A model generated the notes under the pieces. The model had not been told where the DNA came from. It was given only the letters and a program-made list of their open reading frames with translations, and did not search any database. 64,000 bases of DNA, from the NCBI RefSeq assembly GCF_008017455.1, contig NZ_VRTY01000018.1:1-64000 (forward strand), in the 5' to 3' direction. Below, in pieces: positions 1 to 64,000 of this stretch. The translations under genes and the position numbers were made by a program. Each line of letters starts with the position of its first letter. Positions within the stretch are counted from its first letter, which is position 1. The DNA comes from Pontibacter qinzhouensis. Lineage in GTDB: Bacteria > Bacteroidota > Bacteroidia > Cytophagales > Hymenobacteraceae.

Positions 1-299
1 CCTTCTACAATAAGGTTGTGGTCTGTTTGCGGGAGTTTAATGTTTTTTACATCTATTTCGATGCCCTCGGCTGCCGCAGCACGATGCGGGGAGGCAGCCA
101 TTTTAAGGCGGTAAGCCTCCGGAAAAAATACTGCCTGCTCATGCGTCACCAGACTCTTTACAGTGTCGGTGTCAGTAAAATCGAGGCCTCCGGCCTGCAC
201 GGGTTTCCAATAATCTGCCTGGAGGGACTCGGTAAGTATGGCAGCGGCAACTGTTTTGCCTACGTCCGTTCCGATGCCTGTTACAAAGTAGCGTTTCAT
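1..299 (-). CDS. bioD: Dethiobiotin synthetase, N-terminal part (runs off the left edge)
   Basis: ATP-dependent dethiobiotin synthetase, the penultimate step of biotin synthesis (diaminopelargonate plus CO2 to dethiobiotin). Translated on the minus strand the first residues read MKRYFVTGIGTDVGKT, with the P-loop G-T-D-V-G-K-T at residues 10-16, followed by WKPVQAGG, another family hallmark. About 99 residues are inside the window and the C-terminus lies beyond position 1. Its ATG overlaps the bioF stop codon (ATGA, 296-299), so the two are probably translationally coupled. I see no frame damage in the visible part. Confidence 0.93.
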   Translation of the reverse strand, partial: MKRYFVTGIGTDVGKTVAAAILTESLQADYWKPVQAGGLDFTDTDTVKSLVTHEQAVFFPEAYRLKMAASPHRAAAAEGIEIDVKNIKLPQTDHNLIVE

Positions 300-1438
300 G
301 TGTGTCTCTTAATGGCGCCTACAAGCCCATCAATTTCCTGTTGAGTGTTAAACGAATGGACAATGAGCCGTAACCGTTCGCTTCCTTTCGGAACGGTAGG
401 GCTCATGACCGGGCGAATGTCGTATCCTTGGTTCTGTAATGCCAAAGCCAGGGGCTTCAGCTGCTGCGCATCCGGCACAAAAACAGATAGAATAACACTG
501 TTTTGTGGGGTGCAGCTAATTGTTTCTATATCATTTAACTGGTTAAATAAATAAGCCGACAGTTGCTTTACCTCCTCCCGGTCCTGATGCAGGGTAGGCA
601 GCAGCTGGTAAGCACCTTTAAGTGCCAGAACAGCGTGAGTCGGCAACGCGGTGGTATAAATAAAAGCGCGACTGTAGTTCACCAGAAATTGGCGCAGCAC
701 AGCCGGACCTACTACCGCTGCTCCATGGCAACCCATGGCTTTGCCGTAGGTCAATACTCTGGCAAAAACCTTTTTTTCCATCCCCAACTCCACTACCAGG
801 CCTTCGCCGTTGGGGCCGTATAAGCCAATTGCATGTGCTTCATCTACTACTAAAGCGGCCTTAAACTCCTGGCATAGCTCCACCAGTTGCACTAAGGGAG
901 CCTGGTCGCCGTCCATCGAGTACACCGATTCTACTACCACAAACACCTGCCCGCTGGCGTGCTGCAGCTTTTGACGCAGGTCTTCCAGGCTGTTGTGCCG
1001 GAAGGAGTAGGATTTGGCAAAACTAAGCCGCATGCCATCTTTAAGCGAGGCATGGCTGGCTTCGTCGTAAAAAACAGTGTCGCCACGTTGCGGCACCGCC
1101 GATAACAGCCCCACGTTGGCACTGTAACCCGAATTAAAAAGCAAGGCAGCTTCTGCTTTATGGAAGCGGGCAATCTCCGTTTCCAGTTCCTCCATCAGGG
1201 GCCAGTTACCAGACAGAAGCCTGGAGCCGGTTGCACCAATGGGGAGCTGCCAATATTTTTCCGATTCCTGCTGTATAAGCCGCTTCAGGTTCTCAGACCT
1301 TGCCAGGCCCAGGTAATCGTTTGAGCAGAAGTCGGTAAGGTTGCCGGTGAACCGGAGCTGCCGTAGGTTTCCCTGGGCTTCGCGCTCTGCCAGTTTACCG
1401 GCTAACTTCTCTTCTAAGGCCTTCCACATGTTTACCAA
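296..1438 (-). CDS. bioF: 8-amino-7-oxononanoate synthase
   Basis: PLP-dependent alpha-oxoamine synthase that condenses pimeloyl thioester with alanine to give the biotin precursor KAPA. 380 aa, normal for BioF. Hallmarks: the N-terminal NDYLGLA segment (40-46), DEAHAIGLYGPNGEG at 199-213 (cofactor-binding Asp199 and His202), and the PLP lysine in TYGKAMG at Lys233. It overlaps bioD by four bases and lies about 400 bp downstream of bioB, with repeats in between. A second Met (codon 4) is an equally possible start. The alternative, a 2-amino-3-ketobutyrate CoA ligase, is made unlikely by the bioD/bioB context. Confidence 0.93.
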   Translation of the reverse strand: MVNMWKALEEKLAGKLAEREAQGNLRQLRFTGNLTDFCSNDYLGLARSENLKRLIQQESEKYWQLPIGATGSRLLSGNWPLMEELETEIARFHKAEAALLFNSGYSANVGLLSAVPQRGDTVFYDEASHASLKDGMRLSFAKSYSFRHNSLEDLRQKLQHASGQVFVVVESVYSMDGDQAPLVQLVELCQEFKAALVVDEAHAIGLYGPNGEGLVVELGMEKKVFARVLTYGKAMGCHGAAVVGPAVLRQFLVNYSRAFIYTTALPTHAVLALKGAYQLLPTLHQDREEVKQLSAYLFNQLNDIETISCTPQNSVILSVFVPDAQQLKPLALALQNQGYDIRPVMSPTVPKGSERLRLIVHSFNTQQEIDGLVGAIKRHT

Positions 1439-1496
1439 TTGCCAGATGTTAAATAGTAGATGCTCTTACCTTTCGTTGTTTGTTCCTTTAATCTAT

Positions 1497-1631
1497 GTCT
1501 TCACCTTTCGGAATCCGATATTGCACTGCCATCTTCAATAGGTCACAAGACGCAGGACACATGCCATAGGATTATTTTTTTTTCTGTAAAATTGGAAAAA
1601 TCAAATGCTGATTTCTTCTAAGTTGTGTCGC
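1497..1631 (-). repeat. Foldback repeat family B, copy 1 (reverse orientation)
   Basis: One of four related 114-135 bp elements (others at 30678-30791, 32303-32429, 44938-45058). Read on the minus strand it starts GCGACACAACTTA and ends near GATTCCGAAAGGTGAAGAC, matching the ends of the better preserved copies, which pair with each other as terminal inverted repeats. The middle holds the family's TGTGTC/TTGTG core. It is diverged and has no coding capacity. Boundaries are by eye. Confidence 0.55.
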
Positions 1632-1714
1632 CACCTATAGGTTATAGGTAGCTGTTTAAGCAGCTACAGTTAAACACAAGGGCTTTAGACCTTTGGATGA
1701 AATTCTACGAAACT

Positions 1715-1746
1715 CCTTCCGAAGGCTATTTTCATTTAAATAATTA
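1715..1746 (-). repeat. Hairpin repeat R1
   Basis: Reverse-oriented copy of the dispersed unit AATTATTCTAATGAAAATAG followed by CCTTCCGGAGGC. Here CCTTCCGAAGG forms the hairpin and the flank reads TATTTTCATTTAAATAATT. See the R1 finding for the full list of copies. Confidence 0.7.
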
Positions 1747-1834
1747 CCAGGCCGAATCGTGCAGTTACTTTTTAGCGGACGCAGGATCAGGGCACCTGTT
1801 ATCAAATGCCTTCAGAAATAGAAGCTCCAGAAAT

Positions 1835-2833
1835 TTAACAGGTTTCTGCTGCGACTTCTTTAAACGACTGGCGTGGTTGCAGGCCCAGGAGCTCAAACAT
1901 AGCTTTGTCAGTGTCGAAATCAGGGTTAGGGGTGGTCAGCAACTTTTCGCCGGTAAAAATGGAGTTAGCACCTGCCAGAAAGCAAAGGGCCTGCTCCGTT
2001 ACGCTCATCTGCTCGCGACCAGCCGAAAGTCGCACCATCGCTTGCGGCATCAGGATGCGGGCGGTGGCGATCATGCGTACCATCTCCCACACCGACACAC
2101 GCGGCTGCTCTGCCAATGGCGTGCCTTTTACCGGCACCAGCGCATTAACCGGTACCGACTCGGGGTGCTGCGGCAGCGTGGAGAGCGTATGCAGCATGCC
2201 GATTCTGTCTTCGTCTGTCTCGCCTAAGCCAATAATGCCACCGCTGCAAACCGAAATACCTGCTTCGCGCACGTGCTCAAGTGTGTCGAGGCGGTCGTTG
2301 TAGGTGCGGGTGGTTATGATTTTATCGTAATGCTCCTCTGAGGTGTCGAGGTTGTGGTTATAGGCGTAGAGGCCGGCCTCTTTCAGGCGTTGCGCCTGGT
2401 ACTCGTTCAGCATGCCCAGGGTGCAGCATACTTCCAGCCCCAGTTCGTTTACGCCTTTCACCATTTCCAGTACCTGGTCGAAGTCGCGGTTATCTCGGAT
2501 CTCACGCCAGGCAGCGCCCATGCAAAAGCGGGTGGAGCCGCCTTCTTTGGCACGTTGCGCCGAGGTAAGCACCTGATCCTTGCTCAGCAGTTTATGCACA
2601 TCCACACCTGTATGGTACCGGGCAGCCTGCGGACAATAAGAGCAGTCTTCCGGGCAACCACCTGTTTTTACCGAAAGCAAGGTACATACTTGTACTTCGC
2701 CGGTGGCCTGGTATTGCTTGTGCACAGTGGCAGCTTCAACGATCAGCTCCAGTACGGGCTTGTAATAAATAGCCTTTATCTCTTCCAGACTCCAGTTGTT
2801 GCGGAGGTCTGTTTTTTGTCCGTTTTGCGTCAT
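1835..2833 (-). CDS. bioB: Biotin synthase
   Basis: Radical SAM enzyme inserting sulfur into dethiobiotin, the last step of biotin synthesis. 332 aa. The 4Fe-4S/SAM motif C-x3-C-x2-C is present as Cys60, Cys64 and Cys67 ([12 protein letters not shown]). The order [36 protein letters not shown] matches BioB throughout. It is upstream of bioF and bioD on the same strand. The start at 2833 gives a normal N-terminus (MTQNGQK). No biotin-repressor palindrome was recognised upstream. Confidence 0.96.
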
Positions 2834-3487
2834 GGTACTCGTGTTTAGAATGCGAAGGTAATCTCTAGATTCAACAATAAAAATTTGTTTTGCCTATTGC
2901 GAAAGTGGATAATTAGCTAATATACTAAAATAGTGGAGCTTGGCGGTGGAAAAGCCATTTGTTAATTTGTTTGTAAGTTTTCGGGAAGCCGCAGCTGAGT
3001 TGCCTGCACCAAAACCTTCGGCAGAATTATTCTAATGAAAATGACCTTCTGAAAGGATTTTATGGATTTTATACTAAGGGCAAGAAGGGAGATATTTCCT
3101 TTTCTATCGGGAGTTGATTAGGAGAGGAGTAAGGCCGGTTGAGATTTGGGTTGGTGTTTCATTTTTTCCATTGTTTTGCCAAGATCCTCCAGTTTTGTCA
3201 TCCAGAAGGGATCTTGTGGGCGAGAGCCTTCTGCAAGAGCTACTGGCTTTGTAGCCTGAGTGAGCTGAGTTGCTAGTCTCTCTTTGGCTGCACCAGGTGC
3301 CTGTTTTATTGCTTATGCTTTTATTCTTCTTGTCTTAATAAAAACAGAACCTAAAAAATCAAGACCCGCCAAATAGAGGGCTCCTGCACCCCCACTCGCT
3401 GAACGGTGTTCGCTCTGTAGTAGCCGTAGAGAACCGGCTGTTTTATGGCTTTACCTGGTAATACCTTCAGGTTCGGGAAACACTAAG
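2834..3487. other. Non-coding gap upstream of bioB with repeats
   Basis: No gene. It holds an R1 copy (about 3025-3058) and a block around 3195-3240 (GTCATCCAGAAGGGATC, then TTGTGGGCGAGAG) that recurs at 10750-10790 (GTCATCCTGCCAAGGATC, then TTGTGGACGAGAA), so a second dispersed repeat (R4). The bioB promoter should lie within about 150 bp of 2833, but I could not fix one with confidence. Confidence 0.5.
3025..3058 (+). repeat. Hairpin repeat R1
   Basis: Plus-oriented copy: GAATTATTCTAATGAAAATG followed by CCTTCTGAAAGG. The left half is nearly perfect against the consensus and the hairpin half is diverged. Confidence 0.7.
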
Positions 3488-3656
3488 CTCGACTTTAACA
3501 TTTTTGAAAACAGAAAAAGAATGCCTTCAGAGCGTAATTAAAGCACTTTTTAATTTTTGCATGTTATAAATTTACCCGACATTCAGAAATAGAAATGCCA
3601 ATAGCATATAATTCACTGTTTGGCTGTTCTTGATTTCTAAAAATGCTAAAGTCGAG
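3488..3656. mobile_element. MITE-like element with 18-bp TIRs and 5-bp target duplication
   Basis: The left end CTCGACTTTAACATTTTT (3488-3505) and the right end AAAAATGCTAAAGTCGAG (3639-3656) are inverted repeats matching at 17 of 18 positions. They are flanked by CTAAG on both sides (3483-3487 and 3657-3661), a 5-bp target-site duplication. The 169-bp interior has no ORF, so it would be a non-autonomous element mobilised in trans. It sits just beyond the gyrB terminator. The parental IS family is not recognised and no second copy was found in this window. Confidence 0.7.
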
Positions 3657-3676
3657 CTAAGAGGTCGTGTAAAAAC

Positions 3677-3709
3677 AAAAAGAGCCAGCTGGTATAGCTG
3701 GCTCTTTTT
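3677..3709. terminator. Bidirectional terminator downstream of gyrB
   Basis: A perfect 14-bp stem, AAAAAGAGCCAGCT / AGCTGGCTCTTTTT, with a 5-nt loop (GGTAT) and U-tracts on both strands. It lies 21 bp past the gyrB stop codon. Confidence 0.88.
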
Positions 3710-3730
3710 ACATTTGTTGTTTTAATAAAA

Positions 3731-6436
<2,706 letters not shown>

Positions 6437-6438
6437 TT

Positions 6439-6469
6439 TTGAATGTTAAAAAACTTCGCTTTATATTTG
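6439..6469 (+). promoter_or_regulatory. Bacteroidota-type promoter of the tRNA-like RNA
   Basis: TTG (6439-6441), a 20-nt spacer, then TATATTTG (6462-6469). This is a full match to the Bacteroidota sigma-A consensus TTG(17-23)TAnnTTTG. Transcription should begin around 6475-6480, a few bases before the tRNA-like acceptor stem at 6485. Confidence 0.75.
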
Positions 6470-6484
6470 TAGCACATAAAGACA

Positions 6485-6620
6485 CTGTAGGGTGTTGAAA
6501 CTGGCAGACAAGCCCTCCTCTCTCGGGGGTGGAGAATCCGGGATAAAGCAATTATATTTTTTAATCAACTAAAGAATTTTGCCTAACTACTTCGTGGAGG
6601 TTCGATTCCTTCCCCTACAG
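6485..6620 (+). ncRNA. tRNA-like RNA: type II tRNA (Leu-like) ends with an oversized middle
   Basis: The ends pair perfectly over 8 bp (CTGTAGGG 6485-6492 with CCCTACAG 6613-6620). The D arm reads TG-TTG-AAACTGGCAGA-CAA, like tRNA-Leu. The T arm reads GGAGG-TTCGATT-CCTTC, a canonical TPsiC stem-loop adjoining the acceptor. Between the arms are about 85 nt where a tRNA-Leu would have about 35-40. A hairpin CCCTC-CTCTCTC-GGGGG sits where the anticodon arm belongs, but its triplet (CTC) and T37 are not normal for Leu. CCA is not encoded. With its own promoter and terminator it looks like an expressed single RNA. It could be a tRNA with an insertion, a tRNA-derived regulatory RNA, or a decayed tRNA. 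It is not tmRNA: no GGGG(A/C)TGA start and far too short. Confidence 0.6.
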
Positions 6621-6622
6621 CG

Positions 6623-6655
6623 AAAGCCCCACCTGAAAAGGTAGGGCTTTTTTTA
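6623..6655 (+). terminator. Terminator of the tRNA-like RNA
   Basis: Stem AAAGCCC-C-ACCT / AGGT-A-GGGCTTT with a GAAA tetraloop and one internal mismatch, followed by a T-run. It starts 3 nt after the acceptor stem, which defines a transcription unit of about 170 nt. Confidence 0.85.
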
Positions 6656-7030
6656 TTTCTGGCAATGCGTACTACCCTTGGCTGTTTTTAGATAAAAATG
6701 CTTTTGAAGGCCAATTTCATTAGATTAATCTCGTAGTGCATGCATCCAAATAAGATTTATTGGGTAGACCCTTGGCACATTTCAGATGAAAATCCTTAGG
6801 AAGGCTATTTTTATTAGAATAATTTGTAATCTGATATTGAAATAGAGATTTATTTATCCGACAAAACTTACGTGCATGCACTTCGTGTAGCATAAAGGTT
6901 AAATTGTTGTGTATTCTGTTCCAATGCAGGAATGTTGCCGGTGAAAACAGGCGGCAACAGTGAAAAGTGAAGCAGATAAAGGACTATTTATGCAGGACTA
7001 GCCGGCAAAGAACAGTAGAAGGCTACAAGA
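6656..7030. other. Gap with two R1 repeats
   Basis: No gene. Two reverse-oriented R1 copies lie at about 6701-6730 and 6793-6826. Between and after them, GTGCATGCATCC and ACGTGCATGCAC form a loosely related pair of blocks. Nothing else stands out. Confidence 0.5.
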
Positions 7031-7035
7031 CAAAA

Positions 7036-7061
7036 CGCCCGGACTTATACAGGTCCGGGCG
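7036..7061 (-). terminator. Terminator of the TauE/DUF2490 operon
   Basis: Perfect 9-bp GC-rich stem CGCCCGGAC / GTCCGGGCG. Read on the minus strand it is followed by TTTTGT. It lies 34 bp after the stop codon of the transporter at 7095. Confidence 0.8.
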
Positions 7062-7094
7062 CTCGTATGTACACATCTGAAAATCTATGTAAGC

Positions 7095-7958
7095 TTACAT
7101 CAGGCTTTTGTAAATCGTGAAGCTGGAGATGGCAACTATCAGGATACCAACCATCAGCATGAGGGTTTTAGGTTTTATCTTTTTAGCCATAAACGCTCCG
7201 ATCGGGGCAGCCACTACGCCACCGGTAATCAGGCCCAGCACAATCTGCCAGCTATCGATGCCAACAAAGAAAAGAAAGACTCCTGTGCTGAAGAAGGCTA
7301 CAAAAAATTCGGCAGTGTTAACAGTGCCAATGGTTTCGTTGGGTGTTTTACCTTGTAGTATAAGGTTTGAAGTTACGATTGGTCCCCAGCCGCCGCCGCC
7401 AACTGCATCGAAAAAGCCACCGGTTAAGCCTAATAACGAGACCCGCTTCACTTCTTCTTTCGGTTTAATGTTCCGGAAGCTTTTAACAATGAGCAGCATA
7501 CCAATCAGGAGCAGGTAACCCGACACATAAGGTTTCACCATGTTGCCATCAAAATAATCGGAGATAAGCCAGGCCCCGATAACCGCCCCTATAACACCGG
7601 GAATCACAATCTTGAGGAATAGTTTTGTGTTTACGTTCTTTAAAAAGAGATGCGACAAACCCGACACTCCTGTTGTGAAAACCTCTGCTGTGTGCACACT
7701 GGCCGACGCTACAGCCGGCGATACTCCAAAGTAGAGCAACAGCGAAGAGCAGCTTACCCCATAGGCCATGCCCAGTGCTCCGTCTACTATCTGGGCCAGA
7801 AAGCCGGCTGCCACAAATATAAGAAAGGTGCTATCGAAGGTTATGCTGTAGCTGGTATCGCTATACACCAGCACTTTTAGCGCCAGAAAAATAACCAAGC
7901 CTACTTTCAGTGCTATAATCAGCCGTCCAATGTGCTTTAGTGAAATTTTATTTGTCAT
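7095..7958 (-). CDS. TSUP-family sulfite exporter TauE/SafE-like permease
   Basis: Integral inner-membrane protein (287 aa) of the TSUP family, members of which move sulfite, sulfoacetate or related organosulfur anions. About eight hydrophobic helices occur as two repeats. The first has the typical GFLAQIVDGALGMAYG, and the second repeats it as LTGGFFDAVGGGGWGP, the duplicated G-x-D-A-hydrophobic-G-G-G motif of the family. It overlaps the upstream DUF2490 gene by 11 bp, so they form one operon. A link to sulfur is supported by the Sox-like and OASH-like genes nearby, but the actual substrate is unknown. Confidence 0.9.
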   Translation of the reverse strand: MTNKISLKHIGRLIIALKVGLVIFLALKVLVYSDTSYSITFDSTFLIFVAAGFLAQIVDGALGMAYGVSCSSLLLYFGVSPAVASASVHTAEVFTTGVSGLSHLFLKNVNTKLFLKIVIPGVIGAVIGAWLISDYFDGNMVKPYVSGYLLLIGMLLIVKSFRNIKPKEEVKRVSLLGLTGGFFDAVGGGGWGPIVTSNLILQGKTPNETIGTVNTAEFFVAFFSTGVFLFFVGIDSWQIVLGLITGGVVAAPIGAFMAKKIKPKTLMLMVGILIVAISSFTIYKSLM

Positions 7959-8694
7959 TCCTTTTTAAGGTTACTTTATGGTAAATACTTAATCGTGCTA
8001 TTTCTCTACTATAAAAATCGACTCCTGAGGAGCGTTGCTGAAACCAGTACAGGTAGCCTAACTCCAGAGCAAGCGCTTCTGTAACACCCCACTTTACACC
8101 CGCATACATCCTGTTCTGGTCGAACACGTTCTTGCCGATGGTTTTCCCGAAGTTGAGCATGGCCTCGTCATAGACTACCAGCCCCAGGTCCTCGGTCTCT
8201 TTTTTTACAAGCGGCACCTCAACCTGCAATCTGTATCGGAACCTGAAGTTAAAATTATAACCGGGCAGCAGGTCCTGTTCCTCCACCTTCCTGATAAAGC
8301 GTTCTTCGAGCATGTACCGGTGGTTCAGGTTAGCTTTCCCAAGTTTCTGCTTCAGGGTTATATCGTGCTGCACCCTCAGTTCCGGCACAACCAGGTCGCT
8401 TGTAGACCTGGGGTCCTGGGGGTACTGCAGGGCATACGTAATCCCCAAGCCTGCCTGCAAGTGCTCCGCCACCATGTACCTCCCCTGTGTTCGCATTACC
8501 AAGTGGTGTTGCTTCATGGGCGAGTGGAACATACGGTTATCTATTTCAGTCTGAAGCAGTAGCTTTGGGCTAATAGTAAGCTGGTTCTGGTAGCGCACCC
8601 AAAGCAAATCCTGCCGCTGTATGTTTTTAGTTGGCTGCACCTGTGCCAGCACCAGAACCGGAAAAAAAAATAAAAGCAAGAACAAAATCCGCAT
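7948..8694 (-). CDS. DUF2490 outer-membrane-type protein
   Basis: 248 aa from the chosen Met at 8694; the open frame continues to 8760, but MRILFLLLFFFPVLVLAQ is a clear signal peptide, so the downstream Met is preferred. The mature part is made of alternating amphipathic strands (Q-x-x-LLWVRYQNQLTISPK, YRYRLQVEVPL, ALELGYLYWFQQR) and resembles DUF2490, predicted small beta-barrels. Its end overlaps the TauE-like gene by 11 bp. A passive outer-membrane partner for the exporter is a reasonable guess from the coupling, not something the sequence shows. Confidence 0.75.
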   Translation of the reverse strand: MRILFLLLFFFPVLVLAQVQPTKNIQRQDLLWVRYQNQLTISPKLLLQTEIDNRMFHSPMKQHHLVMRTQGRYMVAEHLQAGLGITYALQYPQDPRSTSDLVVPELRVQHDITLKQKLGKANLNHRYMLEERFIRKVEEQDLLPGYNFNFRFRYRLQVEVPLVKKETEDLGLVVYDEAMLNFGKTIGKNVFDQNRMYAGVKWGVTEALALELGYLYWFQQRSSGVDFYSREIARLSIYHKVTLKRNDK

Positions 8695-9164
8695 ACTGCA
8701 GGTGTGAAAGCTAATTTTAACGCAATGTATATTAAATCTATTAAAGAGGTAGACAAACATTTAAAAATATTTTTGTTTACTTCAGGGGAGTCCAGGCTAA
8801 AGGCTTAAGCGCTTAAGTTTTGTAATTGTTTGTCTATAGCAACCGGAATATACTTAAACTAATAACAAATATTAGGGTGATAAGGGCTTAATTTGTTAAC
8901 AAACAGTAAAATACAGCCAAGAAACAGATTAGCCTGTGTTTGTTTGGAGGATTTTATTTAGCGCAGCACTTATAGGTGCTTCTCTCTGCCTCTCCATTAG
9001 TAGGTGAAAGCAACTACTAGTGCTCCTCCAATTGAATTACTTAAGATTTTATGCCTCTGCAAAGGAATTTTAAGGAGGCCGGAGGCTGCAGAATAGTAAG
9101 CACGAGCGAGAACACTCGCGCCATCATAATTTTTTAATTTGGCGAAGCACTAGGTAGAGAAGTG
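8695..9164. other. Gap upstream of the DUF2490-TauE operon
   Basis: It contains GTCTATAG (8832-8839) next to TTTG, a half-match to the motif found at four other promoters of the window but without the rest of that motif. From about 9101 to 9150 lies a copy of repeat R3 (CACGAGCGAGAACACTCGCG, then an AT-rich stretch, then TTTGGCGAAGCAC). No gene. Confidence 0.45.
9101..9150 (-). repeat. Intergenic repeat R3
   Basis: Short imperfect palindrome CGAGCGAGAACACTCGCG followed by ATCATAATTTTTTAATTTGG and CGAAGC. The same string in opposite orientation ends the chrA gap at 55364-55423. Partial copies lie at 19521-19560, 24644-24676 and 30190-30225. Confidence 0.6.
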
Positions 9165-9626
9165 TTAAATCTGGAAATCAATAGGTTGTTTAGACTCTTC
9201 TTCTAAAAAGGCATGAAGTGCTTCGAGATCGGTTAGGTAAGTGGTATCCAGAATAGCGGCTGTAGCATCGCGCACTTTCTTCATCACAATCCGGATTTCG
9301 CAGGTCGCCTCGTTCTGGCACTCGTCGCACTTGCGGTAGTATAGGTGGCTTACGCATGGTATTTGTGCCAAGGGTCCATCTATCATCCTGATAATATTGC
9401 CAACCGATATCTCAGAGGGTTCCTTGGCTAAAGAATAACCACCTCGCTTGCCCCTCACACTATGTAAAATGCCATTCGTTTTCAGGTCAACCAGAATTGC
9501 CTCCAGAAACTTACGCGGTATCCGTTCTTTTTCGGCTATGTCAGAAATGTTGACTAACCCGGCTTGCTGTTGCTTTGTAAGATAAACGAGTGCTTTAAGA
9601 GCGTATTTTGCTTTTTTTGAAAGCAT
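9165..9626 (-). CDS. Rrf2-family transcriptional regulator with four cysteines
   Basis: 153 aa DNA-binding regulator of the Rrf2 family (IscR, CymR, NsrR). The winged helix occupies about residues 1-80 (LSKKAKYALKALVYL, then IPRKFLEAIL and the wing GKRGGYSL). The C-terminal sensor region carries Cys91, Cys100, Cys103 and Cys109, more cysteines than the three of IscR, so a metal or Fe-S ligand set is possible. Rrf2 proteins often control cysteine and sulfur genes. Lying between a TauE-type exporter and the sulfur cassette, it is the best local candidate to bind the shared promoter motif (inference). It is transcribed alone, with no obvious operator of its own. Confidence 0.88.
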   Translation of the reverse strand: MLSKKAKYALKALVYLTKQQQAGLVNISDIAEKERIPRKFLEAILVDLKTNGILHSVRGKRGGYSLAKEPSEISVGNIIRMIDGPLAQIPCVSHLYYRKCDECQNEATCEIRIVMKKVRDATAAILDTTYLTDLEALHAFLEEESKQPIDFQI

Positions 9627-9823
9627 GAAAAGTTCCTTTTGGTGTTGCCTGCAAAGTTACGGAAATGAAAGGGAATCCGAAAATTAATAGTTTCCGCCCC
9701 GGCTTGGCCCCACCTCCGCAGCATTTTTTGATTGTGCGTTGCTGAATAGTTGATTACTGATTGTTGTTTTGGGAATGTTGCACTTCGGAGGTGCAACGCA
9801 GCCAATTCATAACTATTTACTTC

Positions 9824-10663
9824 TTAACGTTTATTACCAACAGAAAATCCGAAGGTAACGCGGGTGTCGTTTTTTTTGCGGCCTGGTTCCACAATGCTTT
9901 CGTAGGTGTTCTCGAAGTTGCTTCTAATGGTTACCCACCTTGTCAATGGTAATTCTACTGAGATGATCGTGTTCCAGCGCAGGTTCGAAAAGTCTTCGAG
10001 CGATGGCAGGAAAAAGGTGGTGTGGGAGAGGCGGATGCGTTTGTTCTGGAAAGAGTGCTTACCCCGAAGACGCGCAGAATTACGTTGCGTTACAATGGTA
10101 GGCCTCTCCCGAAAGTTAGTAGATTCGTGTATAATGGCGTTTGTAAAAGATAATTCGTGCCTTTCGTTTTTCAGAAGCTTAAATCCTACACCTGCTCCTG
10201 CTAATTGCCGCAGGTCGATGCGCCGCAGGTTGCTACGCTCCAGCGTACCCATGGCAAAGCCGTATATCTTGTTTTGCTTTAGTACCTCAATGTTCATATC
10301 GGTGTACCACTCCCGCTCCGCCAGCAATTGGTTTTGCCGCCCATAGGCAAACCGTGGGTTGGTGGTAATGGTTATAGCCGGACCACCAAAAACTGCCTCG
10401 GTGCGCAGCACCACCAGGCTACGGTCTACGTTGCCCCAGCTAAAGTTACCGTCGCCGATAAAGCGGTAGCTAACCGAGTCGATGAGTACAAAACGCGGCA
10501 CTACCAGGCTATCGGGTGGGGGAGCCAGAAGAGTGTCTTGTGCCGGAACTGGTGGCGAAGGTGGTACCACAACGGGTTGTTGTGCAAAAGCAGCGGGTGC
10601 GCTACAAAAAACGGCAAGCAGTACAGAAAGTGATGCGAGTAGGGTGGATGCAATTCTTCTCAT
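9824..10663 (-). CDS. DUF481-like outer-membrane beta-barrel protein
   Basis: 279 aa with a signal peptide (MRRIASTLLASLSVLLAVFC, cleavage near AFAQQ), then a proline-rich linker (about 30-50). The barrel-like remainder has the DUF481 pattern of a tagged strand (YGFAMGTLERSNLRRIDLRQ) followed by AGAGVGFKLLKNERHELSF. It is likely an outer-membrane protein of unknown function. It is divergent to the susC1 cassette and has its own 160-bp gap to the Rrf2 gene. No other domain was recognised. Confidence 0.7.
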   Translation of the reverse strand: MRRIASTLLASLSVLLAVFCSAPAAFAQQPVVVPPSPPVPAQDTLLAPPPDSLVVPRFVLIDSVSYRFIGDGNFSWGNVDRSLVVLRTEAVFGGPAITITTNPRFAYGRQNQLLAEREWYTDMNIEVLKQNKIYGFAMGTLERSNLRRIDLRQLAGAGVGFKLLKNERHELSFTNAIIHESTNFRERPTIVTQRNSARLRGKHSFQNKRIRLSHTTFFLPSLEDFSNLRWNTIISVELPLTRWVTIRSNFENTYESIVEPGRKKNDTRVTFGFSVGNKR

Positions 10664-10990
10664 TACCCGAAGGTCGGGAAAACCCGGCTATATGCAAAAA
10701 AATGTTACCGCTTATCATGGATTTGAGGGTGTGTACGACAAAGCACAGTTGTCATCCTGCCAAGGATCTTGTGGACGAGAAGCTCCTTCCTGAAACTTTA
10801 AGAAAATCCTGTTAATCCACTAATCCTAATTCAGACAAAAAGCCTTTGGAAGGCCAATTTCATTAGAATAATCGCTCCAGAACCTTTAAAATAATTTAAT
10901 GGCACTTAGTGTAGCACACAACTAAATTATTTGATGATTGAATACTTGACTAACCAATAATTAAAAATGTTATCAATAATTTTCCTGAAA
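10664..10990. other. Divergent intergenic region upstream of susC1 (left half)
   Basis: It contains a copy of repeat R4 (about 10750-10790) and an R1 copy (10841-10872). The promoter of the leftward DUF481-like gene should lie near 10700, but none is clearly matched. The plus frames here that run back into the leftward gene are shadows. Confidence 0.5.
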
Positions 10991-10991
10991 A

Positions 10992-11040
10992 TTGGTGTTG
11001 ATTAAAAATTATTATATATTTGTCTACTATTTCTATAGAC
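10992..11040 (+). promoter_or_regulatory. susC1 promoter with shared operator-like motif
   Basis: TTG (10992-10994), a 20-nt spacer and TATATTTG (11015-11022) form a Bacteroidota promoter. It is continued by GTCTACTATTTCTATAGAC (11022-11040), whose ends GTCTA/TAGAC are inverted. Nearly the same string follows the -7 box of three other promoters in this window (27004-27022, 32606-32624, and minus 52243-52261). It lies over the expected transcription start, as a repressor site would. The leader to the susC1 ATG is about 430 nt. Confidence 0.7.
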
Positions 11041-11379
11041 TATAAAATAAAAATTAGTGCTACCGTTATAAGCTACCAGAAAAAATAAAGCCAATGAAAA
11101 ATATATACTCAATCAGATCACATGAAGGTTTGTCAACTTTCGAATCAAACGACATAGTTTTAATGCAGAACCGCATCTGCTGTTGTTGCTGATTTCTATT
11201 TCTCTTCTTAACAAGTTTCAGAATAAATTTACCCAGATTTTCGCTGATACTGTCTGGTACACAGTCGCAATGTAAAATCCTGGTTCTCCTTCTGGATTTT
11301 TTTCCAGCGATAAAGAACATGTTTAACACAGTGTGTATGCCTGCAGCAAAGGTGTACAGGTGCTGTATTGACTAAAAAA

Positions 11380-11427
11380 GCTTTCCCGGTTTTTAGTGCC
11401 TCTGGTACAGGCACCGGCCGGGAAAGC
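11380..11427 (+). promoter_or_regulatory. Leader hairpin of susC1 (shared with susC2)
   Basis: GCTTTCCCGG (11380-11389) pairs with CCGGGAAAGC (11418-11427). Inside, GTGCCT pairs with AGGCAC around the loop CTGGTAC. The susC2 leader (33261-33307) keeps the outer stem, the inner GCCT/AGGC stem and the loop CTGGAAC, while the connecting sequences differ. It is placed 34 bp before the ATG in both genes. There is no U-tract after it on the plus strand, but the A-run before it would make it a terminator for antisense transcripts. Candidate translational control element. Confidence 0.55.
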
Positions 11428-11461
11428 AGGTAATAAATACTAACACACAAATTTAGCAATT

Positions 11462-14400
11462 ATGAAAAATTTACTACTACAAAGTAGTAAGGTTTTGCTG
11501 TTGTTGGCAGCCGCCAATGTAGCAGGCCCGGCAGCAGCAAACGCCACTTTACATACACCGACTTCTCTTTCTGCAACTATACACCTTCAAGCTAAACTGC
11601 AACCACTGCAAAACCCTATCACAGGCAAGGTGACTTCTGCTAAAGGAGAGCCGCTGCCAGGTGTAACAGTAGTGCTGAAAGGAAGCAGTACAGGTACTAT
11701 TACTGATCTCGATGGCAACTTTAGCCTGCCATTAAACCAAAACAACGGCACCCTTGTCTTCTCTTATGTTGGCTATCAGACAAAGGAACTGGCCTATACC
11801 GGGCAGCAGCGCCTGCGGGTAAGCCTGTCAGAAGATGCCAGGGCCTTGAGTGAGGTGGTAGTAGTGGGCTATGGAATGCAGGAGCGTAAAAACCTGATTG
11901 GCTCCATCGCCAAAGTAGATCCATCAGAGACAAAAGGAATAGCCGTAGGTAGCCTCGATGCGCAGTTGCAGGGCAAGGTGGCAGGCGTGCAGATTTCCTC
12001 TCCGACGGGTGTGCCGGGAGAGGCCTCTAACATTCGTGTGCGCGGCGCTACCTCCATCAACGCCAGTAACGATCCGCTTTATGTAATAGACGGGGTGTTC
12101 ATCAACGGTAACAGCCTCCAAACCTTAAATACTGGCGGCAAGGCTACTTCTCCTATAGCAGACATTAATCCTTCCGATATTGAAAGTATTGAGGTACTAA
12201 AAGATGCTACCGCAACAGCCCTTTATGGGGCAAGGGGAGCAAATGGTGTGGTAATCGTAACAACCAGGCGTGGAAATTACAATCAGAAACCAAAAATATC
12301 CTTCAATACCTCTCATGGCTGGGCGAAAGCGGTAAAGCTGTGGGACCTGACCACAGGTCCGGAACATGCCGAACTGGTAAATGAGCATTGGGTCAATACC
12401 GGCCTGGATAATCCTGCGCTGAACAGGACAGAAGCAAACAGGCCTTACCGCCCGGTAGCGGAAGGCGGCAGGGGGCTGCCGGAAGAGCAGCAGACTTACG
12501 ACAGGTTAAGCGAGGTATTCCGGACGGCCGCTATCCAGAACTATGACTTATCCCTGAGTGGGGGCACCAGCACTACTAAATACTATATCAGCGGGGGCTA
12601 CACGAACCAGGAATCCATTTTAAAGCCAATCGGGTTTGAACGGGCCAGTTTTAAAGTAAACCTCGACCAGAACGTTAGCGATAAGGTAAAAGTAGGAACC
12701 AGCAACTCCTTCTCCAGGACCGTGCGCAACCAGGGCAGGGCAGGAGACGGTCCGCGCGGCGGGCTGCTGCAGGCGGCCCTGCACTCGCCTACGGTTTTGT
12801 CGCCATACAATGCGAGCGGTGAACTTGTTGGCCGGGCCGGTTTCGATAACGTAACGCTGCTGCTGGAGAACTACGATGTAAACACCACCAGCTTGCGCTA
12901 CATTGGCAACCTGTATGCGGAGGCGGAACTGCTGCCAAACCTGAAATTTAAAACAAGCTTCGGCGTAGATTATAATAATTACGACGAGTCGGAGTACTGG
13001 AACACCTTCTTAATTGAAGGAAGTCAGGGAGGTCTGGCCACCTCCAGCCTCACCCAATATTCCAGCCTGCTAAACGAGCAGACGCTGTTTTATAAGAAGA
13101 CGCTGAGCGAGAAACATACACTAGGCGTACTGGTGGGAAATACCCTGCAGAAAGACGTGCTTTCCCGCACCTACGCCGAGGGCAGGGGCTTTGCTAACAA
13201 TGAGTTCAAAATCATTTCCTCAGCTGCCACAACGCTCGGCTCCCAAAGCTGGTCTGCCAATACGCTGGCTTCCTTCTTCTCCAGAATAGACTATAACTAT
13301 GGCGGCAAGTACTTGCTCGATATTAGCTTCCGGGCAGATGGTTCCTCCCGCTTTGGGGCAAACAATAAGTGGGGCTATTTTCCGGCGGTTGGCGCTGCCT
13401 GGCGTGTAAAAGAAGAGAACTTCCTGCGGGATGTGGAGGCGCTGAGCGACCTGAAGCTAAAAACCAGCTACGGTATTACCGGCAACCAGGGTGGCATCAG
13501 CAACTTTGCGGCCCAAGGCCTCTGGACAGGCGGTACTCCCTATCAGGATAATCCGGGTACAGCGCCACAGCAACTGGGCAATCCCGACCTGAAGTGGGAG
13601 GAGACCCGGCAGTTTAACCTGGGCTTAGAAGCTGGCTTTATCAACAACAGGCTGGCCCTGGAGGCAAATGTGTACCATAAATACACCACCAACGGGCTGC
13701 TCCAGATACCGCTCCCTGCCACCACCGGCTTCAGCTCTTACTGGAGCAATGCCGCTGAGATCAGCAACAAAGGCTTTGAGCTGGGCATCAACTCCGTTAA
13801 CGTCAACACAAACGACTTTACCTGGTCTACCAGTTTTAACATTGCCCGCAACATCAACAAGATTGAGAAGCTGGAAAACCCCTTGCGCTATGGCAGCCGC
13901 GACCTTATTCTGCAGCAGGAAGGGCACCCGCTGTACTCGTTCTGGGTCTATAACCAACTCTACGTAGACCCACAGACAGGCGATGCCGTGTACGAAGATG
14001 TGAACCAGGACGGCCGGATTACAACAGAAGACCGGCTGATTGTGGGCGATATCTGGCCCAAATATTTTGGTGGTCTTACCAACAACTTCACCTATAAAGG
14101 CTTCGACCTCTCGGCATTTCTGGCTTTCCAGTTTGGCAACAAAGTATATAACCATAATGCTTTCTTTGGCGAGGCAGGCGGGGCCCGCGATGAGGCCCGC
14201 GTTATTTTTGCCAACAACCTGAACAGGTGGCAGCAGCCAGGCGACATAACCGATGTGCCCCGCATAGATGGCATTAATATCAACAACTATCGCGATGGGG
14301 GTAGCCGCTGGCTGGAAGACGGTTCCTTTGTGCGTCTGCGCTCTCTGAACCTGGGCTACACCCTGCCGAAGAACCTGACAGAGAAACTGCACCTAGAAAC

Positions 14401-14563
14401 GCTGCGACTTTACTTCTCCGGCACCAACCTGTTCCTGCTTACACAATACACCGGGGCAGATCCCGAATCAAGCGCCAGCTCATCGCCCAATGCACAAGGC
14501 ATCGACTTAGGAACGCCGCCACAGCCACGTACCCTGCAGTTCGGCCTGAACCTGACTCTTTAA
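11462..14563 (+). CDS. SusC-like TonB-dependent outer-membrane transporter (cassette 1)
   Basis: 1033 aa outer-membrane porin of the SusC/RagA family, which imports ligands captured by a SusD lipoprotein using TonB energy. Signal peptide 1-26. A carboxypeptidase-D regulatory-like domain (about 50-125, ITGKVTSAKGEPLPGVTVVL) precedes the TonB box region. The plug (about 140-260) carries DAQLQGKVAGVQI, RVRGATSINASNDPLYVIDG and IESIEVLKDATATALYG. The C-terminal barrel ends with the typical TPPQPRTLQFGLNLTL. It is first gene of a susC-susD-doxX-doxX operon, 55 bp before susD1. Downstream Sox-like genes suggest a sulfur-containing ligand rather than a glycan, which is inference. Confidence 0.93.
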   Translation: MKNLLLQSSKVLLLLAAANVAGPAAANATLHTPTSLSATIHLQAKLQPLQNPITGKVTSAKGEPLPGVTVVLKGSSTGTITDLDGNFSLPLNQNNGTLVFSYVGYQTKELAYTGQQRLRVSLSEDARALSEVVVVGYGMQERKNLIGSIAKVDPSETKGIAVGSLDAQLQGKVAGVQISSPTGVPGEASNIRVRGATSINASNDPLYVIDGVFINGNSLQTLNTGGKATSPIADINPSDIESIEVLKDATATALYGARGANGVVIVTTRRGNYNQKPKISFNTSHGWAKAVKLWDLTTGPEHAELVNEHWVNTGLDNPALNRTEANRPYRPVAEGGRGLPEEQQTYDRLSEVFRTAAIQNYDLSLSGGTSTTKYYISGGYTNQESILKPIGFERASFKVNLDQNVSDKVKVGTSNSFSRTVRNQGRAGDGPRGGLLQAALHSPTVLSPYNASGELVGRAGFDNVTLLLENYDVNTTSLRYIGNLYAEAELLPNLKFKTSFGVDYNNYDESEYWNTFLIEGSQGGLATSSLTQYSSLLNEQTLFYKKTLSEKHTLGVLVGNTLQKDVLSRTYAEGRGFANNEFKIISSAATTLGSQSWSANTLASFFSRIDYNYGGKYLLDISFRADGSSRFGANNKWGYFPAVGAAWRVKEENFLRDVEALSDLKLKTSYGITGNQGGISNFAAQGLWTGGTPYQDNPGTAPQQLGNPDLKWEETRQFNLGLEAGFINNRLALEANVYHKYTTNGLLQIPLPATTGFSSYWSNAAEISNKGFELGINSVNVNTNDFTWSTSFNIARNINKIEKLENPLRYGSRDLILQQEGHPLYSFWVYNQLYVDPQTGDAVYEDVNQDGRITTEDRLIVGDIWPKYFGGLTNNFTYKGFDLSAFLAFQFGNKVYNHNAFFGEAGGARDEARVIFANNLNRWQQPGDITDVPRIDGININNYRDGGSRWLEDGSFVRLRSLNLGYTLPKNLTEKLHLETLRLYFSGTNLFLLTQYTGADPESSASSSPNAQGIDLGTPPQPRTLQFGLNLTL

Positions 14564-14618
14564 TTGGGCTTTTCAGCCAAAAAGGTAAACAGTTTTTACA
14601 TTTTTAATTCTTGATTTC

Positions 14619-15980
14619 ATGAAAAGTATATATGCGTATCAGCCTCTAAAAAAACAATTCCTGGTCGTGCTCCTGCTTCTTGGTTTCAGCTCCTGCGAGG
14701 AGTTCCTGAATGTAAAGCCAGCTGAGTCGGTGTCGGATGAGGTGACCATTGTAAACAAGCTTTCGGCTGAAACAGCGGTTAGGGGCGTATACAGTGCCTT
14801 GGCCAGCGGTAGTTACTATGGCACATCCTTCCAGTCGATCGGCTACCTCTCCGGCGACAATGTGCAATGGACGGGCTCGCAGTCGCAGGTGCAGGAATTT
14901 ATCAACCACCAGGTAAACGCAGAGAACTCCACCATCGGCAGTGCCTGGGTGGCTATCTACCGTACCATAAACCGGGCAAACAATGTTATCAGCAAAGTGC
15001 CTGCTGTTGCCGATCCAACCTTTACGCAGGAGCAGAAGAACCAGCTGGTTGGGGAAGCCTATTTTATCAGGGCATTAGCCTACTTCGACCTGGCCCGCAC
15101 TTTTGGCGGTGTCCCGATCATTACAGCACCTACTATTTCTCCAACAGATAACCGGGGTATAGCCCGCGCCTCCGTGGACGAGACGTACGCCCAGGTTCTG
15201 AGCGATCTGGAGGCGGCAGAACCTTTGCTGTCGCTCACAACCGACAGGTACCGGGCTACCCGCAAAACAGTATGGGCCCTGAAGGCGCGCTATTACCTGT
15301 ACCGCCAGAATTGGGAGCAGGCAGAGGAGTTTGCTTCCAAACTGATCAGTGATTCAGATTTCAGGTTATTGAAGCCATACAGCGCTTTTTTCGCGGGTAA
15401 TGTGCGGGGAACGCAGGAGTCGGTATTTGAGGTGTTTTACAATGGTACCACCGAGGTGAACGGCCATCGCAACCAATGGCAGCCACAGGCGAACGGCGGC
15501 ACGCGGCAATGGGCACCCAGCGATGCCGTTATCGCCCTACTAAACAACCCGGAGATAGGTGGTAACCGGAATGTGCTGGTGGCCCAGGACAACCAGAACC
15601 GCTGGTACGGCACCCTCTACTACCGCACACCGGGATCCGACCCCTCTTATATTTTCAGGATAGCCGAACTGTACCTGATACGGGCGGAGGCCCGGGCACA
15701 GCGCGATAACCTGGCAGGCGCAAAAGCAGACCTGGATGCGGTGCGCGACAGGGCCGGGCTGGCAGGCGCAGCCGCTGCAAGCAAAGCAGACCTGCTGCTG
15801 GCGATAGAGGATGAGCGGCGGGTAGAATTCGCGCAGGAGCCGCATCGGTGGTTCGACCTGGTGCGTACCGGCCGCGCTCCTGCCGTGCTCAACATAAGCG
15901 ACGAAAACCGCCTGGTGTTGCCCATTCCTATAGACCAACTGCTGGCCGACAAGGCGCTGCAACAGAACCTGGGTTACTAA
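14619..15980 (+). CDS. SusD/RagB-family nutrient-binding lipoprotein (cassette 1)
   Basis: 453 aa surface lipoprotein partner of SusC1. Lipobox ...LGFSSC with the lipidated Cys26. The SusD N-terminal region EEFLNVKPAESVSD is followed by TPR-like helices (EAYFIRALAYFDLARTFGGVPI). The C-terminal signature is present as RIAELYLIRAEARAQ, ERRVEFAQEPHRWFDLVRTG and the closing LPIPIDQL...QNLGY. The start at 14619 gives a slightly long n-region. Ligand specificity cannot be read from the sequence. Confidence 0.93.
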   Translation: MKSIYAYQPLKKQFLVVLLLLGFSSCEEFLNVKPAESVSDEVTIVNKLSAETAVRGVYSALASGSYYGTSFQSIGYLSGDNVQWTGSQSQVQEFINHQVNAENSTIGSAWVAIYRTINRANNVISKVPAVADPTFTQEQKNQLVGEAYFIRALAYFDLARTFGGVPIITAPTISPTDNRGIARASVDETYAQVLSDLEAAEPLLSLTTDRYRATRKTVWALKARYYLYRQNWEQAEEFASKLISDSDFRLLKPYSAFFAGNVRGTQESVFEVFYNGTTEVNGHRNQWQPQANGGTRQWAPSDAVIALLNNPEIGGNRNVLVAQDNQNRWYGTLYYRTPGSDPSYIFRIAELYLIRAEARAQRDNLAGAKADLDAVRDRAGLAGAAAASKADLLLAIEDERRVEFAQEPHRWFDLVRTGRAPAVLNISDENRLVLPIPIDQLLADKALQQNLGY

Positions 15981-16026
15981 GAGGCTGCCTTGCCGCGGCA
16001 ATTTTAAAACTTAAAAAAACAAAAAC

Positions 16027-17451
16027 ATGGCTACAGTCGAAACACCGCATACGTCACACAAGCGAGAGGTCGCTGAAACTGCGCCAGACCTGCAAGGCAG
16101 GCAGTCCGGAACAGGCTGGAGTGAAACAGAAAAGATAGCATTCCGTTTTTTCGCCATCTACTTTTTCCTGCAGGCTGTGCCGCTGGACTGGAAGTATTTC
16201 CAAAAGTTGCTGTCTGTGAACTGGCTCGACCTGCACTTTCGCGATATCTTCTACATCAGCCGCTATACTCCCCGTTTCTTCTCTGGAGAGGCCGCAGGCT
16301 GGGGCATCGGCACCTTTACCGATTGGGCTGGCATTGCTGTGGTGGCTGCTATCGGAGCCGCGTTCTGGACCTATCGCGATCGCGATAGCCAGGGTTATAA
16401 GAGATTGTACTACAGCCTGCGGGTGCTGCTACGCTACCGGCTGGCGGCCGCCTTGCTGGCTTATGGCTTCATCAAGTTTTTCCCGATGCAGATGCCGTAT
16501 CCTTCGCTCAGCAACCTGAACACGAACTACGGCGATCTCACCGCCTGGAAAATTTTTGCCATGAGTGCGGGTATTGTGCCGGGTTACCAGTCGTTTCTGG
16601 GGCTGGTAGAGATACTGGGGGCACTTTTCCTGCTTCACCGCAAGACCACCATTATCGGGCTGCTCATTATCCTGCCTTTTCATGGCAACGTGTTTATGTC
16701 GAACCTGGCCTATGAGGGGGGGGAGCACGTGTATAGCTTGTACCTGATCAGTATCGCCTTATTCCTGCTGGCGTATGATGTGCCGCGGCTGTACGATTTG
16801 CTCGTGCTGCAGCGCCCGGCCAAACCAAGTAGCTTAAAGCCGGTATTTACGGCAGGTTACCTCAAAACGAGCCGGCTGCTGTTGAAAACCGCTTTTATTT
16901 TCTTCTTTGTGTTTGTGTACGGGTACAAGACCTATGCCAGCTACCGCACCGGCCCTTATCATTACCCTGCCACGCCCGGTTTGGCCAATGCTGCCGGCCT
17001 GTACAATGTAAGCGAGTTCCGCCTGAACGGGCAGCCGATTCCATACTCCAAAACTGACCCACAGCGCTGGCAGGATGTGGTGTTTGAGGAGTGGAGTACA
17101 CTGAGCATAAAATCGAACCGCCCGGTGCAACTGGAAACGGCAGATACAGAAGAAATAGCTGGCGAGCAGGAAGCCCGACCTTACGAAGAAGCGGGTGCCG
17201 CCGGCCGGCATTATTACCAATACACTGTCGATACGGCACAAAAGGTACTGGTGCTGGAAAACAAGAACAGGCATCACCAGGGAGAGAAGTTTACCTTAAA
17301 ATACACCCGCCCCGCCGCCACCCGCATTATCCTGTCTGGCGTGAACGAGCAGCAGGATTCTGTTTACGTGGTGCTGGACAAACTGGATAAGAAATATTTG
17401 CTTGAGGAGGTAGACAAACGCGGCGGCAGAAGAGGAGAATTTAAACTCTGA
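16027..17451 (+). CDS. Large DoxX-like membrane protein, cassette 1, first copy
   Basis: 474 aa membrane protein with a DoxX/DoxD-like core. DoxD is the membrane part of archaeal thiosulfate:quinone oxidoreductase, and DoxX-family proteins are small quinone-linked membrane proteins. About seven hydrophobic segments lie between residues 38 and 300. The DoxX-like core reads RYRLAAALLAYGFIKFFPMQ, then GYQSFLGLVEILGALFLL. A soluble C-terminal part (about 310-474) carries SEFRLNGQPIPYS, RWQDVVFEEWSTLSIK and DSVYVVLDK, which are shared by all four paralogues of this window. I do not recognise that C-terminal domain. 46 bp after susD1, same operon. Confidence 0.75.
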   Translation: MATVETPHTSHKREVAETAPDLQGRQSGTGWSETEKIAFRFFAIYFFLQAVPLDWKYFQKLLSVNWLDLHFRDIFYISRYTPRFFSGEAAGWGIGTFTDWAGIAVVAAIGAAFWTYRDRDSQGYKRLYYSLRVLLRYRLAAALLAYGFIKFFPMQMPYPSLSNLNTNYGDLTAWKIFAMSAGIVPGYQSFLGLVEILGALFLLHRKTTIIGLLIILPFHGNVFMSNLAYEGGEHVYSLYLISIALFLLAYDVPRLYDLLVLQRPAKPSSLKPVFTAGYLKTSRLLLKTAFIFFFVFVYGYKTYASYRTGPYHYPATPGLANAAGLYNVSEFRLNGQPIPYSKTDPQRWQDVVFEEWSTLSIKSNRPVQLETADTEEIAGEQEARPYEEAGAAGRHYYQYTVDTAQKVLVLENKNRHHQGEKFTLKYTRPAATRIILSGVNEQQDSVYVVLDKLDKKYLLEEVDKRGGRRGEFKL

Positions 17452-17479
17452 GGCGCAACAGGCACATAAGCGGTAAACC

Positions 17480-17510
17480 AAATTATTTGCATGAAAATAG
17501 CCTTCCAGAG
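17480..17510 (+). repeat. Hairpin repeat R1
   Basis: AAATTATTTGCATGAAAATA followed by GCCTTCCAGAGC, inserted in the 151-bp gap between the two DoxX-like genes of cassette 1. Cassette 2 has no repeat at this place and only a 37-bp gap. Confidence 0.65.
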
Positions 17511-17602
17511 CAGTCAACATGTTTGACGAATTGCCTGCTGCACAGACTAACGTTGGAGAGCCGGCAGAATACCAAATAATTATCGGAACATAAATTATTT
17601 AC

Positions 17603-19270
17603 ATGATGTCTAAAACAGAAAATTCACCAGTTCTGGCAGTACCAAAGCCTCACCTGGCGGTAGAGCCGGTGCCGAAGGAGGCAACAGCTGCGACCGGACC
17701 GCAGGTACCAGCCTGGCAAGCGTACGAAAAGTTAATTTTCAGGATAACGTTTATCTTCTTCGTTAGCCTTTGCATTCCCAATAGTGCCAGTTGGTACAAG
17801 CACATGGTGTCGATTGATTGGGCCAGCCTGCACTACCGCGACTTGTACGACATTGCCCGCTTCGGCTCCGGTATCGACTTTTTCGGGAACACGCTGTTCG
17901 GCAGCAGGCTCAACGGATATGCCAACTGGATTATCACGTTTCTTGTCGCCCTTGCCGGTGGCTTCATCTGGACGGTAATAGACAAAATCAGGAAGCCTTC
18001 GCCTTCAGATTATAACCTGCTCTACTACTGGCTGCGTACCATCGTGCGGTATCGGGCAGGAATCGGTATCATCGGGTTTGGTTTTACCAAAGTGCTGCCT
18101 GTGCAGATGCCTTTCCCTTCGCTAGGACTGCTGGAAACCAGTTTCGGTGATTTAACGGCGCAGAAAATATACTGGCTCTCCATCGGTATTGTGCCCTGGT
18201 ACCAGATTTTTGCAGGCGTGGTAGAGGTAACGGCAGGTACGCTGTTGCTTTTCCGCCGCACTACCACCATTGGAGCTATATTGCTTTTCGGTGCGCTGGG
18301 CGATATTGTGTATGTGAACTTTGCCTACGATGGCGGAGTACATGTGTACAGCTCCTATTTCGTGCTGCTGTCAGCTTTCCTGCTGGCACAGGACGTGCCG
18401 CGGCTGTACCGTCTCTTTATTCAGGAGCGCCTTACCGTGCCCGTTAATTTTTATCCTTCCTTCTCCAAAAAATGGCAGCAGTATGCCCGGGTGGGTATAA
18501 AGGCGGGTTTGCTGTTTGTTTTTCTGGGGCTGTTCTTTTATTACCAGCTCATCAATTTCCTGTACGACCCTTACAAACAGCCTTCTACAGCTGGCGTAAA
18601 AGAGTTGCGGGGCACCTTTGCCGTGTCTGAGTTTCGCCTCAATAACCAGCTCATCCCTTACTCGCCACTGGACACGGTGCGTTGGCAGAGCGCCACGTTC
18701 GAGAACTGGACCACGCTTACCTTTAAGGTGAACCGCCCGGTGCCGCTCGATCTGTCGAATGGCGGAGGCTCCCCGATGCGTGACATCAACCGGACCTTTG
18801 AGGTATCTGGTGTTGGCGGAGGGCAGCGGGTATTCCACTACTATGCCGACACTATTGAGAATGTGCTGTACCTGCAGGATAAATACTTTCCGTTTCAGGG
18901 TCGCCGCAACAGGGTGGCCAACGTGCGCAGCGACGGAGGCCAGAATAACCTCAGCACCGATAAAAACCAGCAGGCCGGTTTAGCCCTGAACGCAGCCGAT
19001 TGGATACCAGCCACGGCTTGTGCTAACATTGGCGACGAAAATAAGGTGATCCACCCGCTTGCCGCCTCCACCAGACGTGACCGGGAATTTGCCGAAGCCC
19101 AGAGAAACGAGGAACGCAACCGGATGGTGTTGCACTACAAGACAACAGATGGCAACAGAGTTATTCTAACGGGTATCAACGAAAACAGCGATTCCCTATA
19201 TGTAGTGCTCGATAAGGTAAACAGGAAATACGCGCTTTCAAAAAGTACGCTGCAGGCCGGAAAATATTGA
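17603..19270 (+). CDS. Large DoxX-like membrane protein, cassette 1, second copy
   Basis: 555 aa, the longest of the four paralogues. The same membrane core is present (RYRAGIGIIGFGFTKVLPVQ, then WYQIFAGVVEVTAGTLLLFRR) with about seven hydrophobic segments. The C-terminal domain keeps SEFRLNNQLIPYS, RWQSATFENWTTL and DSLYVVLDK. It is split by an extra stretch of roughly 70 polar residues (about 430-505) after LYLQDKYFPFQG, absent from the first copies. ATG-ATG start, and either Met is possible. A GC-rich hairpin 30 bp after the stop suggests the operon ends here. Confidence 0.75.
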   Translation: MMSKTENSPVLAVPKPHLAVEPVPKEATAATGPQVPAWQAYEKLIFRITFIFFVSLCIPNSASWYKHMVSIDWASLHYRDLYDIARFGSGIDFFGNTLFGSRLNGYANWIITFLVALAGGFIWTVIDKIRKPSPSDYNLLYYWLRTIVRYRAGIGIIGFGFTKVLPVQMPFPSLGLLETSFGDLTAQKIYWLSIGIVPWYQIFAGVVEVTAGTLLLFRRTTTIGAILLFGALGDIVYVNFAYDGGVHVYSSYFVLLSAFLLAQDVPRLYRLFIQERLTVPVNFYPSFSKKWQQYARVGIKAGLLFVFLGLFFYYQLINFLYDPYKQPSTAGVKELRGTFAVSEFRLNNQLIPYSPLDTVRWQSATFENWTTLTFKVNRPVPLDLSNGGGSPMRDINRTFEVSGVGGGQRVFHYYADTIENVLYLQDKYFPFQGRRNRVANVRSDGGQNNLSTDKNQQAGLALNAADWIPATACANIGDENKVIHPLAASTRRDREFAEAQRNEERNRMVLHYKTTDGNRVILTGINENSDSLYVVLDKVNRKYALSKSTLQAGKY

Positions 19271-19299
19271 TTGGTGAGATAGTCAATGTTAGAAAGGGG

Positions 19300-19331
19300 A
19301 TTACGCCGGCGCTCTGCACCGGCGTAATTTA
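19300..19331 (+). terminator. Probable terminator after cassette 1
   Basis: Perfect 10-bp stem ATTACGCCGG (19300-19309) / CCGGCGTAAT (19319-19328), then TTTAA. The U-tract is short, so readthrough into the cytochrome gene is possible. Confidence 0.6.
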
Positions 19332-19587
19332 ACGTAAAATAAATAGGGAAAAACCTTTAGAAAATGATGGGCTACTTTTCTCTTTGTTTAAGACAATCGG
19401 AATTTCTGTCTTTTTACTGGTAGTTTTTTCTTAAGTAAAGCTGTTAACATAAATTCAGCAGCTCCTAAATGAAAACTGATAATAAATGCTTCTATAAGGA
19501 CCATTAAAGCACCTTTTCAACATTTCTAATTTTGAATTTCTGATTTTTAATTTGGCGAAGCTCCTAAAGCAGCTCTTTTAAACTATA
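19332..19587. other. Gap between DoxX-like gene and cytochrome gene
   Basis: AT-rich, no gene. 19521-19560 carries the AT-rich half of repeat R3 (ATTTCTAATTTTGAATTTC, then TTTTTAATTTGGCGAAG). A promoter for the cytochrome-soxC genes is expected here but was not identified. Confidence 0.45.
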
Positions 19588-20226
19588 ATGTTATCAGTAC
19601 CAAACTTTTTAAAGCGCGTGAGAGGATCCGGGAATAGAAGCTTACTGCTCTTGATGCCCCTCTTGCTGCTTTTTGCCTGCAGGAGCAGAGATGCGGCTAT
19701 AGAAGAGCTTCAGAACAGCCGTGATGCGGCAGCCATAGCCGAAACAGAAGACTGGCCGGCCACTTTTGGTTTCGGCAAAGCAGCCACAGCAAGCCAAATC
19801 GCCTTACTCGACACGGATGTGCGTCCAGACGGGCGGGGGCTGCCTGTCGGAAGTGGTGACGTAGTGACAGGCAGGAAACTTTATGCAGCCAAATGTGCTG
19901 CCTGCCATGGCGCCACCGGCACCGAAGGTCCTTTCGACAAACTGGTTACAGCAGCCGGTGCAAGAGGCAACAATGGTAAAACGATTGGCACATACTGGCC
20001 CTATGCCACCACGCTCTACGACTATATTAACAGGGCGATGCCCTTTAATGCTCCCGGCTCTCTTACACCTGATGAAGTGTATAGCTTAACCGCCTACCTG
20101 CTACATGCCAACAATATATTGCCAGCAGATGCCGTGATGACAGCACAAAGCTTACCGCAGGTGCAAATGCCGGCAAAAGAACGCTTCATAACAGACGACA
20201 GAAAAGGCGGAGCAGAGGTACGTTAA
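19588..20226 (+). CDS. Lipoprotein c-type cytochrome, SoxD-like
   Basis: 212 aa monohaem cytochrome c. A hydrophobic N-terminus ends in LLLFAC (lipobox, Cys31), so it is probably membrane-anchored. The haem motif is CAACH (Cys103, Cys106, His107). The likely axial Met is in NRAMPFNAPGSLTPDEVYSL, and the tail contains SLPQVQMPAKERF. This stretch matches the cytochrome part of SoxD, the partner of sulfane dehydrogenase SoxC. Classical SoxD has two haems; only one is present here. The SoxC-like gene follows by 120 bp, so the pair probably passes electrons from the Mo centre to the respiratory chain. Confidence 0.85.
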   Translation: MLSVPNFLKRVRGSGNRSLLLLMPLLLLFACRSRDAAIEELQNSRDAAAIAETEDWPATFGFGKAATASQIALLDTDVRPDGRGLPVGSGDVVTGRKLYAAKCAACHGATGTEGPFDKLVTAAGARGNNGKTIGTYWPYATTLYDYINRAMPFNAPGSLTPDEVYSLTAYLLHANNILPADAVMTAQSLPQVQMPAKERFITDDRKGGAEVR

Positions 20227-20346
20227 AGTTCAGTAAGTTGATGAAGGAGGTAGCAGTAGCTTTAGATTTTTGAAGCCGAATAGAAAAGCAGTAAATGAAA
20301 TTTGCAGCGCCTCAAGCAGCTGCGATTAATATAAAACACAAAGTAC

Positions 20347-21615
20347 ATGAACGATGATCTGGTGAAGCTGAAAGAAGGGGAAGAGCCGCTTTTCTACCGG
20401 AAAGTGAGCCGTCGCACCATGCTTGGAGGGGCGGCTACGGCTGCCCTGGTGCTGGTGCAATCTGCCGCAGGCAAGGTGGTGCAGGCAGGTTTGCCGGAGG
20501 CTGCTTTCACGGCGGCAGACCCTACTAAAATACAGGGGCTGCCGCCTGGTGAGGCAGGACAGAAATCGCCTTTTGAGCAATTGGTACGCCTGCCCTCCGA
20601 CACGTCTTCCCGCACACCGCTGCAGGACCTGCACGGGATGATAACACCGTCCGACCTGCACTTTGAGCGCCATCATGCCGGAATCCCAGCAATAGATCCT
20701 GCCAAATACGAACTGGTGATTCATGGGATGGTGGAAAAGCCCATGGTCTTTAAACTGGCCGACCTGAAGCGTTTTCCAGCGGTTTCCAGAATTTGTTTCC
20801 TGGAGTGCTCCGGCAACTTCCGCACCGGCCGTGAAAACATGACACCCCAGGAAATCTGCGGCCTGACAAGCCAGAGCGAATGGACCGGCGTGAAGCTGTC
20901 GACGCTATTCCGGGAGGTGGGGGTGAAGCCGAAGGCTACCTGGTTCCTGGCAGAAGGTTCCGATGCCGCCGTAATGACCCGCAGTATTCCCGTGCGCAAA
21001 GGCTGGGACGATGCTTTAATTGTATACGGCCAGAACGGCGAAGCCATTCGCCCGGCGCAAGGCTACCCGGCCCGCCTGCTGCTCCCTGGCTGGGAAGGCA
21101 ACACCAGCGTGAAATGGCTGCGACGCATAGAACTGTCGGATCAGCCCTTTATGACACGCGAAGAAACCTCGAAGTACTCTGAGCCTGTGCGGGATGGTAA
21201 AATCAGGCAGTTCAGCTTTGAAATGGATGCCCGTTCTATTATCACGTTCCCTGCCTATCCCACGCAGCTCGATAAAGGATGGGTCGAGATAAGGGGAATT
21301 GCCTGGAGCGGGCGTGGCAAAATAAGACAGGTGGAGGTAAGTACCGATGCAGGTAAAAGCTGGCAGTGTGCTCGCCTGCAGGAGCCCGTGCTCGACAAGG
21401 CGCATACCGTGTTCCGGCATTTGTGGGAGTGGCGGGGCGGCGCAACCGAAATTATGAGCCGGGCTACCGACGAAACAGGTTACGTACAGCCAACGCTGGC
21501 GCAACTGCTGGCTGCCAGAGGAGAGGACATGGGTGGTTACCATCTCAACCCCATTACAACTTTTGTGCTAAAGCGAGACGGACAAGTGCTGTTTAAGCCG
21601 GAAACCTGGAGATAA
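20347..21615 (+). CDS. SoxC-like sulfane/sulfite dehydrogenase, molybdopterin subunit
   Basis: 422 aa molybdopterin oxidoreductase of the sulfite oxidase family. A twin-arginine export signal is present (SRRTMLGGAATAALVLV, about 21-37). The Mo-binding domain has the cysteine ligand in FLECSGNFRTG (Cys154). The region PSDLHFERHHAGIP is typical of SoxC. The C-terminal dimerisation domain reads GWVEIRGIAWSGRGKIRQVE followed by STDAGKSW. SoxC with SoxD oxidises sulfane sulfur on SoxYZ, but no soxYZ, soxAX or soxB is visible here. It may therefore act on free sulfite, thiosulfate or an organosulfur intermediate. SorA-type sulfite dehydrogenase is the alternative. Confidence 0.88.
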   Translation: MNDDLVKLKEGEEPLFYRKVSRRTMLGGAATAALVLVQSAAGKVVQAGLPEAAFTAADPTKIQGLPPGEAGQKSPFEQLVRLPSDTSSRTPLQDLHGMITPSDLHFERHHAGIPAIDPAKYELVIHGMVEKPMVFKLADLKRFPAVSRICFLECSGNFRTGRENMTPQEICGLTSQSEWTGVKLSTLFREVGVKPKATWFLAEGSDAAVMTRSIPVRKGWDDALIVYGQNGEAIRPAQGYPARLLLPGWEGNTSVKWLRRIELSDQPFMTREETSKYSEPVRDGKIRQFSFEMDARSIITFPAYPTQLDKGWVEIRGIAWSGRGKIRQVEVSTDAGKSWQCARLQEPVLDKAHTVFRHLWEWRGGATEIMSRATDETGYVQPTLAQLLAARGEDMGGYHLNPITTFVLKRDGQVLFKPETWR

Positions 21616-21692
21616 ATTTAGATTATATTACATAAAGTAAGAGGTCACAAGTAGTAAGATACCAGGCTTAAACGTGTGATACAGCTGGGTAA

Positions 21693-21821
21693 TAAGTATC
21701 AGGACAAAATTACATTAAACTTTAATACATAGGAATTAATGGTTTAATCTATTGAATACAAATGATTTATGGATAAAAAAGACGTGTATCTTATGTCGTG
21801 ATACTTGTGTCCTTTTACTTA
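21693..21821 (+). repeat. Foldback repeat family A, copy 1
   Basis: 129 bp beginning TAAGTATCAGGACAAAA and ending TTGTGTCCTTTTACTTA. The two ends are imperfect inverted repeats (about 14 of 17). A second copy of exactly the same length lies at 32983-33111 and matches at roughly nine positions in ten. It reaches to 21 bp before the chosen start of the next gene and contains that gene's only in-frame ATG upstream. Confidence 0.75.
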
Positions 21822-21841
21822 TTAATTTAAAAGAGAATATT

Positions 21842-23296
21842 TTGCAAAAATACGAATACGATGCTGTGGTAGTGGGCTCCGGACCAAACGGATTAGCGGC
21901 TGCCATAACCTTGCAACATGCCGGACTGTCGGTGTTGCTGCTGGAAGGTAAAAGTACCATAGGAGGTGGCTTACGAACAGCAGAGCTTAATCTGCAGGGC
22001 TTTAAATACGATGTGTGTTCCGCTATTCATCCGCTGGCAGCGGGTTCGCCCTTTTTCCAGAGCCTGCCATTGCAAGAGCATGGTTTGCGCTACATTTATC
22101 CGCCTCTTGCCGCGGCACATCCTTTCGATGGAGGCAAAGTGGCTACATTAGGAAAATCGGTGGAGGAAACGGCGCAGCAGTTCGGGCAGGACGAAAAAGC
22201 CTACCGGGACCTGGTGCAGCCACTGGTGCGGGACTGGCCTGCTATTGCCCCCGATGTGCTGGGGCCGTTGCCTTTCCCGAAGCACCCTTTTGCCATGGCC
22301 CGCTTCGGACTGAAAGCGTTGCCTTCTGCCCTGCACATTTCAAAGCGATTTGTAACAGCAGAGGCCAGAGGACTGTGGGCAGGCATGGCAGCACATTCCA
22401 TTCAGCCGCTTTCTCACCTCACTACCTCTGCTATTGGGCTGGTGCTGATGGCGGCCGGGCACCTGCGGGGCTGGCCGGTGCCGAAAGGAGGTTCGCAAAG
22501 CATAGCCAATGCACTGGCATCTTACTTTACATCGCTGGGGGGCAAAATAGAGACAAACCAATACATACAGTCACTAAGCCAGTTGCCGGCGGCAAAGGCT
22601 GTGCTCTTCGATGTAACACCCAGGCAACTCCTGAAAATTGCCGGTAACCGGCTACCTGGCAACTATAAAAATCAACTGGAAAGGTACCGGCACGGGATGG
22701 GCGTATACAAAGTAGATTGGGCGTTGAGCGAACCTATTCCTTTTTCTACGGCTGCCTGCCGCCAGGCTGGCACGATACATTTAGGGAACACACTTGAAGA
22801 AATAGCCGCTTCGGAGCAGGCTACGGCACAGGGGAAACACCCGGAGAAGCCATTTGTTTTGCTAGCCCAGCAGAGCTTGTTCGATGCTTGCCGGGCACCG
22901 GTTGGCAAACATACTGCCTGGGCTTACTGCCACGTACCCAACGGATCTACAAAAGACATGACAAAGGCTATTGAGCAGCAGGTAGAGCGTTTTGCGCCTG
23001 GCTTCCGCGACATTATTATGGCCAAAAGCGTGAAGAACACGATTGAATTGGAAGCCTATAACCCCAATTACATCGGTGGTGACATTAACGGGGGCATCAT
23101 TGACCTGGCGCAGCTCTATACCCGGCCTACCTTAAGCTTGTCGCCTTACCGCACGCCTGTTAAAGGCTTGTATTTCTGCTCCTCCTCCACACCGCCTGGT
23201 GGTGGCGTGCACGGCATGTGTGGCTATCATGCAGCTAAAACTGCATTAAAAGACATTTTTAAATTAAAACCGACCATTCCATTAGCTGCTGGCTGA
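21842..23296 (+). CDS. Phytoene-dehydrogenase-like FAD oxidoreductase
   Basis: FAD/NAD(P)-dependent oxidoreductase of the CrtI-like group (COG1233-type), 484 aa from a proposed TTG start at 21842. The first upstream ATG (21752) lies inside repeat A and would add 30 unrelated residues, whereas TTG gives MQKYEYDAVVVGSGPNGLAA, the usual N-terminus. Rossmann motif VVVGSGPNGLAAAITLQ, then LLLEGKSTIGGGLRT. The C-terminal FAD contact reads GLYFCSSSTPPGGGVHGMCG. The substrate is unknown; carotenoid genes are absent nearby, so a retinol-saturase-like or unrelated redox role is possible. Confidence 0.85.
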   Translation: MQKYEYDAVVVGSGPNGLAAAITLQHAGLSVLLLEGKSTIGGGLRTAELNLQGFKYDVCSAIHPLAAGSPFFQSLPLQEHGLRYIYPPLAAAHPFDGGKVATLGKSVEETAQQFGQDEKAYRDLVQPLVRDWPAIAPDVLGPLPFPKHPFAMARFGLKALPSALHISKRFVTAEARGLWAGMAAHSIQPLSHLTTSAIGLVLMAAGHLRGWPVPKGGSQSIANALASYFTSLGGKIETNQYIQSLSQLPAAKAVLFDVTPRQLLKIAGNRLPGNYKNQLERYRHGMGVYKVDWALSEPIPFSTAACRQAGTIHLGNTLEEIAASEQATAQGKHPEKPFVLLAQQSLFDACRAPVGKHTAWAYCHVPNGSTKDMTKAIEQQVERFAPGFRDIIMAKSVKNTIELEAYNPNYIGGDINGGIIDLAQLYTRPTLSLSPYRTPVKGLYFCSSSTPPGGGVHGMCGYHAAKTALKDIFKLKPTIPLAAG

Positions 23297-23340
23297 TTTT
23301 TCATGAAAAACCAGTCTCTAACTTTCTAACATAAAGTATC

Positions 23341-24639
23341 ATGTCAACAATACAAACACAAGTACCCATTATCAAAAAAAAGTTTGTCCTGCACGAAGAC
23401 TGGGCCGTGGTGGTGCTCGGCTTCCTGATTATTCTGCTGGCGATTGGCGGGCTGCTGCTGCCTGAGCCGGATTGTAACTGGCAGAACCACAGTGCATTGG
23501 TGGAAACCGTTCTTGTTCCGGCCAATTTGCTGGCTGTTTTTTACCACTTCCTGTATGCATTCGGTATAGCGGTGCTGGGTGCGGTGTTAACAAATAAATC
23601 GTTTCGGAGTATTCTGGTTGTTTTCCCTGTTATTTATATGCTCACGGTGGTGGCATTGGTGCTGGCCGGAAATGCGCAGGTAAAGAACCTGAACCTGGAG
23701 GCCGTTATTTTTGCGCTCTCCATTGGGTTACTGGTTAGCAATTTGTTCCAGTTGCCCGACTGGTTCCGTTCGGCGCTCTCAACCGAGCTTTTCGTAAAGA
23801 TCGGCCTGGTGCTGCTGGGAACCAGCGTCATTTTCTCCGATATTCTGAAAGCCGGTTCTCTGGGGCTGATTCAGGCATTGGTGGTGGTGCTCTCGGTATG
23901 GTACTTTGCCGCCTGGCTCTGCCGCAAACTGAAAGTAGATGATGAACTCACGATGATGATTTCCAGTTCCGTCTCCATCTGTGGTGTTTCGGCCGCGATT
24001 GCTACCTGCGGCGCTATAAACGGCGATCCGAAGAAGCTTTCATATGTCATTTCCATGGTGCTGATTACGGCCATCCCGATGATGATTTTTATGCCCTATA
24101 TTGCCCATTACTTTAACTTTCCGCAGGAGGTGACCGGGGCCTGGCTCGGAGGCAGCATCGATACAACCGGGGCCGTGGTGGCATCTGGTTCCCTGGTAGG
24201 AGAGGCGGCGCTTAAAATAAGTACAATCGTGAAATTTTCGCAGAATGTACTATTAGGCATTGCGGCTTTCGCCATCAGCATCTACTGGACCTACACCAAA
24301 AAAACCGGCCCGGACGGTGAAGTAACAAAACCTACGCTTGGCCTTATCTGGGAGCGTTTCCCTAAGTTCGTGATCGGTTTTGTGGTGGCGTCGCTGCTGT
24401 TTTCGTTTGTGGTGCCAGGAGAGGTGAACGAAGCCATAAAAGGGACCCTGAAGAGCTTGCAGGGGCTGTGGTTTGTGCTGGCTTTTACCAGCATCGGGCT
24501 GGAGACCAACTTTAAAGACCTCATCCAGAAGAACAGCAGAACACCGTTTTACGCTTTCCTGCTGGCGCAGCTGTTCAATATCTTCATTACGTTGATTATC
24601 GCTTTTTTCCTTTTCGGTAATATGGAGGCAGGAGCTTAG
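23341..24639 (+). CDS. YeiH-family putative sulfate exporter
   Basis: 432 aa integral membrane protein of the UPF0324/YeiH family, annotated by convention as putative sulfate exporters. About ten hydrophobic helices. Family motifs: SVSICGVSAAIATCGAI in the middle and WLGGSIDTTGAVVASGSLVG, then KFSQNVLLG. The start at 23341 follows the FAD oxidoreductase by 44 bp, so probably one transcript. Export of sulfate made by the SoxC-type enzyme would be a consistent role, but that is inferred from position. The family assignment is firm while the transport substrate is not. Confidence 0.9.
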   Translation: MSTIQTQVPIIKKKFVLHEDWAVVVLGFLIILLAIGGLLLPEPDCNWQNHSALVETVLVPANLLAVFYHFLYAFGIAVLGAVLTNKSFRSILVVFPVIYMLTVVALVLAGNAQVKNLNLEAVIFALSIGLLVSNLFQLPDWFRSALSTELFVKIGLVLLGTSVIFSDILKAGSLGLIQALVVVLSVWYFAAWLCRKLKVDDELTMMISSSVSICGVSAAIATCGAINGDPKKLSYVISMVLITAIPMMIFMPYIAHYFNFPQEVTGAWLGGSIDTTGAVVASGSLVGEAALKISTIVKFSQNVLLGIAAFAISIYWTYTKKTGPDGEVTKPTLGLIWERFPKFVIGFVVASLLFSFVVPGEVNEAIKGTLKSLQGLWFVLAFTSIGLETNFKDLIQKNSRTPFYAFLLAQLFNIFITLIIAFFLFGNMEAGA

Positions 24640-24678
24640 GAGCCTCGCTAAATTGAAAATTAGAAATTCAAAATTAAA

Positions 24679-24720
24679 CATGCTTCTAAAAGGTGCTTTC
24701 ATGGCCCTTTTAGAAGCATG
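24679..24720 (+). terminator. Strong hairpin after the YeiH-like gene
   Basis: A perfect 15-bp stem CATGCTTCTAAAAGG (24679-24693) / CCTTTTAGAAGCATG (24706-24720) with a 12-nt loop. It lacks a clean U-tract (TTCACCAGTTTT follows), so it may terminate weakly or stabilise the 3' end. Confidence 0.6.
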
Positions 24721-25274
24721 TTCACCAGTTTTCAAGTGAAATTTGCTGATTTGTTATGACAACTTTACTCAGGAATCGGGTTGCGACAAAGTGCACAGTT
24801 TTCATCTGAAACAGCTTTAGAGCGACTCCGCTTACCTGGGTTAAGCAACGGCATCAGTGGCAAAAATGCCTTCGGAAGGCCTTTTTCATTAGAATAATTT
24901 AGTTGTTGGTTGTTAGTTGCTGATTGTTGATTTGGAGACGGGGAAATTCTGATTGATTGGGTGAATGAAAAATTCACTCATAACTCTTTAAATTCTGATT
25001 TATACAAACATGACCCCGTAGCCTCAGCCCTTGCGGCTGATCATGACCCCAAGCTGGAGCAACAGCAGAGTCGCATCTGAAAGATCCATTTCATTAGAAT
25101 AATTCAAGTTGCGATTTACTCATGTTGCAAATCCGGAAAGGTAATCCTCGCCTCTTTGTTCTTGTAAAAGTAGCTCCTCAATAAATTTAAGAATCAGCTT
25201 TTCTCAATAATCAAGTAGAAATCAAACTGCGTAAAATAAATCGCAACTGGCACAGTTTAAATTGCACTCCCTCT
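24721..25274. other. Repeat-rich gap before the AT-rich island
   Basis: R1 copies at 24867-24900 and 25080-25105 (half copy), an AACAATCAACAACTAA-type low-complexity run (reverse, 24898-24935), and a block CCTCAGCCCTTGCGGCTGAT (25021-25040) that recurs inverted at 43627-43646 (R5). No gene. Confidence 0.55.
24867..24900 (-). repeat. Hairpin repeat R1
   Basis: One of the best copies: GCCTTCGGAAGGC followed by CTTTTTCATTAGAATAATTT. The hairpin GCCTTCGGAAGGC is a perfect palindrome. Confidence 0.8.
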
Positions 25275-26012
25275 TTAAGTGTGGTTAGCGACAGGCTTTT
25301 TTATTTTTTCTTTTATTTCTTCTATAGTTAATGGTGGATTTTGTCTATGTAACATTGAATGACAATTGGAACAAACTGGTCTTAAATCTTTGATTGGGTT
25401 AATTTGATAAGTCTTTCCAATGTCTGAAACAGGAATAAGATGATGAACATGAATAAAACCCTTCCCTATTTCTCCATATTTTTCTTCAAAATCAAATTCA
25501 CATATGCAACATATTGTTTGCCAATATTCTATACATTTTTGCCTTGCTCTAGCATTTCGTTCATATGTATTGACAATGATTGTCCGTTTCAATCCTTCTT
25601 TTAAAGTTGCCTGTTCATCAACTGGAATTTCCTCCGGATAATATTCTTCTCCAGTTAATCCTGTTTCCTCAAGTGCTTCTTTTAACTCTGGACGCAATTG
25701 CCAAATAAAAAAGGGTTTTTCACTCCAACCGTTAAAGAACAAGTCCCATATTCTAACTGAGCCATCTTCTCGTTTATGAAATGCTACTTCATATTTTTTA
25801 GCTATCCTTTTTCCTAAACGTATAATTTCTAAGTTTAAAGCGCTTGATGTATTTTTGCCTGTATAGCCTAATATAAGCCCGATTTGACTTGCTGGTGCCT
25901 TGTGTCCTTCAAAGGAATAGAGTCCCTGAAAAATTGCTATGTCAAGATCAATCATTAGTGCCTTATCAAGAAGTATTTCAATCCACTGTAATTTTGTCAA
26001 TTTTGTTACCAT
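25275..26012 (-). CDS. HNH endonuclease-domain protein (McrA-like)
   Basis: 245 aa. The C-terminal HNH nuclease domain (about 150-240) has two zinc-type cysteine pairs: CCICEFDF and VCSNCHSMLH. Between them are the catalytic HVHHLIPVS and the NPIKDLRPVCSNC segment, as in McrA-like HNH enzymes. The N-terminal 130 residues (about LGYTGKNTSSALNLEIIRLG) are not recognised and may bind DNA or a partner. The gene is much more AT-rich than its neighbours and is followed upstream by VapBC-like genes, suggesting recent acquisition. Possible roles are restriction/defence or a homing-like nuclease; no methylase is next to it. Confidence 0.85.
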   Translation of the reverse strand: MVTKLTKLQWIEILLDKALMIDLDIAIFQGLYSFEGHKAPASQIGLILGYTGKNTSSALNLEIIRLGKRIAKKYEVAFHKREDGSVRIWDLFFNGWSEKPFFIWQLRPELKEALEETGLTGEEYYPEEIPVDEQATLKEGLKRTIIVNTYERNARARQKCIEYWQTICCICEFDFEEKYGEIGKGFIHVHHLIPVSDIGKTYQINPIKDLRPVCSNCHSMLHRQNPPLTIEEIKEKIKKPVANHT

Positions 26013-26105
26013 CGATTATTCAGTTTACCGCTAACGGATTTGGCACTTAATGTGAACAAAGCATAGCCGAAGTATATATTATGTGCTGGATCAGGCAAAG
26101 GAATT

Positions 26106-26492
26106 TTACCAAAGTACTTCGATAGGATATTTTGCTATATTGCAATCCTTTGAGATGATTGCCAGATGGTCAACGATACATTGTGCAATTAATATTCTAT
26201 CAAACGGGTCACCGTGTATAAAATCTAATTTAGCAACTTTTAAGGCATGCTCAAAAGTAATTGGAAGTATCTCAAATCCGTTTTCAGCAATCATATTTGC
26301 TAAATCAGAGAATGCCGCAAGCTCAAGCTTTCTTAAGCTAATTTTTATCGCCATTTCCCACAGACTGGCAACGCTTATATACTTGTCGTTCGATTCCTCT
26401 TCAATTGCGGTTCTTGCAGTTTTAGAGAGTTGCTTGTCCCCGTTCAAGAACCAAATTAAGGCATGAGTATCTAGTAAAAAACTTGTGGGCAT
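26106..26492 (-). CDS. PIN-domain toxin, VapC family
   Basis: 128 aa PIN-domain ribonuclease, presumed toxin of a type II toxin-antitoxin pair. Acidic metal ligands are visible as Asp8 (LLDTHALIW), Glu46 (SLWEMAIK), and Asp95 and Asp98 (HGDPFDRILIAQ), arranged as in VapC. The length is normal. It lies 59 bp downstream of the DUF2281 gene on the same strand, the usual antitoxin-first order. It is AT-rich relative to the surrounding genes. The start Met at 26492 is the only sensible one. Confidence 0.9.
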   Translation of the reverse strand: MPTSFLLDTHALIWFLNGDKQLSKTARTAIEEESNDKYISVASLWEMAIKISLRKLELAAFSDLANMIAENGFEILPITFEHALKVAKLDFIHGDPFDRILIAQCIVDHLAIISKDCNIAKYPIEVLW

Positions 26493-26551
26493 AATTTATT
26501 AGGACAATTACAACTTAATGGGTTTGGGACGCAGTAATTTAGTATAAGCGA

Positions 26552-26758
26552 CTACTCCGTATATTCCTTGAAATCATTAAGTGGTTCATCGAAGTCAGGA
26601 GACATCTTGAATTGTCCTTTTGCATAGCCGAATTTGGGCTTCTTAGCTTTAACAGCTTTCTTTTTCTTGCTTAAAAGGAAATCAACAAAATCATTTACTT
26701 CTGCTTTAAGTGCAGGTGGAAGTTTACTTAATTTTGTATAGAGTTGTATTTCTGTCAT
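26552..26758 (-). CDS. DUF2281-type antitoxin (VapB-like)
   Basis: 68 aa. The N-terminal helix reads IQLYTKLSKLPPALKAEVND, then FVDFLLSKKKKAV, and an acidic tail follows (FKMSPDFDEPLNDFKEYTE). This is the DUF2281 layout, whose members are antitoxin partners of PIN toxins. The basic middle could contact DNA and the tail could wrap the toxin. Immediately upstream of the PIN gene. Confidence 0.82.
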   Translation of the reverse strand: MTEIQLYTKLSKLPPALKAEVNDFVDFLLSKKKKAVKAKKPKFGYAKGQFKMSPDFDEPLNDFKEYTE

Positions 26759-27305
26759 GGCATATTAAATAGAGTTATACTTTAAATTTACGAATTTATT
26801 ACTTTTCAGATATGATTATTTGTTTTTGCCTAACATAGTCATTGGATTAGCAAAGCCTTTAGTTTCGATCTACTTATCCTGTCAAGAAATATTAAACAAC
26901 TGGTATCACAAATAATTAACTGATGTTATCCAAAGGTCAATTCAGATTAAAAAAATAAAAATTTAGAATAAGATTTTGAGGAATAATTATTTTATGTATA
27001 TTTGTCTACTATTCCTATAGACATAAAATATTTTATCAGATAATTGTTTTATAGGCGATATGGAAAATAAAACTTTACACCAATTTAATTTGGCTCCTGC
27101 AGCTCTTCATCTTAGGATGTTTATTTATGTAGTGGATTCGATATGTTGTTGATTTTCAATGAATTTTGTCCTGAATACATAAGCTGTTAATCAGGATAAA
27201 AACAGCCTAAAAAGCTATAGAATGCGCCCTGGCGCTACTTTAAGCAGATAAAGCAAGTGGCTCTATCTGGAAATCAAAATCAACAAAAACCAAACATCAG
27301 AAACC
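26759..27305. other. Gap between the TA island and the PLP-fold gene
   Basis: AT-rich 547 bp, divergent. The rightward promoter with the shared motif is at 26976-27022. The 284-nt leader that follows has no clear ORF or riboswitch; GCGCCCTGGCGC near 27225 is a small GC palindrome. The antitoxin promoter must lie near 26800 but was not identified. Confidence 0.5.
26976..27022 (+). promoter_or_regulatory. Promoter with shared operator-like motif, PLP-fold gene 1
   Basis: TTG (26976-26978), an 18-nt spacer, TATATTTG (26997-27004), then GTCTACTATTCCTATAGAC (27004-27022). The last 19 bases differ at a single position from the susC1 copy and have the same offset from the -7 box, although the downstream genes are unrelated. 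The downstream sequence ATAAAATA also matches. Confidence 0.75.
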
Positions 27306-28463
27306 ATGCATACCTTCAATATACAATTCGATTCTAAAAGTTATTTTTACCAAAAAGCACTTGCTAACCAGGTTACCACCCAGGGCACCCTAGCTGTGGC
27401 TCAAAATTTCGACCTGCAGGAGCTGAACAGGCAGTTTTACTGGAATGCGAAAGGAAGTCCTATTTTCTTCGCAGACCGGTTGGCGCAGGCACGTTATAAA
27501 CTGTTTCAGACACTAGTGAAGAAGGGGCAAAATATACTGAGTCTGAACGCCGATAGTGAGAAGTGGACAGAATTTTCGCGTTATACTAAACGCGGATTTG
27601 AAATACGGCAATTCAAGCCTGGTTATGCCACCAGCTACACCGAACTGGTAGATGAGCAAACCAGCCTTATCTACCTCGCCACTATCGGCGATGACCTGTC
27701 GGTGCCAGACTTCCAGAAAGTAATTCGATTTGCCCACGACCGTGGCATAGTGGTGGTGGTAGATAATACGGCAGGCGCAGAAGGAATTCTGTTCGACCCG
27801 ATAACCTGGGGAGCCGACTTTGTGCTCTCGAACCTGTTGCACTGGCACCCGGATATTAAGCTGCAAGGGCATGTGGTGGTTCGGTCTTCCAGTCTTGTTG
27901 TAGGCCAGCCCTGGGCAAAGCGCTCTCCTTATTCAGCAGAAAATAAAGAAGAAGGAAAAATTATTCCGTTGCCTACCAGCAGCTTCTGGCGCGAAAACCC
28001 GAACGAGGTGGACCGGATAAAAGGTAAACTTTCTGCTACGCTGCAGCTGGCGAAATGGCTTGTCGCTTCGCCTCACACAGCAGCGGTGGTATACCCAGGC
28101 CTGGCTGCGCACCCCGACCACTTTAACGCGCTCAAGTTCTTCCGCAATGGCTACGGCAACCAGCTGTTTTGGGAAGTGAAAGGAGATAAACCTGCCTTCA
28201 GTCTACTACAAAAGCAGTTCCTGGGAGAACCGGTGCCGGGCGTTAAAATAACTCCGGTTAGCGGTAAAACTGTCTTTAAGATTGAAGTCAGAGAAAGTAA
28301 TCTCAAAACCATTACTGATGCCCTGCAGCGGGCTTTCACTAACCTGGATAGCATTTCAGCACAACAGCGCCAGCCTGAAGATGGACAGCAAGCAACCGAC
28401 GTTCAGTTACATAGCCCGGAGAGCCAGGAAGCCATGGCAAGTGTAGAGGCACCCGGTATTTGA
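27306..28463 (+). CDS. O-acetylhomoserine sulfhydrylase-like protein without the PLP lysine, copy 1
   Basis: 385 aa relative of the Cys/Met-metabolism PLP enzymes. Family features are the VVVVDNTAGAEG segment (Asp153, the PLP-ring aspartate), GADFVLSNLLHW (170-180) and VYPGLAAHPDHFNALKFF. In active members the second reads GAD...SATK(F/W), with the lysine holding PLP. Here position-by-position alignment puts His179 in its place and Asn176 for the serine. The N-terminal third is short and unlike the family. It may be catalytically dead, use Lys185, or bind another ligand. A close paralogue lies at 50560-51711. A degenerate peroxiredoxin follows it. Confidence 0.8.
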   Translation: MHTFNIQFDSKSYFYQKALANQVTTQGTLAVAQNFDLQELNRQFYWNAKGSPIFFADRLAQARYKLFQTLVKKGQNILSLNADSEKWTEFSRYTKRGFEIRQFKPGYATSYTELVDEQTSLIYLATIGDDLSVPDFQKVIRFAHDRGIVVVVDNTAGAEGILFDPITWGADFVLSNLLHWHPDIKLQGHVVVRSSSLVVGQPWAKRSPYSAENKEEGKIIPLPTSSFWRENPNEVDRIKGKLSATLQLAKWLVASPHTAAVVYPGLAAHPDHFNALKFFRNGYGNQLFWEVKGDKPAFSLLQKQFLGEPVPGVKITPVSGKTVFKIEVRESNLKTITDALQRAFTNLDSISAQQRQPEDGQQATDVQLHSPESQEAMASVEAPGI

Positions 28464-28646
28464 TGTTTTGCTACCAGTTAACAGATTCAGTTTCAGAGGT
28501 TGTTTAAATTTTGTTATGTAAGCGGAAGTCAGTCATAAAGGGTGTTGTTGAAGTGGAACTGAAAGGATTCAGGAGCAAGACCTTTAGGGGTAATTTGCAA
28601 TGCAAAAGATGAACTAATAACATGCTCTTATCGAAAACACAAAACT

Positions 28647-29105
28647 ATGGCCTTACAATTTGGAGATATTGCCCCTGATTTTACGGCAGAAACTTCGTTG
28701 GGCACCATCAACTTCTATGAGTGGCTCGGAGAGTCCTGGGGCGTACTGTTCTCTCATGTTACTAGTTTCGCGCCTGTTTACACCAATGCGCCCGGCAAGA
28801 CAGTAAACCTGAAGGACGAGTTTGAGAAGCGCAACATAAAGATGGTGGCGCTTAGCACTGATCCGCTTGACTCGCACCAATACTGGATTCAAGGCAAGTA
28901 CATGACACAGGAAATGGAAATAACTTATCCGGTTATCGCTGACCCCGACCAGAAAGTGGCACAGCTTTATGGCATAGCTCCTCACAACTCTCCTGGCAAG
29001 CTGCCAGTCAGGTTGTTGTATATAATCGGACCTGATAAAAAAGTAAGACACACGATTACCTCGCCAGCCTCAGTTGGCGGTTGTTTTAACGAGTTGCTCC
29101 AGTAA
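28647..29105 (+). CDS. Degenerate Prx6-like peroxiredoxin lacking the active-site cysteine
   Basis: 152 aa. The first 45 residues align without gaps to the intact peroxiredoxin at 49874-50509, but the catalytic PxxxTxxC there (PADFTPVC, Pro38, Thr42, Cys45) reads VTSFAPVY here, so Pro38, Thr42 and Cys45 have all been replaced. The C-terminal dimerisation region (about 60 residues) is missing: the frame stops right after FNELL. The rest, including VRLLYIIGPDKK, is well kept and the frame is open, so it may have a non-catalytic role or be early decay. 183 bp after the PLP-fold gene. Confidence 0.8.
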   Translation: MALQFGDIAPDFTAETSLGTINFYEWLGESWGVLFSHVTSFAPVYTNAPGKTVNLKDEFEKRNIKMVALSTDPLDSHQYWIQGKYMTQEMEITYPVIADPDQKVAQLYGIAPHNSPGKLPVRLLYIIGPDKKVRHTITSPASVGGCFNELLQ

Positions 29106-29441
29106 TAATCTTGCTCTAATATAATCAGGTAAGTTGTATTCTGGTTTAGGATCAATTATTTGAATGAAAACGGCCTTCCGGAGGCAAAAATAGATTTTAG
29201 ATGCCAGACCTTTTGTTTAGTTATAAGTTAAAAGTTATGAGTTAAAACTTTGCTTGAATTGACCTGGGCTTTCTTATGTTTAACCAACCATTTAGCAATT
29301 TAACAATCAACTATCAGCCACTAACAACCAAATTATTCTAATGAAAACATACTTCCATATCTGCCTTCGCTATTGTTGTAACTGCTGACTCTCTTCCATA
29401 TACCTTTCTTTTGGTAAAACAGCATTTATAATTTAACTGAT
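29106..29441. other. Gap with two R1 repeats
   Basis: R1 copies at 29153-29188 and 29331-29358 are separated by a low-complexity run of AACAATCAACTATCAGCCAC type. No gene or terminator was seen. Confidence 0.5.
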
Positions 29442-30188
29442 ATGAATAGCCAGATTTTAGTACTCGAAAAAGAAACAACAAGCATCGATACAACCCCGCT
29501 CATTTTGTTGCACGGACTGTTTGGCAGCCTGAGCAATTGGCAGAAAGTAGAGTCCGAGTTTTCAGCACACCGGAAAGTACTGGTGCCGGAACTGCCTGTT
29601 TATGACCGCAGCCTGCGCAGCAGTAAACTAGATAAACTGGTGACTTTCCTGGAGCAGTACATAGAGCGGCAGGACCTGGACAAAGTGGTGCTGGTAGGCA
29701 ACTCGCTGGGTGGCCATTTAGCCCAACTCTATACGTTACGCCACCCCGGCAAGGTAAAAAAATTAGTGTTGGTAGGAAGTTCCGGCCTCTACGAAAACTC
29801 TTTCGGAGGTACATTTCCGAGAGTGAAGGATTTTAGCTACATCCGCGAACGCGTGGCCTATACCTTCTTCAAGAAGGAGCATGCCACCGATGTGCTGGTA
29901 CAGAAAGTGTTCCAGACGCTGCAGATTCCTGCCAAAGCTTCCTCTATTATTACGTTGGCACGGGCTGCGCAAACCGAGAACATGGCCGAATACCTGTCAC
30001 ACATAAAGATTCCGGTATTATTGCTCTGGGGAGTGCAGGACGAGATAACCCCGATCGAAGTGGCGCACCATTTTCACAGGCTGTTGCCCAACGCCACGCT
30101 TCGCCTCATAAACGAATGCGGGCATGTGCCTATGGTGGAGCAGCCGGAGCAGTTTAACCAGTATTTACGGGTGTTCTTGGAGGGCTAA
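29442..30188 (+). CDS. Alpha/beta-fold hydrolase
   Basis: 248 aa cytosolic alpha/beta hydrolase. Catalytic triad candidates are Ser88 in VGNSLGGH, Asp200 in WGVQDEITP and His228 in NECGHVPMVE. The oxyanion-hole HG is at 24-25 (LLHGLFGS), and a small lid is around 115-165. Members include lipases, haloperoxidase-like enzymes and C-C hydrolases, and the substrate cannot be told. It lies 336 bp after the degenerate peroxiredoxin, so it is probably transcribed separately. Confidence 0.88.
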   Translation: MNSQILVLEKETTSIDTTPLILLHGLFGSLSNWQKVESEFSAHRKVLVPELPVYDRSLRSSKLDKLVTFLEQYIERQDLDKVVLVGNSLGGHLAQLYTLRHPGKVKKLVLVGSSGLYENSFGGTFPRVKDFSYIRERVAYTFFKKEHATDVLVQKVFQTLQIPAKASSIITLARAAQTENMAEYLSHIKIPVLLLWGVQDEITPIEVAHHFHRLLPNATLRLINECGHVPMVEQPEQFNQYLRVFLEG

Positions 30189-30677
30189 GTGCTGCGCCAA
30201 ATTAAAAATTAGAAATTCAAAATTATGAATGGCAGGCAAATGCTATTTTTCCTGATTCTGTAGGCTGAAGTCGTTTCTAAAAATCAAATCGAAGAAGCAC
30301 TAAGTACATTCAAGTAAGTTTTGTCGATTAATTAAGGTTCAAATCTAAGTCCCGTTCCCTGTCCCCCGACAGGGAACCATTCCAGGGAATATATGCCAGC
30401 AAAAAGTACTTCTGTCAAGGATAGAACTGGTAGTTAGAAGGTCAGATTGCAGCAGCATTAACAGCCGAAACATCTCTCGGAAGGTCTTTTCCCCCGAAAT
30501 AATTTTAGGTAAGGCAAGTTATAACAAGCACCCTGAAACCGATAGCTTCTACTTTAGTAAATGCAGCTATGAAATTCAATTATTCTGGCTTTGCCCTACC
30601 TGTTTTCTTCCCCTGTCCGGTACTGGAATGCGTATAATATGCATAAAATCATAAAACAAATAGCGGCTCCAAAGACT
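30189..30677. other. Gap with R3 fragment and a hairpin
   Basis: R3 fragment at 30190-30225 (CTGCGCCAAATTAAAAATTA, then GAAATTC). A perfect 10-bp hairpin GTTCCCTGTC-CCCC-GACAGGGAAC lies at 30354-30377 without a U-tract. A weak R1 relic lies at 30478-30505. No gene. Confidence 0.5.
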
Positions 30678-30791
30678 GCGACACAATTTATCGGAATCTA
30701 TATCGCTGAAAAAATAAAAAGTTGTGTGTCGTGCTACGTGTGTCGTTTTTCCCAGAGCGATACAATTCCTGATTCCGATAAGTGAAGTCGC
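30678..30791 (+). repeat. Foldback repeat family B, copy 2
   Basis: 114 bp starting GCGACACAATTTATCGGAAT and ending ATTCCGATAAGTGAAGTCGC; the two ends are inverted repeats. The centre has GTGTGTCGTGCTACGTGTGTC. It ends 54 bp before the next gene, so it may supply part of its 5' region. Confidence 0.75.
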
Positions 30792-30844
30792 AGTTTATAT
30801 GATGCTCCTGCTGGCTTTGAAAATTTCTTAAAAACAGCTTATTT

Positions 30845-32278
30845 ATGATTGCGACAAGCGGTATACATATAGCGATAGTAGGCGGCGGTTTAAGTGGCAC
30901 GCTAGCAGCTTTACGTCTGTTGCAGTCAGCAAAAGAAGGTACAACTATCTATCTACTGGAAAAGGAAGAGGAAAAGCTGTATAGAGGCGTGGCTTATAGT
31001 AGTAAATTGCCGTTTCAGCCGCTGAATGTGCCTGCTTCCTGTATGAGCCTTTTCCCTGAGAAGCCTGTTGATTTTGCGGATTGGCTGATTAAAAACCAAC
31101 CCCACTACAACTTAAATTTGCCAGAGCAGCATATTGCTGATGCATTTATACCCCGGTTTATATTCGGTGATTATGTGGCGCAGCGGTTAAAAGAAGCTGA
31201 AGCAGATGCCTTAGCAGGCGTGCAATTGCGGCAGGTAAAATCAACTGTTCTTTTTATAGAGCCAAACCCATTTACCGGAGTATGCTCGGTGCGGTTGAAA
31301 GATGGAAGTTTAATTAAGGCGCACAAAGTGGTGCTGGCTCCCGGAAATCTGCCGCCATTAAATGTGCCCATCCGGAATATGGCATTTTATAGTAGCGACC
31401 GTTATAAAGCCAGCCCCTGGGCAGCCGATGCCTTGGAAGCATTACCAACCGATGCTCCTGTTCTGCTTATTGGGTCCAGCCTCACGATGGTAGACCTGGT
31501 CGGGAGCCTGCATGCCAGGGGGCACAGCGGCAGGATATACGTTGTTTCCAGGCATGGGATGCTACCGAAAGCCTACAACCTGGGTGCTAAGCCATTAAAG
31601 CTCGCACCTTTACCAACCATTGTCTTTGATACAGTAACCAATGCGCTTCGGTATGTACGTGAAACAGTAGCCGAAGCTGCTGCAGATGGGTATACCTGGC
31701 ATAGCGTGATTGATGCCCTGCGCACTGCCATTCCTGTTATTTGGCAGAGATGGCCGATAGAGGAGAAGAAACGGTTCCTGCGGCATGTTCGGCCTTTCTG
31801 GGAAGTGCACCGCCACCGGATGCCCGACAGTTCTGCCTTGCTCTTGCAGCAATTGCAGGAGCAAGGCCAGCTTGTTGTACTGGCCGGAACACTTGAAACC
31901 ATAACATTAAGCGCTGATACAGCAAAAGTTGTCATCAGGAAGAGAGGGCAGCAGCGCAATGAAATAATTGCAGTAGCGCGTGTAATAAATTGTACAGGTC
32001 CGTTATGCGACTATATCAAAAGCACAGATCCACTTTTACGTCAGTTACTTAACCAGGGCCTCATTAAGCCAGATATGCTCCGGTTGGGATTAGAAACTAC
32101 TGCCGAAGGAAATTTAGTTGGAGCAGATAATAACCCGAACTATAACCTCTTCACACTGGGGCCGCCCCGTAAAGGCATGTTATACGAATCAACGGCCTTG
32201 CATGAGATCCGCCAGCAAGCAGTTGCCCTGGCAGAAGCGATACTGGAAGAAGTTGAAGAGCGGAAGAAGGAAGTTTAG
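30845..32278 (+). CDS. FAD/NAD(P)-binding protein (NAD_binding_9-like)
   Basis: 477 aa flavoprotein-like protein. N-terminal Rossmann motif IAIVGGGLSGTLAALRLL (8-25). The region YRGVAYSSKLPFQPLNVPAS is characteristic of the FAD-NAD(P)-binding (NAD_binding_9) group. A second nucleotide-binding stretch is VLLIGSSLTMVDLVGSLHARG (about 206-226). The group includes proteins of unknown reaction related to flavin monooxygenases and to NADP-dependent oxidoreductases of sulfur and selenium clusters. Single gene flanked by family B repeats on both sides. Confidence 0.85.
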   Translation: MIATSGIHIAIVGGGLSGTLAALRLLQSAKEGTTIYLLEKEEEKLYRGVAYSSKLPFQPLNVPASCMSLFPEKPVDFADWLIKNQPHYNLNLPEQHIADAFIPRFIFGDYVAQRLKEAEADALAGVQLRQVKSTVLFIEPNPFTGVCSVRLKDGSLIKAHKVVLAPGNLPPLNVPIRNMAFYSSDRYKASPWAADALEALPTDAPVLLIGSSLTMVDLVGSLHARGHSGRIYVVSRHGMLPKAYNLGAKPLKLAPLPTIVFDTVTNALRYVRETVAEAAADGYTWHSVIDALRTAIPVIWQRWPIEEKKRFLRHVRPFWEVHRHRMPDSSALLLQQLQEQGQLVVLAGTLETITLSADTAKVVIRKRGQQRNEIIAVARVINCTGPLCDYIKSTDPLLRQLLNQGLIKPDMLRLGLETTAEGNLVGADNNPNYNLFTLGPPRKGMLYESTALHEIRQQAVALAEAILEEVEERKKEV

Positions 32279-32302
32279 CTTTGAATTTCAGCTCATATAG
32301 AC

Positions 32303-32429
32303 GTCGACTTAACTTCCCGGAAATCAGATTTGTACTGCCATCTGCTACAGGACACAAGACACAGGACTTTTTTCATAATTCTGTTGAAATGGAACAAATC
32401 AAGTGTTGAATTCTGATAAATTCTGTCGC
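32303..32429 (-). repeat. Foldback repeat family B, copy 3
   Basis: 127 bp in reverse orientation. On the minus strand it begins GCGACAGAATTTATCAGAATTC and ends GATTTCCGGGAAGTTAAGTC, with GTCCTGTGTCTTGTGTCCTG inside. It starts 25 bp after the stop codon of the flavoprotein gene. Confidence 0.65.
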
Positions 32430-32574
32430 TGTATATAATGTTGATCAGTAATTTTACCACTGTAAGGATGACCAGGCTACAGTTCTTAAACAAACAGCGC
32501 CAGCTTTATTTGAGCACCAGATAGCTATATTTCAGAGGTTGAACTCCTTATTATAATTAATATATGAAATATAA

Positions 32575-32624
32575 TTTGGATATGCTTAACAAGTTTGTTT
32601 TATTTGCATACTAATTCTATAGAC
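32575..32624 (+). promoter_or_regulatory. susC2 promoter with shared operator-like motif
   Basis: TTTG (32575-32578), a 20-nt spacer, TTTATTTG (32599-32606; one mismatch to TAnnTTTG), then GCATACTAATTCTATAGAC (32606-32624). This is the third plus-strand copy of the motif. The start codon of susC2 is about 720 bp downstream, because repeats have lengthened the leader. Confidence 0.65.
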
Positions 32625-32982
32625 ATAATGTTTATGAAATATAAAAACACATCAACCTTATTACTAGCGTCAACAGTAACTACTGTGGCCGGGCGGCTTT
32701 ATAGTCGTTGTTGTTAATTAATCCCTTCCTTGTTCCCCGTACACTTTACCTTCCACCACCATCTCTAACATTAGCTTAATCTTTAGCTACATCTTACTTT
32801 CTAACCCAAACCCATTTTTTGTAAATAAATATATACAATTATGAAGAGTCAAAGCCAGTGCTGCTAGAAAACTAAAGGCATCCGGATAAAGTTATGCCGG
32901 GTTCAGTTTCAATTATTCTAATGAAAATGCTCCTTTTGGAGGATTTTGAGATGTTAGACACTAGCCCCTAGATATTAGATGC
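32625..32982. other. Long leader of susC2, left part
   Basis: AT-rich, without a gene. It contains an R1 copy (32911-32946) and a TTAGACACTAGCCCCTAGAT-type run that recurs at 42307-42345. A short sequence AATGTTTATGAAATATAAAA follows the promoter; a small leader ORF there cannot be excluded. Confidence 0.45.
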
Positions 32983-33111
32983 TAAGTATCAGGACAAAAT
33001 TACATTACACTTTAAGACACAGAAATTAATAGTTAAATCTATTGAATACAAATGATTTATGAATAAAAATGTCATGTGCCTTGTGTCGTGATACTTGTGT
33101 CCTTTTACTTA
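32983..33111 (+). repeat. Foldback repeat family A, copy 2
   Basis: Same 129 bp as 21693-21821, same orientation, ends TAAGTATCAGGACAAAA and TTGTGTCCTTTTACTTA. The two copies form direct repeats 11.2 kb apart, so recombination between them would remove the FAD oxidoreductase to FAD/NAD(P)-binding segment. Confidence 0.75.
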
Positions 33112-33260
33112 GACCCTTTTATAAATTGAGGATTTATTCTCTGCCTATTTCCTAATCTTCACATCTCCAATAAACCATTTAACCATTAAACAATTTAGCA
33201 ATCAACAACTAACAATCAATAATTAAGACTGGCAAAGAGATAGTTGCCAGCAAAAAAAAA

Positions 33261-33307
33261 GCTTTCCCTTTTCATCGCCTCTGGAACAGGCAAAGAATCG
33301 GGAAAGC
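33261..33307 (+). promoter_or_regulatory. Leader hairpin of susC2 (shared with susC1)
   Basis: GCTTTCCC (33261-33268) pairs with GGGAAAGC (33300-33307). The inner GCCT (33277-33280) pairs with AGGC (33288-33291) around CTGGAAC. Same architecture and distance to the ATG as 11380-11427. The A-run before it (9 A) is also kept. Confidence 0.55.
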
Positions 33308-33342
33308 CGGGAAAATTAACTGCAACCAAATTTAAGTAAATT

Positions 33343-36300
33343 ATGAAAAGACTACTACAAAAAAGTAGCCATATATTGGTATTGCTTGTACTTTACCAAT
33401 CAAATTCATTGGCCTATGCCGCAAAACCTTCCTTAAACCTCTCTAAAACTAAAAATATTGTTACACCTGCCGTTGAAGTAAGAGAAAATATAACGGGCAA
33501 AGTAGTGAGCGCTACCGGCGAACCACTGCCGGGCGTAACAGTTCTGGTAAAAAATACCAACCTGGGAACCACTACAGGTGTAGACGGTAGTTTCGAGTTG
33601 GCAGTTCCTAATCCTACCGATGTGCTTGTCTTCAGCTTTGTTGGCTTTGCTTCCAGGGAAATTCCGCTGAACAATCAAAAAACCATCCAGGTAACCTTGC
33701 AGGACGATTCAAAAGCGTTAGGCGAAGTAGTAGTAGTGGGTTACGGCACACAAAACCGTAAAAGCCTGGTTGGTGCTATTGTAAAAGTAGATCCGAAAGA
33801 AACGACACAAATACCGGTGGCAAGTTTCGATGCGCAGCTGCAGGGAAGAGCCGCAGGCGTGCAGGTAAATACGTTTTCAGGTACTCCGGGAGAGGGCGTA
33901 AAAGTACAGGTAAGAGGAACAGCCTCCATCAATGCCAGCAACGATCCTTTGTATGTAATTGATGGGGTACTTGTAAACAACAACCCGCTGTCGACTATCA
34001 ACCTCGGCGGAAAGCAAACATCGCCGCTGGCAGACATAAATCCTGCCGATATAGAAAGTATAGAAGTTCTGAAAGATGCCAGCGCTATTGCCATTTATGG
34101 CTCCATGGGCTCGAACGGGGTTATACTGGTTACCACAAAAAGAGGAGAGTACAGTACCGGCAAAGCCAGGTTTAACCTCGATATTTCGCAGGGCTGGCAG
34201 CAGGCAGACAGAGGCAGGCTTTGGGAATTAACCACTGGTCCTGAGCACGCCATGCTGGTAAACGAGCAGTGGGTAAATTCAGGGTTTGATAACCCGGCAT
34301 TAAACCAAACGTATGCCAACCGGCCGTTCCGGCCTGCAGCTGAGGTTATAAACGGTGTGCCTGGCCGGGGAACTCCCGAAGAACAGCACACCTACGATAG
34401 GATGGGCCGGGTTTTCAGAACAGCGCAGACCAAAAATTATGATCTTAATGTGCAGGGAGGCAGTGAGAATATCCGGTATAACATCGGGGCAGGCTACACA
34501 AACCAGGAAGGTATTCTGAAACCGGCCGAATTTGAGCGTGCCAGTTTTAAGCTGAACCTGGATACAAAGCTTAGCAGCAAAATAACCTTCAGCTCCAGCA
34601 ATGGCGTTTACCGTTCGTTCAGACAACAGGTAAGGGGCGGAGCCGGGCAGCAGGCGGGTCATTTGCTGGCAGCGCTGCATCACCCCACCTACCTGCCTTT
34701 AACCAACGAAGACGGCACGCTGGCAAGGGGATCCATTTACGAAAATATCGATAACCTGACCAATACCGATGTTACTAATATTTCTACCAGGAGCATCCGC
34801 TACATAGGCAACCAGTTTGTAGAAGTCCATATTGTGCCGGGCCTGCGCTTTAAATCTTCTGTTGGGTTAGATTATAACTATTATAATGAGCGTGAGTTTT
34901 TTAACGACCAAACCATTATTGGCGGCGCTCCGAATCCTCCCGGGTATAAGCATGAGGTCTTCACTAACCTGGCTGTTTTTCAAAACGAACAGACGCTGTC
35001 TTATACCAAGAGTTTACTTGCTAATCATAACATAACAGTGCTGCTGGGCAACAGCATTCAGAGCAGCACCATTAATGTGGCCTCAGAAACCGGTTCGGGC
35101 TTTCCTAATAATTCATTTCAGCAAATTTCTGCAGCGGCTAACAGAACAGCTGAGCAAAGTAAATCCATCTCTACCATCGCGTCTTTTTTCGGGAGGGTAA
35201 ATTATAACTTCAGCGACAAGTATTTCCTGGAAGGCACGCTGCGGGCAGACGGCTCTTCAAAATTCGGCTCTAACAACCGCTGGGGATATTTCCCGGGTAT
35301 AGGCGCTTCCTGGCGAATGAAACAGGAAAATTTCCTGAGCAATGTAGACCCTGTCTCTGAATTGAAATTAAGAGTAAGCGCCGGATCGGCAGGCAACCAG
35401 AATGGCATCAACGACTACGCATCGCGCGGGCTATGGTCTGGCACCGCCCAATACCCCGATAACCTGACCAGCGGACCCAGAGCCGGTATAGCCCCCTCAC
35501 AACTGGAGAACCCCGATTTGAAGTGGGAAAAAACAACCACCTATAACGCTGGCCTCGACCTGGGTTTATTTAACGACCTGGTGATGGTAAACATTGACGC
35601 TTACTATAAATATACTACCGATGCCCTGCTTTATTTGCCGGTGCCATTAGCGACTGGCTATGGAAGCACGCTGGCCAATGCCGGAGAGGTAAGTAACAAG
35701 GGAATTGAAGTAGCCCTTTCGACCATAAACATAAGAAAGAATGATTTTGAGTGGAGTACGCATTTCAACTTTTCCAGAAACGTAAATCGTGCCGAAAAGC
35801 TGATTAGCCCCATTACATTCGAAGCACGCGAGTACAGAAGAACAGAGGAAGGCGCTGCTCTTGGAAGTTTCTGGCTCTACAAGCAGCTTTACGTGGATAC
35901 TGAAACCGGGAATGCCGTTTTTGATGATGTAGATAAGGACGGGAAATTAACACAGGCTGACCGCCAACTGCTTGGCAACCTGATCCCGAAATTCTTTGGC
36001 GGCCTTACCAATACCTTTTCTTACAAGGGCTTCGATGTAAACGTGTTGCTTACTTACCAGTACGGTAACTCCGTCTTTAACTTTAACAGGTATATACTGG
36101 AAGGCGGCGGTACAAGAGATGCCTCCCGCTCCATTCTGAAAAGCCAGCTGGACCGTTGGCAAAAACCCGGCGATATAACCAGTACTCCACGCGTAACAAG
36201 TGTAGGCAACAATTACAATATAGAGCAGAACAGCAGGTACCTGGAAGACGCTTCTTTTATCAGGGTTAAAACAGCTTCCCTGGGTTACAACTTGCCCGAA

Positions 36301-36492
36301 AGAGTTACAGCACGCCTGGGGTTAAACAGAGTCAGGGTATATGCCCTGGGCACAAACCTCTGGATTGCAACCAAATATACCGGGGCTGATCCTGAATCTT
36401 CGGGTAGTGCCGGGCAAAACCTTGACGGGTTGGATACTGCTACTCCGCCTCAACCCCGTGGACTTCAGTTCGGTGCCAACATTTCATTTTAA
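33343..36492 (+). CDS. SusC-like TonB-dependent outer-membrane transporter (cassette 2)
   Basis: 1049 aa paralogue of SusC1. Signal peptide 1-26, carboxypeptidase-D-like domain (ITGKVVSATGEPLPGVTVLV), plug with DAQLQGRAAGVQVN, VRGTASINASNDPLYVIDG and IESIEVLKDASAIAIYG. The barrel ends in PPQPRGLQFGANISF. It stays close to SusC1 over the plug and over much of the barrel (for example the GGLTN..YKGFD region), but loops differ, so the two may take related ligands. 10 bp before susD2. Confidence 0.93.
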   Translation: MKRLLQKSSHILVLLVLYQSNSLAYAAKPSLNLSKTKNIVTPAVEVRENITGKVVSATGEPLPGVTVLVKNTNLGTTTGVDGSFELAVPNPTDVLVFSFVGFASREIPLNNQKTIQVTLQDDSKALGEVVVVGYGTQNRKSLVGAIVKVDPKETTQIPVASFDAQLQGRAAGVQVNTFSGTPGEGVKVQVRGTASINASNDPLYVIDGVLVNNNPLSTINLGGKQTSPLADINPADIESIEVLKDASAIAIYGSMGSNGVILVTTKRGEYSTGKARFNLDISQGWQQADRGRLWELTTGPEHAMLVNEQWVNSGFDNPALNQTYANRPFRPAAEVINGVPGRGTPEEQHTYDRMGRVFRTAQTKNYDLNVQGGSENIRYNIGAGYTNQEGILKPAEFERASFKLNLDTKLSSKITFSSSNGVYRSFRQQVRGGAGQQAGHLLAALHHPTYLPLTNEDGTLARGSIYENIDNLTNTDVTNISTRSIRYIGNQFVEVHIVPGLRFKSSVGLDYNYYNEREFFNDQTIIGGAPNPPGYKHEVFTNLAVFQNEQTLSYTKSLLANHNITVLLGNSIQSSTINVASETGSGFPNNSFQQISAAANRTAEQSKSISTIASFFGRVNYNFSDKYFLEGTLRADGSSKFGSNNRWGYFPGIGASWRMKQENFLSNVDPVSELKLRVSAGSAGNQNGINDYASRGLWSGTAQYPDNLTSGPRAGIAPSQLENPDLKWEKTTTYNAGLDLGLFNDLVMVNIDAYYKYTTDALLYLPVPLATGYGSTLANAGEVSNKGIEVALSTINIRKNDFEWSTHFNFSRNVNRAEKLISPITFEAREYRRTEEGAALGSFWLYKQLYVDTETGNAVFDDVDKDGKLTQADRQLLGNLIPKFFGGLTNTFSYKGFDVNVLLTYQYGNSVFNFNRYILEGGGTRDASRSILKSQLDRWQKPGDITSTPRVTSVGNNYNIEQNSRYLEDASFIRVKTASLGYNLPERVTARLGLNRVRVYALGTNLWIATKYTGADPESSGSAGQNLDGLDTATPPQPRGLQFGANISF

Positions 36493-36502
36493 ATTCAAGA
36501 TC

Positions 36503-37819
36503 ATGAAAAAGATATCTATAGTTCCGTTGCTATTCCTGTTTAGCTTTTTTCTATCGTCCTGCGAAAATTTCCTGGATGTAGAATCTTTCGACAAGGTGTC
36601 TGACGCAAATACCATTTTTGATAAAGCATCAGCAGAAACAGCCGTAAGGGGTGCCTACCGCTCTCTGGCCAGTTCCAATTACAGCAGCGGTTTCCAGAAC
36701 ACTATTTTGCAATCTGGCGGCGATGTACGCTCATTAAATAATGCGCAGACCGACCTGAATGTAATTAATTATGCCTTGCGGTCAGACATTGGGTTTGTGT
36801 CTACTTATTGGGGCAACTTCTACAACACCATAAATAGGGCGAACCATGTCATCGAAAAAGTGCCTTTGGTGAATGACGTAGCCCTTACTGCCGATTTGAA
36901 AAACCAGCTTTTAGGGGAAGGATATTTTATCAGGGCCTACTCTTATTTCGATCTGGCCCGCGTGTATGGTAATGTGCAGCTTTTTTTTACCCCTACCAAA
37001 GTGGTTGCAGACAAACTAGGCGTTGATAAAAGTCCGCAGGCAGTGGTGTATGCGCAGGTGCTGGCCGACTTAAACAAGGCGGAGGAGTTACTGCCACTAA
37101 CGGTCGTACGAAACAGGGCCACCAGGTATACGGTGTATGCCCTAAGAGCCAGGCTGCATCTTTATCAGAACAAATTCGAGGAGGCAGAGCAGGATATCAA
37201 TAGCATATTGGCCAACAATAACTACCGTTTAATCAAGCCTTTTAACCTGGCAGCAGGTACAACAGAATCTGTGCTGGAGTTTTCTTACAGCGTAAATGAT
37301 CTGAACGCCGGCTATGGTTTATGGAACACCAGCAACAGGCAGCTGGAGCCCAAAGCGGAACTGCACAACCTGTTAAACGATGAGGCAGTGGGCGGGGGCA
37401 GAAAGATTCTTTCTGTCAGAAACGCAGCAGGCCAGTTTATTGGCGGCATCTACCCGACCAATACAGCTGCAGCCTATGGCATCAGAACAGCAGAGCTTTA
37501 CCTGATCAGGGCTGAAGCACGTGTCAAAAAAGCGAACCCGGATCTGGCCGGCGCTCTCAGCGACCTGAACCTGGTGCGGGACAGGGCAAATGTGGCAGCC
37601 AGTACTGCCGCTACCAAGGATGAAATTGTGCTGGCAATCGAAAATGAGCGAAGGGTGGAATTTGCGTTAGAGCCGCACAGGTGGTTCGATATTGTGAGAA
37701 CAGGCAGAGCGCCTGCAGTTTTCAATTTGAACGATTCTAACAGGTACATTTTCCCGATACCAGCGGGAGAGATTCTGGCAAATTCATCCTTAACGCAAAA
37801 CCCCGGTTACGGGAATTAA
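36503..37819 (+). CDS. SusD/RagB-family nutrient-binding lipoprotein (cassette 2)
   Basis: 438 aa. The open frame begins at 36341 inside susC2, but the signal sequence MKKISIVPLLFLFSFFLSSC starts at 36503, giving lipidated Cys20, so that start is used. SusD features: ENFLDVESFDKVSD, GEGYFIRAYSYFDLARVYGN, AELYLIRAEARVKK and ERRVEFALEPHRWFDIVRTG, as in SusD1. It ends 31 bp before the first DoxX-like gene. Confidence 0.93.
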   Translation: MKKISIVPLLFLFSFFLSSCENFLDVESFDKVSDANTIFDKASAETAVRGAYRSLASSNYSSGFQNTILQSGGDVRSLNNAQTDLNVINYALRSDIGFVSTYWGNFYNTINRANHVIEKVPLVNDVALTADLKNQLLGEGYFIRAYSYFDLARVYGNVQLFFTPTKVVADKLGVDKSPQAVVYAQVLADLNKAEELLPLTVVRNRATRYTVYALRARLHLYQNKFEEAEQDINSILANNNYRLIKPFNLAAGTTESVLEFSYSVNDLNAGYGLWNTSNRQLEPKAELHNLLNDEAVGGGRKILSVRNAAGQFIGGIYPTNTAAAYGIRTAELYLIRAEARVKKANPDLAGALSDLNLVRDRANVAASTAATKDEIVLAIENERRVEFALEPHRWFDIVRTGRAPAVFNLNDSNRYIFPIPAGEILANSSLTQNPGYGN

Positions 37820-37850
37820 CCGATTCGTTTCTACTTAATCGTTTTAAGAT

Positions 37851-39266
37851 ATGAGCTCTATAGATTCAAAACCGGCTGGTTTTAGCTGGAGAGAAGTGTT
37901 GCGCCATTTCGGCAGCATTGCAAAGCCAAACCAGGTGCATCAGGCCTGGAAGCCCTGGGAACGGGTCCTATTTCGTTTCGTTTTCATATTACTTTCCTTA
38001 CTCGTGCTCCCGATTGACTGGAAGTTTTACCGCGACCTTTTTTCAGTAAACTGGGCACAGCTGCATTTTCATGAGTTGTTTACCTTAACCAAATACCAGG
38101 TACAGTTTATTCCGCAGGAGCATTTGCCTGAGTCAGGAATCGGGGCATTCGCCAACTGGGGAATTGCACTGCTTGTTGCGGTGGCAGGCACTTTGGCCTG
38201 GAGCACCGTCGATAAAAAGCGGCAGGAATACACCGTGCTTTATTATTGGCTTCGGGTGGTGGTGCGCTACAGGCTGGCTATTGTATTAACAGCTTATGGC
38301 TTTATTAAACTGTTTCCTTTACAGATGCCTTACCCATCGTTAAGTAACCTGCTCACGAACTATGGCGATTTTTTTGCCTGGAAAGTATATTTCCAGACAG
38401 TCGGGATTGCACCCAAGTACCAGTCGTTTTTAGGCTTTGTAGAGATAGTTGCTGCGTTCTTACTGATTAACCGGAGAACCGTAACATTTGGTGTAGGCCT
38501 GATTTTCGGTTTCATTGGCAATGTAGCGGTCGTAAACGGCCTTTACGATATTGGTGAGCTGACCTTAAGCAGTCTTATCGTGTTGCTGGCCGTATTTCTG
38601 TTTGTGTATGATATACCGAGGTTATATAATCTCCTGATTAAAGAGGGACCGACCTATGCGAATAAATTAATTCCGGACTTCTCTGATGAGGTATTACGCA
38701 AGATGAGGTTGAGTTTAAGAACGGCTTTCCTGTTTTTTGTGCTGCTCTTCGGCTACAAAACCTTCGATAACTTTGTAACAGACCCCTATAAAGTGCCTCA
38801 TACGCCGGGTTTGGAAAACGCCTATGGCTACTACAGTGTACAGGAGTTTGTTCTGAACCGGGATACTATTCCTTATTCCAAGACAGACCCGAATCGCTGG
38901 CAGGATGTCGTGTTTGAAAAATGGTCGACCTTGACTATTAAAGTGAACCGCCCGGTTAAAATCGATTTCACAAGTGCAGAAGCTTTTCATGAACACGACA
39001 TTGACCGGAACTATGAACTGGCCGGCCATGCAGGCCGGCACTATTTCTATTACGAAGCAGACACGGTAAACCAGACGCTCTTACTTCAGAACAAAAACAG
39101 AAACCACCGGGATGAAAAGCTGCAGCTGACCTACAAAAGGCCGGATGAGAATACGCTGGTGCTATCCGGAAAAAACGAGAACAACGATTCCATTCATGTG
39201 GTGCTGAAAAAGATACACAAGAAATACATGATGTTTGAAGGAAGACGAAAGCCTGTTAAAATATAA
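37851..39266 (+). CDS. Large DoxX-like membrane protein, cassette 2, first copy
   Basis: 471 aa, the counterpart of 16027-17451 with the same positional identity. Core: RYRLAIVLTAYGFIKLFPLQ followed by KYQSFLGFVEIVAAFLL. The C-terminal region has QEFVLNRDTIPYS, RWQDVVFEKWSTLTIK and DSIHVVLKK. About seven hydrophobic segments. The second of its kind starts 37 bp after its end. Probable quinone- or sulfur-linked inner-membrane component, by analogy to DoxD only. Confidence 0.75.
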   Translation: MSSIDSKPAGFSWREVLRHFGSIAKPNQVHQAWKPWERVLFRFVFILLSLLVLPIDWKFYRDLFSVNWAQLHFHELFTLTKYQVQFIPQEHLPESGIGAFANWGIALLVAVAGTLAWSTVDKKRQEYTVLYYWLRVVVRYRLAIVLTAYGFIKLFPLQMPYPSLSNLLTNYGDFFAWKVYFQTVGIAPKYQSFLGFVEIVAAFLLINRRTVTFGVGLIFGFIGNVAVVNGLYDIGELTLSSLIVLLAVFLFVYDIPRLYNLLIKEGPTYANKLIPDFSDEVLRKMRLSLRTAFLFFVLLFGYKTFDNFVTDPYKVPHTPGLENAYGYYSVQEFVLNRDTIPYSKTDPNRWQDVVFEKWSTLTIKVNRPVKIDFTSAEAFHEHDIDRNYELAGHAGRHYFYYEADTVNQTLLLQNKNRNHRDEKLQLTYKRPDENTLVLSGKNENNDSIHVVLKKIHKKYMMFEGRRKPVKI

Positions 39267-39303
39267 AGAAAAGGAATTGGGAAACATCTAACCAGAGCGC
39301 ATC

Positions 39304-40836
39304 ATGTCAACAAAACAAATACATATTGAAGCTCCTTATAAGGAGGAGATTTCTAGTTCTTTCACTTCCTTAAAACAGGGCAGGAGACCGGGAGAATGGA
39401 CACAAATACAGAAAGTAGCCTTCCGGGTAGCGTTTTTATACATCCTGTTTTTGTGTATACCCACTTACCCCAGGTTTTATACACATTTATTCGGGCTGGA
39501 ATTCTCAAAAATAACCTATCATGATTTTCAGAGTGTTGTAGCATTCTGGCCGCCACAGATTATTCTGATAGAGTCGGAGGAGGGTGTTTTTGGGTTATTG
39601 AATTACATTAACCTGATTCTCGTGTTTATCGGCGCTGTGATAGGGGGAGGCATCTGGACCATTCTCGACAAAAAATCAACGCAGTACCGCAGCTTATATT
39701 ACTGGATTCGGGTGCTGGCACGCTACCGCCTGGCTTTCGGCATGGTTGGCTGGGGATTAAAAAAAGCGTTTCCGATGCAAATGGTCTACCCAACAGAAGG
39801 TATGCTGAATACGCCTTTTATCGATTTTGCTGAAAAGAAGCTGTATTGGTCGCATGTGGGCATCTCGTTTGAGTACACGGTTTTCCTGGGCTTTGCGGAA
39901 ATCCTGCCGGGCCTGCTCTTGTTGCATAGGAAAACCTCTGTGCTGGGGGCAGCTTTAGCGGCGGTAGTAACATTTAATATCTGCATCGCCAACCACGCCT
40001 ACGATGCCGGTGTGGCAGTTCCGGCAGCGTATTTTGCTATACTGGGTATTTTTATTGCCTGGTACGACCTGCCTAACATCTGGAACCTGCTCGTAAAAGA
40101 AAAAGACGTCCTGAAGCCTGATCGCTATAACCCGGTGTTTACTCAGAAATGGCAGAAAACGTTGGTGAATACATTAAAATGGACTTCGATTTTCCTTTTT
40201 GTGCCTGTTGCGGCAGCGATGTGGGCGTATGGCTTTTTTAACGGGAATAACTACAATATACCAAGCACGGCAGGTCTTGCCGAAACAAAAGGCCTGTATC
40301 AGGTAACGGAGTTTCGCCTGAACAACGAAGTGGTACCTTACTCCCCAACAGACTCATTAAGGTGGCAGGATGCCATATTTGAAGACTGGTCTTCGCTGAG
40401 CTACAAAACAAACAGAGCCGCAATTGCCGACCGCATGATCGGTTACTCGCCGCTACGGGTAAAGAACGATAAGCAGAACACGACGCTGAACCAGGTAAAT
40501 ACCCAGGACTCTGATAACCTGGCCAAAGCAAAAAAGAATCGTGATCTGGGTGTTACCCGCTGGGAAGTAGGAGGGATGGCCGGTGAACGGCGCTACTTTT
40601 TTTACAAGGCCGATACAGTAAACCAGGTTTTGTACCTTCAGAATAAAAATAAGAACCATGCCGACGAAACGCAGGTATTGCATTACAGCAGGCCCAGCAC
40701 TTCACGGATTATACTGCGTGGCCTGAACGAATTTAACGATTCGATTTATGTAGTTTTAGATAAGCAGGCTAAAAAGTATCCGCTGGTAGAAGGAAGGCAA
40801 ACGCACTTACAAGAATTTAAGGAGGCCGGGTTTTAA
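39304..40836 (+). CDS. Large DoxX-like membrane protein, cassette 2, second copy
   Basis: 510 aa, the counterpart of 17603-19270. Core: RYRLAFGMVGWGLKKAFPMQ, then EYTVFLGFAEILPGLLLLHRK. The C-terminal domain carries TEFRLNNEVVPYS, RWQDAIFEDWSSL and DSIYVVLDK. An insertion of about 40 polar residues (SPLRVKNDKQ...DLGVTRWEVGG) sits near the place where the cassette 1 paralogue is also expanded, so second copies appear to differ from first copies in this loop. Its stop codon abuts a nested foldback repeat. Confidence 0.75.
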   Translation: MSTKQIHIEAPYKEEISSSFTSLKQGRRPGEWTQIQKVAFRVAFLYILFLCIPTYPRFYTHLFGLEFSKITYHDFQSVVAFWPPQIILIESEEGVFGLLNYINLILVFIGAVIGGGIWTILDKKSTQYRSLYYWIRVLARYRLAFGMVGWGLKKAFPMQMVYPTEGMLNTPFIDFAEKKLYWSHVGISFEYTVFLGFAEILPGLLLLHRKTSVLGAALAAVVTFNICIANHAYDAGVAVPAAYFAILGIFIAWYDLPNIWNLLVKEKDVLKPDRYNPVFTQKWQKTLVNTLKWTSIFLFVPVAAAMWAYGFFNGNNYNIPSTAGLAETKGLYQVTEFRLNNEVVPYSPTDSLRWQDAIFEDWSSLSYKTNRAAIADRMIGYSPLRVKNDKQNTTLNQVNTQDSDNLAKAKKNRDLGVTRWEVGGMAGERRYFFYKADTVNQVLYLQNKNKNHADETQVLHYSRPSTSRIILRGLNEFNDSIYVVLDKQAKKYPLVEGRQTHLQEFKEAGF

Positions 40837-41035
40837 GTTAACTAACTGATGTTACGCTTAAATTAAACATTTGAGGAAACGTCCCCCTTTGAAGGGGGTT
40901 AGGGGGATGACTCACAGTCTGCAGAAAATTGATGCTGTTCAGCCAGTAGTGCAAATCTTATTCTCAGAAGTAAATCATCCCCCAACCCCCTTCAAAGGGG
41001 GACAAAAAACTAATGCGTAACATCAGTTAACTAAC
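40837..41035. repeat. Nested foldback element after cassette 2
   Basis: Outer arms GTTAACTAACTGATGTTACGC (40837-40857) and GCGTAACATCAGTTAACTAAC (41015-41035). Inner arms starting GTCCCCCTTTGAAGGGGG (40881-) and ending CCCCCTTCAAAGGGGGAC (-41003) are inverted copies about 29 bp long, one base shorter on the right. The inner arm is itself palindromic (CCCCCTTTGAAGGGGG). It begins directly after the stop codon and can act as a transcription terminator. Confidence 0.75.
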
Positions 41036-41079
41036 CTGCTGCTGTACAGCAACCTAGAGGTACAGCAGCGGCATAGAAG

Positions 41080-41110
41080 CCTGAAAAGCAGCTTTTTCAT
41101 TAGAATAATT
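41080..41110 (-). repeat. Hairpin repeat R1 (half copy)
   Basis: CTTTTTCATTAGAATAATTT preserved; the hairpin part is degraded to GCCTGAAAAGCAG. Confidence 0.55.
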
Positions 41111-41198
41111 TGCGTTAGATTCTAACAAACAACTATTTATCATTAGGCAATGAGCGTAACAGCAGTTATTAATTGCCAAACCTGAATACTTAAATAAC

Positions 41199-42122
41199 AT
41201 GAAGCAAAAAATAGTGATTGCCGGTGGTACAGGCGCATTAGGCAGTGCTATAGCCCAACGGTACTATAACTCCGGTACAGATATTATCATACTAAGCAGG
41301 ACGCTAAGACCGGCAGATAAAAATATCAGGTACGTGCTCTGGGATGCGAAAACGCCCGGCGATTGGACGCAGGAGTTGGAGGGGAGCACTGCTGTCATTA
41401 ACATGGTAGGTAAGTCTGTTAATTGCCGGTACAATGCAAAAAATAAAAGAGAAATCATAGAGTCGAGAGTTAACGCTACGCTGGCGCTTGGTAAAGCCAT
41501 TCAGGGTTTGCAACAAAAACCGGCCGTATGGATTAATGCAGGTTCTGCCGCCATTTTCGGTAACTCAGGCGATGAGATTAAAGATGAATATTCCTTAACC
41601 GGACATGGCTTTTCGCCTGAGGTTTGTAAGCAGTGGGAGCAGGCTTTTCATAAAATCGCTATTCCCGGAACCCGCAAAGTATTTCTGAGGATAGGCATGG
41701 TGCTGCAACCCGGAAAAGGAGTGCTGAAGCCGTTCGCAAATTTGGCAAGATTCGGTTTAGGAGGTAAAATTGGTTCCGGAGAGCAGTATATGACCTGGAT
41801 TCATGAAGAAGATTTTCTAAACCTGGTAGAATGGCTTATCAATTATGAAGTTTCCGGTATTGTTCATGGTGCCAGTCCTTTTCCTGTAAAGAACCGTGAT
41901 TTTATGCAAGCCATCAGGGCTGCACTCAAAGTGCCTTTCGGGTTGCCTAATCCTGCTTTTCTGACTCGATTTGGCGCGGTATTCATTGGCACAGAGGCAG
42001 AGCTGGTACTTTCGGGCAGGAGAGTGGTTTCCAGCGTGCTTGCAGCCAGGAAATTTAAATTTAAATATCTTGAAATTGAGCAGGCACTTACGCAGCTAAT
42101 GAAATTGCCCGAAAAGATTTAG
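41199..42122 (+). CDS. TIGR01777-type NAD(P)-dependent epimerase/oxidoreductase
   Basis: 307 aa extended SDR of the YfcH/SDR39U1-like group. Rossmann GxxGxxG appears as IAGGTGALGSAIAQ (7-20), with INMVGKSVNCRYNAKNKREI, then RIGMVLQPGKG and a DUF1731-like C-terminus (VPFGLPNPAFLTRFG...). The family reaction is unknown. It could be cotranscribed with cassette 2, but the foldback element between them argues for an independent unit. Confidence 0.88.
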   Translation: MKQKIVIAGGTGALGSAIAQRYYNSGTDIIILSRTLRPADKNIRYVLWDAKTPGDWTQELEGSTAVINMVGKSVNCRYNAKNKREIIESRVNATLALGKAIQGLQQKPAVWINAGSAAIFGNSGDEIKDEYSLTGHGFSPEVCKQWEQAFHKIAIPGTRKVFLRIGMVLQPGKGVLKPFANLARFGLGGKIGSGEQYMTWIHEEDFLNLVEWLINYEVSGIVHGASPFPVKNRDFMQAIRAALKVPFGLPNPAFLTRFGAVFIGTEAELVLSGRRVVSSVLAARKFKFKYLEIEQALTQLMKLPEKI

Positions 42123-42143
42123 CTTTTGCTGCTAAAGCATAAC

Positions 42144-42214
42144 GTCCGTGTGGCTGAGAGGTGAGGCACAGGCCAGCAAAGCCTGGTACAGCGGTTCGAG
42201 TCCGCTCATGGACA
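42144..42214 (+). tRNA. tRNA-like gene, apparent Cys(GCA) anticodon but A at position 33
   Basis: All arms form: acceptor GTCCGTG / CATGGAC (one G-U), D stem GCT / GGC, anticodon stem CAGGC / GCCTG (perfect), T stem AGCGG / CCGCT with TTCGAGT loop, discriminator A, no CCA. The 7-nt anticodon loop CAGCAAA gives GCA at positions 34-36, but position 33 is A instead of the near-universal U, the variable loop is short (GTAC), and the discriminator is A where tRNA-Cys has U. It may be a decayed or repurposed tRNA. No promoter or terminator is obvious. Confidence 0.55.
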
Positions 42215-42267
42215 CAAGGGCAGAATGAAAGACAAAGTGCACGAAGTCATGTTACTGGTTCGGGAGC

Positions 42268-42305
42268 AATTATTTGAATGAAAAAGGCCTTCCGGAGGCT
42301 TTTTT
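42268..42305 (+). repeat. Hairpin repeat R1
   Basis: GCAATTATTTGAATGAAAAA followed by GGCCTTCCGGAGGC and a T-run. The hairpin is perfect and followed by TTTTTTT, so this copy could also terminate transcription. Confidence 0.75.
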
Positions 42306-42447
42306 TAGATGTTAGACACTAGACACTAGATATTAGATGCTAGACTTTTATAAGTTAAGAGTTTTCATCCTCTCATTCGCTCATTCAAAATTTCTCCATC
42401 TTCAAATCGACCATGTAACCTTTAAGCCATTTAACAATCAACAATCA

Positions 42448-42482
42448 AATTATTCTAATGAATTAGGCCTTCCGGAGGCGTT
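42448..42482 (+). repeat. Hairpin repeat R1
   Basis: AAATTATTCTAATGAATTAG followed by GCCTTCCGGAGGC. About 150 bp downstream of the preceding copy and in the same orientation. Confidence 0.75.
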
Positions 42483-42628
42483 TTCTGATGCTGTTGCCCA
42501 ACCCTAATCTAAAGCTTCTTCAAAACTGTTTTCAGAAGATTTGCACATCCAAGGGAACGTATATTGTTACACAAAGTGCTACTTCTATAAGAGGCAGCAG
42601 ATACGGCATTGGAACCATTACTCCTGCC

Positions 42629-43570
42629 TTAGCAACTTGCCAGCGCACAAAATTCTTCTTCTGTTTCGAACTGAATAGTGGCGTGCTGAATCTGATATTC
42701 GGCCACAATAGCCAAAGCCTGTTGCTTAAGTGTGCTCCATTCTTCCTTCGGGAAAGATTTTTTTACCACCAGGTGCACCGTCAGCACATTGTATTCGCCA
42801 TCCATGGTCCAGCAGTGGAGGTCGTGGGCATTCTGTACCTGCGGCAGTACTTCCAACTCTTTTTTTATTTCAGCCCCATTAAAAGAGGAGGGGACTGATT
42901 GTAGAAATATCTTTAGAGTTGCTGCAATATTGTTGGTTGCATTATATAAGATAAAGCCCGCTATACCCAACGATAGCAGTGGGTCGATCCAGAACCAGTC
43001 GGTAAAATACATGACCACGCTTCCTGCCAGCACGGCAATCCAACCCAAAGCATCTTCCATCAGGTGCAGCATAACAGCTCGCTGGTTCAGGGAGGTTTTG
43101 CTGCCTTTGCGTAGGCGCAGTAAAGCCAAGCCGTTAAAAGATATTCCAAGCAGCGAGAGCCACAGCATACCTTCGGCATGTACTGGCTGAATGGCAAAAA
43201 AACGCGGCACTGCCTGAAAAATGATCACCACAGAACCAACTACTAATATGAGCGAGGTTATAAAGGCCGCGAGTGTGGAAAACCTGCGTTTGCCATAGGT
43301 AAAGCTATTTGTACGCCCTTTCTGCGATTGCTTTTCGAGTACCAGTGAAGCTGCAATAGCTACGCTATCGCCCAGGTCGTGTATGGCATCGGAAAGGATA
43401 GCAACGGAATTGGTGAGTATACCGCCTATGAATTCAACCACCGTAAAGGACAGGTTAAGGGCTAAAGCAATGCGCATGTTCTTCACGATCGGATGAACAT
43501 GCAGGCCTCCTCCGCTGTGTTCATGCTTATGTTCATGGTGGCAGTGCTCATGTGAATGATGATGTTCCAT
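42629..43570 (-). CDS. Cation diffusion facilitator (Zn/Co/Cd efflux)
   Basis: 313 aa inner-membrane metal/proton antiporter of the CDF family (CzcD/ZitB-like). The N-terminus is rich in His (HHHSHEHCHHEHKHEHS), a cytosolic metal-binding tail. Six hydrophobic helices follow. Site A ligands are seen as LSDAIHDLGDS (helix 2, HxxxD) and LMEDALGWIAV (helix 5, in the usual HxxxD place here LHLMED). The C-terminal cytosolic domain is DLHCWTMDGE...HLVVKK. Flanked by repeats and an AraC gene on the same strand 460 bp upstream; no shared transcript is evident. Confidence 0.92.
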   Translation of the reverse strand: MEHHHSHEHCHHEHKHEHSGGGLHVHPIVKNMRIALALNLSFTVVEFIGGILTNSVAILSDAIHDLGDSVAIAASLVLEKQSQKGRTNSFTYGKRRFSTLAAFITSLILVVGSVVIIFQAVPRFFAIQPVHAEGMLWLSLLGISFNGLALLRLRKGSKTSLNQRAVMLHLMEDALGWIAVLAGSVVMYFTDWFWIDPLLSLGIAGFILYNATNNIAATLKIFLQSVPSSFNGAEIKKELEVLPQVQNAHDLHCWTMDGEYNVLTVHLVVKKSFPKEEWSTLKQQALAIVAEYQIQHATIQFETEEEFCALASC

Positions 43571-44031
43571 AATTTTGTTTTTGTAATTATTCTAATGAAA
43601 ATAGCCTTCCAGAGGCTCTTGGGGCCAATCAGCCGCAAGGGCTGAAGCTACATTTGTCGGAACCTTGATTTAATGGATTAACCTGATTAACCTGATTTTA
43701 GGTTGTTCTTAACAGAAGTGGCTCTTCCTATGGTCCTCTATTAATTCTCAAATCAACAATTCAGCCATTAAACAATTTAACAATCAACAACTAACAACTA
43801 ACAATCAACAACCAAATTATTCTAATGAAAATAGCCTTCCACAGGCTTTTTAAAGACATAAGACTTAATTAGTTAAGAGTTGTTATGCACTCAAGCACTC
43901 ATTCAAGATTCCTCCATCTTCAAATTTCCAAATCTTCACATCTCTAAATTAAAAATCAGCACATGTTCTTTTATGCAAAGCAACAAAAAAGGCTATCCTG
44001 CCTCAAGGGCTGAACGAGGGTATGTATTGGA
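43571..44031. other. Repeat-rich gap between the CDF and AraC genes
   Basis: R1 copies at 43584-43618 and 43814-43850, a block with AATCAGCCGCAAGGGCTGAA near 43626 (R5, inverted relative to 25021-25040), and a long AACAATCAACAACTAACAAC run at 43755-43815. No gene. Confidence 0.55.
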
Positions 44032-44892
44032 CTATTTGCGGTAAGCCTGCCGGAACTGCCCTGGCGACTGCCCGGCCACTTTACGAAAGAGGCGGGAAAA
44101 ATAGGTATGATCTTCGTAGCCCAGGGCAAAGGCAATTTCTTTAACGCTCAGTTGGGTGTAGTACAGCAGCCGTTTTGCCTCCATTATAATCTGCTGGTGT
44201 ACCCAGTAACTTACCGGGAAGCCTGTTGTTTTCTTTACTGCTTCGTTAAGGTAGGCTGGTGATAGATTCAGGGCACTGGCAAAAGTAGCGGGACTTTTCA
44301 TGGTTTTAAAATTCCGGAAGAGCAGTTTCCTGAACTGGCGGGTAATCATGGACAGGCGGGTGCCAGCACCTGTGTTTTGTTCTTCCCGTTGCAGATAAGC
44401 GGAGGCAAACATACCGATGCAGGCATCTGCCAGTGCCTGTATAACCGGCAGGTGGAACGGCGGTTTGTGCTCCTGCCCGCATGTTTCAGACAGAAGCCCT
44501 AGGCATTTACTCAAGGTGGTAGCCTCTTCGATAGTAAGCGGCACAGGCTCATAGAGCAGCACATTCTCTTCGAACACAGCACGGTAGGCATCGCTCACCA
44601 GCATGGTTTCTACTGCCATAAACCAGCCGGTAGACTGGTGGGCGGCAATTCCCTGATGCACCTGGCCGGGCAACAGGCAGTAGACAGCGCAGTCATGAAG
44701 CACCACTTCTTCAAAATCGACCATAAAGCGGCCGTTACCGATTTGCTGAAAAATAAAGATGTAATGGTCATCCCGGTGGGTACCCAAAGCGGCAGCCTCT
44801 TCGGGGCCGATGTTGTGCAGCCTGCGCAGGTCTATCCCGAGCGAGGTTCTGTCCTGGAGCGAGTGGATGGGTATGGGAGCTGGCGTATGCAT
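44032..44892 (-). CDS. AraC-family transcriptional regulator
   Basis: 286 aa. An N-terminal cupin-type sensor (about 20-130; HDCAVYCLLPGQVHQGI) and a C-terminal AraC double helix-turn-helix (about 190-286; ATFASALNLSPAYLNEAVK and VKEIAFALGYEDHTYFSRLF followed by the RKVAGQSPGQFR motif). No target site can be assigned. Faces the divergent LytS gene across a family B repeat. Confidence 0.9.
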   Translation of the reverse strand: MHTPAPIPIHSLQDRTSLGIDLRRLHNIGPEEAAALGTHRDDHYIFIFQQIGNGRFMVDFEEVVLHDCAVYCLLPGQVHQGIAAHQSTGWFMAVETMLVSDAYRAVFEENVLLYEPVPLTIEEATTLSKCLGLLSETCGQEHKPPFHLPVIQALADACIGMFASAYLQREEQNTGAGTRLSMITRQFRKLLFRNFKTMKSPATFASALNLSPAYLNEAVKKTTGFPVSYWVHQQIIMEAKRLLYYTQLSVKEIAFALGYEDHTYFSRLFRKVAGQSPGQFRQAYRK

Positions 44893-44937
44893 GGCGCAAT
44901 ATAAAAAAATACAGACTTGATATGTGCTCTATAGAAA

Positions 44938-45058
44938 GCGACACAACTTATCGGAATTTGTTTCGCCTTTTATACAAATTATAAAAAATCGTGTATCGTG
45001 ATACGTGTTTAGTTTTTCTAAAGATGATGCAATTTCTGATTCCGATAAGTTAAGACGC
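44938..45058 (+). repeat. Foldback repeat family B, copy 4
   Basis: 121 bp, the best-preserved copy: starts GCGACACAACTTATCGGAAT and ends GATTCCGATAAGTTAAGACGC. The ends pair over about 20 bp with few mismatches. The centre carries CGTGTATCGTGATACGTG, itself palindromic and shared in part with family A (GTGTATC...GTGATAC). Confidence 0.78.
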
Positions 45059-45127
45059 AGTCTAGACCAGCTTCAATTTCTGAAGTCTCTCCTTGCAAAC
45101 CCGCCGAATTAGGCTATTTTTGCTAAC

Positions 45128-45877
45128 ATGGAGACCTTGGTGTTTGTCTTATTGCTCTTGCTTGGAGCTGCCCTGGCAGCCGTAGTAGCACTTTGGCTGA
45201 AGAACAGGCAACTGGTACATAAGAACAGGGAAAACGAGCAGCGGTTCAGGCAGCTGGAGGAGAGCGTGAGCCTATTGCAGCTGGAAACGATTAAGTTCAA
45301 GCTGAGTCCGCACCTGTTCAAGAACATCCTCAATTCCATACAATCGCATGCTTACCAGACCTACAACGCCTTAGACAAACTGGCCAATGTGCTGGATTAT
45401 ATCCTGTACGAAAGCGACAAGCAGTTTGTGAGCCTGAAGGAGGAACTGGACTTTGCCATGAGCCTGATAGAGATAAACAAGCTCAAGGTAAGCCCGCTCA
45501 TGGACCTGAAGATAAAGAACCGTATTGAAGAAGATAACAGGCTGTATCTGCAACCCCTGCTGCCGCCGCTCATTACGGTAGACCTCATCGAAAATGCCTT
45601 TAAACACGCTGATTTAACCAGTCCGGACGCATTTATTTCTGTTGTGTTCGAATTGAAGGCTGATGTTTTTTCGCTGACAGTCTCAAACAAAATAAAGCCA
45701 CGCCCTGCCCTCAAAAAAAGCAAAGGCGGCTTTGGCAACGACAGCCTGAAAAAACGGTTGGATGTCTTATTCAGAGACAGGTACACACTGGAGCAGGTTA
45801 CGGAGAACAGTACTTTTATCGCCCACTTAAAAGTGAATCTTCTTGAAAAAAACGTTAAAATGTCTCTTGCTAGATGA
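45128..45877 (+). CDS. LytS/YehU-type sensor histidine kinase
   Basis: 249 aa with one N-terminal membrane helix (METLVFVLLLLLGAALAAVV), a short coiled region and a His-kinase domain of the PF06580 type: phospho-acceptor His62 in KLSPHLFKNILNSI and ATP-binding Asn in LIENAFKH, then GFGNDSLKKRL. No extracellular sensor domain. It overlaps the response regulator gene by 35 bp, so they form a two-component pair, possibly acting through LytTR promoters not identified here. Confidence 0.92.
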   Translation: METLVFVLLLLLGAALAAVVALWLKNRQLVHKNRENEQRFRQLEESVSLLQLETIKFKLSPHLFKNILNSIQSHAYQTYNALDKLANVLDYILYESDKQFVSLKEELDFAMSLIEINKLKVSPLMDLKIKNRIEEDNRLYLQPLLPPLITVDLIENAFKHADLTSPDAFISVVFELKADVFSLTVSNKIKPRPALKKSKGGFGNDSLKKRLDVLFRDRYTLEQVTENSTFIAHLKVNLLEKNVKMSLAR

Positions 45878-46556
45878 TGAGCTGCCCGGGCTGACATACC
45901 TGCGTATGCTCTGCGAGCAGTTGCCGCAGGTAGAAGTGGTAAAAGCCTTCAACTCGCCCGAACGGTTTCTAGAAGAGTACAAGTCGCTGGACTTTGATTT
46001 TTTTATTGTGGACATCGAAATGCCCGGCTTTAGTGGGCTGGAAATAGCACAATTACTGAAAGAGAAACCGGTTATTATCTGCACAGCCTACAAAGAGTAT
46101 GCAGCCGATGCCTTCGACCTCGAAGCCGTGGATTACATTGTAAAGCCGATCAGGCAGGAGCGTTTGCAGAAAGCAGTAGAGAAGATGGAGAACCTGCTCA
46201 AGCAACGGGAACCTCTGAAAGATTTTATACAGATGAACACCAGCAAGGGCAAAGCTATACTCTTTTTCGACAAGCTGCTCCATATTACCGCCACAGAACC
46301 AGATAAGCGCGACAAGTGTGCCACCCTTACCAATGGCGATCAACTTATTCTCAAGAATGTAACGTTCCAATACCTGCTGTCGGTGTTGCCGCCTGATACC
46401 TTCTGCCGCATCAGCAAGAAAGATATCATTTCCTTAAAAGCTGTGCAGTACTTCAGTTTCGATGAGGTTACGCTCATACTGAAGGATCAGCGACCTGTTT
46501 CGCTTACCATTGGCGATGCCTACCGGCAGCATTTCCTGGAGCTGTTGCGCCGGTAA
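45843..46556 (+). CDS. LytTR-family response regulator
   Basis: 237 aa. Receiver domain 1-120 with acidic Asp11/Asp12 (LLLDDELPG), phospho-acceptor Asp57 (FIVDIEMPGFSG) and the conserved Lys in DYIVKPI. The C-terminal LytTR DNA-binding domain (about 135-237; RISKKDIISLKAVQYFSFDE) follows. The start at 45843 lies within the kinase gene and is the first Met in frame, giving the usual KKTLKCLLLDDE start. Confidence 0.94.
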   Translation: MKKTLKCLLLDDELPGLTYLRMLCEQLPQVEVVKAFNSPERFLEEYKSLDFDFFIVDIEMPGFSGLEIAQLLKEKPVIICTAYKEYAADAFDLEAVDYIVKPIRQERLQKAVEKMENLLKQREPLKDFIQMNTSKGKAILFFDKLLHITATEPDKRDKCATLTNGDQLILKNVTFQYLLSVLPPDTFCRISKKDIISLKAVQYFSFDEVTLILKDQRPVSLTIGDAYRQHFLELLRR

Positions 46557-46670
46557 AATTTCGGTACAGAAAAACTGCCTTTTGTTACGTTTTCTTCCCG
46601 CTTGGTTACAAGGCAAATCAATAAACCAGCCTATTTTTTAATTTGCAGTTTACCAGAACCGGGCGGAGCT

Positions 46671-47327
46671 ATGATACCGACTATTACAGGAAATTTAAGA
46701 AAGCACTTTATTACCGTACCTGACGAAATAAACAGGTGCAGCGGTATAAAGGTATTTGGCCAGCTTCTGAAATCTTTCGTTTTCAGCACGGATGTGGCTA
46801 TAATCCGGAATATTAATGCCGATGCCGTTATTGCGCTTTACCCTTTTACACCACAGCCTATTATTGCACATGCCCTTATGCTGGCTGCCGATAAACCTGT
46901 ATTTTGTGGTGTAGGCGGCGGGGTAACAAGCGGCAAGCGTTCCGTAGAGATTGCCCTCGATGCCGAGTTTCAGGGAGCGCTGGGAGTAATTGTTAACAAG
47001 CCAACGCCAAACGAGCTCATCCGGAAACTGAAAGACAAGCTGGAGATTCCGGTAGTGGTAACAGTTGTTTCTATGAACGACGACATTGCCGGCCGGCTGG
47101 CAGCAGGAACCGATATTTTTAATGTATCGGGAGCGGAGAAAACGGCAGCCATTGTCAGGCAGATAAAGGCCATAGACCCGGGTTGCGCAGTTATAGCAAC
47201 AGGTGGCAAAACAGCCGAAACCATACAGGAGGTGATAGCCGCCGGAGCCAACGCAGTTTCTTATACGCCGCCGTCCTCAGCCGAACTGGTAAGAAACATC
47301 ATGAACGAGTACCGCAAAGAATGTTGA
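46671..47327 (+). CDS. TIM-barrel-like protein of unknown reaction
   Basis: 218 aa from the Met at 46671, preceded by GGGCGGAGCT, one of the few Shine-Dalgarno-like stretches of the window; the frame opens earlier (46602) but the added residues are unrelated. The succession of hydrophobic strands and Gly-rich turns (AAGTDIFNVSG, VIATGGKTAETIQEVIAAGA) looks like a phosphate-binding TIM barrel such as those of indole-glycerol or thiazole synthesis, but I cannot name the family. It lies 19 bp before the antiporter gene, which suggests joint expression. Confidence 0.75.
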   Translation: MIPTITGNLRKHFITVPDEINRCSGIKVFGQLLKSFVFSTDVAIIRNINADAVIALYPFTPQPIIAHALMLAADKPVFCGVGGGVTSGKRSVEIALDAEFQGALGVIVNKPTPNELIRKLKDKLEIPVVVTVVSMNDDIAGRLAAGTDIFNVSGAEKTAAIVRQIKAIDPGCAVIATGGKTAETIQEVIAAGANAVSYTPPSSAELVRNIMNEYRKEC

Positions 47328-47346
47328 ATCCCTAAAACCACTAGAA

Positions 47347-49656
47347 ATGGAAGCAGTAGCGATGAGAACAACAAAGAAGAAAGGCATGAAGAACACCATG
47401 TTTTATGTGCTGGTGGTAAGTGTTTTTTCGGCGCTGATGTATTGGATAGTAGTGCAGGGGAAACTACTGGAGGCAGCCAAAGTAACAGAAACCGGCAGCC
47501 ACGTGGAAACCACCACCTGGGAGCAGTTCCTGGAAACAATGTCGCATAACCTGACGCACCCGCTTGCCATTTTGCTCGTGCAGATAATCGTGATTATTGT
47601 AACAGCCAGACTGTTCGGGTTCCTCTTCAACAAGATAGGGCAGCCTACTGTTATAGGAGAAATTGTGGCCGGTATTTTCCTGGGGCCGTCGTTGCTGGGC
47701 TGGCTGTTTCCGGAGCTTTCGGTAGTGCTGTTCCCGGTGCAGTCGCTTGGTAATTTGCAATTCCTGAGCCAGATAGGCCTGATCCTGTTTATGTTTGTGG
47801 TAGGCATGGAACTGGATTTAAAAGTGCTGAGAACAAAAGCGCACGATGCCGTTGTGATCAGCCATGCCAGTATTATTATTCCGTTTGCGCTGGGCATGGG
47901 GCTGGCCTATTTTATATATGCGGGTTACGCGCCGGCCAATGTCAGCTTCCTTTCCTTTGCCCTTTTTACCGGCATAGCGATGAGTATTACGGCTTTTCCG
48001 GTGCTGGCGCGCATTGTGCAGGAGCGGGGTATCTCTAAAACAAGGCTTGGCACGGTGGTTATTACCTGCGCCGCCGCCGACGATATTACGGCCTGGTGCA
48101 TACTGGCTGCCGTTATTGCCATCGTAAAGGCTGGCTCGTTTGTGAGTTCGCTTTATACCATGGTGCTGGCAATAACTTATGTGGTGTTTATGCTAAAGCT
48201 GGTGCAGCCGTTCCTGAAGCGGCTCGGCAACATCTACTCAAACAAAGAAACCCTGAGCAAGCCCATTGTGGCAGTGTTTTTTCTGGTATTGCTGCTGTCG
48301 GCGTATATGACGGAGGTTATTGGCATTCATGCGCTTTTCGGTGCTTTTATGGCTGGCGTTATGATGCCTGACAACATAAGGTTCCGCAACATATTTGTAG
48401 AGAAAATAGAAGATATTGCACTAGTGCTGCTACTGCCACTCTTCTTTGTTTTTACAGGGCTGCGCACGCAGATAGGTTTGCTGAACAACAGCAGCCTCTG
48501 GCTTATATGTGCCCTGATAATAGTGGTAGCCACAATCGGCAAGCTGGTGGGCAGTGCCCTGGCAGCACGTTTCGTAGGGCATACATGGCGCGAAAGCCTC
48601 ATTATAGGCAGCCTGATGAACACACGCGGGCTCATGGAACTGGTGGTGCTAAACATCGGCTACGACCTGGGCGTATTGTCGCCTGAGATTTTTGCCATGA
48701 TGGTGCTGATGGCGCTCGTAACCACTTTCCTGACCGGCCCGGCCCTTGACCTGATAGACAAGGTGCTGCCTGCGAAAAAACCGTTGTCGCCTTTCTCGGA
48801 GCGAATAACAGTGAAGGGCAAATTCAATATCCTGCTTTCGTTCGGGAACCCGGAGAGTGGACGGGTAATGTTGCAACTGGCAAATAGTTTAACAAAGAGG
48901 GCAGCTGATAACACGACCATTACGGCGCTGCACTTATCGCAAAGCAGCGAAACTCACCTGTTTGAGGAGCGGCAATTGGAGCGGGAGAGCTTTTTCCCGG
49001 TGCTTTCAGAGGCAGAGCGGCTGAACATAGCGATAAACACCCTCTACAAGCCATCGCAGGACATCAGCAAGGAAATTATTGAAACTGCCAACCGCGGCGA
49101 TTTCGACCTGATGTTAATCGGAATGGGGCAATCTGTCTTTCAGAATACCTTATTAGGAAAAATTCTAGGTGTATCTACCAAAATAATTAATCCAGAAAAA
49201 CTGTTGGAGACACTTTCCGGAAGAGAGAAGCTGTTTGCAGAAGCTGTGCTTGACGATCGGGTGCGGCATATAACCAAAGCGACAAAAATTCCAGTTGGCA
49301 TTTTAATAGAAAAAGGTTTGCAGAAAGTGGAGAGAGTATTTATTCCGGTATTCTCGAAAAAGGATATTTTTCTGCTGCAATACGCCCGAATGCTTATAAA
49401 AAACAATGATGCAGGCATTATATTACTTGATGCTGTTAGAGAGATAGGCGCATCGGCTGAGTTTAAAGAAGCTATTCGGTCTATGGAGCAGGTGGCACCA
49501 GGCAACATTGCCCTGTATACCGACAATAATATTTCTCGCGATTTTCTGCGGCAGCAAGATATTATGCTGATTAGTCTTTCAAGTTGGAAGCAACTGGTAC
49601 AGACGCAGAGTGTATGGTTAAGATACGCGCCTTCCGTGCTCATATTAAAAGGATAG
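47347..49656 (+). CDS. CPA2-family cation:proton antiporter with C-terminal USP-like region
   Basis: 769 aa Kef/NhaS-type antiporter. An N-terminal helix and a periplasmic stretch precede a 12-helix Na+/H+ exchanger domain (about 75-475): PTVIGEIVAGIFLGPSLLG, AFPVLARIVQE and DDITAWCILA (the paired acidic residues of CPA2). The C-terminal 280 residues resemble two universal-stress-protein-type units rather than a RCK/TrkA domain. Cation specificity is unknown. It is preceded by the barrel-like gene and followed by a clear terminator. Confidence 0.9.
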   Translation: MEAVAMRTTKKKGMKNTMFYVLVVSVFSALMYWIVVQGKLLEAAKVTETGSHVETTTWEQFLETMSHNLTHPLAILLVQIIVIIVTARLFGFLFNKIGQPTVIGEIVAGIFLGPSLLGWLFPELSVVLFPVQSLGNLQFLSQIGLILFMFVVGMELDLKVLRTKAHDAVVISHASIIIPFALGMGLAYFIYAGYAPANVSFLSFALFTGIAMSITAFPVLARIVQERGISKTRLGTVVITCAAADDITAWCILAAVIAIVKAGSFVSSLYTMVLAITYVVFMLKLVQPFLKRLGNIYSNKETLSKPIVAVFFLVLLLSAYMTEVIGIHALFGAFMAGVMMPDNIRFRNIFVEKIEDIALVLLLPLFFVFTGLRTQIGLLNNSSLWLICALIIVVATIGKLVGSALAARFVGHTWRESLIIGSLMNTRGLMELVVLNIGYDLGVLSPEIFAMMVLMALVTTFLTGPALDLIDKVLPAKKPLSPFSERITVKGKFNILLSFGNPESGRVMLQLANSLTKRAADNTTITALHLSQSSETHLFEERQLERESFFPVLSEAERLNIAINTLYKPSQDISKEIIETANRGDFDLMLIGMGQSVFQNTLLGKILGVSTKIINPEKLLETLSGREKLFAEAVLDDRVRHITKATKIPVGILIEKGLQKVERVFIPVFSKKDIFLLQYARMLIKNNDAGIILLDAVREIGASAEFKEAIRSMEQVAPGNIALYTDNNISRDFLRQQDIMLISLSSWKQLVQTQSVWLRYAPSVLILKG

Positions 49657-49694
49657 TCCTGCTTTTGTTATGTCATCGGGCCTTACCAACATGC

Positions 49695-49738
49695 AAACAG
49701 CCTGCCAGTCGGGTATAATCCGAACAGGCAGGCTGTTT
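49695..49738 (+). terminator. Terminator after the antiporter
   Basis: Stem AAACAGCCTGCC (49695-49706) / GGCAGGCTGTTT (49727-49738), 12 bp, loop of 20 nt. It ends in TTT and is roughly symmetric, so it can also stop transcription of the leftward peroxiredoxin unit. Confidence 0.8.
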
Positions 49739-49873
49739 AATATTAAGTAAAACCAAAGACACAAGTTTTAGCAGTAAGTTGACTTTTAAAAACTTGAACT
49801 TTGAAGTGCCTTAACAGAAGTTTTACATTGATTTTGTACTAGCTACTTTTTATACACTGGACTGCAGTGCTTT

Positions 49874-50509
49874 TTATAGGTTCGGTTGCGGTGTGGTGCG
49901 CAGGTAAGGCTTCACCTCCTTATAACCTTTCGGGAATTTTGCCGGAATGTCTTCGTTCTTGATAGCTGGTGCTATAACCACATCTTCGCCATGCTGCCAG
50001 TTGGCGGGAGTAGCCACGCTGTAGTTAGCCGTAAGCTGAAGCGAGTCTATTACACGCAGGAGTTCGTTAAAATTGCGGCCCGTAGAGGCAGGGTAGGTTA
50101 TGGTCAGTTTTATTTTTTTATCTGGACCGATCACATACACCGAACGAACTGTCAGCTTGTCGGAGGCGTTTGGGTGAATCATGCCGTAAAGCTGCGCCAC
50201 CTTCTGGTCAGAGTCAGCAATAATCGGGAAGTTTACTTCTGTAGACTGCGTTTCGTTTATATCTTTTATCCATTCGTGGTGCGAGTCGAGCGGATCTACG
50301 CTCAGAGCCACCACTTTTACGTTGCGCTTTTCAAACTCACCTTTCAGTTTTGCCGTTGTGCCCAGTTCTGTCGTACACACTGGTGTGAAATCTGCAGGGT
50401 GCGAAAACAGAATACCCCACGAGTCGCCTAGCCACTCATGAAAGTTAATTTTACCTAAAGTAGTTTCTGCTGAAAAGTCAGGAGCTACATCTCCAAGTTG
50501 TAATGTCAT
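49874..50509 (-). CDS. Peroxiredoxin, Prx6/1-Cys type
   Basis: 211 aa thiol peroxidase. The start at 50509 gives MTLQLGDVAPDF, matching the paralogue at 28647; an extra 15 codons upstream (to 50554) are not conserved. Catalytic motif PADFTPVC with Pro38, Thr42 and peroxidatic Cys45. The C-terminal extension typical of Prx6 (ANWQHGEDVVIAPAI, PYLRTTPQP) is complete. It follows the PLP-fold gene by 50 bp, so the two are probably one operon under the promoter at 52243-52291. Confidence 0.93.
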   Translation of the reverse strand: MTLQLGDVAPDFSAETTLGKINFHEWLGDSWGILFSHPADFTPVCTTELGTTAKLKGEFEKRNVKVVALSVDPLDSHHEWIKDINETQSTEVNFPIIADSDQKVAQLYGMIHPNASDKLTVRSVYVIGPDKKIKLTITYPASTGRNFNELLRVIDSLQLTANYSVATPANWQHGEDVVIAPAIKNEDIPAKFPKGYKEVKPYLRTTPQPNL

Positions 50510-50559
50510 AGCTTTATGTGTTTTGATTTTATATAAAGATACAGTTACTGACAAGGATT

Positions 50560-51711
50560 CTAAAAATCAGAGGCAGTTATTTTTTTGATGGTATCGTTTT
50601 CGAAACTGAGGCGGATCTGGTCCGAGAGTTTTTGCGCCTCCTGATCCTGGCGCTGCTTATTTCCTATAGCATTACTTACCAGAGCAAAAGCACGCTGAAG
50701 AGCATCTGTTATTTCCTTCAGATTTCCGTCTCTCACTTCTATTTTAAATACAGCCTTGCCGGGTACAGCTGTAATTTTAACGCCAGGCACGGGAACGCCT
50801 ATAAATTGTTGTTGCAACTTATCATAAGTGTGGTGCTGGCCTTCCAACGACCAAAAGAACTGATTGCCGTAGCCATTCCTGAAAAATTTGAGCGTATTAA
50901 AATGATCGGGGTGCGTAGGAAGCCCCGGGTACACTACCGCTGTGGTTAATGCAGCGAGTTGAAACCATTTTGCTAACTGCAGTGTAACAGCAAGCTTGTT
51001 TTTAATGCGAGCAACCTCATTTGGGTTTTCGCGCCAGAAACTGGCGGTGGGTAACGGAATAACCCTGCTTTCTCCGGCTTTCTGTTTTTTATAAGGCGAT
51101 TGGTCTCCCCATCCGTCTCCGATTATCAGGCTTGAAGTGCGCACCACCACATGCCCCTGGGTTTTTATATCTGGGTGCCAGTGCAGCAGGTTCGATAAAA
51201 CATAATCGGCACCCCAAACAATAGGGTCGAACAAAATTCCTTCGGCACCGGCAGTGTTGTCTACAATTACTTTTATACCCCTGTCTTGCGCAAACCGGAT
51301 TACCTTCTGGAAATCAGGTACAGAAAGATCATCTCCGATAGTAGCCAGGTACAGGATACCCGTTTGCTCATCTACTAATTCTTTATAGGCCAAATTACCA
51401 GGGGTTTTGTTTTGCCGGATGCTGTAGCCATGCCGTTTATAATGAGCCAGTTCCTGCCACTTCTGTGAATCAGAATTCAGGCTTAGCACGTTCTGTCCTT
51501 TTTTCAGTAAAGCTCTGAAGAGCTTAAACCTGGCCTGGCTTAGCCGGTCGGAGAAGAAAATTGGTTTGCCTGTTGCATTCCAGCTAAATGGTTTATCGAG
51601 AGCAGGCAGGCTAAACGCGTTGGCAGTGGTAGTCTGGCTGATGTTTTGAGTAGCCAAAGCTTTTTGGTACAGGTAGTTTCTGGAGTCGAAATGGATATGT
51701 AAAGTTTGCAT
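50560..51711 (-). CDS. O-acetylhomoserine sulfhydrylase-like protein without the PLP lysine, copy 2
   Basis: 383 aa paralogue of 27306-28463, similar over the whole length (same VDNTAGAEG, GADYVLSNLLHWHPDIK and VYPGLPTHPDHFN). The lysine position again holds His (His in NLLHW), so loss happened before the duplication. The residues conserved between the two copies at this site (HPDIK) suggest retained function rather than decay. The C-terminal tail differs. Upstream of the intact peroxiredoxin, so copy 2 keeps a catalytic partner and copy 1 has a dead one. Confidence 0.8.
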   Translation of the reverse strand: MQTLHIHFDSRNYLYQKALATQNISQTTTANAFSLPALDKPFSWNATGKPIFFSDRLSQARFKLFRALLKKGQNVLSLNSDSQKWQELAHYKRHGYSIRQNKTPGNLAYKELVDEQTGILYLATIGDDLSVPDFQKVIRFAQDRGIKVIVDNTAGAEGILFDPIVWGADYVLSNLLHWHPDIKTQGHVVVRTSSLIIGDGWGDQSPYKKQKAGESRVIPLPTASFWRENPNEVARIKNKLAVTLQLAKWFQLAALTTAVVYPGLPTHPDHFNTLKFFRNGYGNQFFWSLEGQHHTYDKLQQQFIGVPVPGVKITAVPGKAVFKIEVRDGNLKEITDALQRAFALVSNAIGNKQRQDQEAQKLSDQIRLSFENDTIKKITASDF

Positions 51712-52242
51712 GAGTTCTGATTTTTTGTTATTGTTGACCTTTTTTTGTTGCCTGATGGCTTACGGTTAGGCCTTTTCCCTTAAAAAGTTGCTGCTACTGG
51801 AGTACATATTCAGGCTGGCTGTCGCAAAACAAGCTAATGCGGTACGATTTACTGCCTGTGCTGGCCTCAGTTTATAATGCGGAGGAGGAGGTAAGTTAGC
51901 TATGGCATAAGGCGCTAACAACAGTAACCTATAGCAGCATTTTGTCTGTTGGGTACCGAGGCGCCCATTAAACTCTAAAAGTACCAGCGGACATAGCCGC
52001 CTCTTCTGCGCGAATTTGTTGAATCTGTAAAAGCTTACGTTAAAAAGAAGCGAAAAAGATACCCGGTTACGGATGGGCAGTTAGAAACGGAGGGTGTTAA
52101 GCTGCCTAATTGTTTAGCAACAACAACATGTGTCAGTCATGCTGGAAAGGACTTGACCTATATTGGTCAAAGGAGCATATTGCGCAAAGCTAAAAGCGAT
52201 TTCCTTTATCATGTTGACACTTTTTTTAATTTAATATTTAAT
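51712..52242. other. Long leader of the PLP-fold copy 2 gene
   Basis: About 530 bp between the shared-motif promoter and the start codon. It contains the inverted pair TTGACC-TATATT-GGTCAA (52153-52170), a possible operator or small hairpin. No convincing ORF. The sequence is GC-average and unlike the neighbouring repeats. Confidence 0.45.
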
Positions 52243-52291
52243 TCCTATAGAATTAGTATACAAATTTAAGTGGATTTATGTTTCAATCAAA
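52243..52291 (-). promoter_or_regulatory. Promoter with shared operator-like motif, PLP-fold gene 2
   Basis: On the minus strand: TTTG (52288-52291), a 19-nt spacer, TAAATTTG (52261-52268), then GTATACTAATTCTATAGGA (52243-52261). Fourth copy of the motif, again starting at the last base of the -7 box. Its centre ATACTAATTCTATAG is identical to the susC2 copy. Confidence 0.72.
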
Positions 52292-52370
52292 TTAAATTAT
52301 AATTTTATAAAAAATAATTTGGGAAAGACTACATACAAGGCAATCTTAGGCCTAGGCTATGTTAGGACCA

Positions 52371-52408
52371 AAATGGCTTCGGCAGGCTATTTTAATTTAC
52401 ATAATTTA
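52371..52408 (-). repeat. Hairpin repeat R1
   Basis: ATGGCTTCGGCAGGCTATTT followed by TAATTTACATAATTTAG. Diverged copy in the divergent region before the chromate operon. Confidence 0.55.
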
Positions 52409-52505
52409 GTTTCCTTCAGTTTCTGATAGGGGAGCAAATCTATTGTCAGAAGCTTGGAGCAAAGTAATTACCTGTTATTAAATTGGTGTATTTACAACTT
52501 ATTTC

Positions 52506-53366
52506 ATGAACTGGATTACACGCGAACGACCAAAGGTAGACCGGATTGCCTGCCCCTGGCTTATCAGGAGATTTATAGACAATGAGGCTATATTTTATTT
52601 TGTGCCTTACCAGCAGGTGCTGGAGAAGGCGCAGGAACTGCAGGCCATTCCGTTTGATATTCCGGAAGCCGAGCTGACGCATTACAACGACCGGTGCACG
52701 TTTGATTTTTTTCTGGAAAAGTATAAGCTCACAGATGAGGCCTTGCACACCATGGCGCCTATACTAAGAGGTGCTGATACAGACGATCACAGCCTAACCA
52801 AACAGTCGGCCGGGCTTTGGGCTATATCGGTGGGCCTGTCGGTCAACATAAAAGACGATTATGAGCTTTTGGAGAAAGGAATGGTGCTCTACGATGCCTT
52901 GTACACTTGGGCAAAGCAGCTGCAGGGAGTAAAGCACCTGCAGCAACCCACCGAAAACCTTTTTTTGCAGGTGTTCAACCGCTACATGCGGCAGCAGAAA
53001 GAGCGGAAAAAAGTACCAGCCTGGGCACAAGGGCTAAAGGAAATTATACAGGACCAAGTTGATACGAATCTAAGCCTGAGCCTAAGTGAGATAGCGAAAG
53101 GTCTTGAGGTACATCCGGCATATGTGTCGAGGGAGTTCGCTAAGTATTTCGATAACATGTCGTATGGCGAGTACATCCGGAAACTGCGTATCGAAAAGGC
53201 TTTGCACCTGCTTCAGACTACCGACCACTCTTTATCAGAAATTGCCTATCTCACAGGCTTTTCGGACCAAAGCCATTTTACACGCATCTTTAAAAAGTTT
53301 ATAGGCCAAAGTCCATCCGAATACAAAAAATCTTTGGCAAAAGGTAAAAAGGATTCTAAAGGTTAA
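52506..53366 (+). CDS. ChrB-like domain fused to an AraC-type DNA-binding domain
   Basis: 286 aa. Residues 1-150 are a ChrB-type domain (RPKVDRIACPWLIRRFIDNE, then RCTFDFFLEKYKL and LRGADTDDHSLTKQSAGLW). Residues about 175-280 are an AraC helix-turn-helix pair (LSLSEIAKGLEVHPAYVSRE and LSEIAYLTGFSDQSHFTRIF). ChrB normally regulates or senses chromate with a different architecture, so here sensing and DNA binding seem joined in one protein. First gene of a run leading to chrA, 84 bp before the next gene. Confidence 0.88.
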   Translation: MNWITRERPKVDRIACPWLIRRFIDNEAIFYFVPYQQVLEKAQELQAIPFDIPEAELTHYNDRCTFDFFLEKYKLTDEALHTMAPILRGADTDDHSLTKQSAGLWAISVGLSVNIKDDYELLEKGMVLYDALYTWAKQLQGVKHLQQPTENLFLQVFNRYMRQQKERKKVPAWAQGLKEIIQDQVDTNLSLSLSEIAKGLEVHPAYVSREFAKYFDNMSYGEYIRKLRIEKALHLLQTTDHSLSEIAYLTGFSDQSHFTRIFKKFIGQSPSEYKKSLAKGKKDSKG

Positions 53367-53449
53367 TCACGTTCTATTTTTCCCGCACTGTTGGTTGTTT
53401 CTTGCATGAGTAATAAAGAAGTACAACAAGTTTAAAACAACAGTTTACG

Positions 53450-53890
53450 ATGGTAAAAGTGAATACTCAAATGAATGCAGCCAAGGCTGAACCTTTCTAT
53501 TTTTATGGGAAAGGCCTTTTTATGGTTTTTGTGTTACTTATTGCTTTTATGTCTCCTGGCAAGGTGCAAGCACAGGACACGGCTCCGGCAGCAGAACGTA
53601 AGGTCCTTAACCTGGCACTGGAAGGAATGGTGGGCATTACGACAAATGCCAGAAATACTTTTGCAATTAACGTAGGAGGCCCAAACATTCGGCTAAAATT
53701 TAACTCGAACTTTTCGATAGGAGCAGGTGCTTTACCTTCGTTGCTGGTGGTAAAAGGCCAGGCCGAGCCCAAGCTTGGCCTGGCTCCAAGGGTAGACTAT
53801 AAGAACCTGGTTTTTATGGCGCCCGCTTACCATAGGAGCAGCGACCACAGCTGGACCTGGACCTATGGTATTGGTTATAAGTTTCATTAA
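53450..53890 (+). CDS. Small secreted/outer-membrane protein of the chromate operon
   Basis: 146 aa. An N-terminal segment MVFVLLIAFMSPGKVQAQDT looks like a signal peptide preceded by a long polar n-region; a later Met (codon 25 region) may be the real start. The mature part has amphipathic strands ending YGIGYKFH, as in small outer-membrane beta proteins. No family is recognised. Genes of this type are found beside chrA in Bacteroidota as far as I recall, but I could not check. 9 bp before chrA. Confidence 0.7.
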   Translation: MVKVNTQMNAAKAEPFYFYGKGLFMVFVLLIAFMSPGKVQAQDTAPAAERKVLNLALEGMVGITTNARNTFAINVGGPNIRLKFNSNFSIGAGALPSLLVVKGQAEPKLGLAPRVDYKNLVFMAPAYHRSSDHSWTWTYGIGYKFH

Positions 53891-53899
53891 ACCACAGAG

Positions 53900-55276
53900 A
53901 TGTGCAGCATGAAAACGTACAAGAAAGAGTTACTAAATGAGGCAGCAAATCAGCTTCCGCCACCAGCCATGCCTGCTTTTAAAGAGGTGCTACTGTTTTG
54001 GCTGAAGCTGGGTTTCATTAGTTTTGGTGGTCCTGCCGGGCAGATTGCTATCATGCATGAGTTTGTAGTGGAGAAGAAGAGGTGGCTCTCTGATGCCAAA
54101 TTTCTGCATGCGCTTAACTATTGCATGCTCTTGCCGGGACCGGAGGCGCAGCAATTGGCTACCTACATAGGCTGGTTACTGCATGGTGTCAGGGGTGGGT
54201 TGGCAGCAGGTATTCTGTTTGTACTGCCATCGGTTTTTATTTTGCTAGGTTTGAGCATGGCTTACGTAAGCTACGGTTCTATACCTTGGGTGTCGGCCCT
54301 CTTTTATGGGTTAAAGCCTGCTGTGGTGGCTATTGTGTTGCTGGCGCTATTGAAGATCGGAAAGAAGTCGTTGAAGAGTGTGCTGCACTACCTGCTGGCG
54401 CTGGCAAGTTTTCTGGCTATTTACTTTCTTAACATTCCTTTCCCGTACATTATAATTTGTGCCATACTGCTGGCTGTGCTGGCACGCCAGCTGTTTCCGA
54501 AGTTGTTGCATCCAGAAGCCCAGCCATATACTGTTGCCGGAGATGTAGAAGCATCAGCTTATCTGGTACAGGGCACAACTGGGGAGACAGAGGTATTGCT
54601 CAAACCGATGCAGCTGTTGTGGCGCGGGGTAATGGTGGTAGTTTTATGGTTGTCGCCGTTCCTGCTGTTTTACCTGTTCAGCCAGGATTTTATTTTCTGG
54701 AAAACCTTGTCGTTCTTCTTTACAAAAGCCGCCTTAGTAACTTTTGGCGGAGCCTATGCGGTGCTGCCCTATGTAGCCCAGGTAGCCGTAGAGGATTTTA
54801 ACTGGCTCAGCAGGCTGCAGATGATTGATGGCCTGTCGCTAGGCGAGACGACGCCTGGGCCGCTGATTATGGTGCTGGTTTTTGTAGGCTTTATGGCAGG
54901 CTATAACCAATACGGTGGCTCTTTGCTGATGGGAGCAGTAGGGCTTGCCACTACTACGTTTTTCACCTTTCTGCCCTGTTTTCTATTTATATTGGTAGGC
55001 GGTCCGCTTATAGAGCGCACACAGCACAACACATGGGTAAAATCTATTCTGGGAGTTGTAACGGCAGCTGTGGTGGGAGTGGTGCTGAACCTGGCGGTTT
55101 ATTTCGGGAGTGCGGTGGTACTACGGCAGGGCAGGGAGCCAGATTGGCTGGCGCTGGCCTGGGTTCTGGTGTCGGTGCTTGCGATGTATCGGTTTAAAAT
55201 TGGTATGATAACCTGGATAGCGATAAGCGCTGTGGCTGGTTTAGCCGCTTACCTGGTGCAGTTGCTGCCAGGGTAA
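53900..55276 (+). CDS. chrA: Chromate efflux transporter ChrA
   Basis: 458 aa inner-membrane chromate efflux pump of the CHR family, two-domain (long) type. Each half carries the family motifs: KLGFISFGGPAGQIAIMHEF, then PGPEAQQLATYIGWLLHG; in the second half TKAALVTFGGAYAVLPYV followed by LGETTPGPLIMVLVFVGF. About ten helices. Met4 (53909) is a second possible start. Chromate exporters respond to chromate or sulfate limitation, and the preceding ChrB-AraC gene is a probable regulator. Confidence 0.95.
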   Translation: MCSMKTYKKELLNEAANQLPPPAMPAFKEVLLFWLKLGFISFGGPAGQIAIMHEFVVEKKRWLSDAKFLHALNYCMLLPGPEAQQLATYIGWLLHGVRGGLAAGILFVLPSVFILLGLSMAYVSYGSIPWVSALFYGLKPAVVAIVLLALLKIGKKSLKSVLHYLLALASFLAIYFLNIPFPYIIICAILLAVLARQLFPKLLHPEAQPYTVAGDVEASAYLVQGTTGETEVLLKPMQLLWRGVMVVVLWLSPFLLFYLFSQDFIFWKTLSFFFTKAALVTFGGAYAVLPYVAQVAVEDFNWLSRLQMIDGLSLGETTPGPLIMVLVFVGFMAGYNQYGGSLLMGAVGLATTTFFTFLPCFLFILVGGPLIERTQHNTWVKSILGVVTAAVVGVVLNLAVYFGSAVVLRQGREPDWLALAWVLVSVLAMYRFKIGMITWIAISAVAGLAAYLVQLLPG

Positions 55277-55283
55277 TGTTCAA

Positions 55284-55317
55284 AAACAGCAAAACGCCTG
55301 CAGGAGCTTTGCTGTTT
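55284..55317 (+). terminator. Terminator after chrA
   Basis: AAACAGCAAA (55284-55293) pairs with TTTGCTGTTT (55308-55317) around CGCCTGCAGGAGC. It lies 8 bp after the stop codon. Confidence 0.75.
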
Positions 55318-55687
55318 CTGAATTAACCTCTCTAACTAGGTTTATCGTATCCAGATCATCAACTAGCGCTTCGCCAAATTAGAAATTAAAAATTATGATA
55401 GCGCGAGCGTCCTCGCTCTTGACGATTATTCTGCGGCCACTGGCTGCTTTGAAACTGTTTTGTAGGGGGCATAATTCAAAAAAATTAAATGGAGGAGCAC
55501 TATCCAAATCAACTTCCAATTGGCAACCAGCCATAAACAATCAGTATTCGGTAGGTAAATTATTCTAATGAAAAGAGCCTTCAGAAGGTAAAAAATGCCT
55601 GAGGGTGTCAAGGCCTGCTGCTTTTTTTCTAATAGAAAGAGTTGCTGTTCTGGCTGTTCCTGTTAAGATAGAAATAGTTTTGTGCCG
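55318..55687. other. Gap with R3 and R1 repeats
   Basis: R3 in forward orientation at 55364-55423 (AGCGCTTCGCCAAATTAGAA, ending GCGAGCGTCCTCGCTC). R1 at 55557-55592. Otherwise AT-rich without a gene. Confidence 0.5.
55557..55592 (+). repeat. Hairpin repeat R1
   Basis: AAATTATTCTAATGAAAAGA followed by GCCTTCAGAAGGT. Well preserved. Confidence 0.7.
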
Positions 55688-57139
55688 TTAAGCAATTACT
55701 TCTTTTTTAATTTCTTCCGGTTTCTCCCATTCTGAGGCGTTTTTTATGTTAAGATGTATAGGGCTGAACACAGGGTCCAAGCCGGCTTTTACCTGCTTTT
55801 CGTAATCTTTCAGTGCAGCCAAGGCTGGCTTGGATAGCAGAAGCATAGCAACCATGTTCAGCCAGGCCATAATGCCTACACCTATATCGCCAAGCACCCA
55901 GGCTGCTTCTGCTGTTTTTACCGATCCGTAAAAGGTGGCTGCCAACATAAGTACCCTTAGCGCCCACAGAAGGCCTTTGCTGGTTTTGGCGCTAAGGTAG
56001 CTGAGGTTGGTTTCAGCAATATAATAATAGGCCATTATGGTGGTGAAGGCAAAGAGGAGTAAAGAGATGGCTACAAAACCGCCGCCTAAGCTAGGAAAAT
56101 GGGTATTAACAGCTTGTTGCGTAAAAGCCGGACCGAAGGCTATACCTGGTGCGTTTTCTACAATAAATCCTCCATCCGGATTAATAACGTTATATTGACC
56201 TGTAAACAATATCATAAAGGCAGTAGCAGTGCACACCAGCATAGTATCTACGTAAACCGAAAATGCCTGTACCAGTCCTTGTTTTGCGGGGTGACTTACT
56301 TCTGCGGCAGCTGCGGCATGTGGGGCAGTGCCTTGGCCGGCTTCATTTGAGTAAATGCCCCTCTTAACGCCCCACGAAATAGCCATACCAAACACTCCGG
56401 CAAAAGCAGGCTCTATGTTAAAGGCCGATTTTATGATGAGGCTCAGTACCGCGGGCACTTCTGTAATGTTAAGGCCTATAATAACAAAGGTCATCAGCAG
56501 ATAAGCACCAGCCATAAAAGGAACAGCAATTTCAGCTACCCGACCAATGCGGCGCACTCCGCCAAAAATGATCAGGGCAAGCAGAACTGTAATGGCACCA
56601 CCGGTTATACCTACCGGAATGTTAAAAGCCGCATACATGCTGGTGGCGATGCTGTTGCTCTGCACACCAGGCAGCAGAAATGCCATGCTGATGATGGTGG
56701 CTAGGGCAAAAACCACTGCATACCATTTCATGCCTAAACCTTTTTCTATGTAGTAGGCGGGGCCTCCACGGTACTGGCCGTCTTGTACTTGTTTAAAGAT
56801 CTGGCCCAGCGTAGCCTCTATAAACGCGGAAGCACTTCCTAAAAAAGCAATCACCCACATCCAGAAAACAGCTCCAGGGCCACCCATGGCAATAGCAGTG
56901 GCCACCCCGGCAATATTTCCGGTTCCTACGCGGCCTGCAATGGCCATAGAAAATGCCTGAAAAGAACTTACACCTTTATCAGACGATTCGCCTTTAAACA
57001 GGAGCCGCAGCATATCTGGGAATAAGCGCAGCTGCAGAAACCGTGTTCTGATAGAAAAATAAATACCTGCTCCCAGGCACAGTACAATAAGAGCATTGCT
57101 CCAGACGATGTCGTTAATAGCGTTGATGAGATTTTCCAT
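55688..57139 (-). CDS. Sodium:alanine symporter (AGCS family)
   Basis: 483 aa Na+-coupled amino acid symporter of the AGCS family. Signature near the N-terminus: GRVGTGNIAGVATAIAMGGP, then GAVFWMWVIAFLGSASAF. About eleven hydrophobic helices; the GVKRGIYSNEAGQGTAPHAA motif is characteristic. Substrate is probably alanine or glycine. Single gene; the C-terminal cytosolic tail is short. The start at 57139 (MENLINAINDIV) is typical. Confidence 0.94.
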   Translation of the reverse strand: MENLINAINDIVWSNALIVLCLGAGIYFSIRTRFLQLRLFPDMLRLLFKGESSDKGVSSFQAFSMAIAGRVGTGNIAGVATAIAMGGPGAVFWMWVIAFLGSASAFIEATLGQIFKQVQDGQYRGGPAYYIEKGLGMKWYAVVFALATIISMAFLLPGVQSNSIATSMYAAFNIPVGITGGAITVLLALIIFGGVRRIGRVAEIAVPFMAGAYLLMTFVIIGLNITEVPAVLSLIIKSAFNIEPAFAGVFGMAISWGVKRGIYSNEAGQGTAPHAAAAAEVSHPAKQGLVQAFSVYVDTMLVCTATAFMILFTGQYNVINPDGGFIVENAPGIAFGPAFTQQAVNTHFPSLGGGFVAISLLLFAFTTIMAYYYIAETNLSYLSAKTSKGLLWALRVLMLAATFYGSVKTAEAAWVLGDIGVGIMAWLNMVAMLLLSKPALAALKDYEKQVKAGLDPVFSPIHLNIKNASEWEKPEEIKKEVIA

Positions 57140-57458
57140 GTAGTTGGGTTTTGGGCGGATAAAGATGCTGTTTTAGGTAGCAAAATCAGTTTTAACCTGA
57201 TTCGCATCTTATAAAGAAAAGAAAATATTCTGAAAGATCTATAACTAATTTTCTGCTTCTGGAGGTGCCCTAACGAATGGTTGTGGCAGGGGCAAGTACA
57301 GGCCCGCTTGGTATAGGCCAGGTGGACTGAAATATAAATCAGGTTATAAATATAAATGGGTAAAGCTGATAATCAGCTATTTTAGTCTTTGTGTTTATTG
57401 TAAAGCAATGATAATATATGGGTAACAATAAAGTAACCTGCCGCTGCTACCTTTCGGC
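57140..57458. other. Divergent gap between symporter and small membrane protein gene
   Basis: AT-rich 319 bp without repeats or structures of note. Neither promoter is identified. Nothing else seen. Confidence 0.4.
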
Positions 57459-57677
57459 ATGATACAAGAACTGATAGCAGGAAGCTGTATTGTTGCCTTC
57501 CTTTTTATTATCTGGATATGGTGGCGCTTAATCTTTAACGACGAGAGCGAGCCCGAAGTGGATCGCTCGTTTACTTTTTATACCCCGCATGGCCAGCCCA
57601 TACAGTGGCAGGTTTTTACAAACGATAAGTATATAGTAGAGCAGGAGGGAGAGCAGCCTGAGAAAAAGGTGATGTAA
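57459..57677 (+). CDS. Small membrane protein of unknown function
   Basis: 72 aa with one hydrophobic helix (IAGSCIVAFLFIIWIWWRLIF) and a polar, charged tail (FTFYTPHGQPIQWQVFTNDK). No family recognised. The even codon pattern and absence of overlap with other genes suggest it is real. Confidence 0.55.
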   Translation: MIQELIAGSCIVAFLFIIWIWWRLIFNDESEPEVDRSFTFYTPHGQPIQWQVFTNDKYIVEQEGEQPEKKVM

Positions 57678-57713
57678 GCATTGAAGTTGCTTTACTTACA
57701 GGTGGCTTGCAAT

Positions 57714-57740
57714 CTTTCTAATGAAATTTGCCTTCATAAG
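57714..57740 (+). repeat. Hairpin repeat R1 (half copy)
   Basis: CTTTCTAATGAAATTTGCCTTCATAAG. Decayed copy before the tRNA cluster. Confidence 0.45.
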
Positions 57741-57803
57741 AAATTTTCATCTTTTTCAGCCAAGGGGCTATCAGTTTAAATATATTAAGACCGCACACAC
57801 AAA

Positions 57804-57838
57804 AAAAAGCCCCTTCAGAGCATCTGAAGGGGCTTTTT
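57804..57838 (-). terminator. Terminator of the tRNA cluster
   Basis: Perfect 16-bp stem AAAAAGCCCCTTCAGA / TCTGAAGGGGCTTTTT with GCA loop, U-tracts on both strands, 1 bp before the 3' end of tRNA-Arg. Confidence 0.9.
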
Positions 57839-57839
57839 G

Positions 57840-57913
57840 TGATCCCGTTTGGATTCGAACCAAAGACCTACTGCTTAGAAGGCAGTTGCTCTATCCAGCT
57901 GAGCTACGAGACC
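57840..57913 (-). tRNA. tRNA-Arg(TCT)
   Basis: GGTCTCGTAGCTCAGCTGGA start, anticodon loop CTTCTAA (TCT), T arm TTTGG-TTCGAAT-CCAAA, acceptor GGTCTCG with CGGGATC (G-U pairs), discriminator A. CCA is not encoded. 74 nt, normal cloverleaf. Confidence 0.95.
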
Positions 57914-57981
57914 AGTGTTTGCCGGAAGAGTAGAACTTCCTTTAAACGAAAAATTTCGGAATTACTTCCGAAATTTTCTTG

Positions 57982-58055
57982 TCGGGGTGGCAGGATTCGA
58001 ACCTACGACCTCCACATCCCAAATGTGGCGCGATACCGGGCTACGCTACACCCCG
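57982..58055 (-). tRNA. tRNA-Pro(TGG)
   Basis: CGGGGTGTAGCGTAGCCCGG start, anticodon loop TTTGGGA (TGG) in stem CCACA/TGTGG, T loop TTCGAAT, acceptor CGGGGTG/CACCCCG perfect. 74 nt with discriminator A. Confidence 0.95.
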
Positions 58056-58170
58056 AACTATGCTTTCAACTCCGGTTAGCGATAAAACTGTGTCGCTGTT
58101 AATGTTGAACGCGGTGCAAAAGTAAGAGAAGTTTTTTAAGAAACAAAATTATTTTAAAAATCTTTTCTTG

Positions 58171-58257
58171 CGGAGGGGGGGGGATTCGAACCCCCGGTAC
58201 CCTTACGAGTACGGCAGTTTAGCAAACTGCTGGTTTCAGCCACTCACCCACCTCTCC
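58171..58257 (-). tRNA. tRNA-Ser(GCT)
   Basis: Type II tRNA of about 87 nt: GGAGAGGTGGGTGAGTGGCT start, anticodon loop TTGCTAA (GCT), long variable arm CCGTACTCGTAAGGGTACC, T loop TTCGAAT in a C-rich stem. It is first of the three in the leftward cluster Ser-Pro-Arg. Confidence 0.93.
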
Positions 58258-58584
58258 GGTGCCCCTTTCTGCTAAAGGGTATGCAAACTTACAACAATCT
58301 CCACGAAACGCAATACCTTTTGCAAAAAAATACTGCTCTAAAAAGTGTGTCTGCCTTTCTTAAAGCACACTTTTTAAACTAACTAATTGATACTATTTAT
58401 CTTCCCTGCTTTCTAGGCCAGCACATTTTCTGAAAAAAAAATCAATGGCAGGTAAATTAGTTTTCATCTGCTGGCCCGGCTACCTGTTTTCCGGAAAATT
58501 TTGGCCTGGTACGGCAAATAATTTAATAGCCGTGTTTTCGTATCTTTGTTTCTGAAGAAAAAAATATTTCTAGTTTCAGCCAAC
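58258..58584. other. Divergent gap between tRNA cluster and VWA gene
   Basis: 327 bp, AT-rich; an A8 run at 58433-58440 is present. No repeat family member and no clear promoter identified. The minus frame at 58464-58646 is a shadow. Confidence 0.4.
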
Positions 58585-59556
58585 ATGACCTGGTACCAAA
58601 CCATTACTTTTCTGGAAATACTTTTTGGTGTCCTCTTTCTGGGCATCTATATCGGGTACCTGGTGCGGGTAAGAAAGGTGGCGCTTTTTTTTAAGCAAAG
58701 GCCCCACATTGTCTGGTTTAAATTTGTGCTGCGCCATGTGTACGTGCTGCTCCTGGTTATTTCTATACTCGGTCCGTCGTTTGGCGCCATGAAAAAGGAG
58801 ATTAAGACCATTGGCAAGGATTTGTACATCGCTATTGATTTATCTGACTCCATGAACGCTACCGATGTGCAGCCATCGCGCATAGAGAAGGCACGGCACG
58901 AGATGCAACGCCTGATTAAGCGCTTTAACTCGGATAAAATCGGTATTATTGTTTTTTCTTCAGAAGCTTACCTGCACACCCCGCTCACCTACGACCAGGA
59001 GGCGCTGCAATTATACACCCGCACCCTTCGCACCGACTTATTGCCCGCTGCAGGCACAGATTATGCTCCTGTTCTGGAACTGGTGCTCGAAAAATTCACG
59101 CAGAACAAACAAGTAGAGGTGGAAGAGCAGAAGGCGCGTGTGCTGGTTCTTATCAGCGATGGCGAAGACTTTGGCGATAATAAAAACAAACTGCTGGAGA
59201 CCCTGCGCGAACAAAACATCCGGGTGTTTACATTAGGTGTAGGCACATCGGATGGCGGCCGTATTCCGGCGGCAGGAGGCTATAAGAAAGACACAAACGG
59301 CCAGATGGTTTTTACGCGCCTGAACCCGGAGCCACTCCTCGAGTTAGCCGACCACACTGATGGCGAATATTTTGAAGTAAACGATCGCGTGAGTGAAGTA
59401 AATCGCCTGATCAGCACCATCAACAACATAGAAGGCGAGTTGCGCGAAAGTAAAACGGTTGATGTAACGGCTAACAAATACGTGTACCCGCTGGCGTTGG
59501 CTTTGTTACTTATTTTACTGGATGTGCTCATTCCTGTTAAACTGATCAGTATATGA
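58585..59556 (+). CDS. VWA-domain membrane protein (BatA/BatB-like)
   Basis: 323 aa from the Met at 58585 (MTWYQTITFLEIL); the open frame starts 13 codons earlier with unrelated residues. Two N-terminal helices, a von Willebrand A domain (about 85-275) with the complete MIDAS DLSDS (YIAIDLSDSMNATD) and a C-terminal helix (PLALALLLILLDVLIPV). This is the Bat aerotolerance layout. It overlaps the TPR gene by four bases (ATGA, 59553-59556). The accompanying MoxR ATPase and BatD/E genes are not adjacent here. Confidence 0.9.
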   Translation: MTWYQTITFLEILFGVLFLGIYIGYLVRVRKVALFFKQRPHIVWFKFVLRHVYVLLLVISILGPSFGAMKKEIKTIGKDLYIAIDLSDSMNATDVQPSRIEKARHEMQRLIKRFNSDKIGIIVFSSEAYLHTPLTYDQEALQLYTRTLRTDLLPAAGTDYAPVLELVLEKFTQNKQVEVEEQKARVLVLISDGEDFGDNKNKLLETLREQNIRVFTLGVGTSDGGRIPAAGGYKKDTNGQMVFTRLNPEPLLELADHTDGEYFEVNDRVSEVNRLISTINNIEGELRESKTVDVTANKYVYPLALALLLILLDVLIPVKLISI

Positions 59557-60527
59557 AACCTGTTCTTCTGTTCCTGTTTCTGATCAGCCTGTTCGGAGGT
59601 GGCATTCGTACTATATCGCAAATTAACCGCTATGCCCGTGAGGCAGCCATAGCCTATCAGCAGCAGGATTTTGTAACGGCAATAGCGGCTTATGAGCACC
59701 TGTTAAACGACCTGGAGGTGCAGGACGATCAAATTAGCCTGAACCTGGCTCATGCATATTACAAGGCCGGCCTTCTGGACAAGGCGCTGCAGCAGTACCA
59801 ACAACTGGCTACGCATCCATTTCAGCATATACGGGCGGTGGCGGCTTTGCAAACCGGCAACATTGCTGCCCGGAGAAACAAGTTTAAACTGGCTCTTACC
59901 TATTACAAAAAAGCTCTTGTAGCCGAACCTGGCAACGAAAGTGCGCGCTACAATTATGAGTTATTAAAAAAGTACCTGTTGCTGCACCCCGAATTTGTAG
60001 ATGATCAGGAAGAGGAGGTGGATCAGGATCTCTCAGAAGAAACGCCACCGGAAGAGGCAGAATTACCACCGCCTGCCACAGAAGATTTAGCTCTTCAGCC
60101 AAAATTGAAGCCGGATGCCGATGGCAACAGGGAAGAGGAAATAGAGACAAAAGAGGAGACGGAGACAGGTACGCCAGAGAACCGCAGCCAGACCAATGCG
60201 CCCTCAGACCATACCACTAACCAGAACAACCCCAACGGCACAAAAGAGCAGGAGCAGGCAGCCGGACAAACTCCTGGCGATACAGAGGGACAACGAGCAG
60301 AGAACAATCCGGAGCAGGGGCAAAACAATAGCAGGTCTAGTGCTGAGGCGGCTTCTGAAGAAGACCAGCGGGCGCAAACACGCCGAAACCGGCTGCAACA
60401 AATGAACATCAGTCCGGAAAAAGCACAGTTGCTGCTCGATGCCATGCAGAACATCGAGATGCAGTATATTCAGCAACTCCCTAAAAAAGCGACTAAAAAA
60501 CCTGATCCCTCCAAACCTGATTGGTGA
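59553..60527 (+). CDS. TPR protein (BatC-like) with a long acidic/Q-rich tail
   Basis: 324 aa. N-terminal helix with signal-anchor character (MKPVLLFLFLISLFGGGI), then about four TPR units (30-150; AIAYQQQDFVTAIAAYEHLL, YYKAGLLDKALQQYQQLA). It continues with a low-complexity acidic, Asn/Gln-rich region (about 155-280) and a basic C-terminus PKKATKKPDPSKPDW. Bat-type VWA proteins are accompanied by such TPR partners. The tail is longer and more repetitive than in usual BatC. Confidence 0.85.
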   Translation: MKPVLLFLFLISLFGGGIRTISQINRYAREAAIAYQQQDFVTAIAAYEHLLNDLEVQDDQISLNLAHAYYKAGLLDKALQQYQQLATHPFQHIRAVAALQTGNIAARRNKFKLALTYYKKALVAEPGNESARYNYELLKKYLLLHPEFVDDQEEEVDQDLSEETPPEEAELPPPATEDLALQPKLKPDADGNREEEIETKEETETGTPENRSQTNAPSDHTTNQNNPNGTKEQEQAAGQTPGDTEGQRAENNPEQGQNNSRSSAEAASEEDQRAQTRRNRLQQMNISPEKAQLLLDAMQNIEMQYIQQLPKKATKKPDPSKPDW

Positions 60528-60590
60528 TAGTTTAACTGCAGATTACCTGACTCAGGCTAAATTTTACCCTTGACACTAAATGGTGAAAAA

Positions 60591-60623
60591 CTCTTCTGAA
60601 GGCCATTTTCATTTGAATAATTT
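60591..60623 (-). repeat. Hairpin repeat R1
   Basis: CTTCTGAAGGCCATTTTCAT followed by TTGAATAATTTGCG. Reverse orientation; hairpin CTTCTGAAG only. Confidence 0.65.
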
Positions 60624-60641
60624 GCGACCTATAGCATAAAA

Positions 60642-60678
60642 AAATCCCGGTAAAAGGTCAGTGCCTTTACCGGGATTT
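60642..60678. terminator. Bidirectional terminator between convergent operons
   Basis: AAATCCCGGTAAAAGG (60642-60657) pairs with CCTTTACCGGGATTT (60664-60678), one base bulged, U-tracts on both strands. It separates the rightward TPR gene from the leftward sugar genes. Confidence 0.9.
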
Positions 60679-60709
60679 AATTTGTATAATTAGCTGCTTT
60701 GTGCGGCTC

Positions 60710-61993
60710 TTAACCTATGGTTTCGGCTACAGATGTTGCCGGGGAGGTGAACACATAGCGGAAGTCAAAGAGGCGCTTGGTTTTAAGCAGTTCCTCGTTC
60801 TCCTTGAATTCAGACCAGTTAGTAAGCAATACCAGCTCATCAGACTGTTCTACCAGCGTCTCCAGGGAGTCGACATATGAGATCGGCAGGTTGTACGAAG
60901 CCTTGAATACTTCGTTTGCCATCGGGTCGTAAGCTACAATGTTAGTATAGCCTTTCTCCAGCAGCTTCTCTATAATAAACTTACTAGGCGTAAAGCGCAC
61001 ATCGTCGGAGTTGCTCTTAAACGACAGGCCAAGTATACCAATAGTACTGTCTTTAGAAGCAACAGCGGCAATTTTTTCGGCCATGTGCTCTTTTATCTCT
61101 TCGTTTATCTGCAGGTTGGCATCCAGAATTCTGGCTGTAAAACCGTTTTCCTGGGCTATGCTACTGAGAGCGGCTGTGTCTTTTGGCAGGCAGTAACCGC
61201 CATAACCGCAACCCGGGTACACGTAGCTCGACATAGCAGCCGGTTGCCCGTGCCAGCGTTTGTCTTCGTGCAGAATTTTAAAGGCTCTGGCCACGTCAAT
61301 ATCACCGATATGGTCTGCCACCATCGCCATCTCGTTTGAGAAACTGATGAGTGTAGACAGCAGCGTGTTGGAGAGATACTTGATAAACTCAGCCGAATTG
61401 TAGTTTACATAATGAATAGGCGCTTTAAACGGCTGGTAGATCTGGTTCAGGATTTCCTTGCTTTGCTCATCTTCCACACCGATCACTACTCTGTCGGGGT
61501 TCATAAAATCGTCCCAGGCGTAGCCTTCGCGTAAAAACTCTGGGTTAGAGGCCAGGCCTACCGGTTTGTTGTACTCTCTGTTCAGCTGCTCCACATATGG
61601 CTTCACCTGCCGCGAAATAGTAGATGGCGGCACCGTAGACTTGGTTACAATAACTTTAAAAGTCCCGTCGCTCGACTCAAAGACATTTTTTACAGCGTCT
61701 AATAAATAAGTCAGGTCAGCGCTGCCATCTTCTTTGCCCGGTGTGCCCACGCAAATAATAATGGCCTTGCTGTTGTTCACGGCCTCTTCCAGCGAAGCAT
61801 CTACTATAAAATTGTTCCCTAATTCGTCGCGCAGCGCCTCTTCGAGGTGCGGCTCATAAAAAGGAACTTCGTAATTCTTTATTTTTTCGAGCTTTTGCGC
61901 GTTTACGTCTACACCATAAACTTTAAAGCCTTTTTTACTGAAACCCAGGGCTGTTGTCAGACCTACAAATCCTAATCCTAATACTGTAATCAT
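60710..61993 (-). CDS. UDP-glucose 6-dehydrogenase-family nucleotide-sugar dehydrogenase
   Basis: 427 aa, oxidises the C6 of UDP-glucose (or a related sugar nucleotide) to the uronic acid, NAD-dependent. N-terminal Rossmann GLGFVGLTTALGFSKKG. The catalytic cysteine is Cys268 in YGGYCLPKDTAAL, where UGDs usually have GG-SCFPKD. SNPEFLREGYAWDDFMNPDR is the sugar-binding loop. It overlaps the epimerase gene by four bases (ATGA, 61990-61993), so UDP-glucuronate would flow to the next enzyme for xylose or uronate formation. Confidence 0.93.
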   Translation of the reverse strand: MITVLGLGFVGLTTALGFSKKGFKVYGVDVNAQKLEKIKNYEVPFYEPHLEEALRDELGNNFIVDASLEEAVNNSKAIIICVGTPGKEDGSADLTYLLDAVKNVFESSDGTFKVIVTKSTVPPSTISRQVKPYVEQLNREYNKPVGLASNPEFLREGYAWDDFMNPDRVVIGVEDEQSKEILNQIYQPFKAPIHYVNYNSAEFIKYLSNTLLSTLISFSNEMAMVADHIGDIDVARAFKILHEDKRWHGQPAAMSSYVYPGCGYGGYCLPKDTAALSSIAQENGFTARILDANLQINEEIKEHMAEKIAAVASKDSTIGILGLSFKSNSDDVRFTPSKFIIEKLLEKGYTNIVAYDPMANEVFKASYNLPISYVDSLETLVEQSDELVLLTNWSEFKENEELLKTKRLFDFRYVFTSPATSVAETIG

Positions 61994-63111
61994 TGTAACT
62001 TGCCGTTAAATGTATGCAAAAATTCTAAATACCTTCTGATGCCTTCTTCTACAGAAACCTTTGGTTCGTAGGCAAGTACCTCACGCGCTTTGCTGATGTT
62101 GGGGCAGCGTCTGTTAGGGTTATCTGTCAGGTACTGCTGATCTGCTGAAACACTGAATTTAATCTCGCCTTGGTAATCGAAAATAGCCTTGCCTTCGCGG
62201 TTAAAGATCTCAGCAAACTCCCGCACCGATAGCTCCGGCTTATCCATGCCAATGTTAAATACATCGAACTTACCGTGCAGCAGCACCTTCAGGTAACCGG
62301 TAATGGCATCGGAGATGTAGCAGAACGTGCGGGTAGGAGTGCCATCAGAAAGAATCTCGAGGTCGCGGCCTTCTACTACGGCTTTGGCAAAGTCGGCAGG
62401 CAGGCGCTTGTCGTTTATGTTCATGCCGGGGCCATAGTTGTTAAATGGTCGGGCAATGCCAATGGTCATGTTGTGTTTCTCAGAAAAGAGGTAGCAAAGT
62501 GTTTCGCCAAAGCGCTTAGCCTCGTCGTAGCAGGCGCGTGGGCCGATGCTGGCCACATTGCCTCTGTAGTCTTCGCTGGTAGGGATGAACTCCGGGAACG
62601 GATCGCCATAGATTTCGCTGCTTGAGAAGAACAGGAAGCCTTTCAGCTGTTTCTCAGCATAAAAATCGAGCAGGCGGCGCAGGCCGGTAATGTTAGCGTC
62701 TACGGTCTCGATCGGGTGAATGCGGTAAAAAGTAGGAGAGGCGATAGAAGCCATGTGAATTACGATGTCTGCTTCATCAGCACCTGGAATGTCGGCTACA
62801 TTGTCGGTTATAACGTTGAAATAACGCAGCTCCACTTTGCCCTGGTTGTTCTCCACGAGCGTGTCGAGCCAGTCTTTGGTGCCAGTCAGGAAGTTATCGA
62901 GACCGATGATGCGTTTAAGTTGCAGCTCTTCGGCATAATGAGCGAAGAAGTGCATAAAGTAGTAGCCTAAAAAGCCACCGCAGCCGGTAATAAGTATAGT
63001 AGAATTTCGCAGCTTATCTTTTTCTGCCGTCGACAGGCCTTCGTAAATGGCCACCATGTCTTCTTGCAGAATTCGGTTCACTGCTTTAGGCGCTATTGTA
63101 TCACTTGTCAT
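61990..63111 (-). CDS. NAD-dependent sugar epimerase/decarboxylase (UDP-glucuronate decarboxylase-like)
   Basis: 373 aa extended SDR. Rossmann ITGCGGFLGYYF with GxxGxxG at 43-49, active-site Ser/Tyr/Lys as SSSEIYGDP and YDEAKRFGETL, substrate loop RPFNNYGPGMNINDKRLPAD. It resembles UXS/GalE-type enzymes; an N-terminal 40-residue extension is unusual. It forms an operon with the dehydrogenase, which supplies UDP-glucuronate. It is upstream (5') in the transcript. Exact product not fixed. Confidence 0.9.
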   Translation of the reverse strand: MTSDTIAPKAVNRILQEDMVAIYEGLSTAEKDKLRNSTILITGCGGFLGYYFMHFFAHYAEELQLKRIIGLDNFLTGTKDWLDTLVENNQGKVELRYFNVITDNVADIPGADEADIVIHMASIASPTFYRIHPIETVDANITGLRRLLDFYAEKQLKGFLFFSSSEIYGDPFPEFIPTSEDYRGNVASIGPRACYDEAKRFGETLCYLFSEKHNMTIGIARPFNNYGPGMNINDKRLPADFAKAVVEGRDLEILSDGTPTRTFCYISDAITGYLKVLLHGKFDVFNIGMDKPELSVREFAEIFNREGKAIFDYQGEIKFSVSADQQYLTDNPNRRCPNISKAREVLAYEPKVSVEEGIRRYLEFLHTFNGKLQ

Positions 63112-63245
63112 GTGTTCTGCTTATTATGTATTGTTGGTTGTTAATTGCTTCTTGTTATTGGTTGTTAATCGCTGATTGCTAAATTGTTTCATGGTTAAAT
63201 TGTTGAACAGGGTTATTGCTTAACTACCAGCAATCAACAACTATA
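63112..63245 (-). repeat. Low-complexity AACAATCAAC-type run
   Basis: Reads on the minus strand as repeats of AACAATCAACAACTAA/CAATAAC. It separates the last two leftward genes. The same pattern lies next to R1 copies at 24898-24935, 29280-29332, 33180-33228, 42418-42447 and 43755-43815. Confidence 0.6.
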
Positions 63246-64000
63246 TCAGGCTATGGCTGATTTTTCCTGCAGCTCCGGGAAGAACATCTGTAGCTGCTCG
63301 CGGTAAAGGCGCATCACCTGCGATGTTTCATCCAGTTCCACATCATCAAAGGTTAAGGGCTCATCGCGCTTCACATCGCGCTTCAGAACTGCTCCTTCGG
63401 CTAACCCGATCGGTAAAAGATTCTCCTGGCGCGCAACCGGTGCGTTCTCGCATTGGCCGTAGGTGTCGTAACCTCCCAATCCATCGAGCTGCTTTCCTGC
63501 AGGCAGGTCGGTTTTAGCCAGTGTTATTACATCAACTACAGGCCCCGCTATTGGTGCCATTATCACATCCTGAAACTCTACCATTTTACCTATAGAGTGA
63601 GGCAGCTCAAAGTAACACAGGTGGTACGGGGTGTAAAAGCTGTACAGCGGGCCTTTTCCGAGTTTACCGTACTCTAAATATTTCTTTGTCATGGGGTCGT
63701 CGGCGGTCGCATATACGAAAACGCCCGGGCCGGGTTTCGGACCTACCACATAATCTACAATGCCACCTAAGCGCTTCAGTTCTTCTACATCGTACATGGA
63801 GGTCATGTCATCCACGTGGCCATCGTAGTTAATGCCGATCATGCCGCGCTTGGCTACTCCCATGCCGGTTGCATTGGCCACGCAGGCCTGCTCAAACGAT
63901 ATTTTAGTGCCGTCAGCAAAAGAGGTGACCATTTCAGGAGTCATGTCCCAGGTGGCGGCGAAACCAGCCTGGGTAGTGGGGTTACGATAATAGTCCTGCA
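63246..64000 (-). CDS. SAF-domain/homoserine-dehydrogenase-like protein, C-terminal part (runs off the right edge)
   Basis: The open frame continues to 64000 on the minus strand with no stop (QDYYRNPTTQAGFAATWDM precedes the internal Met at 63944). About 251 residues visible. GPKPGPGVFVYATADDP, YTPYHLCYFELPHS and the C-terminal SAF-type domain (LPIGLAEGAVLKRDVKRDEP, LTFDDVELD) match the predicted homoserine dehydrogenase-like proteins (COG4091 group) found in surface-polysaccharide clusters. It lies 134 bp upstream of the epimerase on the same strand, with a low-complexity repeat in between. Confidence 0.85.
   Translation of the reverse strand, partial: QDYYRNPTTQAGFAATWDMTPEMVTSFADGTKISFEQACVANATGMGVAKRGMIGINYDGHVDDMTSMYDVEELKRLGGIVDYVVGPKPGPGVFVYATADDPMTKKYLEYGKLGKGPLYSFYTPYHLCYFELPHSIGKMVEFQDVIMAPIAGPVVDVITLAKTDLPAGKQLDGLGGYDTYGQCENAPVARQENLLPIGLAEGAVLKRDVKRDEPLTFDDVELDETSQVMRLYREQLQMFFPELQEKSAIA

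Follow-up and report, generated by a model that had tools for sequence, protein, structure and literature searches.

SusCD pairs reside mostly within polysaccharide utilisation loci, and carbohydrate import is almost the default reading of such systems. The DoxX/DoxD superfamily includes the thiosulfate:quinone oxidoreductase DoxDA and the mycobacterial DoxX complex. Polycysteine leader peptides of cys operons in Actinobacteria were reportedly described by Canestrari et al. in 2020. According to PMC1262725, the Cys codons of these leaders adjoin the stop codon, a conserved terminator hairpin is lacking and possible Rho sites lie downstream. YeiH is required for sulfite resistance of Salmonella (PMC12880088). 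Here we analyse a window, i.e. the whole stretch of 64,000 nucleotides of Pontibacter qinzhouensis DNA, containing two cassettes that resemble SusCD/RagAB import systems in that their SusC (TIGR04056) and SusD proteins (PF07980, PF14322) exceed the family cut-offs, but that differ from these in the lack of a glycosidase, in having a pair of membrane proteins and sulfite genes as partners and in the cysteine-type leaders upstream, neighbours and leaders pointing to sulfur instead of carbohydrate.

Genes for SusC, SusD and a pair of mutually related membrane proteins, here labelled DOX1 and DOX2, occur in identical order on the forward strand at 11462-19270 (cassette A) and 33343-40836 (cassette B), confirming the ORFs and the SusC and SusD families of the sequence-only reading. 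Cassette A encodes a SusC/RagA TonB-linked outer-membrane transporter (11462..14563; TIGR04056 894.9 bits, TIGR04057 64.8 bits), a SusD-like lipoprotein (14619..15980), DOX1 with a predicted C-terminal barrel (16027..17451) and DOX2 (17603..19270); cassette B encodes SusC (33343..36492; TIGR04056 838.5 bits), SusD (36503..37819), DOX1 (37851..39266) and DOX2 (39304..40836), the DOX proteins forming a paralogue family. Both SusC exceed the curated TIGR04056 cut-off of 368.25 bits, and both SusD show PF07980 and PF14322 above cut-off and, by eye, a lipoprotein signal; the cassette B SusD ORF is open from 36341, its true start most likely being 36503, where the lipoprotein signal begins. The cassettes share 50% identity in SusC, 46% in SusD, 49% in DOX1 and 32% in DOX2. 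As a tree of 174 DOX proteins separates those of cassettes A and B into two old subtypes, the cassettes represent two anciently diverged subtypes and not the recent duplication proposed before; no further DOX copy was found in the genome. In the SusC tree, 7 of 13 other SusC fall inside the same 83-member clade as 76 cassette SusC, the latter not being separated.

Searching for the SusC-SusD-DOX-DOX order across Bacteroidota, as had been suggested, we found it kept in the best 80 of 222 relatives, mostly together with a FAD enzyme and a YeiH-family protein. The carriers are soil and freshwater Bacteroidota of numerous genera, among them Chitinophaga pinensis and a Pedobacter. The distribution is patchy, full-length DOX pairs being present in 5 of 395 sampled genomes of the phylum, own genome included, and in none of 49 further congeneric genomes, 7 of them giving weak and partial matches.

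Downstream of cassette A on the forward strand lie a cytochrome c gene (19588..20226; PF00034; present in 39 of the loci compared, counting the window) and, adjacent to it, a gene for a SoxC-type molybdenum sulfite dehydrogenase (20347..21615), the latter resembling SoxC/SorAB in exceeding the TIGR04555 cut-off (473.8 bits, cut-off 420) and in its cytochrome c neighbour but scoring too low to pass the SorA and SorT models. This dehydrogenase is encoded in 38/49 subtype A and 0/31 subtype B loci, and a TIGR01777 (YfcH-type) oxidoreductase seen in subtype B operons (41199..42122, forward; 240.5 bits, cut-off 207) in 11/31 subtype B and 0/49 subtype A loci. A carotenoid-desaturase-like FAD oxidoreductase (21842..23296, start estimated, forward; PF01593), whose gene is found in 61 of the loci compared, counting the window, shows no signal sequence by eye, and its best NCBIfam match, CrtO, is far below cut-off. 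The YeiH-family membrane protein (23341..24639, forward; PF03601 175.5 bits) belongs to the same family as Salmonella YeiH but differs by its position in a SusCD operon and by reaching only 84.2 bits with TIGR00698 (cut-off 232.6). The window also encodes a TauE/SafE family membrane protein (7095..7958, reverse; PF01925) and two Cys/Met-metabolism PLP proteins (27306..28463, forward, PF01053; 50560..51711, reverse) of 65% identity.

The membrane pair had been read as DoxD/DoxX of thiosulfate:quinone oxidoreductase, an assignment that finds no support here. None of the DOX proteins reaches a Pfam or NCBIfam cut-off, the four window proteins match neither DoxX (PF07681) nor DoxD (PF04173) at E<=1, nor does the helical part of one of them at E<=0.1, and no profile match to PF05090 (vitamin K gamma-carboxylase/HTTM) was obtained; the genome's own five DoxX matches all sit on contigs other than that of the cassettes. 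Comparing the DOX helical part by hhalign, with alignments of DoxX, DoxD and HTTM made from fetched genomes, gave nothing significant against DoxX/DoxD (probability <=5.5) and a probability of 0.7 for HTTM, both with shallow alignments; as control, DoxX against DoxD reached 97.6, and DoxX against HTTM failed too, so this comparison has limited power. The predicted structure, in the AlphaFold2 model of cassette B DOX1 with pLDDT 92.3 and pTM 0.88, combines a helical part, perhaps resembling the DoxX fold, with a C-terminal lipocalin-like barrel; neither DOX model had a PDB match in Foldseek at E<=0.001, nor did PDB sequence searches return one. Besides lacking a family match, DOX would differ from the DoxX/DoxD superfamily by the extra N-terminal helices and the barrel in the models, and from DoxDA in that no DoxA-like gene was seen.

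We discovered Cys-rich leader ORFs upstream of the cassette susC genes. A short ORF whose Cys codons gather close to the stop precedes susC in 36 of 74 cassettes compared to 12 of 337 other units, the same rule returning none upstream in the remaining 38 cassettes and none on the reverse strands (0/74); with a relaxed rule, for which two Cys suffice, the counts are 42/74 and 31/337. Cys is alone among the 20 residues in showing such enrichment. Counted by transcription unit, leaders precede 33/77 units with DOX versus 16/347 others, a count in which broken ORF calls misplace 10 cassette susC (4 with leader) among the others and which the susC-based count corrects. In seven Chitinophaga loci, the cytochrome c and dehydrogenase genes precede susC, and the unit as a whole showed no leader ahead of it. 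The presence of Cys-rich ORFs upstream of susC links the cassettes to cysteine starvation.

In the window, the leader is clear for cassette A (11094..11192, forward, ORF search; 32 residues ending in NRICCCC, with four Cys) and weak for cassette B (32634..32717, forward; 27 residues ending in LYSRCC, with two Cys only), the ATG at 32634 of the latter, chosen by eye in a longer ORF from 32595, being located just downstream of a promoter palindrome and the leader being followed by a C-rich, G-poor stretch. Further ORFs precede the first Cys/Met-type gene (27060..27152, forward, ending in VDSICC; two Cys only, supported by its place after a palindrome) and the second (52114..52212, reverse, ending in MTDTCCCC; palindrome-like site at 52243 with 3 mismatches), in a window carrying 37 short ORFs with CC close to the end across both strands. 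The cysH operon of the same genome has a clear leader with five Cys, and cysH/cysD-type sulfate-assimilation leaders with five to seven Cys occur in this genome and in 3 of the 11 others that gave matches, the remaining 8 having none within 1.5 kb. As a genome-wide leader search, TGYTGYTGYTRR was of no use (203 matches versus 44 in the control). Like the actinobacterial leaders, those of the cassettes place Cys at the stop, show no conserved terminator hairpin and are followed by possible Rho sites, the excess of C over G after the leader being 0.131 in 36 leaders versus -0.006 in 337 controls; they differ in belonging to another phylum and in standing before both a cysH operon and an operon for outer-membrane import.

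The promoter motif that the sequence-only reading saw in both cassettes is real and rare: the palindrome TATATTTGNCTACTANTNCTATAGAC occurs, with up to 3 mismatches, at 4 sites in the 6.2 Mb genome and at 0 in the control. These are the promoters of cassette A (11015..11040, forward, exact match) and cassette B (32599..32624, forward, 2 mismatches), the promoter of the first Cys/Met-type gene (26997..27022, forward, motif search) and a site on contig C69 that precedes an ORF resembling, by eye, a TonB receptor, with no Cys-rich ORF seen beside it by eye. Across the loci, the palindrome at <=1 mismatch marks 22/76 cassette regions versus 32/337 others and is less specific than the leader ORF; some of those 32 lie at sulfur-type genes or at an Rrf2 gene itself. 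A candidate binder is the Rrf2 regulator encoded at 9165..9626 (reverse; PF02082), which meets the Rrf2 superfamily model and has CymR (NF047409) as nearest specific NCBIfam model, at 84.1 bits below the cut-off of 195. The hairpin reported for both susC leaders is present (about 11380..11427 and 33261..33308, forward, by folding), but it is weak evidence and was ruled out as a specific element because comparable stems precede other susC and other units; perfect stems of at least 7 pairs lie no more than 200 nt from the start in 24/76 cassette susC, 2/15 other susC and 25/328 other units. Classical attenuation with a conserved terminator is weakly indicated, terminator-like structures following 7/36 leaders with 2.5 expected and a different rule being positive in 2/47; between leader and susC of cassette A, one search rule and folding suggest a possible intrinsic terminator (11274..11303, forward) that two other rules missed. 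At gathering thresholds, Rfam gave no riboswitch in the susC leaders of the window, four tRNAs being the sole matches.

Our data favour a model, which we consider reasonably probable, in which each cassette serves to import and scavenge sulfur as part of the response to cysteine starvation. A CymR-like Rrf2 protein would govern initiation at the palindrome, and scarcity of charged Cys-tRNA would stall ribosomes at the leader Cys codons, allowing transcription to proceed into susC; a block of Rho would be a likelier mechanism here than a classical terminator. SusD would capture an organosulfur compound and SusC bring it into the periplasm, where DOX1 and DOX2, their barrels presumably facing this compartment, may bind it; as a membrane-bound, probably quinone-linked oxidoreductase, the pair might release the sulfur as sulfite or sulfane sulfur, which would join the normal cys pathway. 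In subtype A, the SoxC-type enzyme and cytochrome c could oxidise sulfite, YeiH or TauE relatives giving protection from it. The proposal of the sequence-only reading that the SusCD pairs serve a sulfur compound gains support from the linkage to sulfite dehydrogenase and YeiH genes, from the cysteine-rich leaders and from those of cysH operons, its DoxD/DoxX part finding none. Rhodanese, with four members, is the commonest of the families listed for the 57 non-core operon proteins scanned, and in locus L159 the cassette lies between genes for siroheme synthesis and a TauE relative on its upstream side and one for a metallo-beta-lactamase/rhodanese protein on its downstream side, which also fits the model. 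More tentatively, and as a rather less likely possibility, we propose DOX1/DOX2 to be an undescribed membrane enzyme with a DoxX-like quinone-linked core and a periplasmic lipocalin barrel, which would cleave or oxidise the C-S bond of the organosulfur compound delivered by SusCD, yielding sulfite. Several points speak against the sulfur-scavenging model. Among them are the cassettes without a leader, the weak leader of cassette B, the many short ORFs of the window with CC close to the end, the cysH/cysD-type genes of other genomes that have no leader and the small number of terminator-like structures. No function in sulfur metabolism is apparent for the FAD enzyme or the S51 peptidase, and oxidising sulfite to sulfate would be odd in a starving cell unless it detoxifies. 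Unless this role falls to DOX or the YeiH relative, the core operon also offers no importer that would take the substrate across the inner membrane.

The same genes could instead oxidise an imported reduced sulfur compound such as thiosulfate or a persulfide for energy or detoxification, passing electrons to cytochrome c and removing sulfite by the YeiH/TauE relatives. The SoxC-type gene adjoining that of cytochrome c, the possible DoxX-like core of DOX and the four rhodaneses among the 57 non-core operon proteins scanned, one of them in locus L159, agree with this. We regard it as unlikely, as subtype B lacks the dehydrogenase (0/31 loci), the Cys-rich leaders suggest cysteine supply as the control and small anions would have no need of SusCD for uptake. 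Similarly improbable is a RagAB-like uptake of peptides or thiols rich in sulfur (resembling glutathione, phytochelatin or ergothioneine), with DOX reducing or oxidising disulfides: the S51-type peptidase gene found in 8 of 80 loci (Pfam on one representative, signal sequence by eye) and two proteins of the L032 operon that resemble ResA/TlpA but do not reach the cut-off would fit, but the peptidase gene is missing from 72/80 loci, and sulfite dehydrogenase and YeiH relatives indicate oxidised sulfur.

That these are ordinary polysaccharide utilisation loci lying by chance near sulfur genes accords with the usual home of SusCD pairs and appears highly improbable given the Cys leaders upstream of the cassettes and the scarcity of carbohydrate enzymes. 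Linkage to polysaccharide genes alone, which the sequence-only reading had set against itself, is not what we see: the 28 scanned window proteins include no glycosidase, lyase or sulfatase, and a GH92 in a single member is the sole glycosidase in the 25 of 74 families listed for the 57 non-core operon proteins of relatives.

Our literature search, which left subscription literature mostly outside, returned no report, among the papers listed, of cysteine-codon leaders on Bacteroidota sulfur genes, no paper combining SusC, SusD and DoxX, nothing joining SusD with sulfite dehydrogenase or describing an Rrf2 sulfate regulon in Bacteroidetes, and nothing linking any three of Chitinophaga, SusD, sulfite oxidase and DoxX. 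Organic sulfur makes up much of soil sulfur. If the tentative reading of DOX1/DOX2 as a C-S bond enzyme is true, the cassette would be a SusCD system dedicated to sulfur under cysteine-leader control, and polycysteine leader peptides would be a general sulfur switch of Bacteroidota. The cassette offers a testable handle on the acquisition of organic sulfur by its soil and freshwater carriers. From sequence alone, we predict that cysteine-codon leader peptides control Bacteroidota sulfur genes. Two of four further cassettes from other genomes also carry a Cys-rich leader.

The order SusC, SusD and two membrane proteins, here DOX1 and DOX2, occurs twice in the window, at 11462-19270 (cassette A) and 33343-40836 (cassette B), as the sequence-only reading had claimed, with SusC and SusD of both cassettes exceeding curated family cut-offs. 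DOX1 and DOX2 are paralogues (32-49% identity in local alignments), reach no Pfam or NCBIfam cut-off and are as a pair absent from the family libraries used here; all four DOX genes of the genome lie within the window. The common promoter motif described earlier is genuine: the palindrome has four sites in the 6.2 Mb genome, three inside the window, and the control has no site.

A tree built on 174 DOX proteins, taken from 79 relatives plus the window, separates DOX1 and DOX2 into distinct clades; in it, cassette A DOX1 clusters with sulfite-dehydrogenase loci and cassette B DOX1 with loci lacking the dehydrogenase. A sulfite dehydrogenase is present in 38/49 subtype A loci versus 0/31 subtype B loci and a YfcH-type gene in 0/49 versus 11/31, one locus with four DOX genes being entered under both subtypes. 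The window agrees: cytochrome c and a SoxC-type molybdenum enzyme scoring above the SoxC cut-off (20347..21615) follow cassette A, the YfcH-type gene (41199..42122) follows cassette B. The tree places A and B in different groups, so the cassettes, called duplicated before, did not arise by recent duplication.

The contig search yielded 222 relatives, and the 80 best among them were read. The operon is conserved in these: counted over these 80 loci plus the window, included in every count, DOX genes are accompanied by SusC in 76 and SusD in 72 loci, by an FAD enzyme in 61, by YeiH relatives in 50 and by cytochrome c and sulfite dehydrogenase in 39 each. A Salmonella study reports YeiH as the main sulfite-resistance factor (PMC12880088). 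Among 98 non-core operon genes, 54 remaining after thinning of repeats plus three from the relative L159 were scanned for families; the 25 of 74 families listed for these 57 proteins include rhodanese (four members), Cys/Met enzymes and TauE (two each), and type 2A encapsulin, a sodium:sulfate symporter and GH92 (one each). L159 itself has one gene for siroheme synthesis and another for a TauE relative upstream of its cassette, with a metallo-beta-lactamase/rhodanese protein downstream. The 49 other genomes of the genus show at most weak partial DOX matches and full-length pairs occur in 5/395 sampled phylum genomes, showing the cassette to be a patchy trait. A related family of ~430 residues scores 165-236 bits against the DOX profile (L154 8399-9709, L155 6832-8124, L158 7109-8398), with no SusCD-DOX cassette adjoining the gene in these three stretches.

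On inspection, the regions upstream of susC were noticed to carry short ORFs with terminal TGY codons. Requiring at least three consecutive Cys, such leaders are found in 31/76 cassette upstream regions versus 12/1520 shuffles, 3/76 reverse strands and 1/15 other susC. A second rule, at least three Cys among the last nine residues within 450 nt and two too-short regions excluded, gives 36/74 cassettes versus 12/337 other units and 0/74 reverse strands; at least four of the 12 control matches are a susC, a Cys/Met-type gene or a dioxygenase adjoining a cassette. Testing all 20 residues reveals enrichment for Cys only, Leu as the next commonest residue reaching 23/74 versus 90/337. Leaders occur in 17/44 subtype A and 18/28 subtype B loci (window excluded) and in two of four later-fetched cassettes (L159 and L161, not L160 and L162).

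In the window, the cassette A leader (11094-11192) ends RICCCC and the cassette B leader (32634-32717) SRCC. Two further units, their Cys/Met-type first genes sharing 65% identity, have leaders ending SICC and TDTCCCC. Two-Cys endings alone are weak evidence, 37 short ORFs on both window strands having CC near the end; those of the window leaders stand out by place, each lying at most ~70 bases after the rare palindrome. Each of the two Cys/Met-type PLP genes has an AhpC/TSA protein partner, and the two pairs (27306-29105 and 49874-51711, opposite strands) flank cassette B.

Few leaders are followed by an intrinsic terminator (7/36, 2.5 expected). The 80 bases 3' of the leader show an excess of C over G, with a mean of 0.131 for 36 leaders versus -0.006 for 337 controls (p 6e-5) and -0.023 for 38 leaderless cassette susC (p 5e-4); window values are 0.21 (A), 0.75 (B), and 0.0 and 0.31 for the Cys/Met-type units. 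For mycobacteria, the title of Canestrari 2020 reportedly claims cysteine-responsive attenuation. The cassette leaders, with terminal Cys, few terminators and a C-rich 3' stretch, resemble polycysteine leaders of Actinobacteria, which passages of PMC1262725 describe as having runs of Cys close to the stop and possible Rho sites and as lacking a conserved terminator. Leader-peptide-like ORFs are mentioned in transcriptome papers on Flavobacterium and Bacteroides (PMC9723704, PMC7366714), the passages concerned not naming cysteine as signal. The palindrome may be bound by an Rrf2 protein (9165-9626), which is closest to CymR, scoring under the CymR cut-off; Rrf2 genes are present in five of the 80 relatives' loci.

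The cysH operon of this genome, with two PF01507 genes and a cysN assigned by eye, served as positive control: its leader ends GCCCCVC and is the sole such ORF on its strand across 9455 bases. Leaders with six or seven Cys are found in 3/11 other genomes with PF01507 matches, chance level being two three-Cys reverse-strand matches plus two more in one of these three; 8/11 have no leader within 1.5 kb upstream. The leader type is thus common to import cassettes and sulfate assimilation. Linkage and leaders together make the sulfur role proposed from sequence for the cassettes well supported; an identity of the DOX pair with thiosulfate:quinone oxidoreductase, no family cut-off being reached, is not supported. 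The weak cassette B leader and most other cysH operons lacking one slightly lower our confidence, which stays moderate and somewhat above even.

Other units share these upstream features. L062, a relative's locus, encodes near its cassette a PhyH-family dioxygenase (3018-3824), possibly a sulfur-releasing enzyme; this gene has a perfect palindrome and a separate leader ORF that ends CCCCC. A TonB-linked-receptor-like ORF without adjoining DOX genes (L021, 18398-21310) has the palindrome together with a leader ORF whose end is CCC, hinting at more outer-membrane sulfur importers. A short ORF ending YCCNC (29341-29388) lies upstream of an alpha/beta hydrolase gene in the window; a hydrolase relative in L025 has the palindrome and adjoins a fatty-acid hydroxylase gene.

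An interspersed repeat, AATTATTCTAATGAAAA, often adjoining a CCTTCNGNAGG-type hairpin, has many copies in the window (3025, 24883, 29331, 32911, 41094, 43585, 43815, 55558 and others) and 708 genome occurrences at up to one mismatch, compared to none in the control. A 129-base direct repeat of 90% identity is located upstream of the FAD enzyme gene (21693-21821) and within the cassette B leader region (32983-33111).
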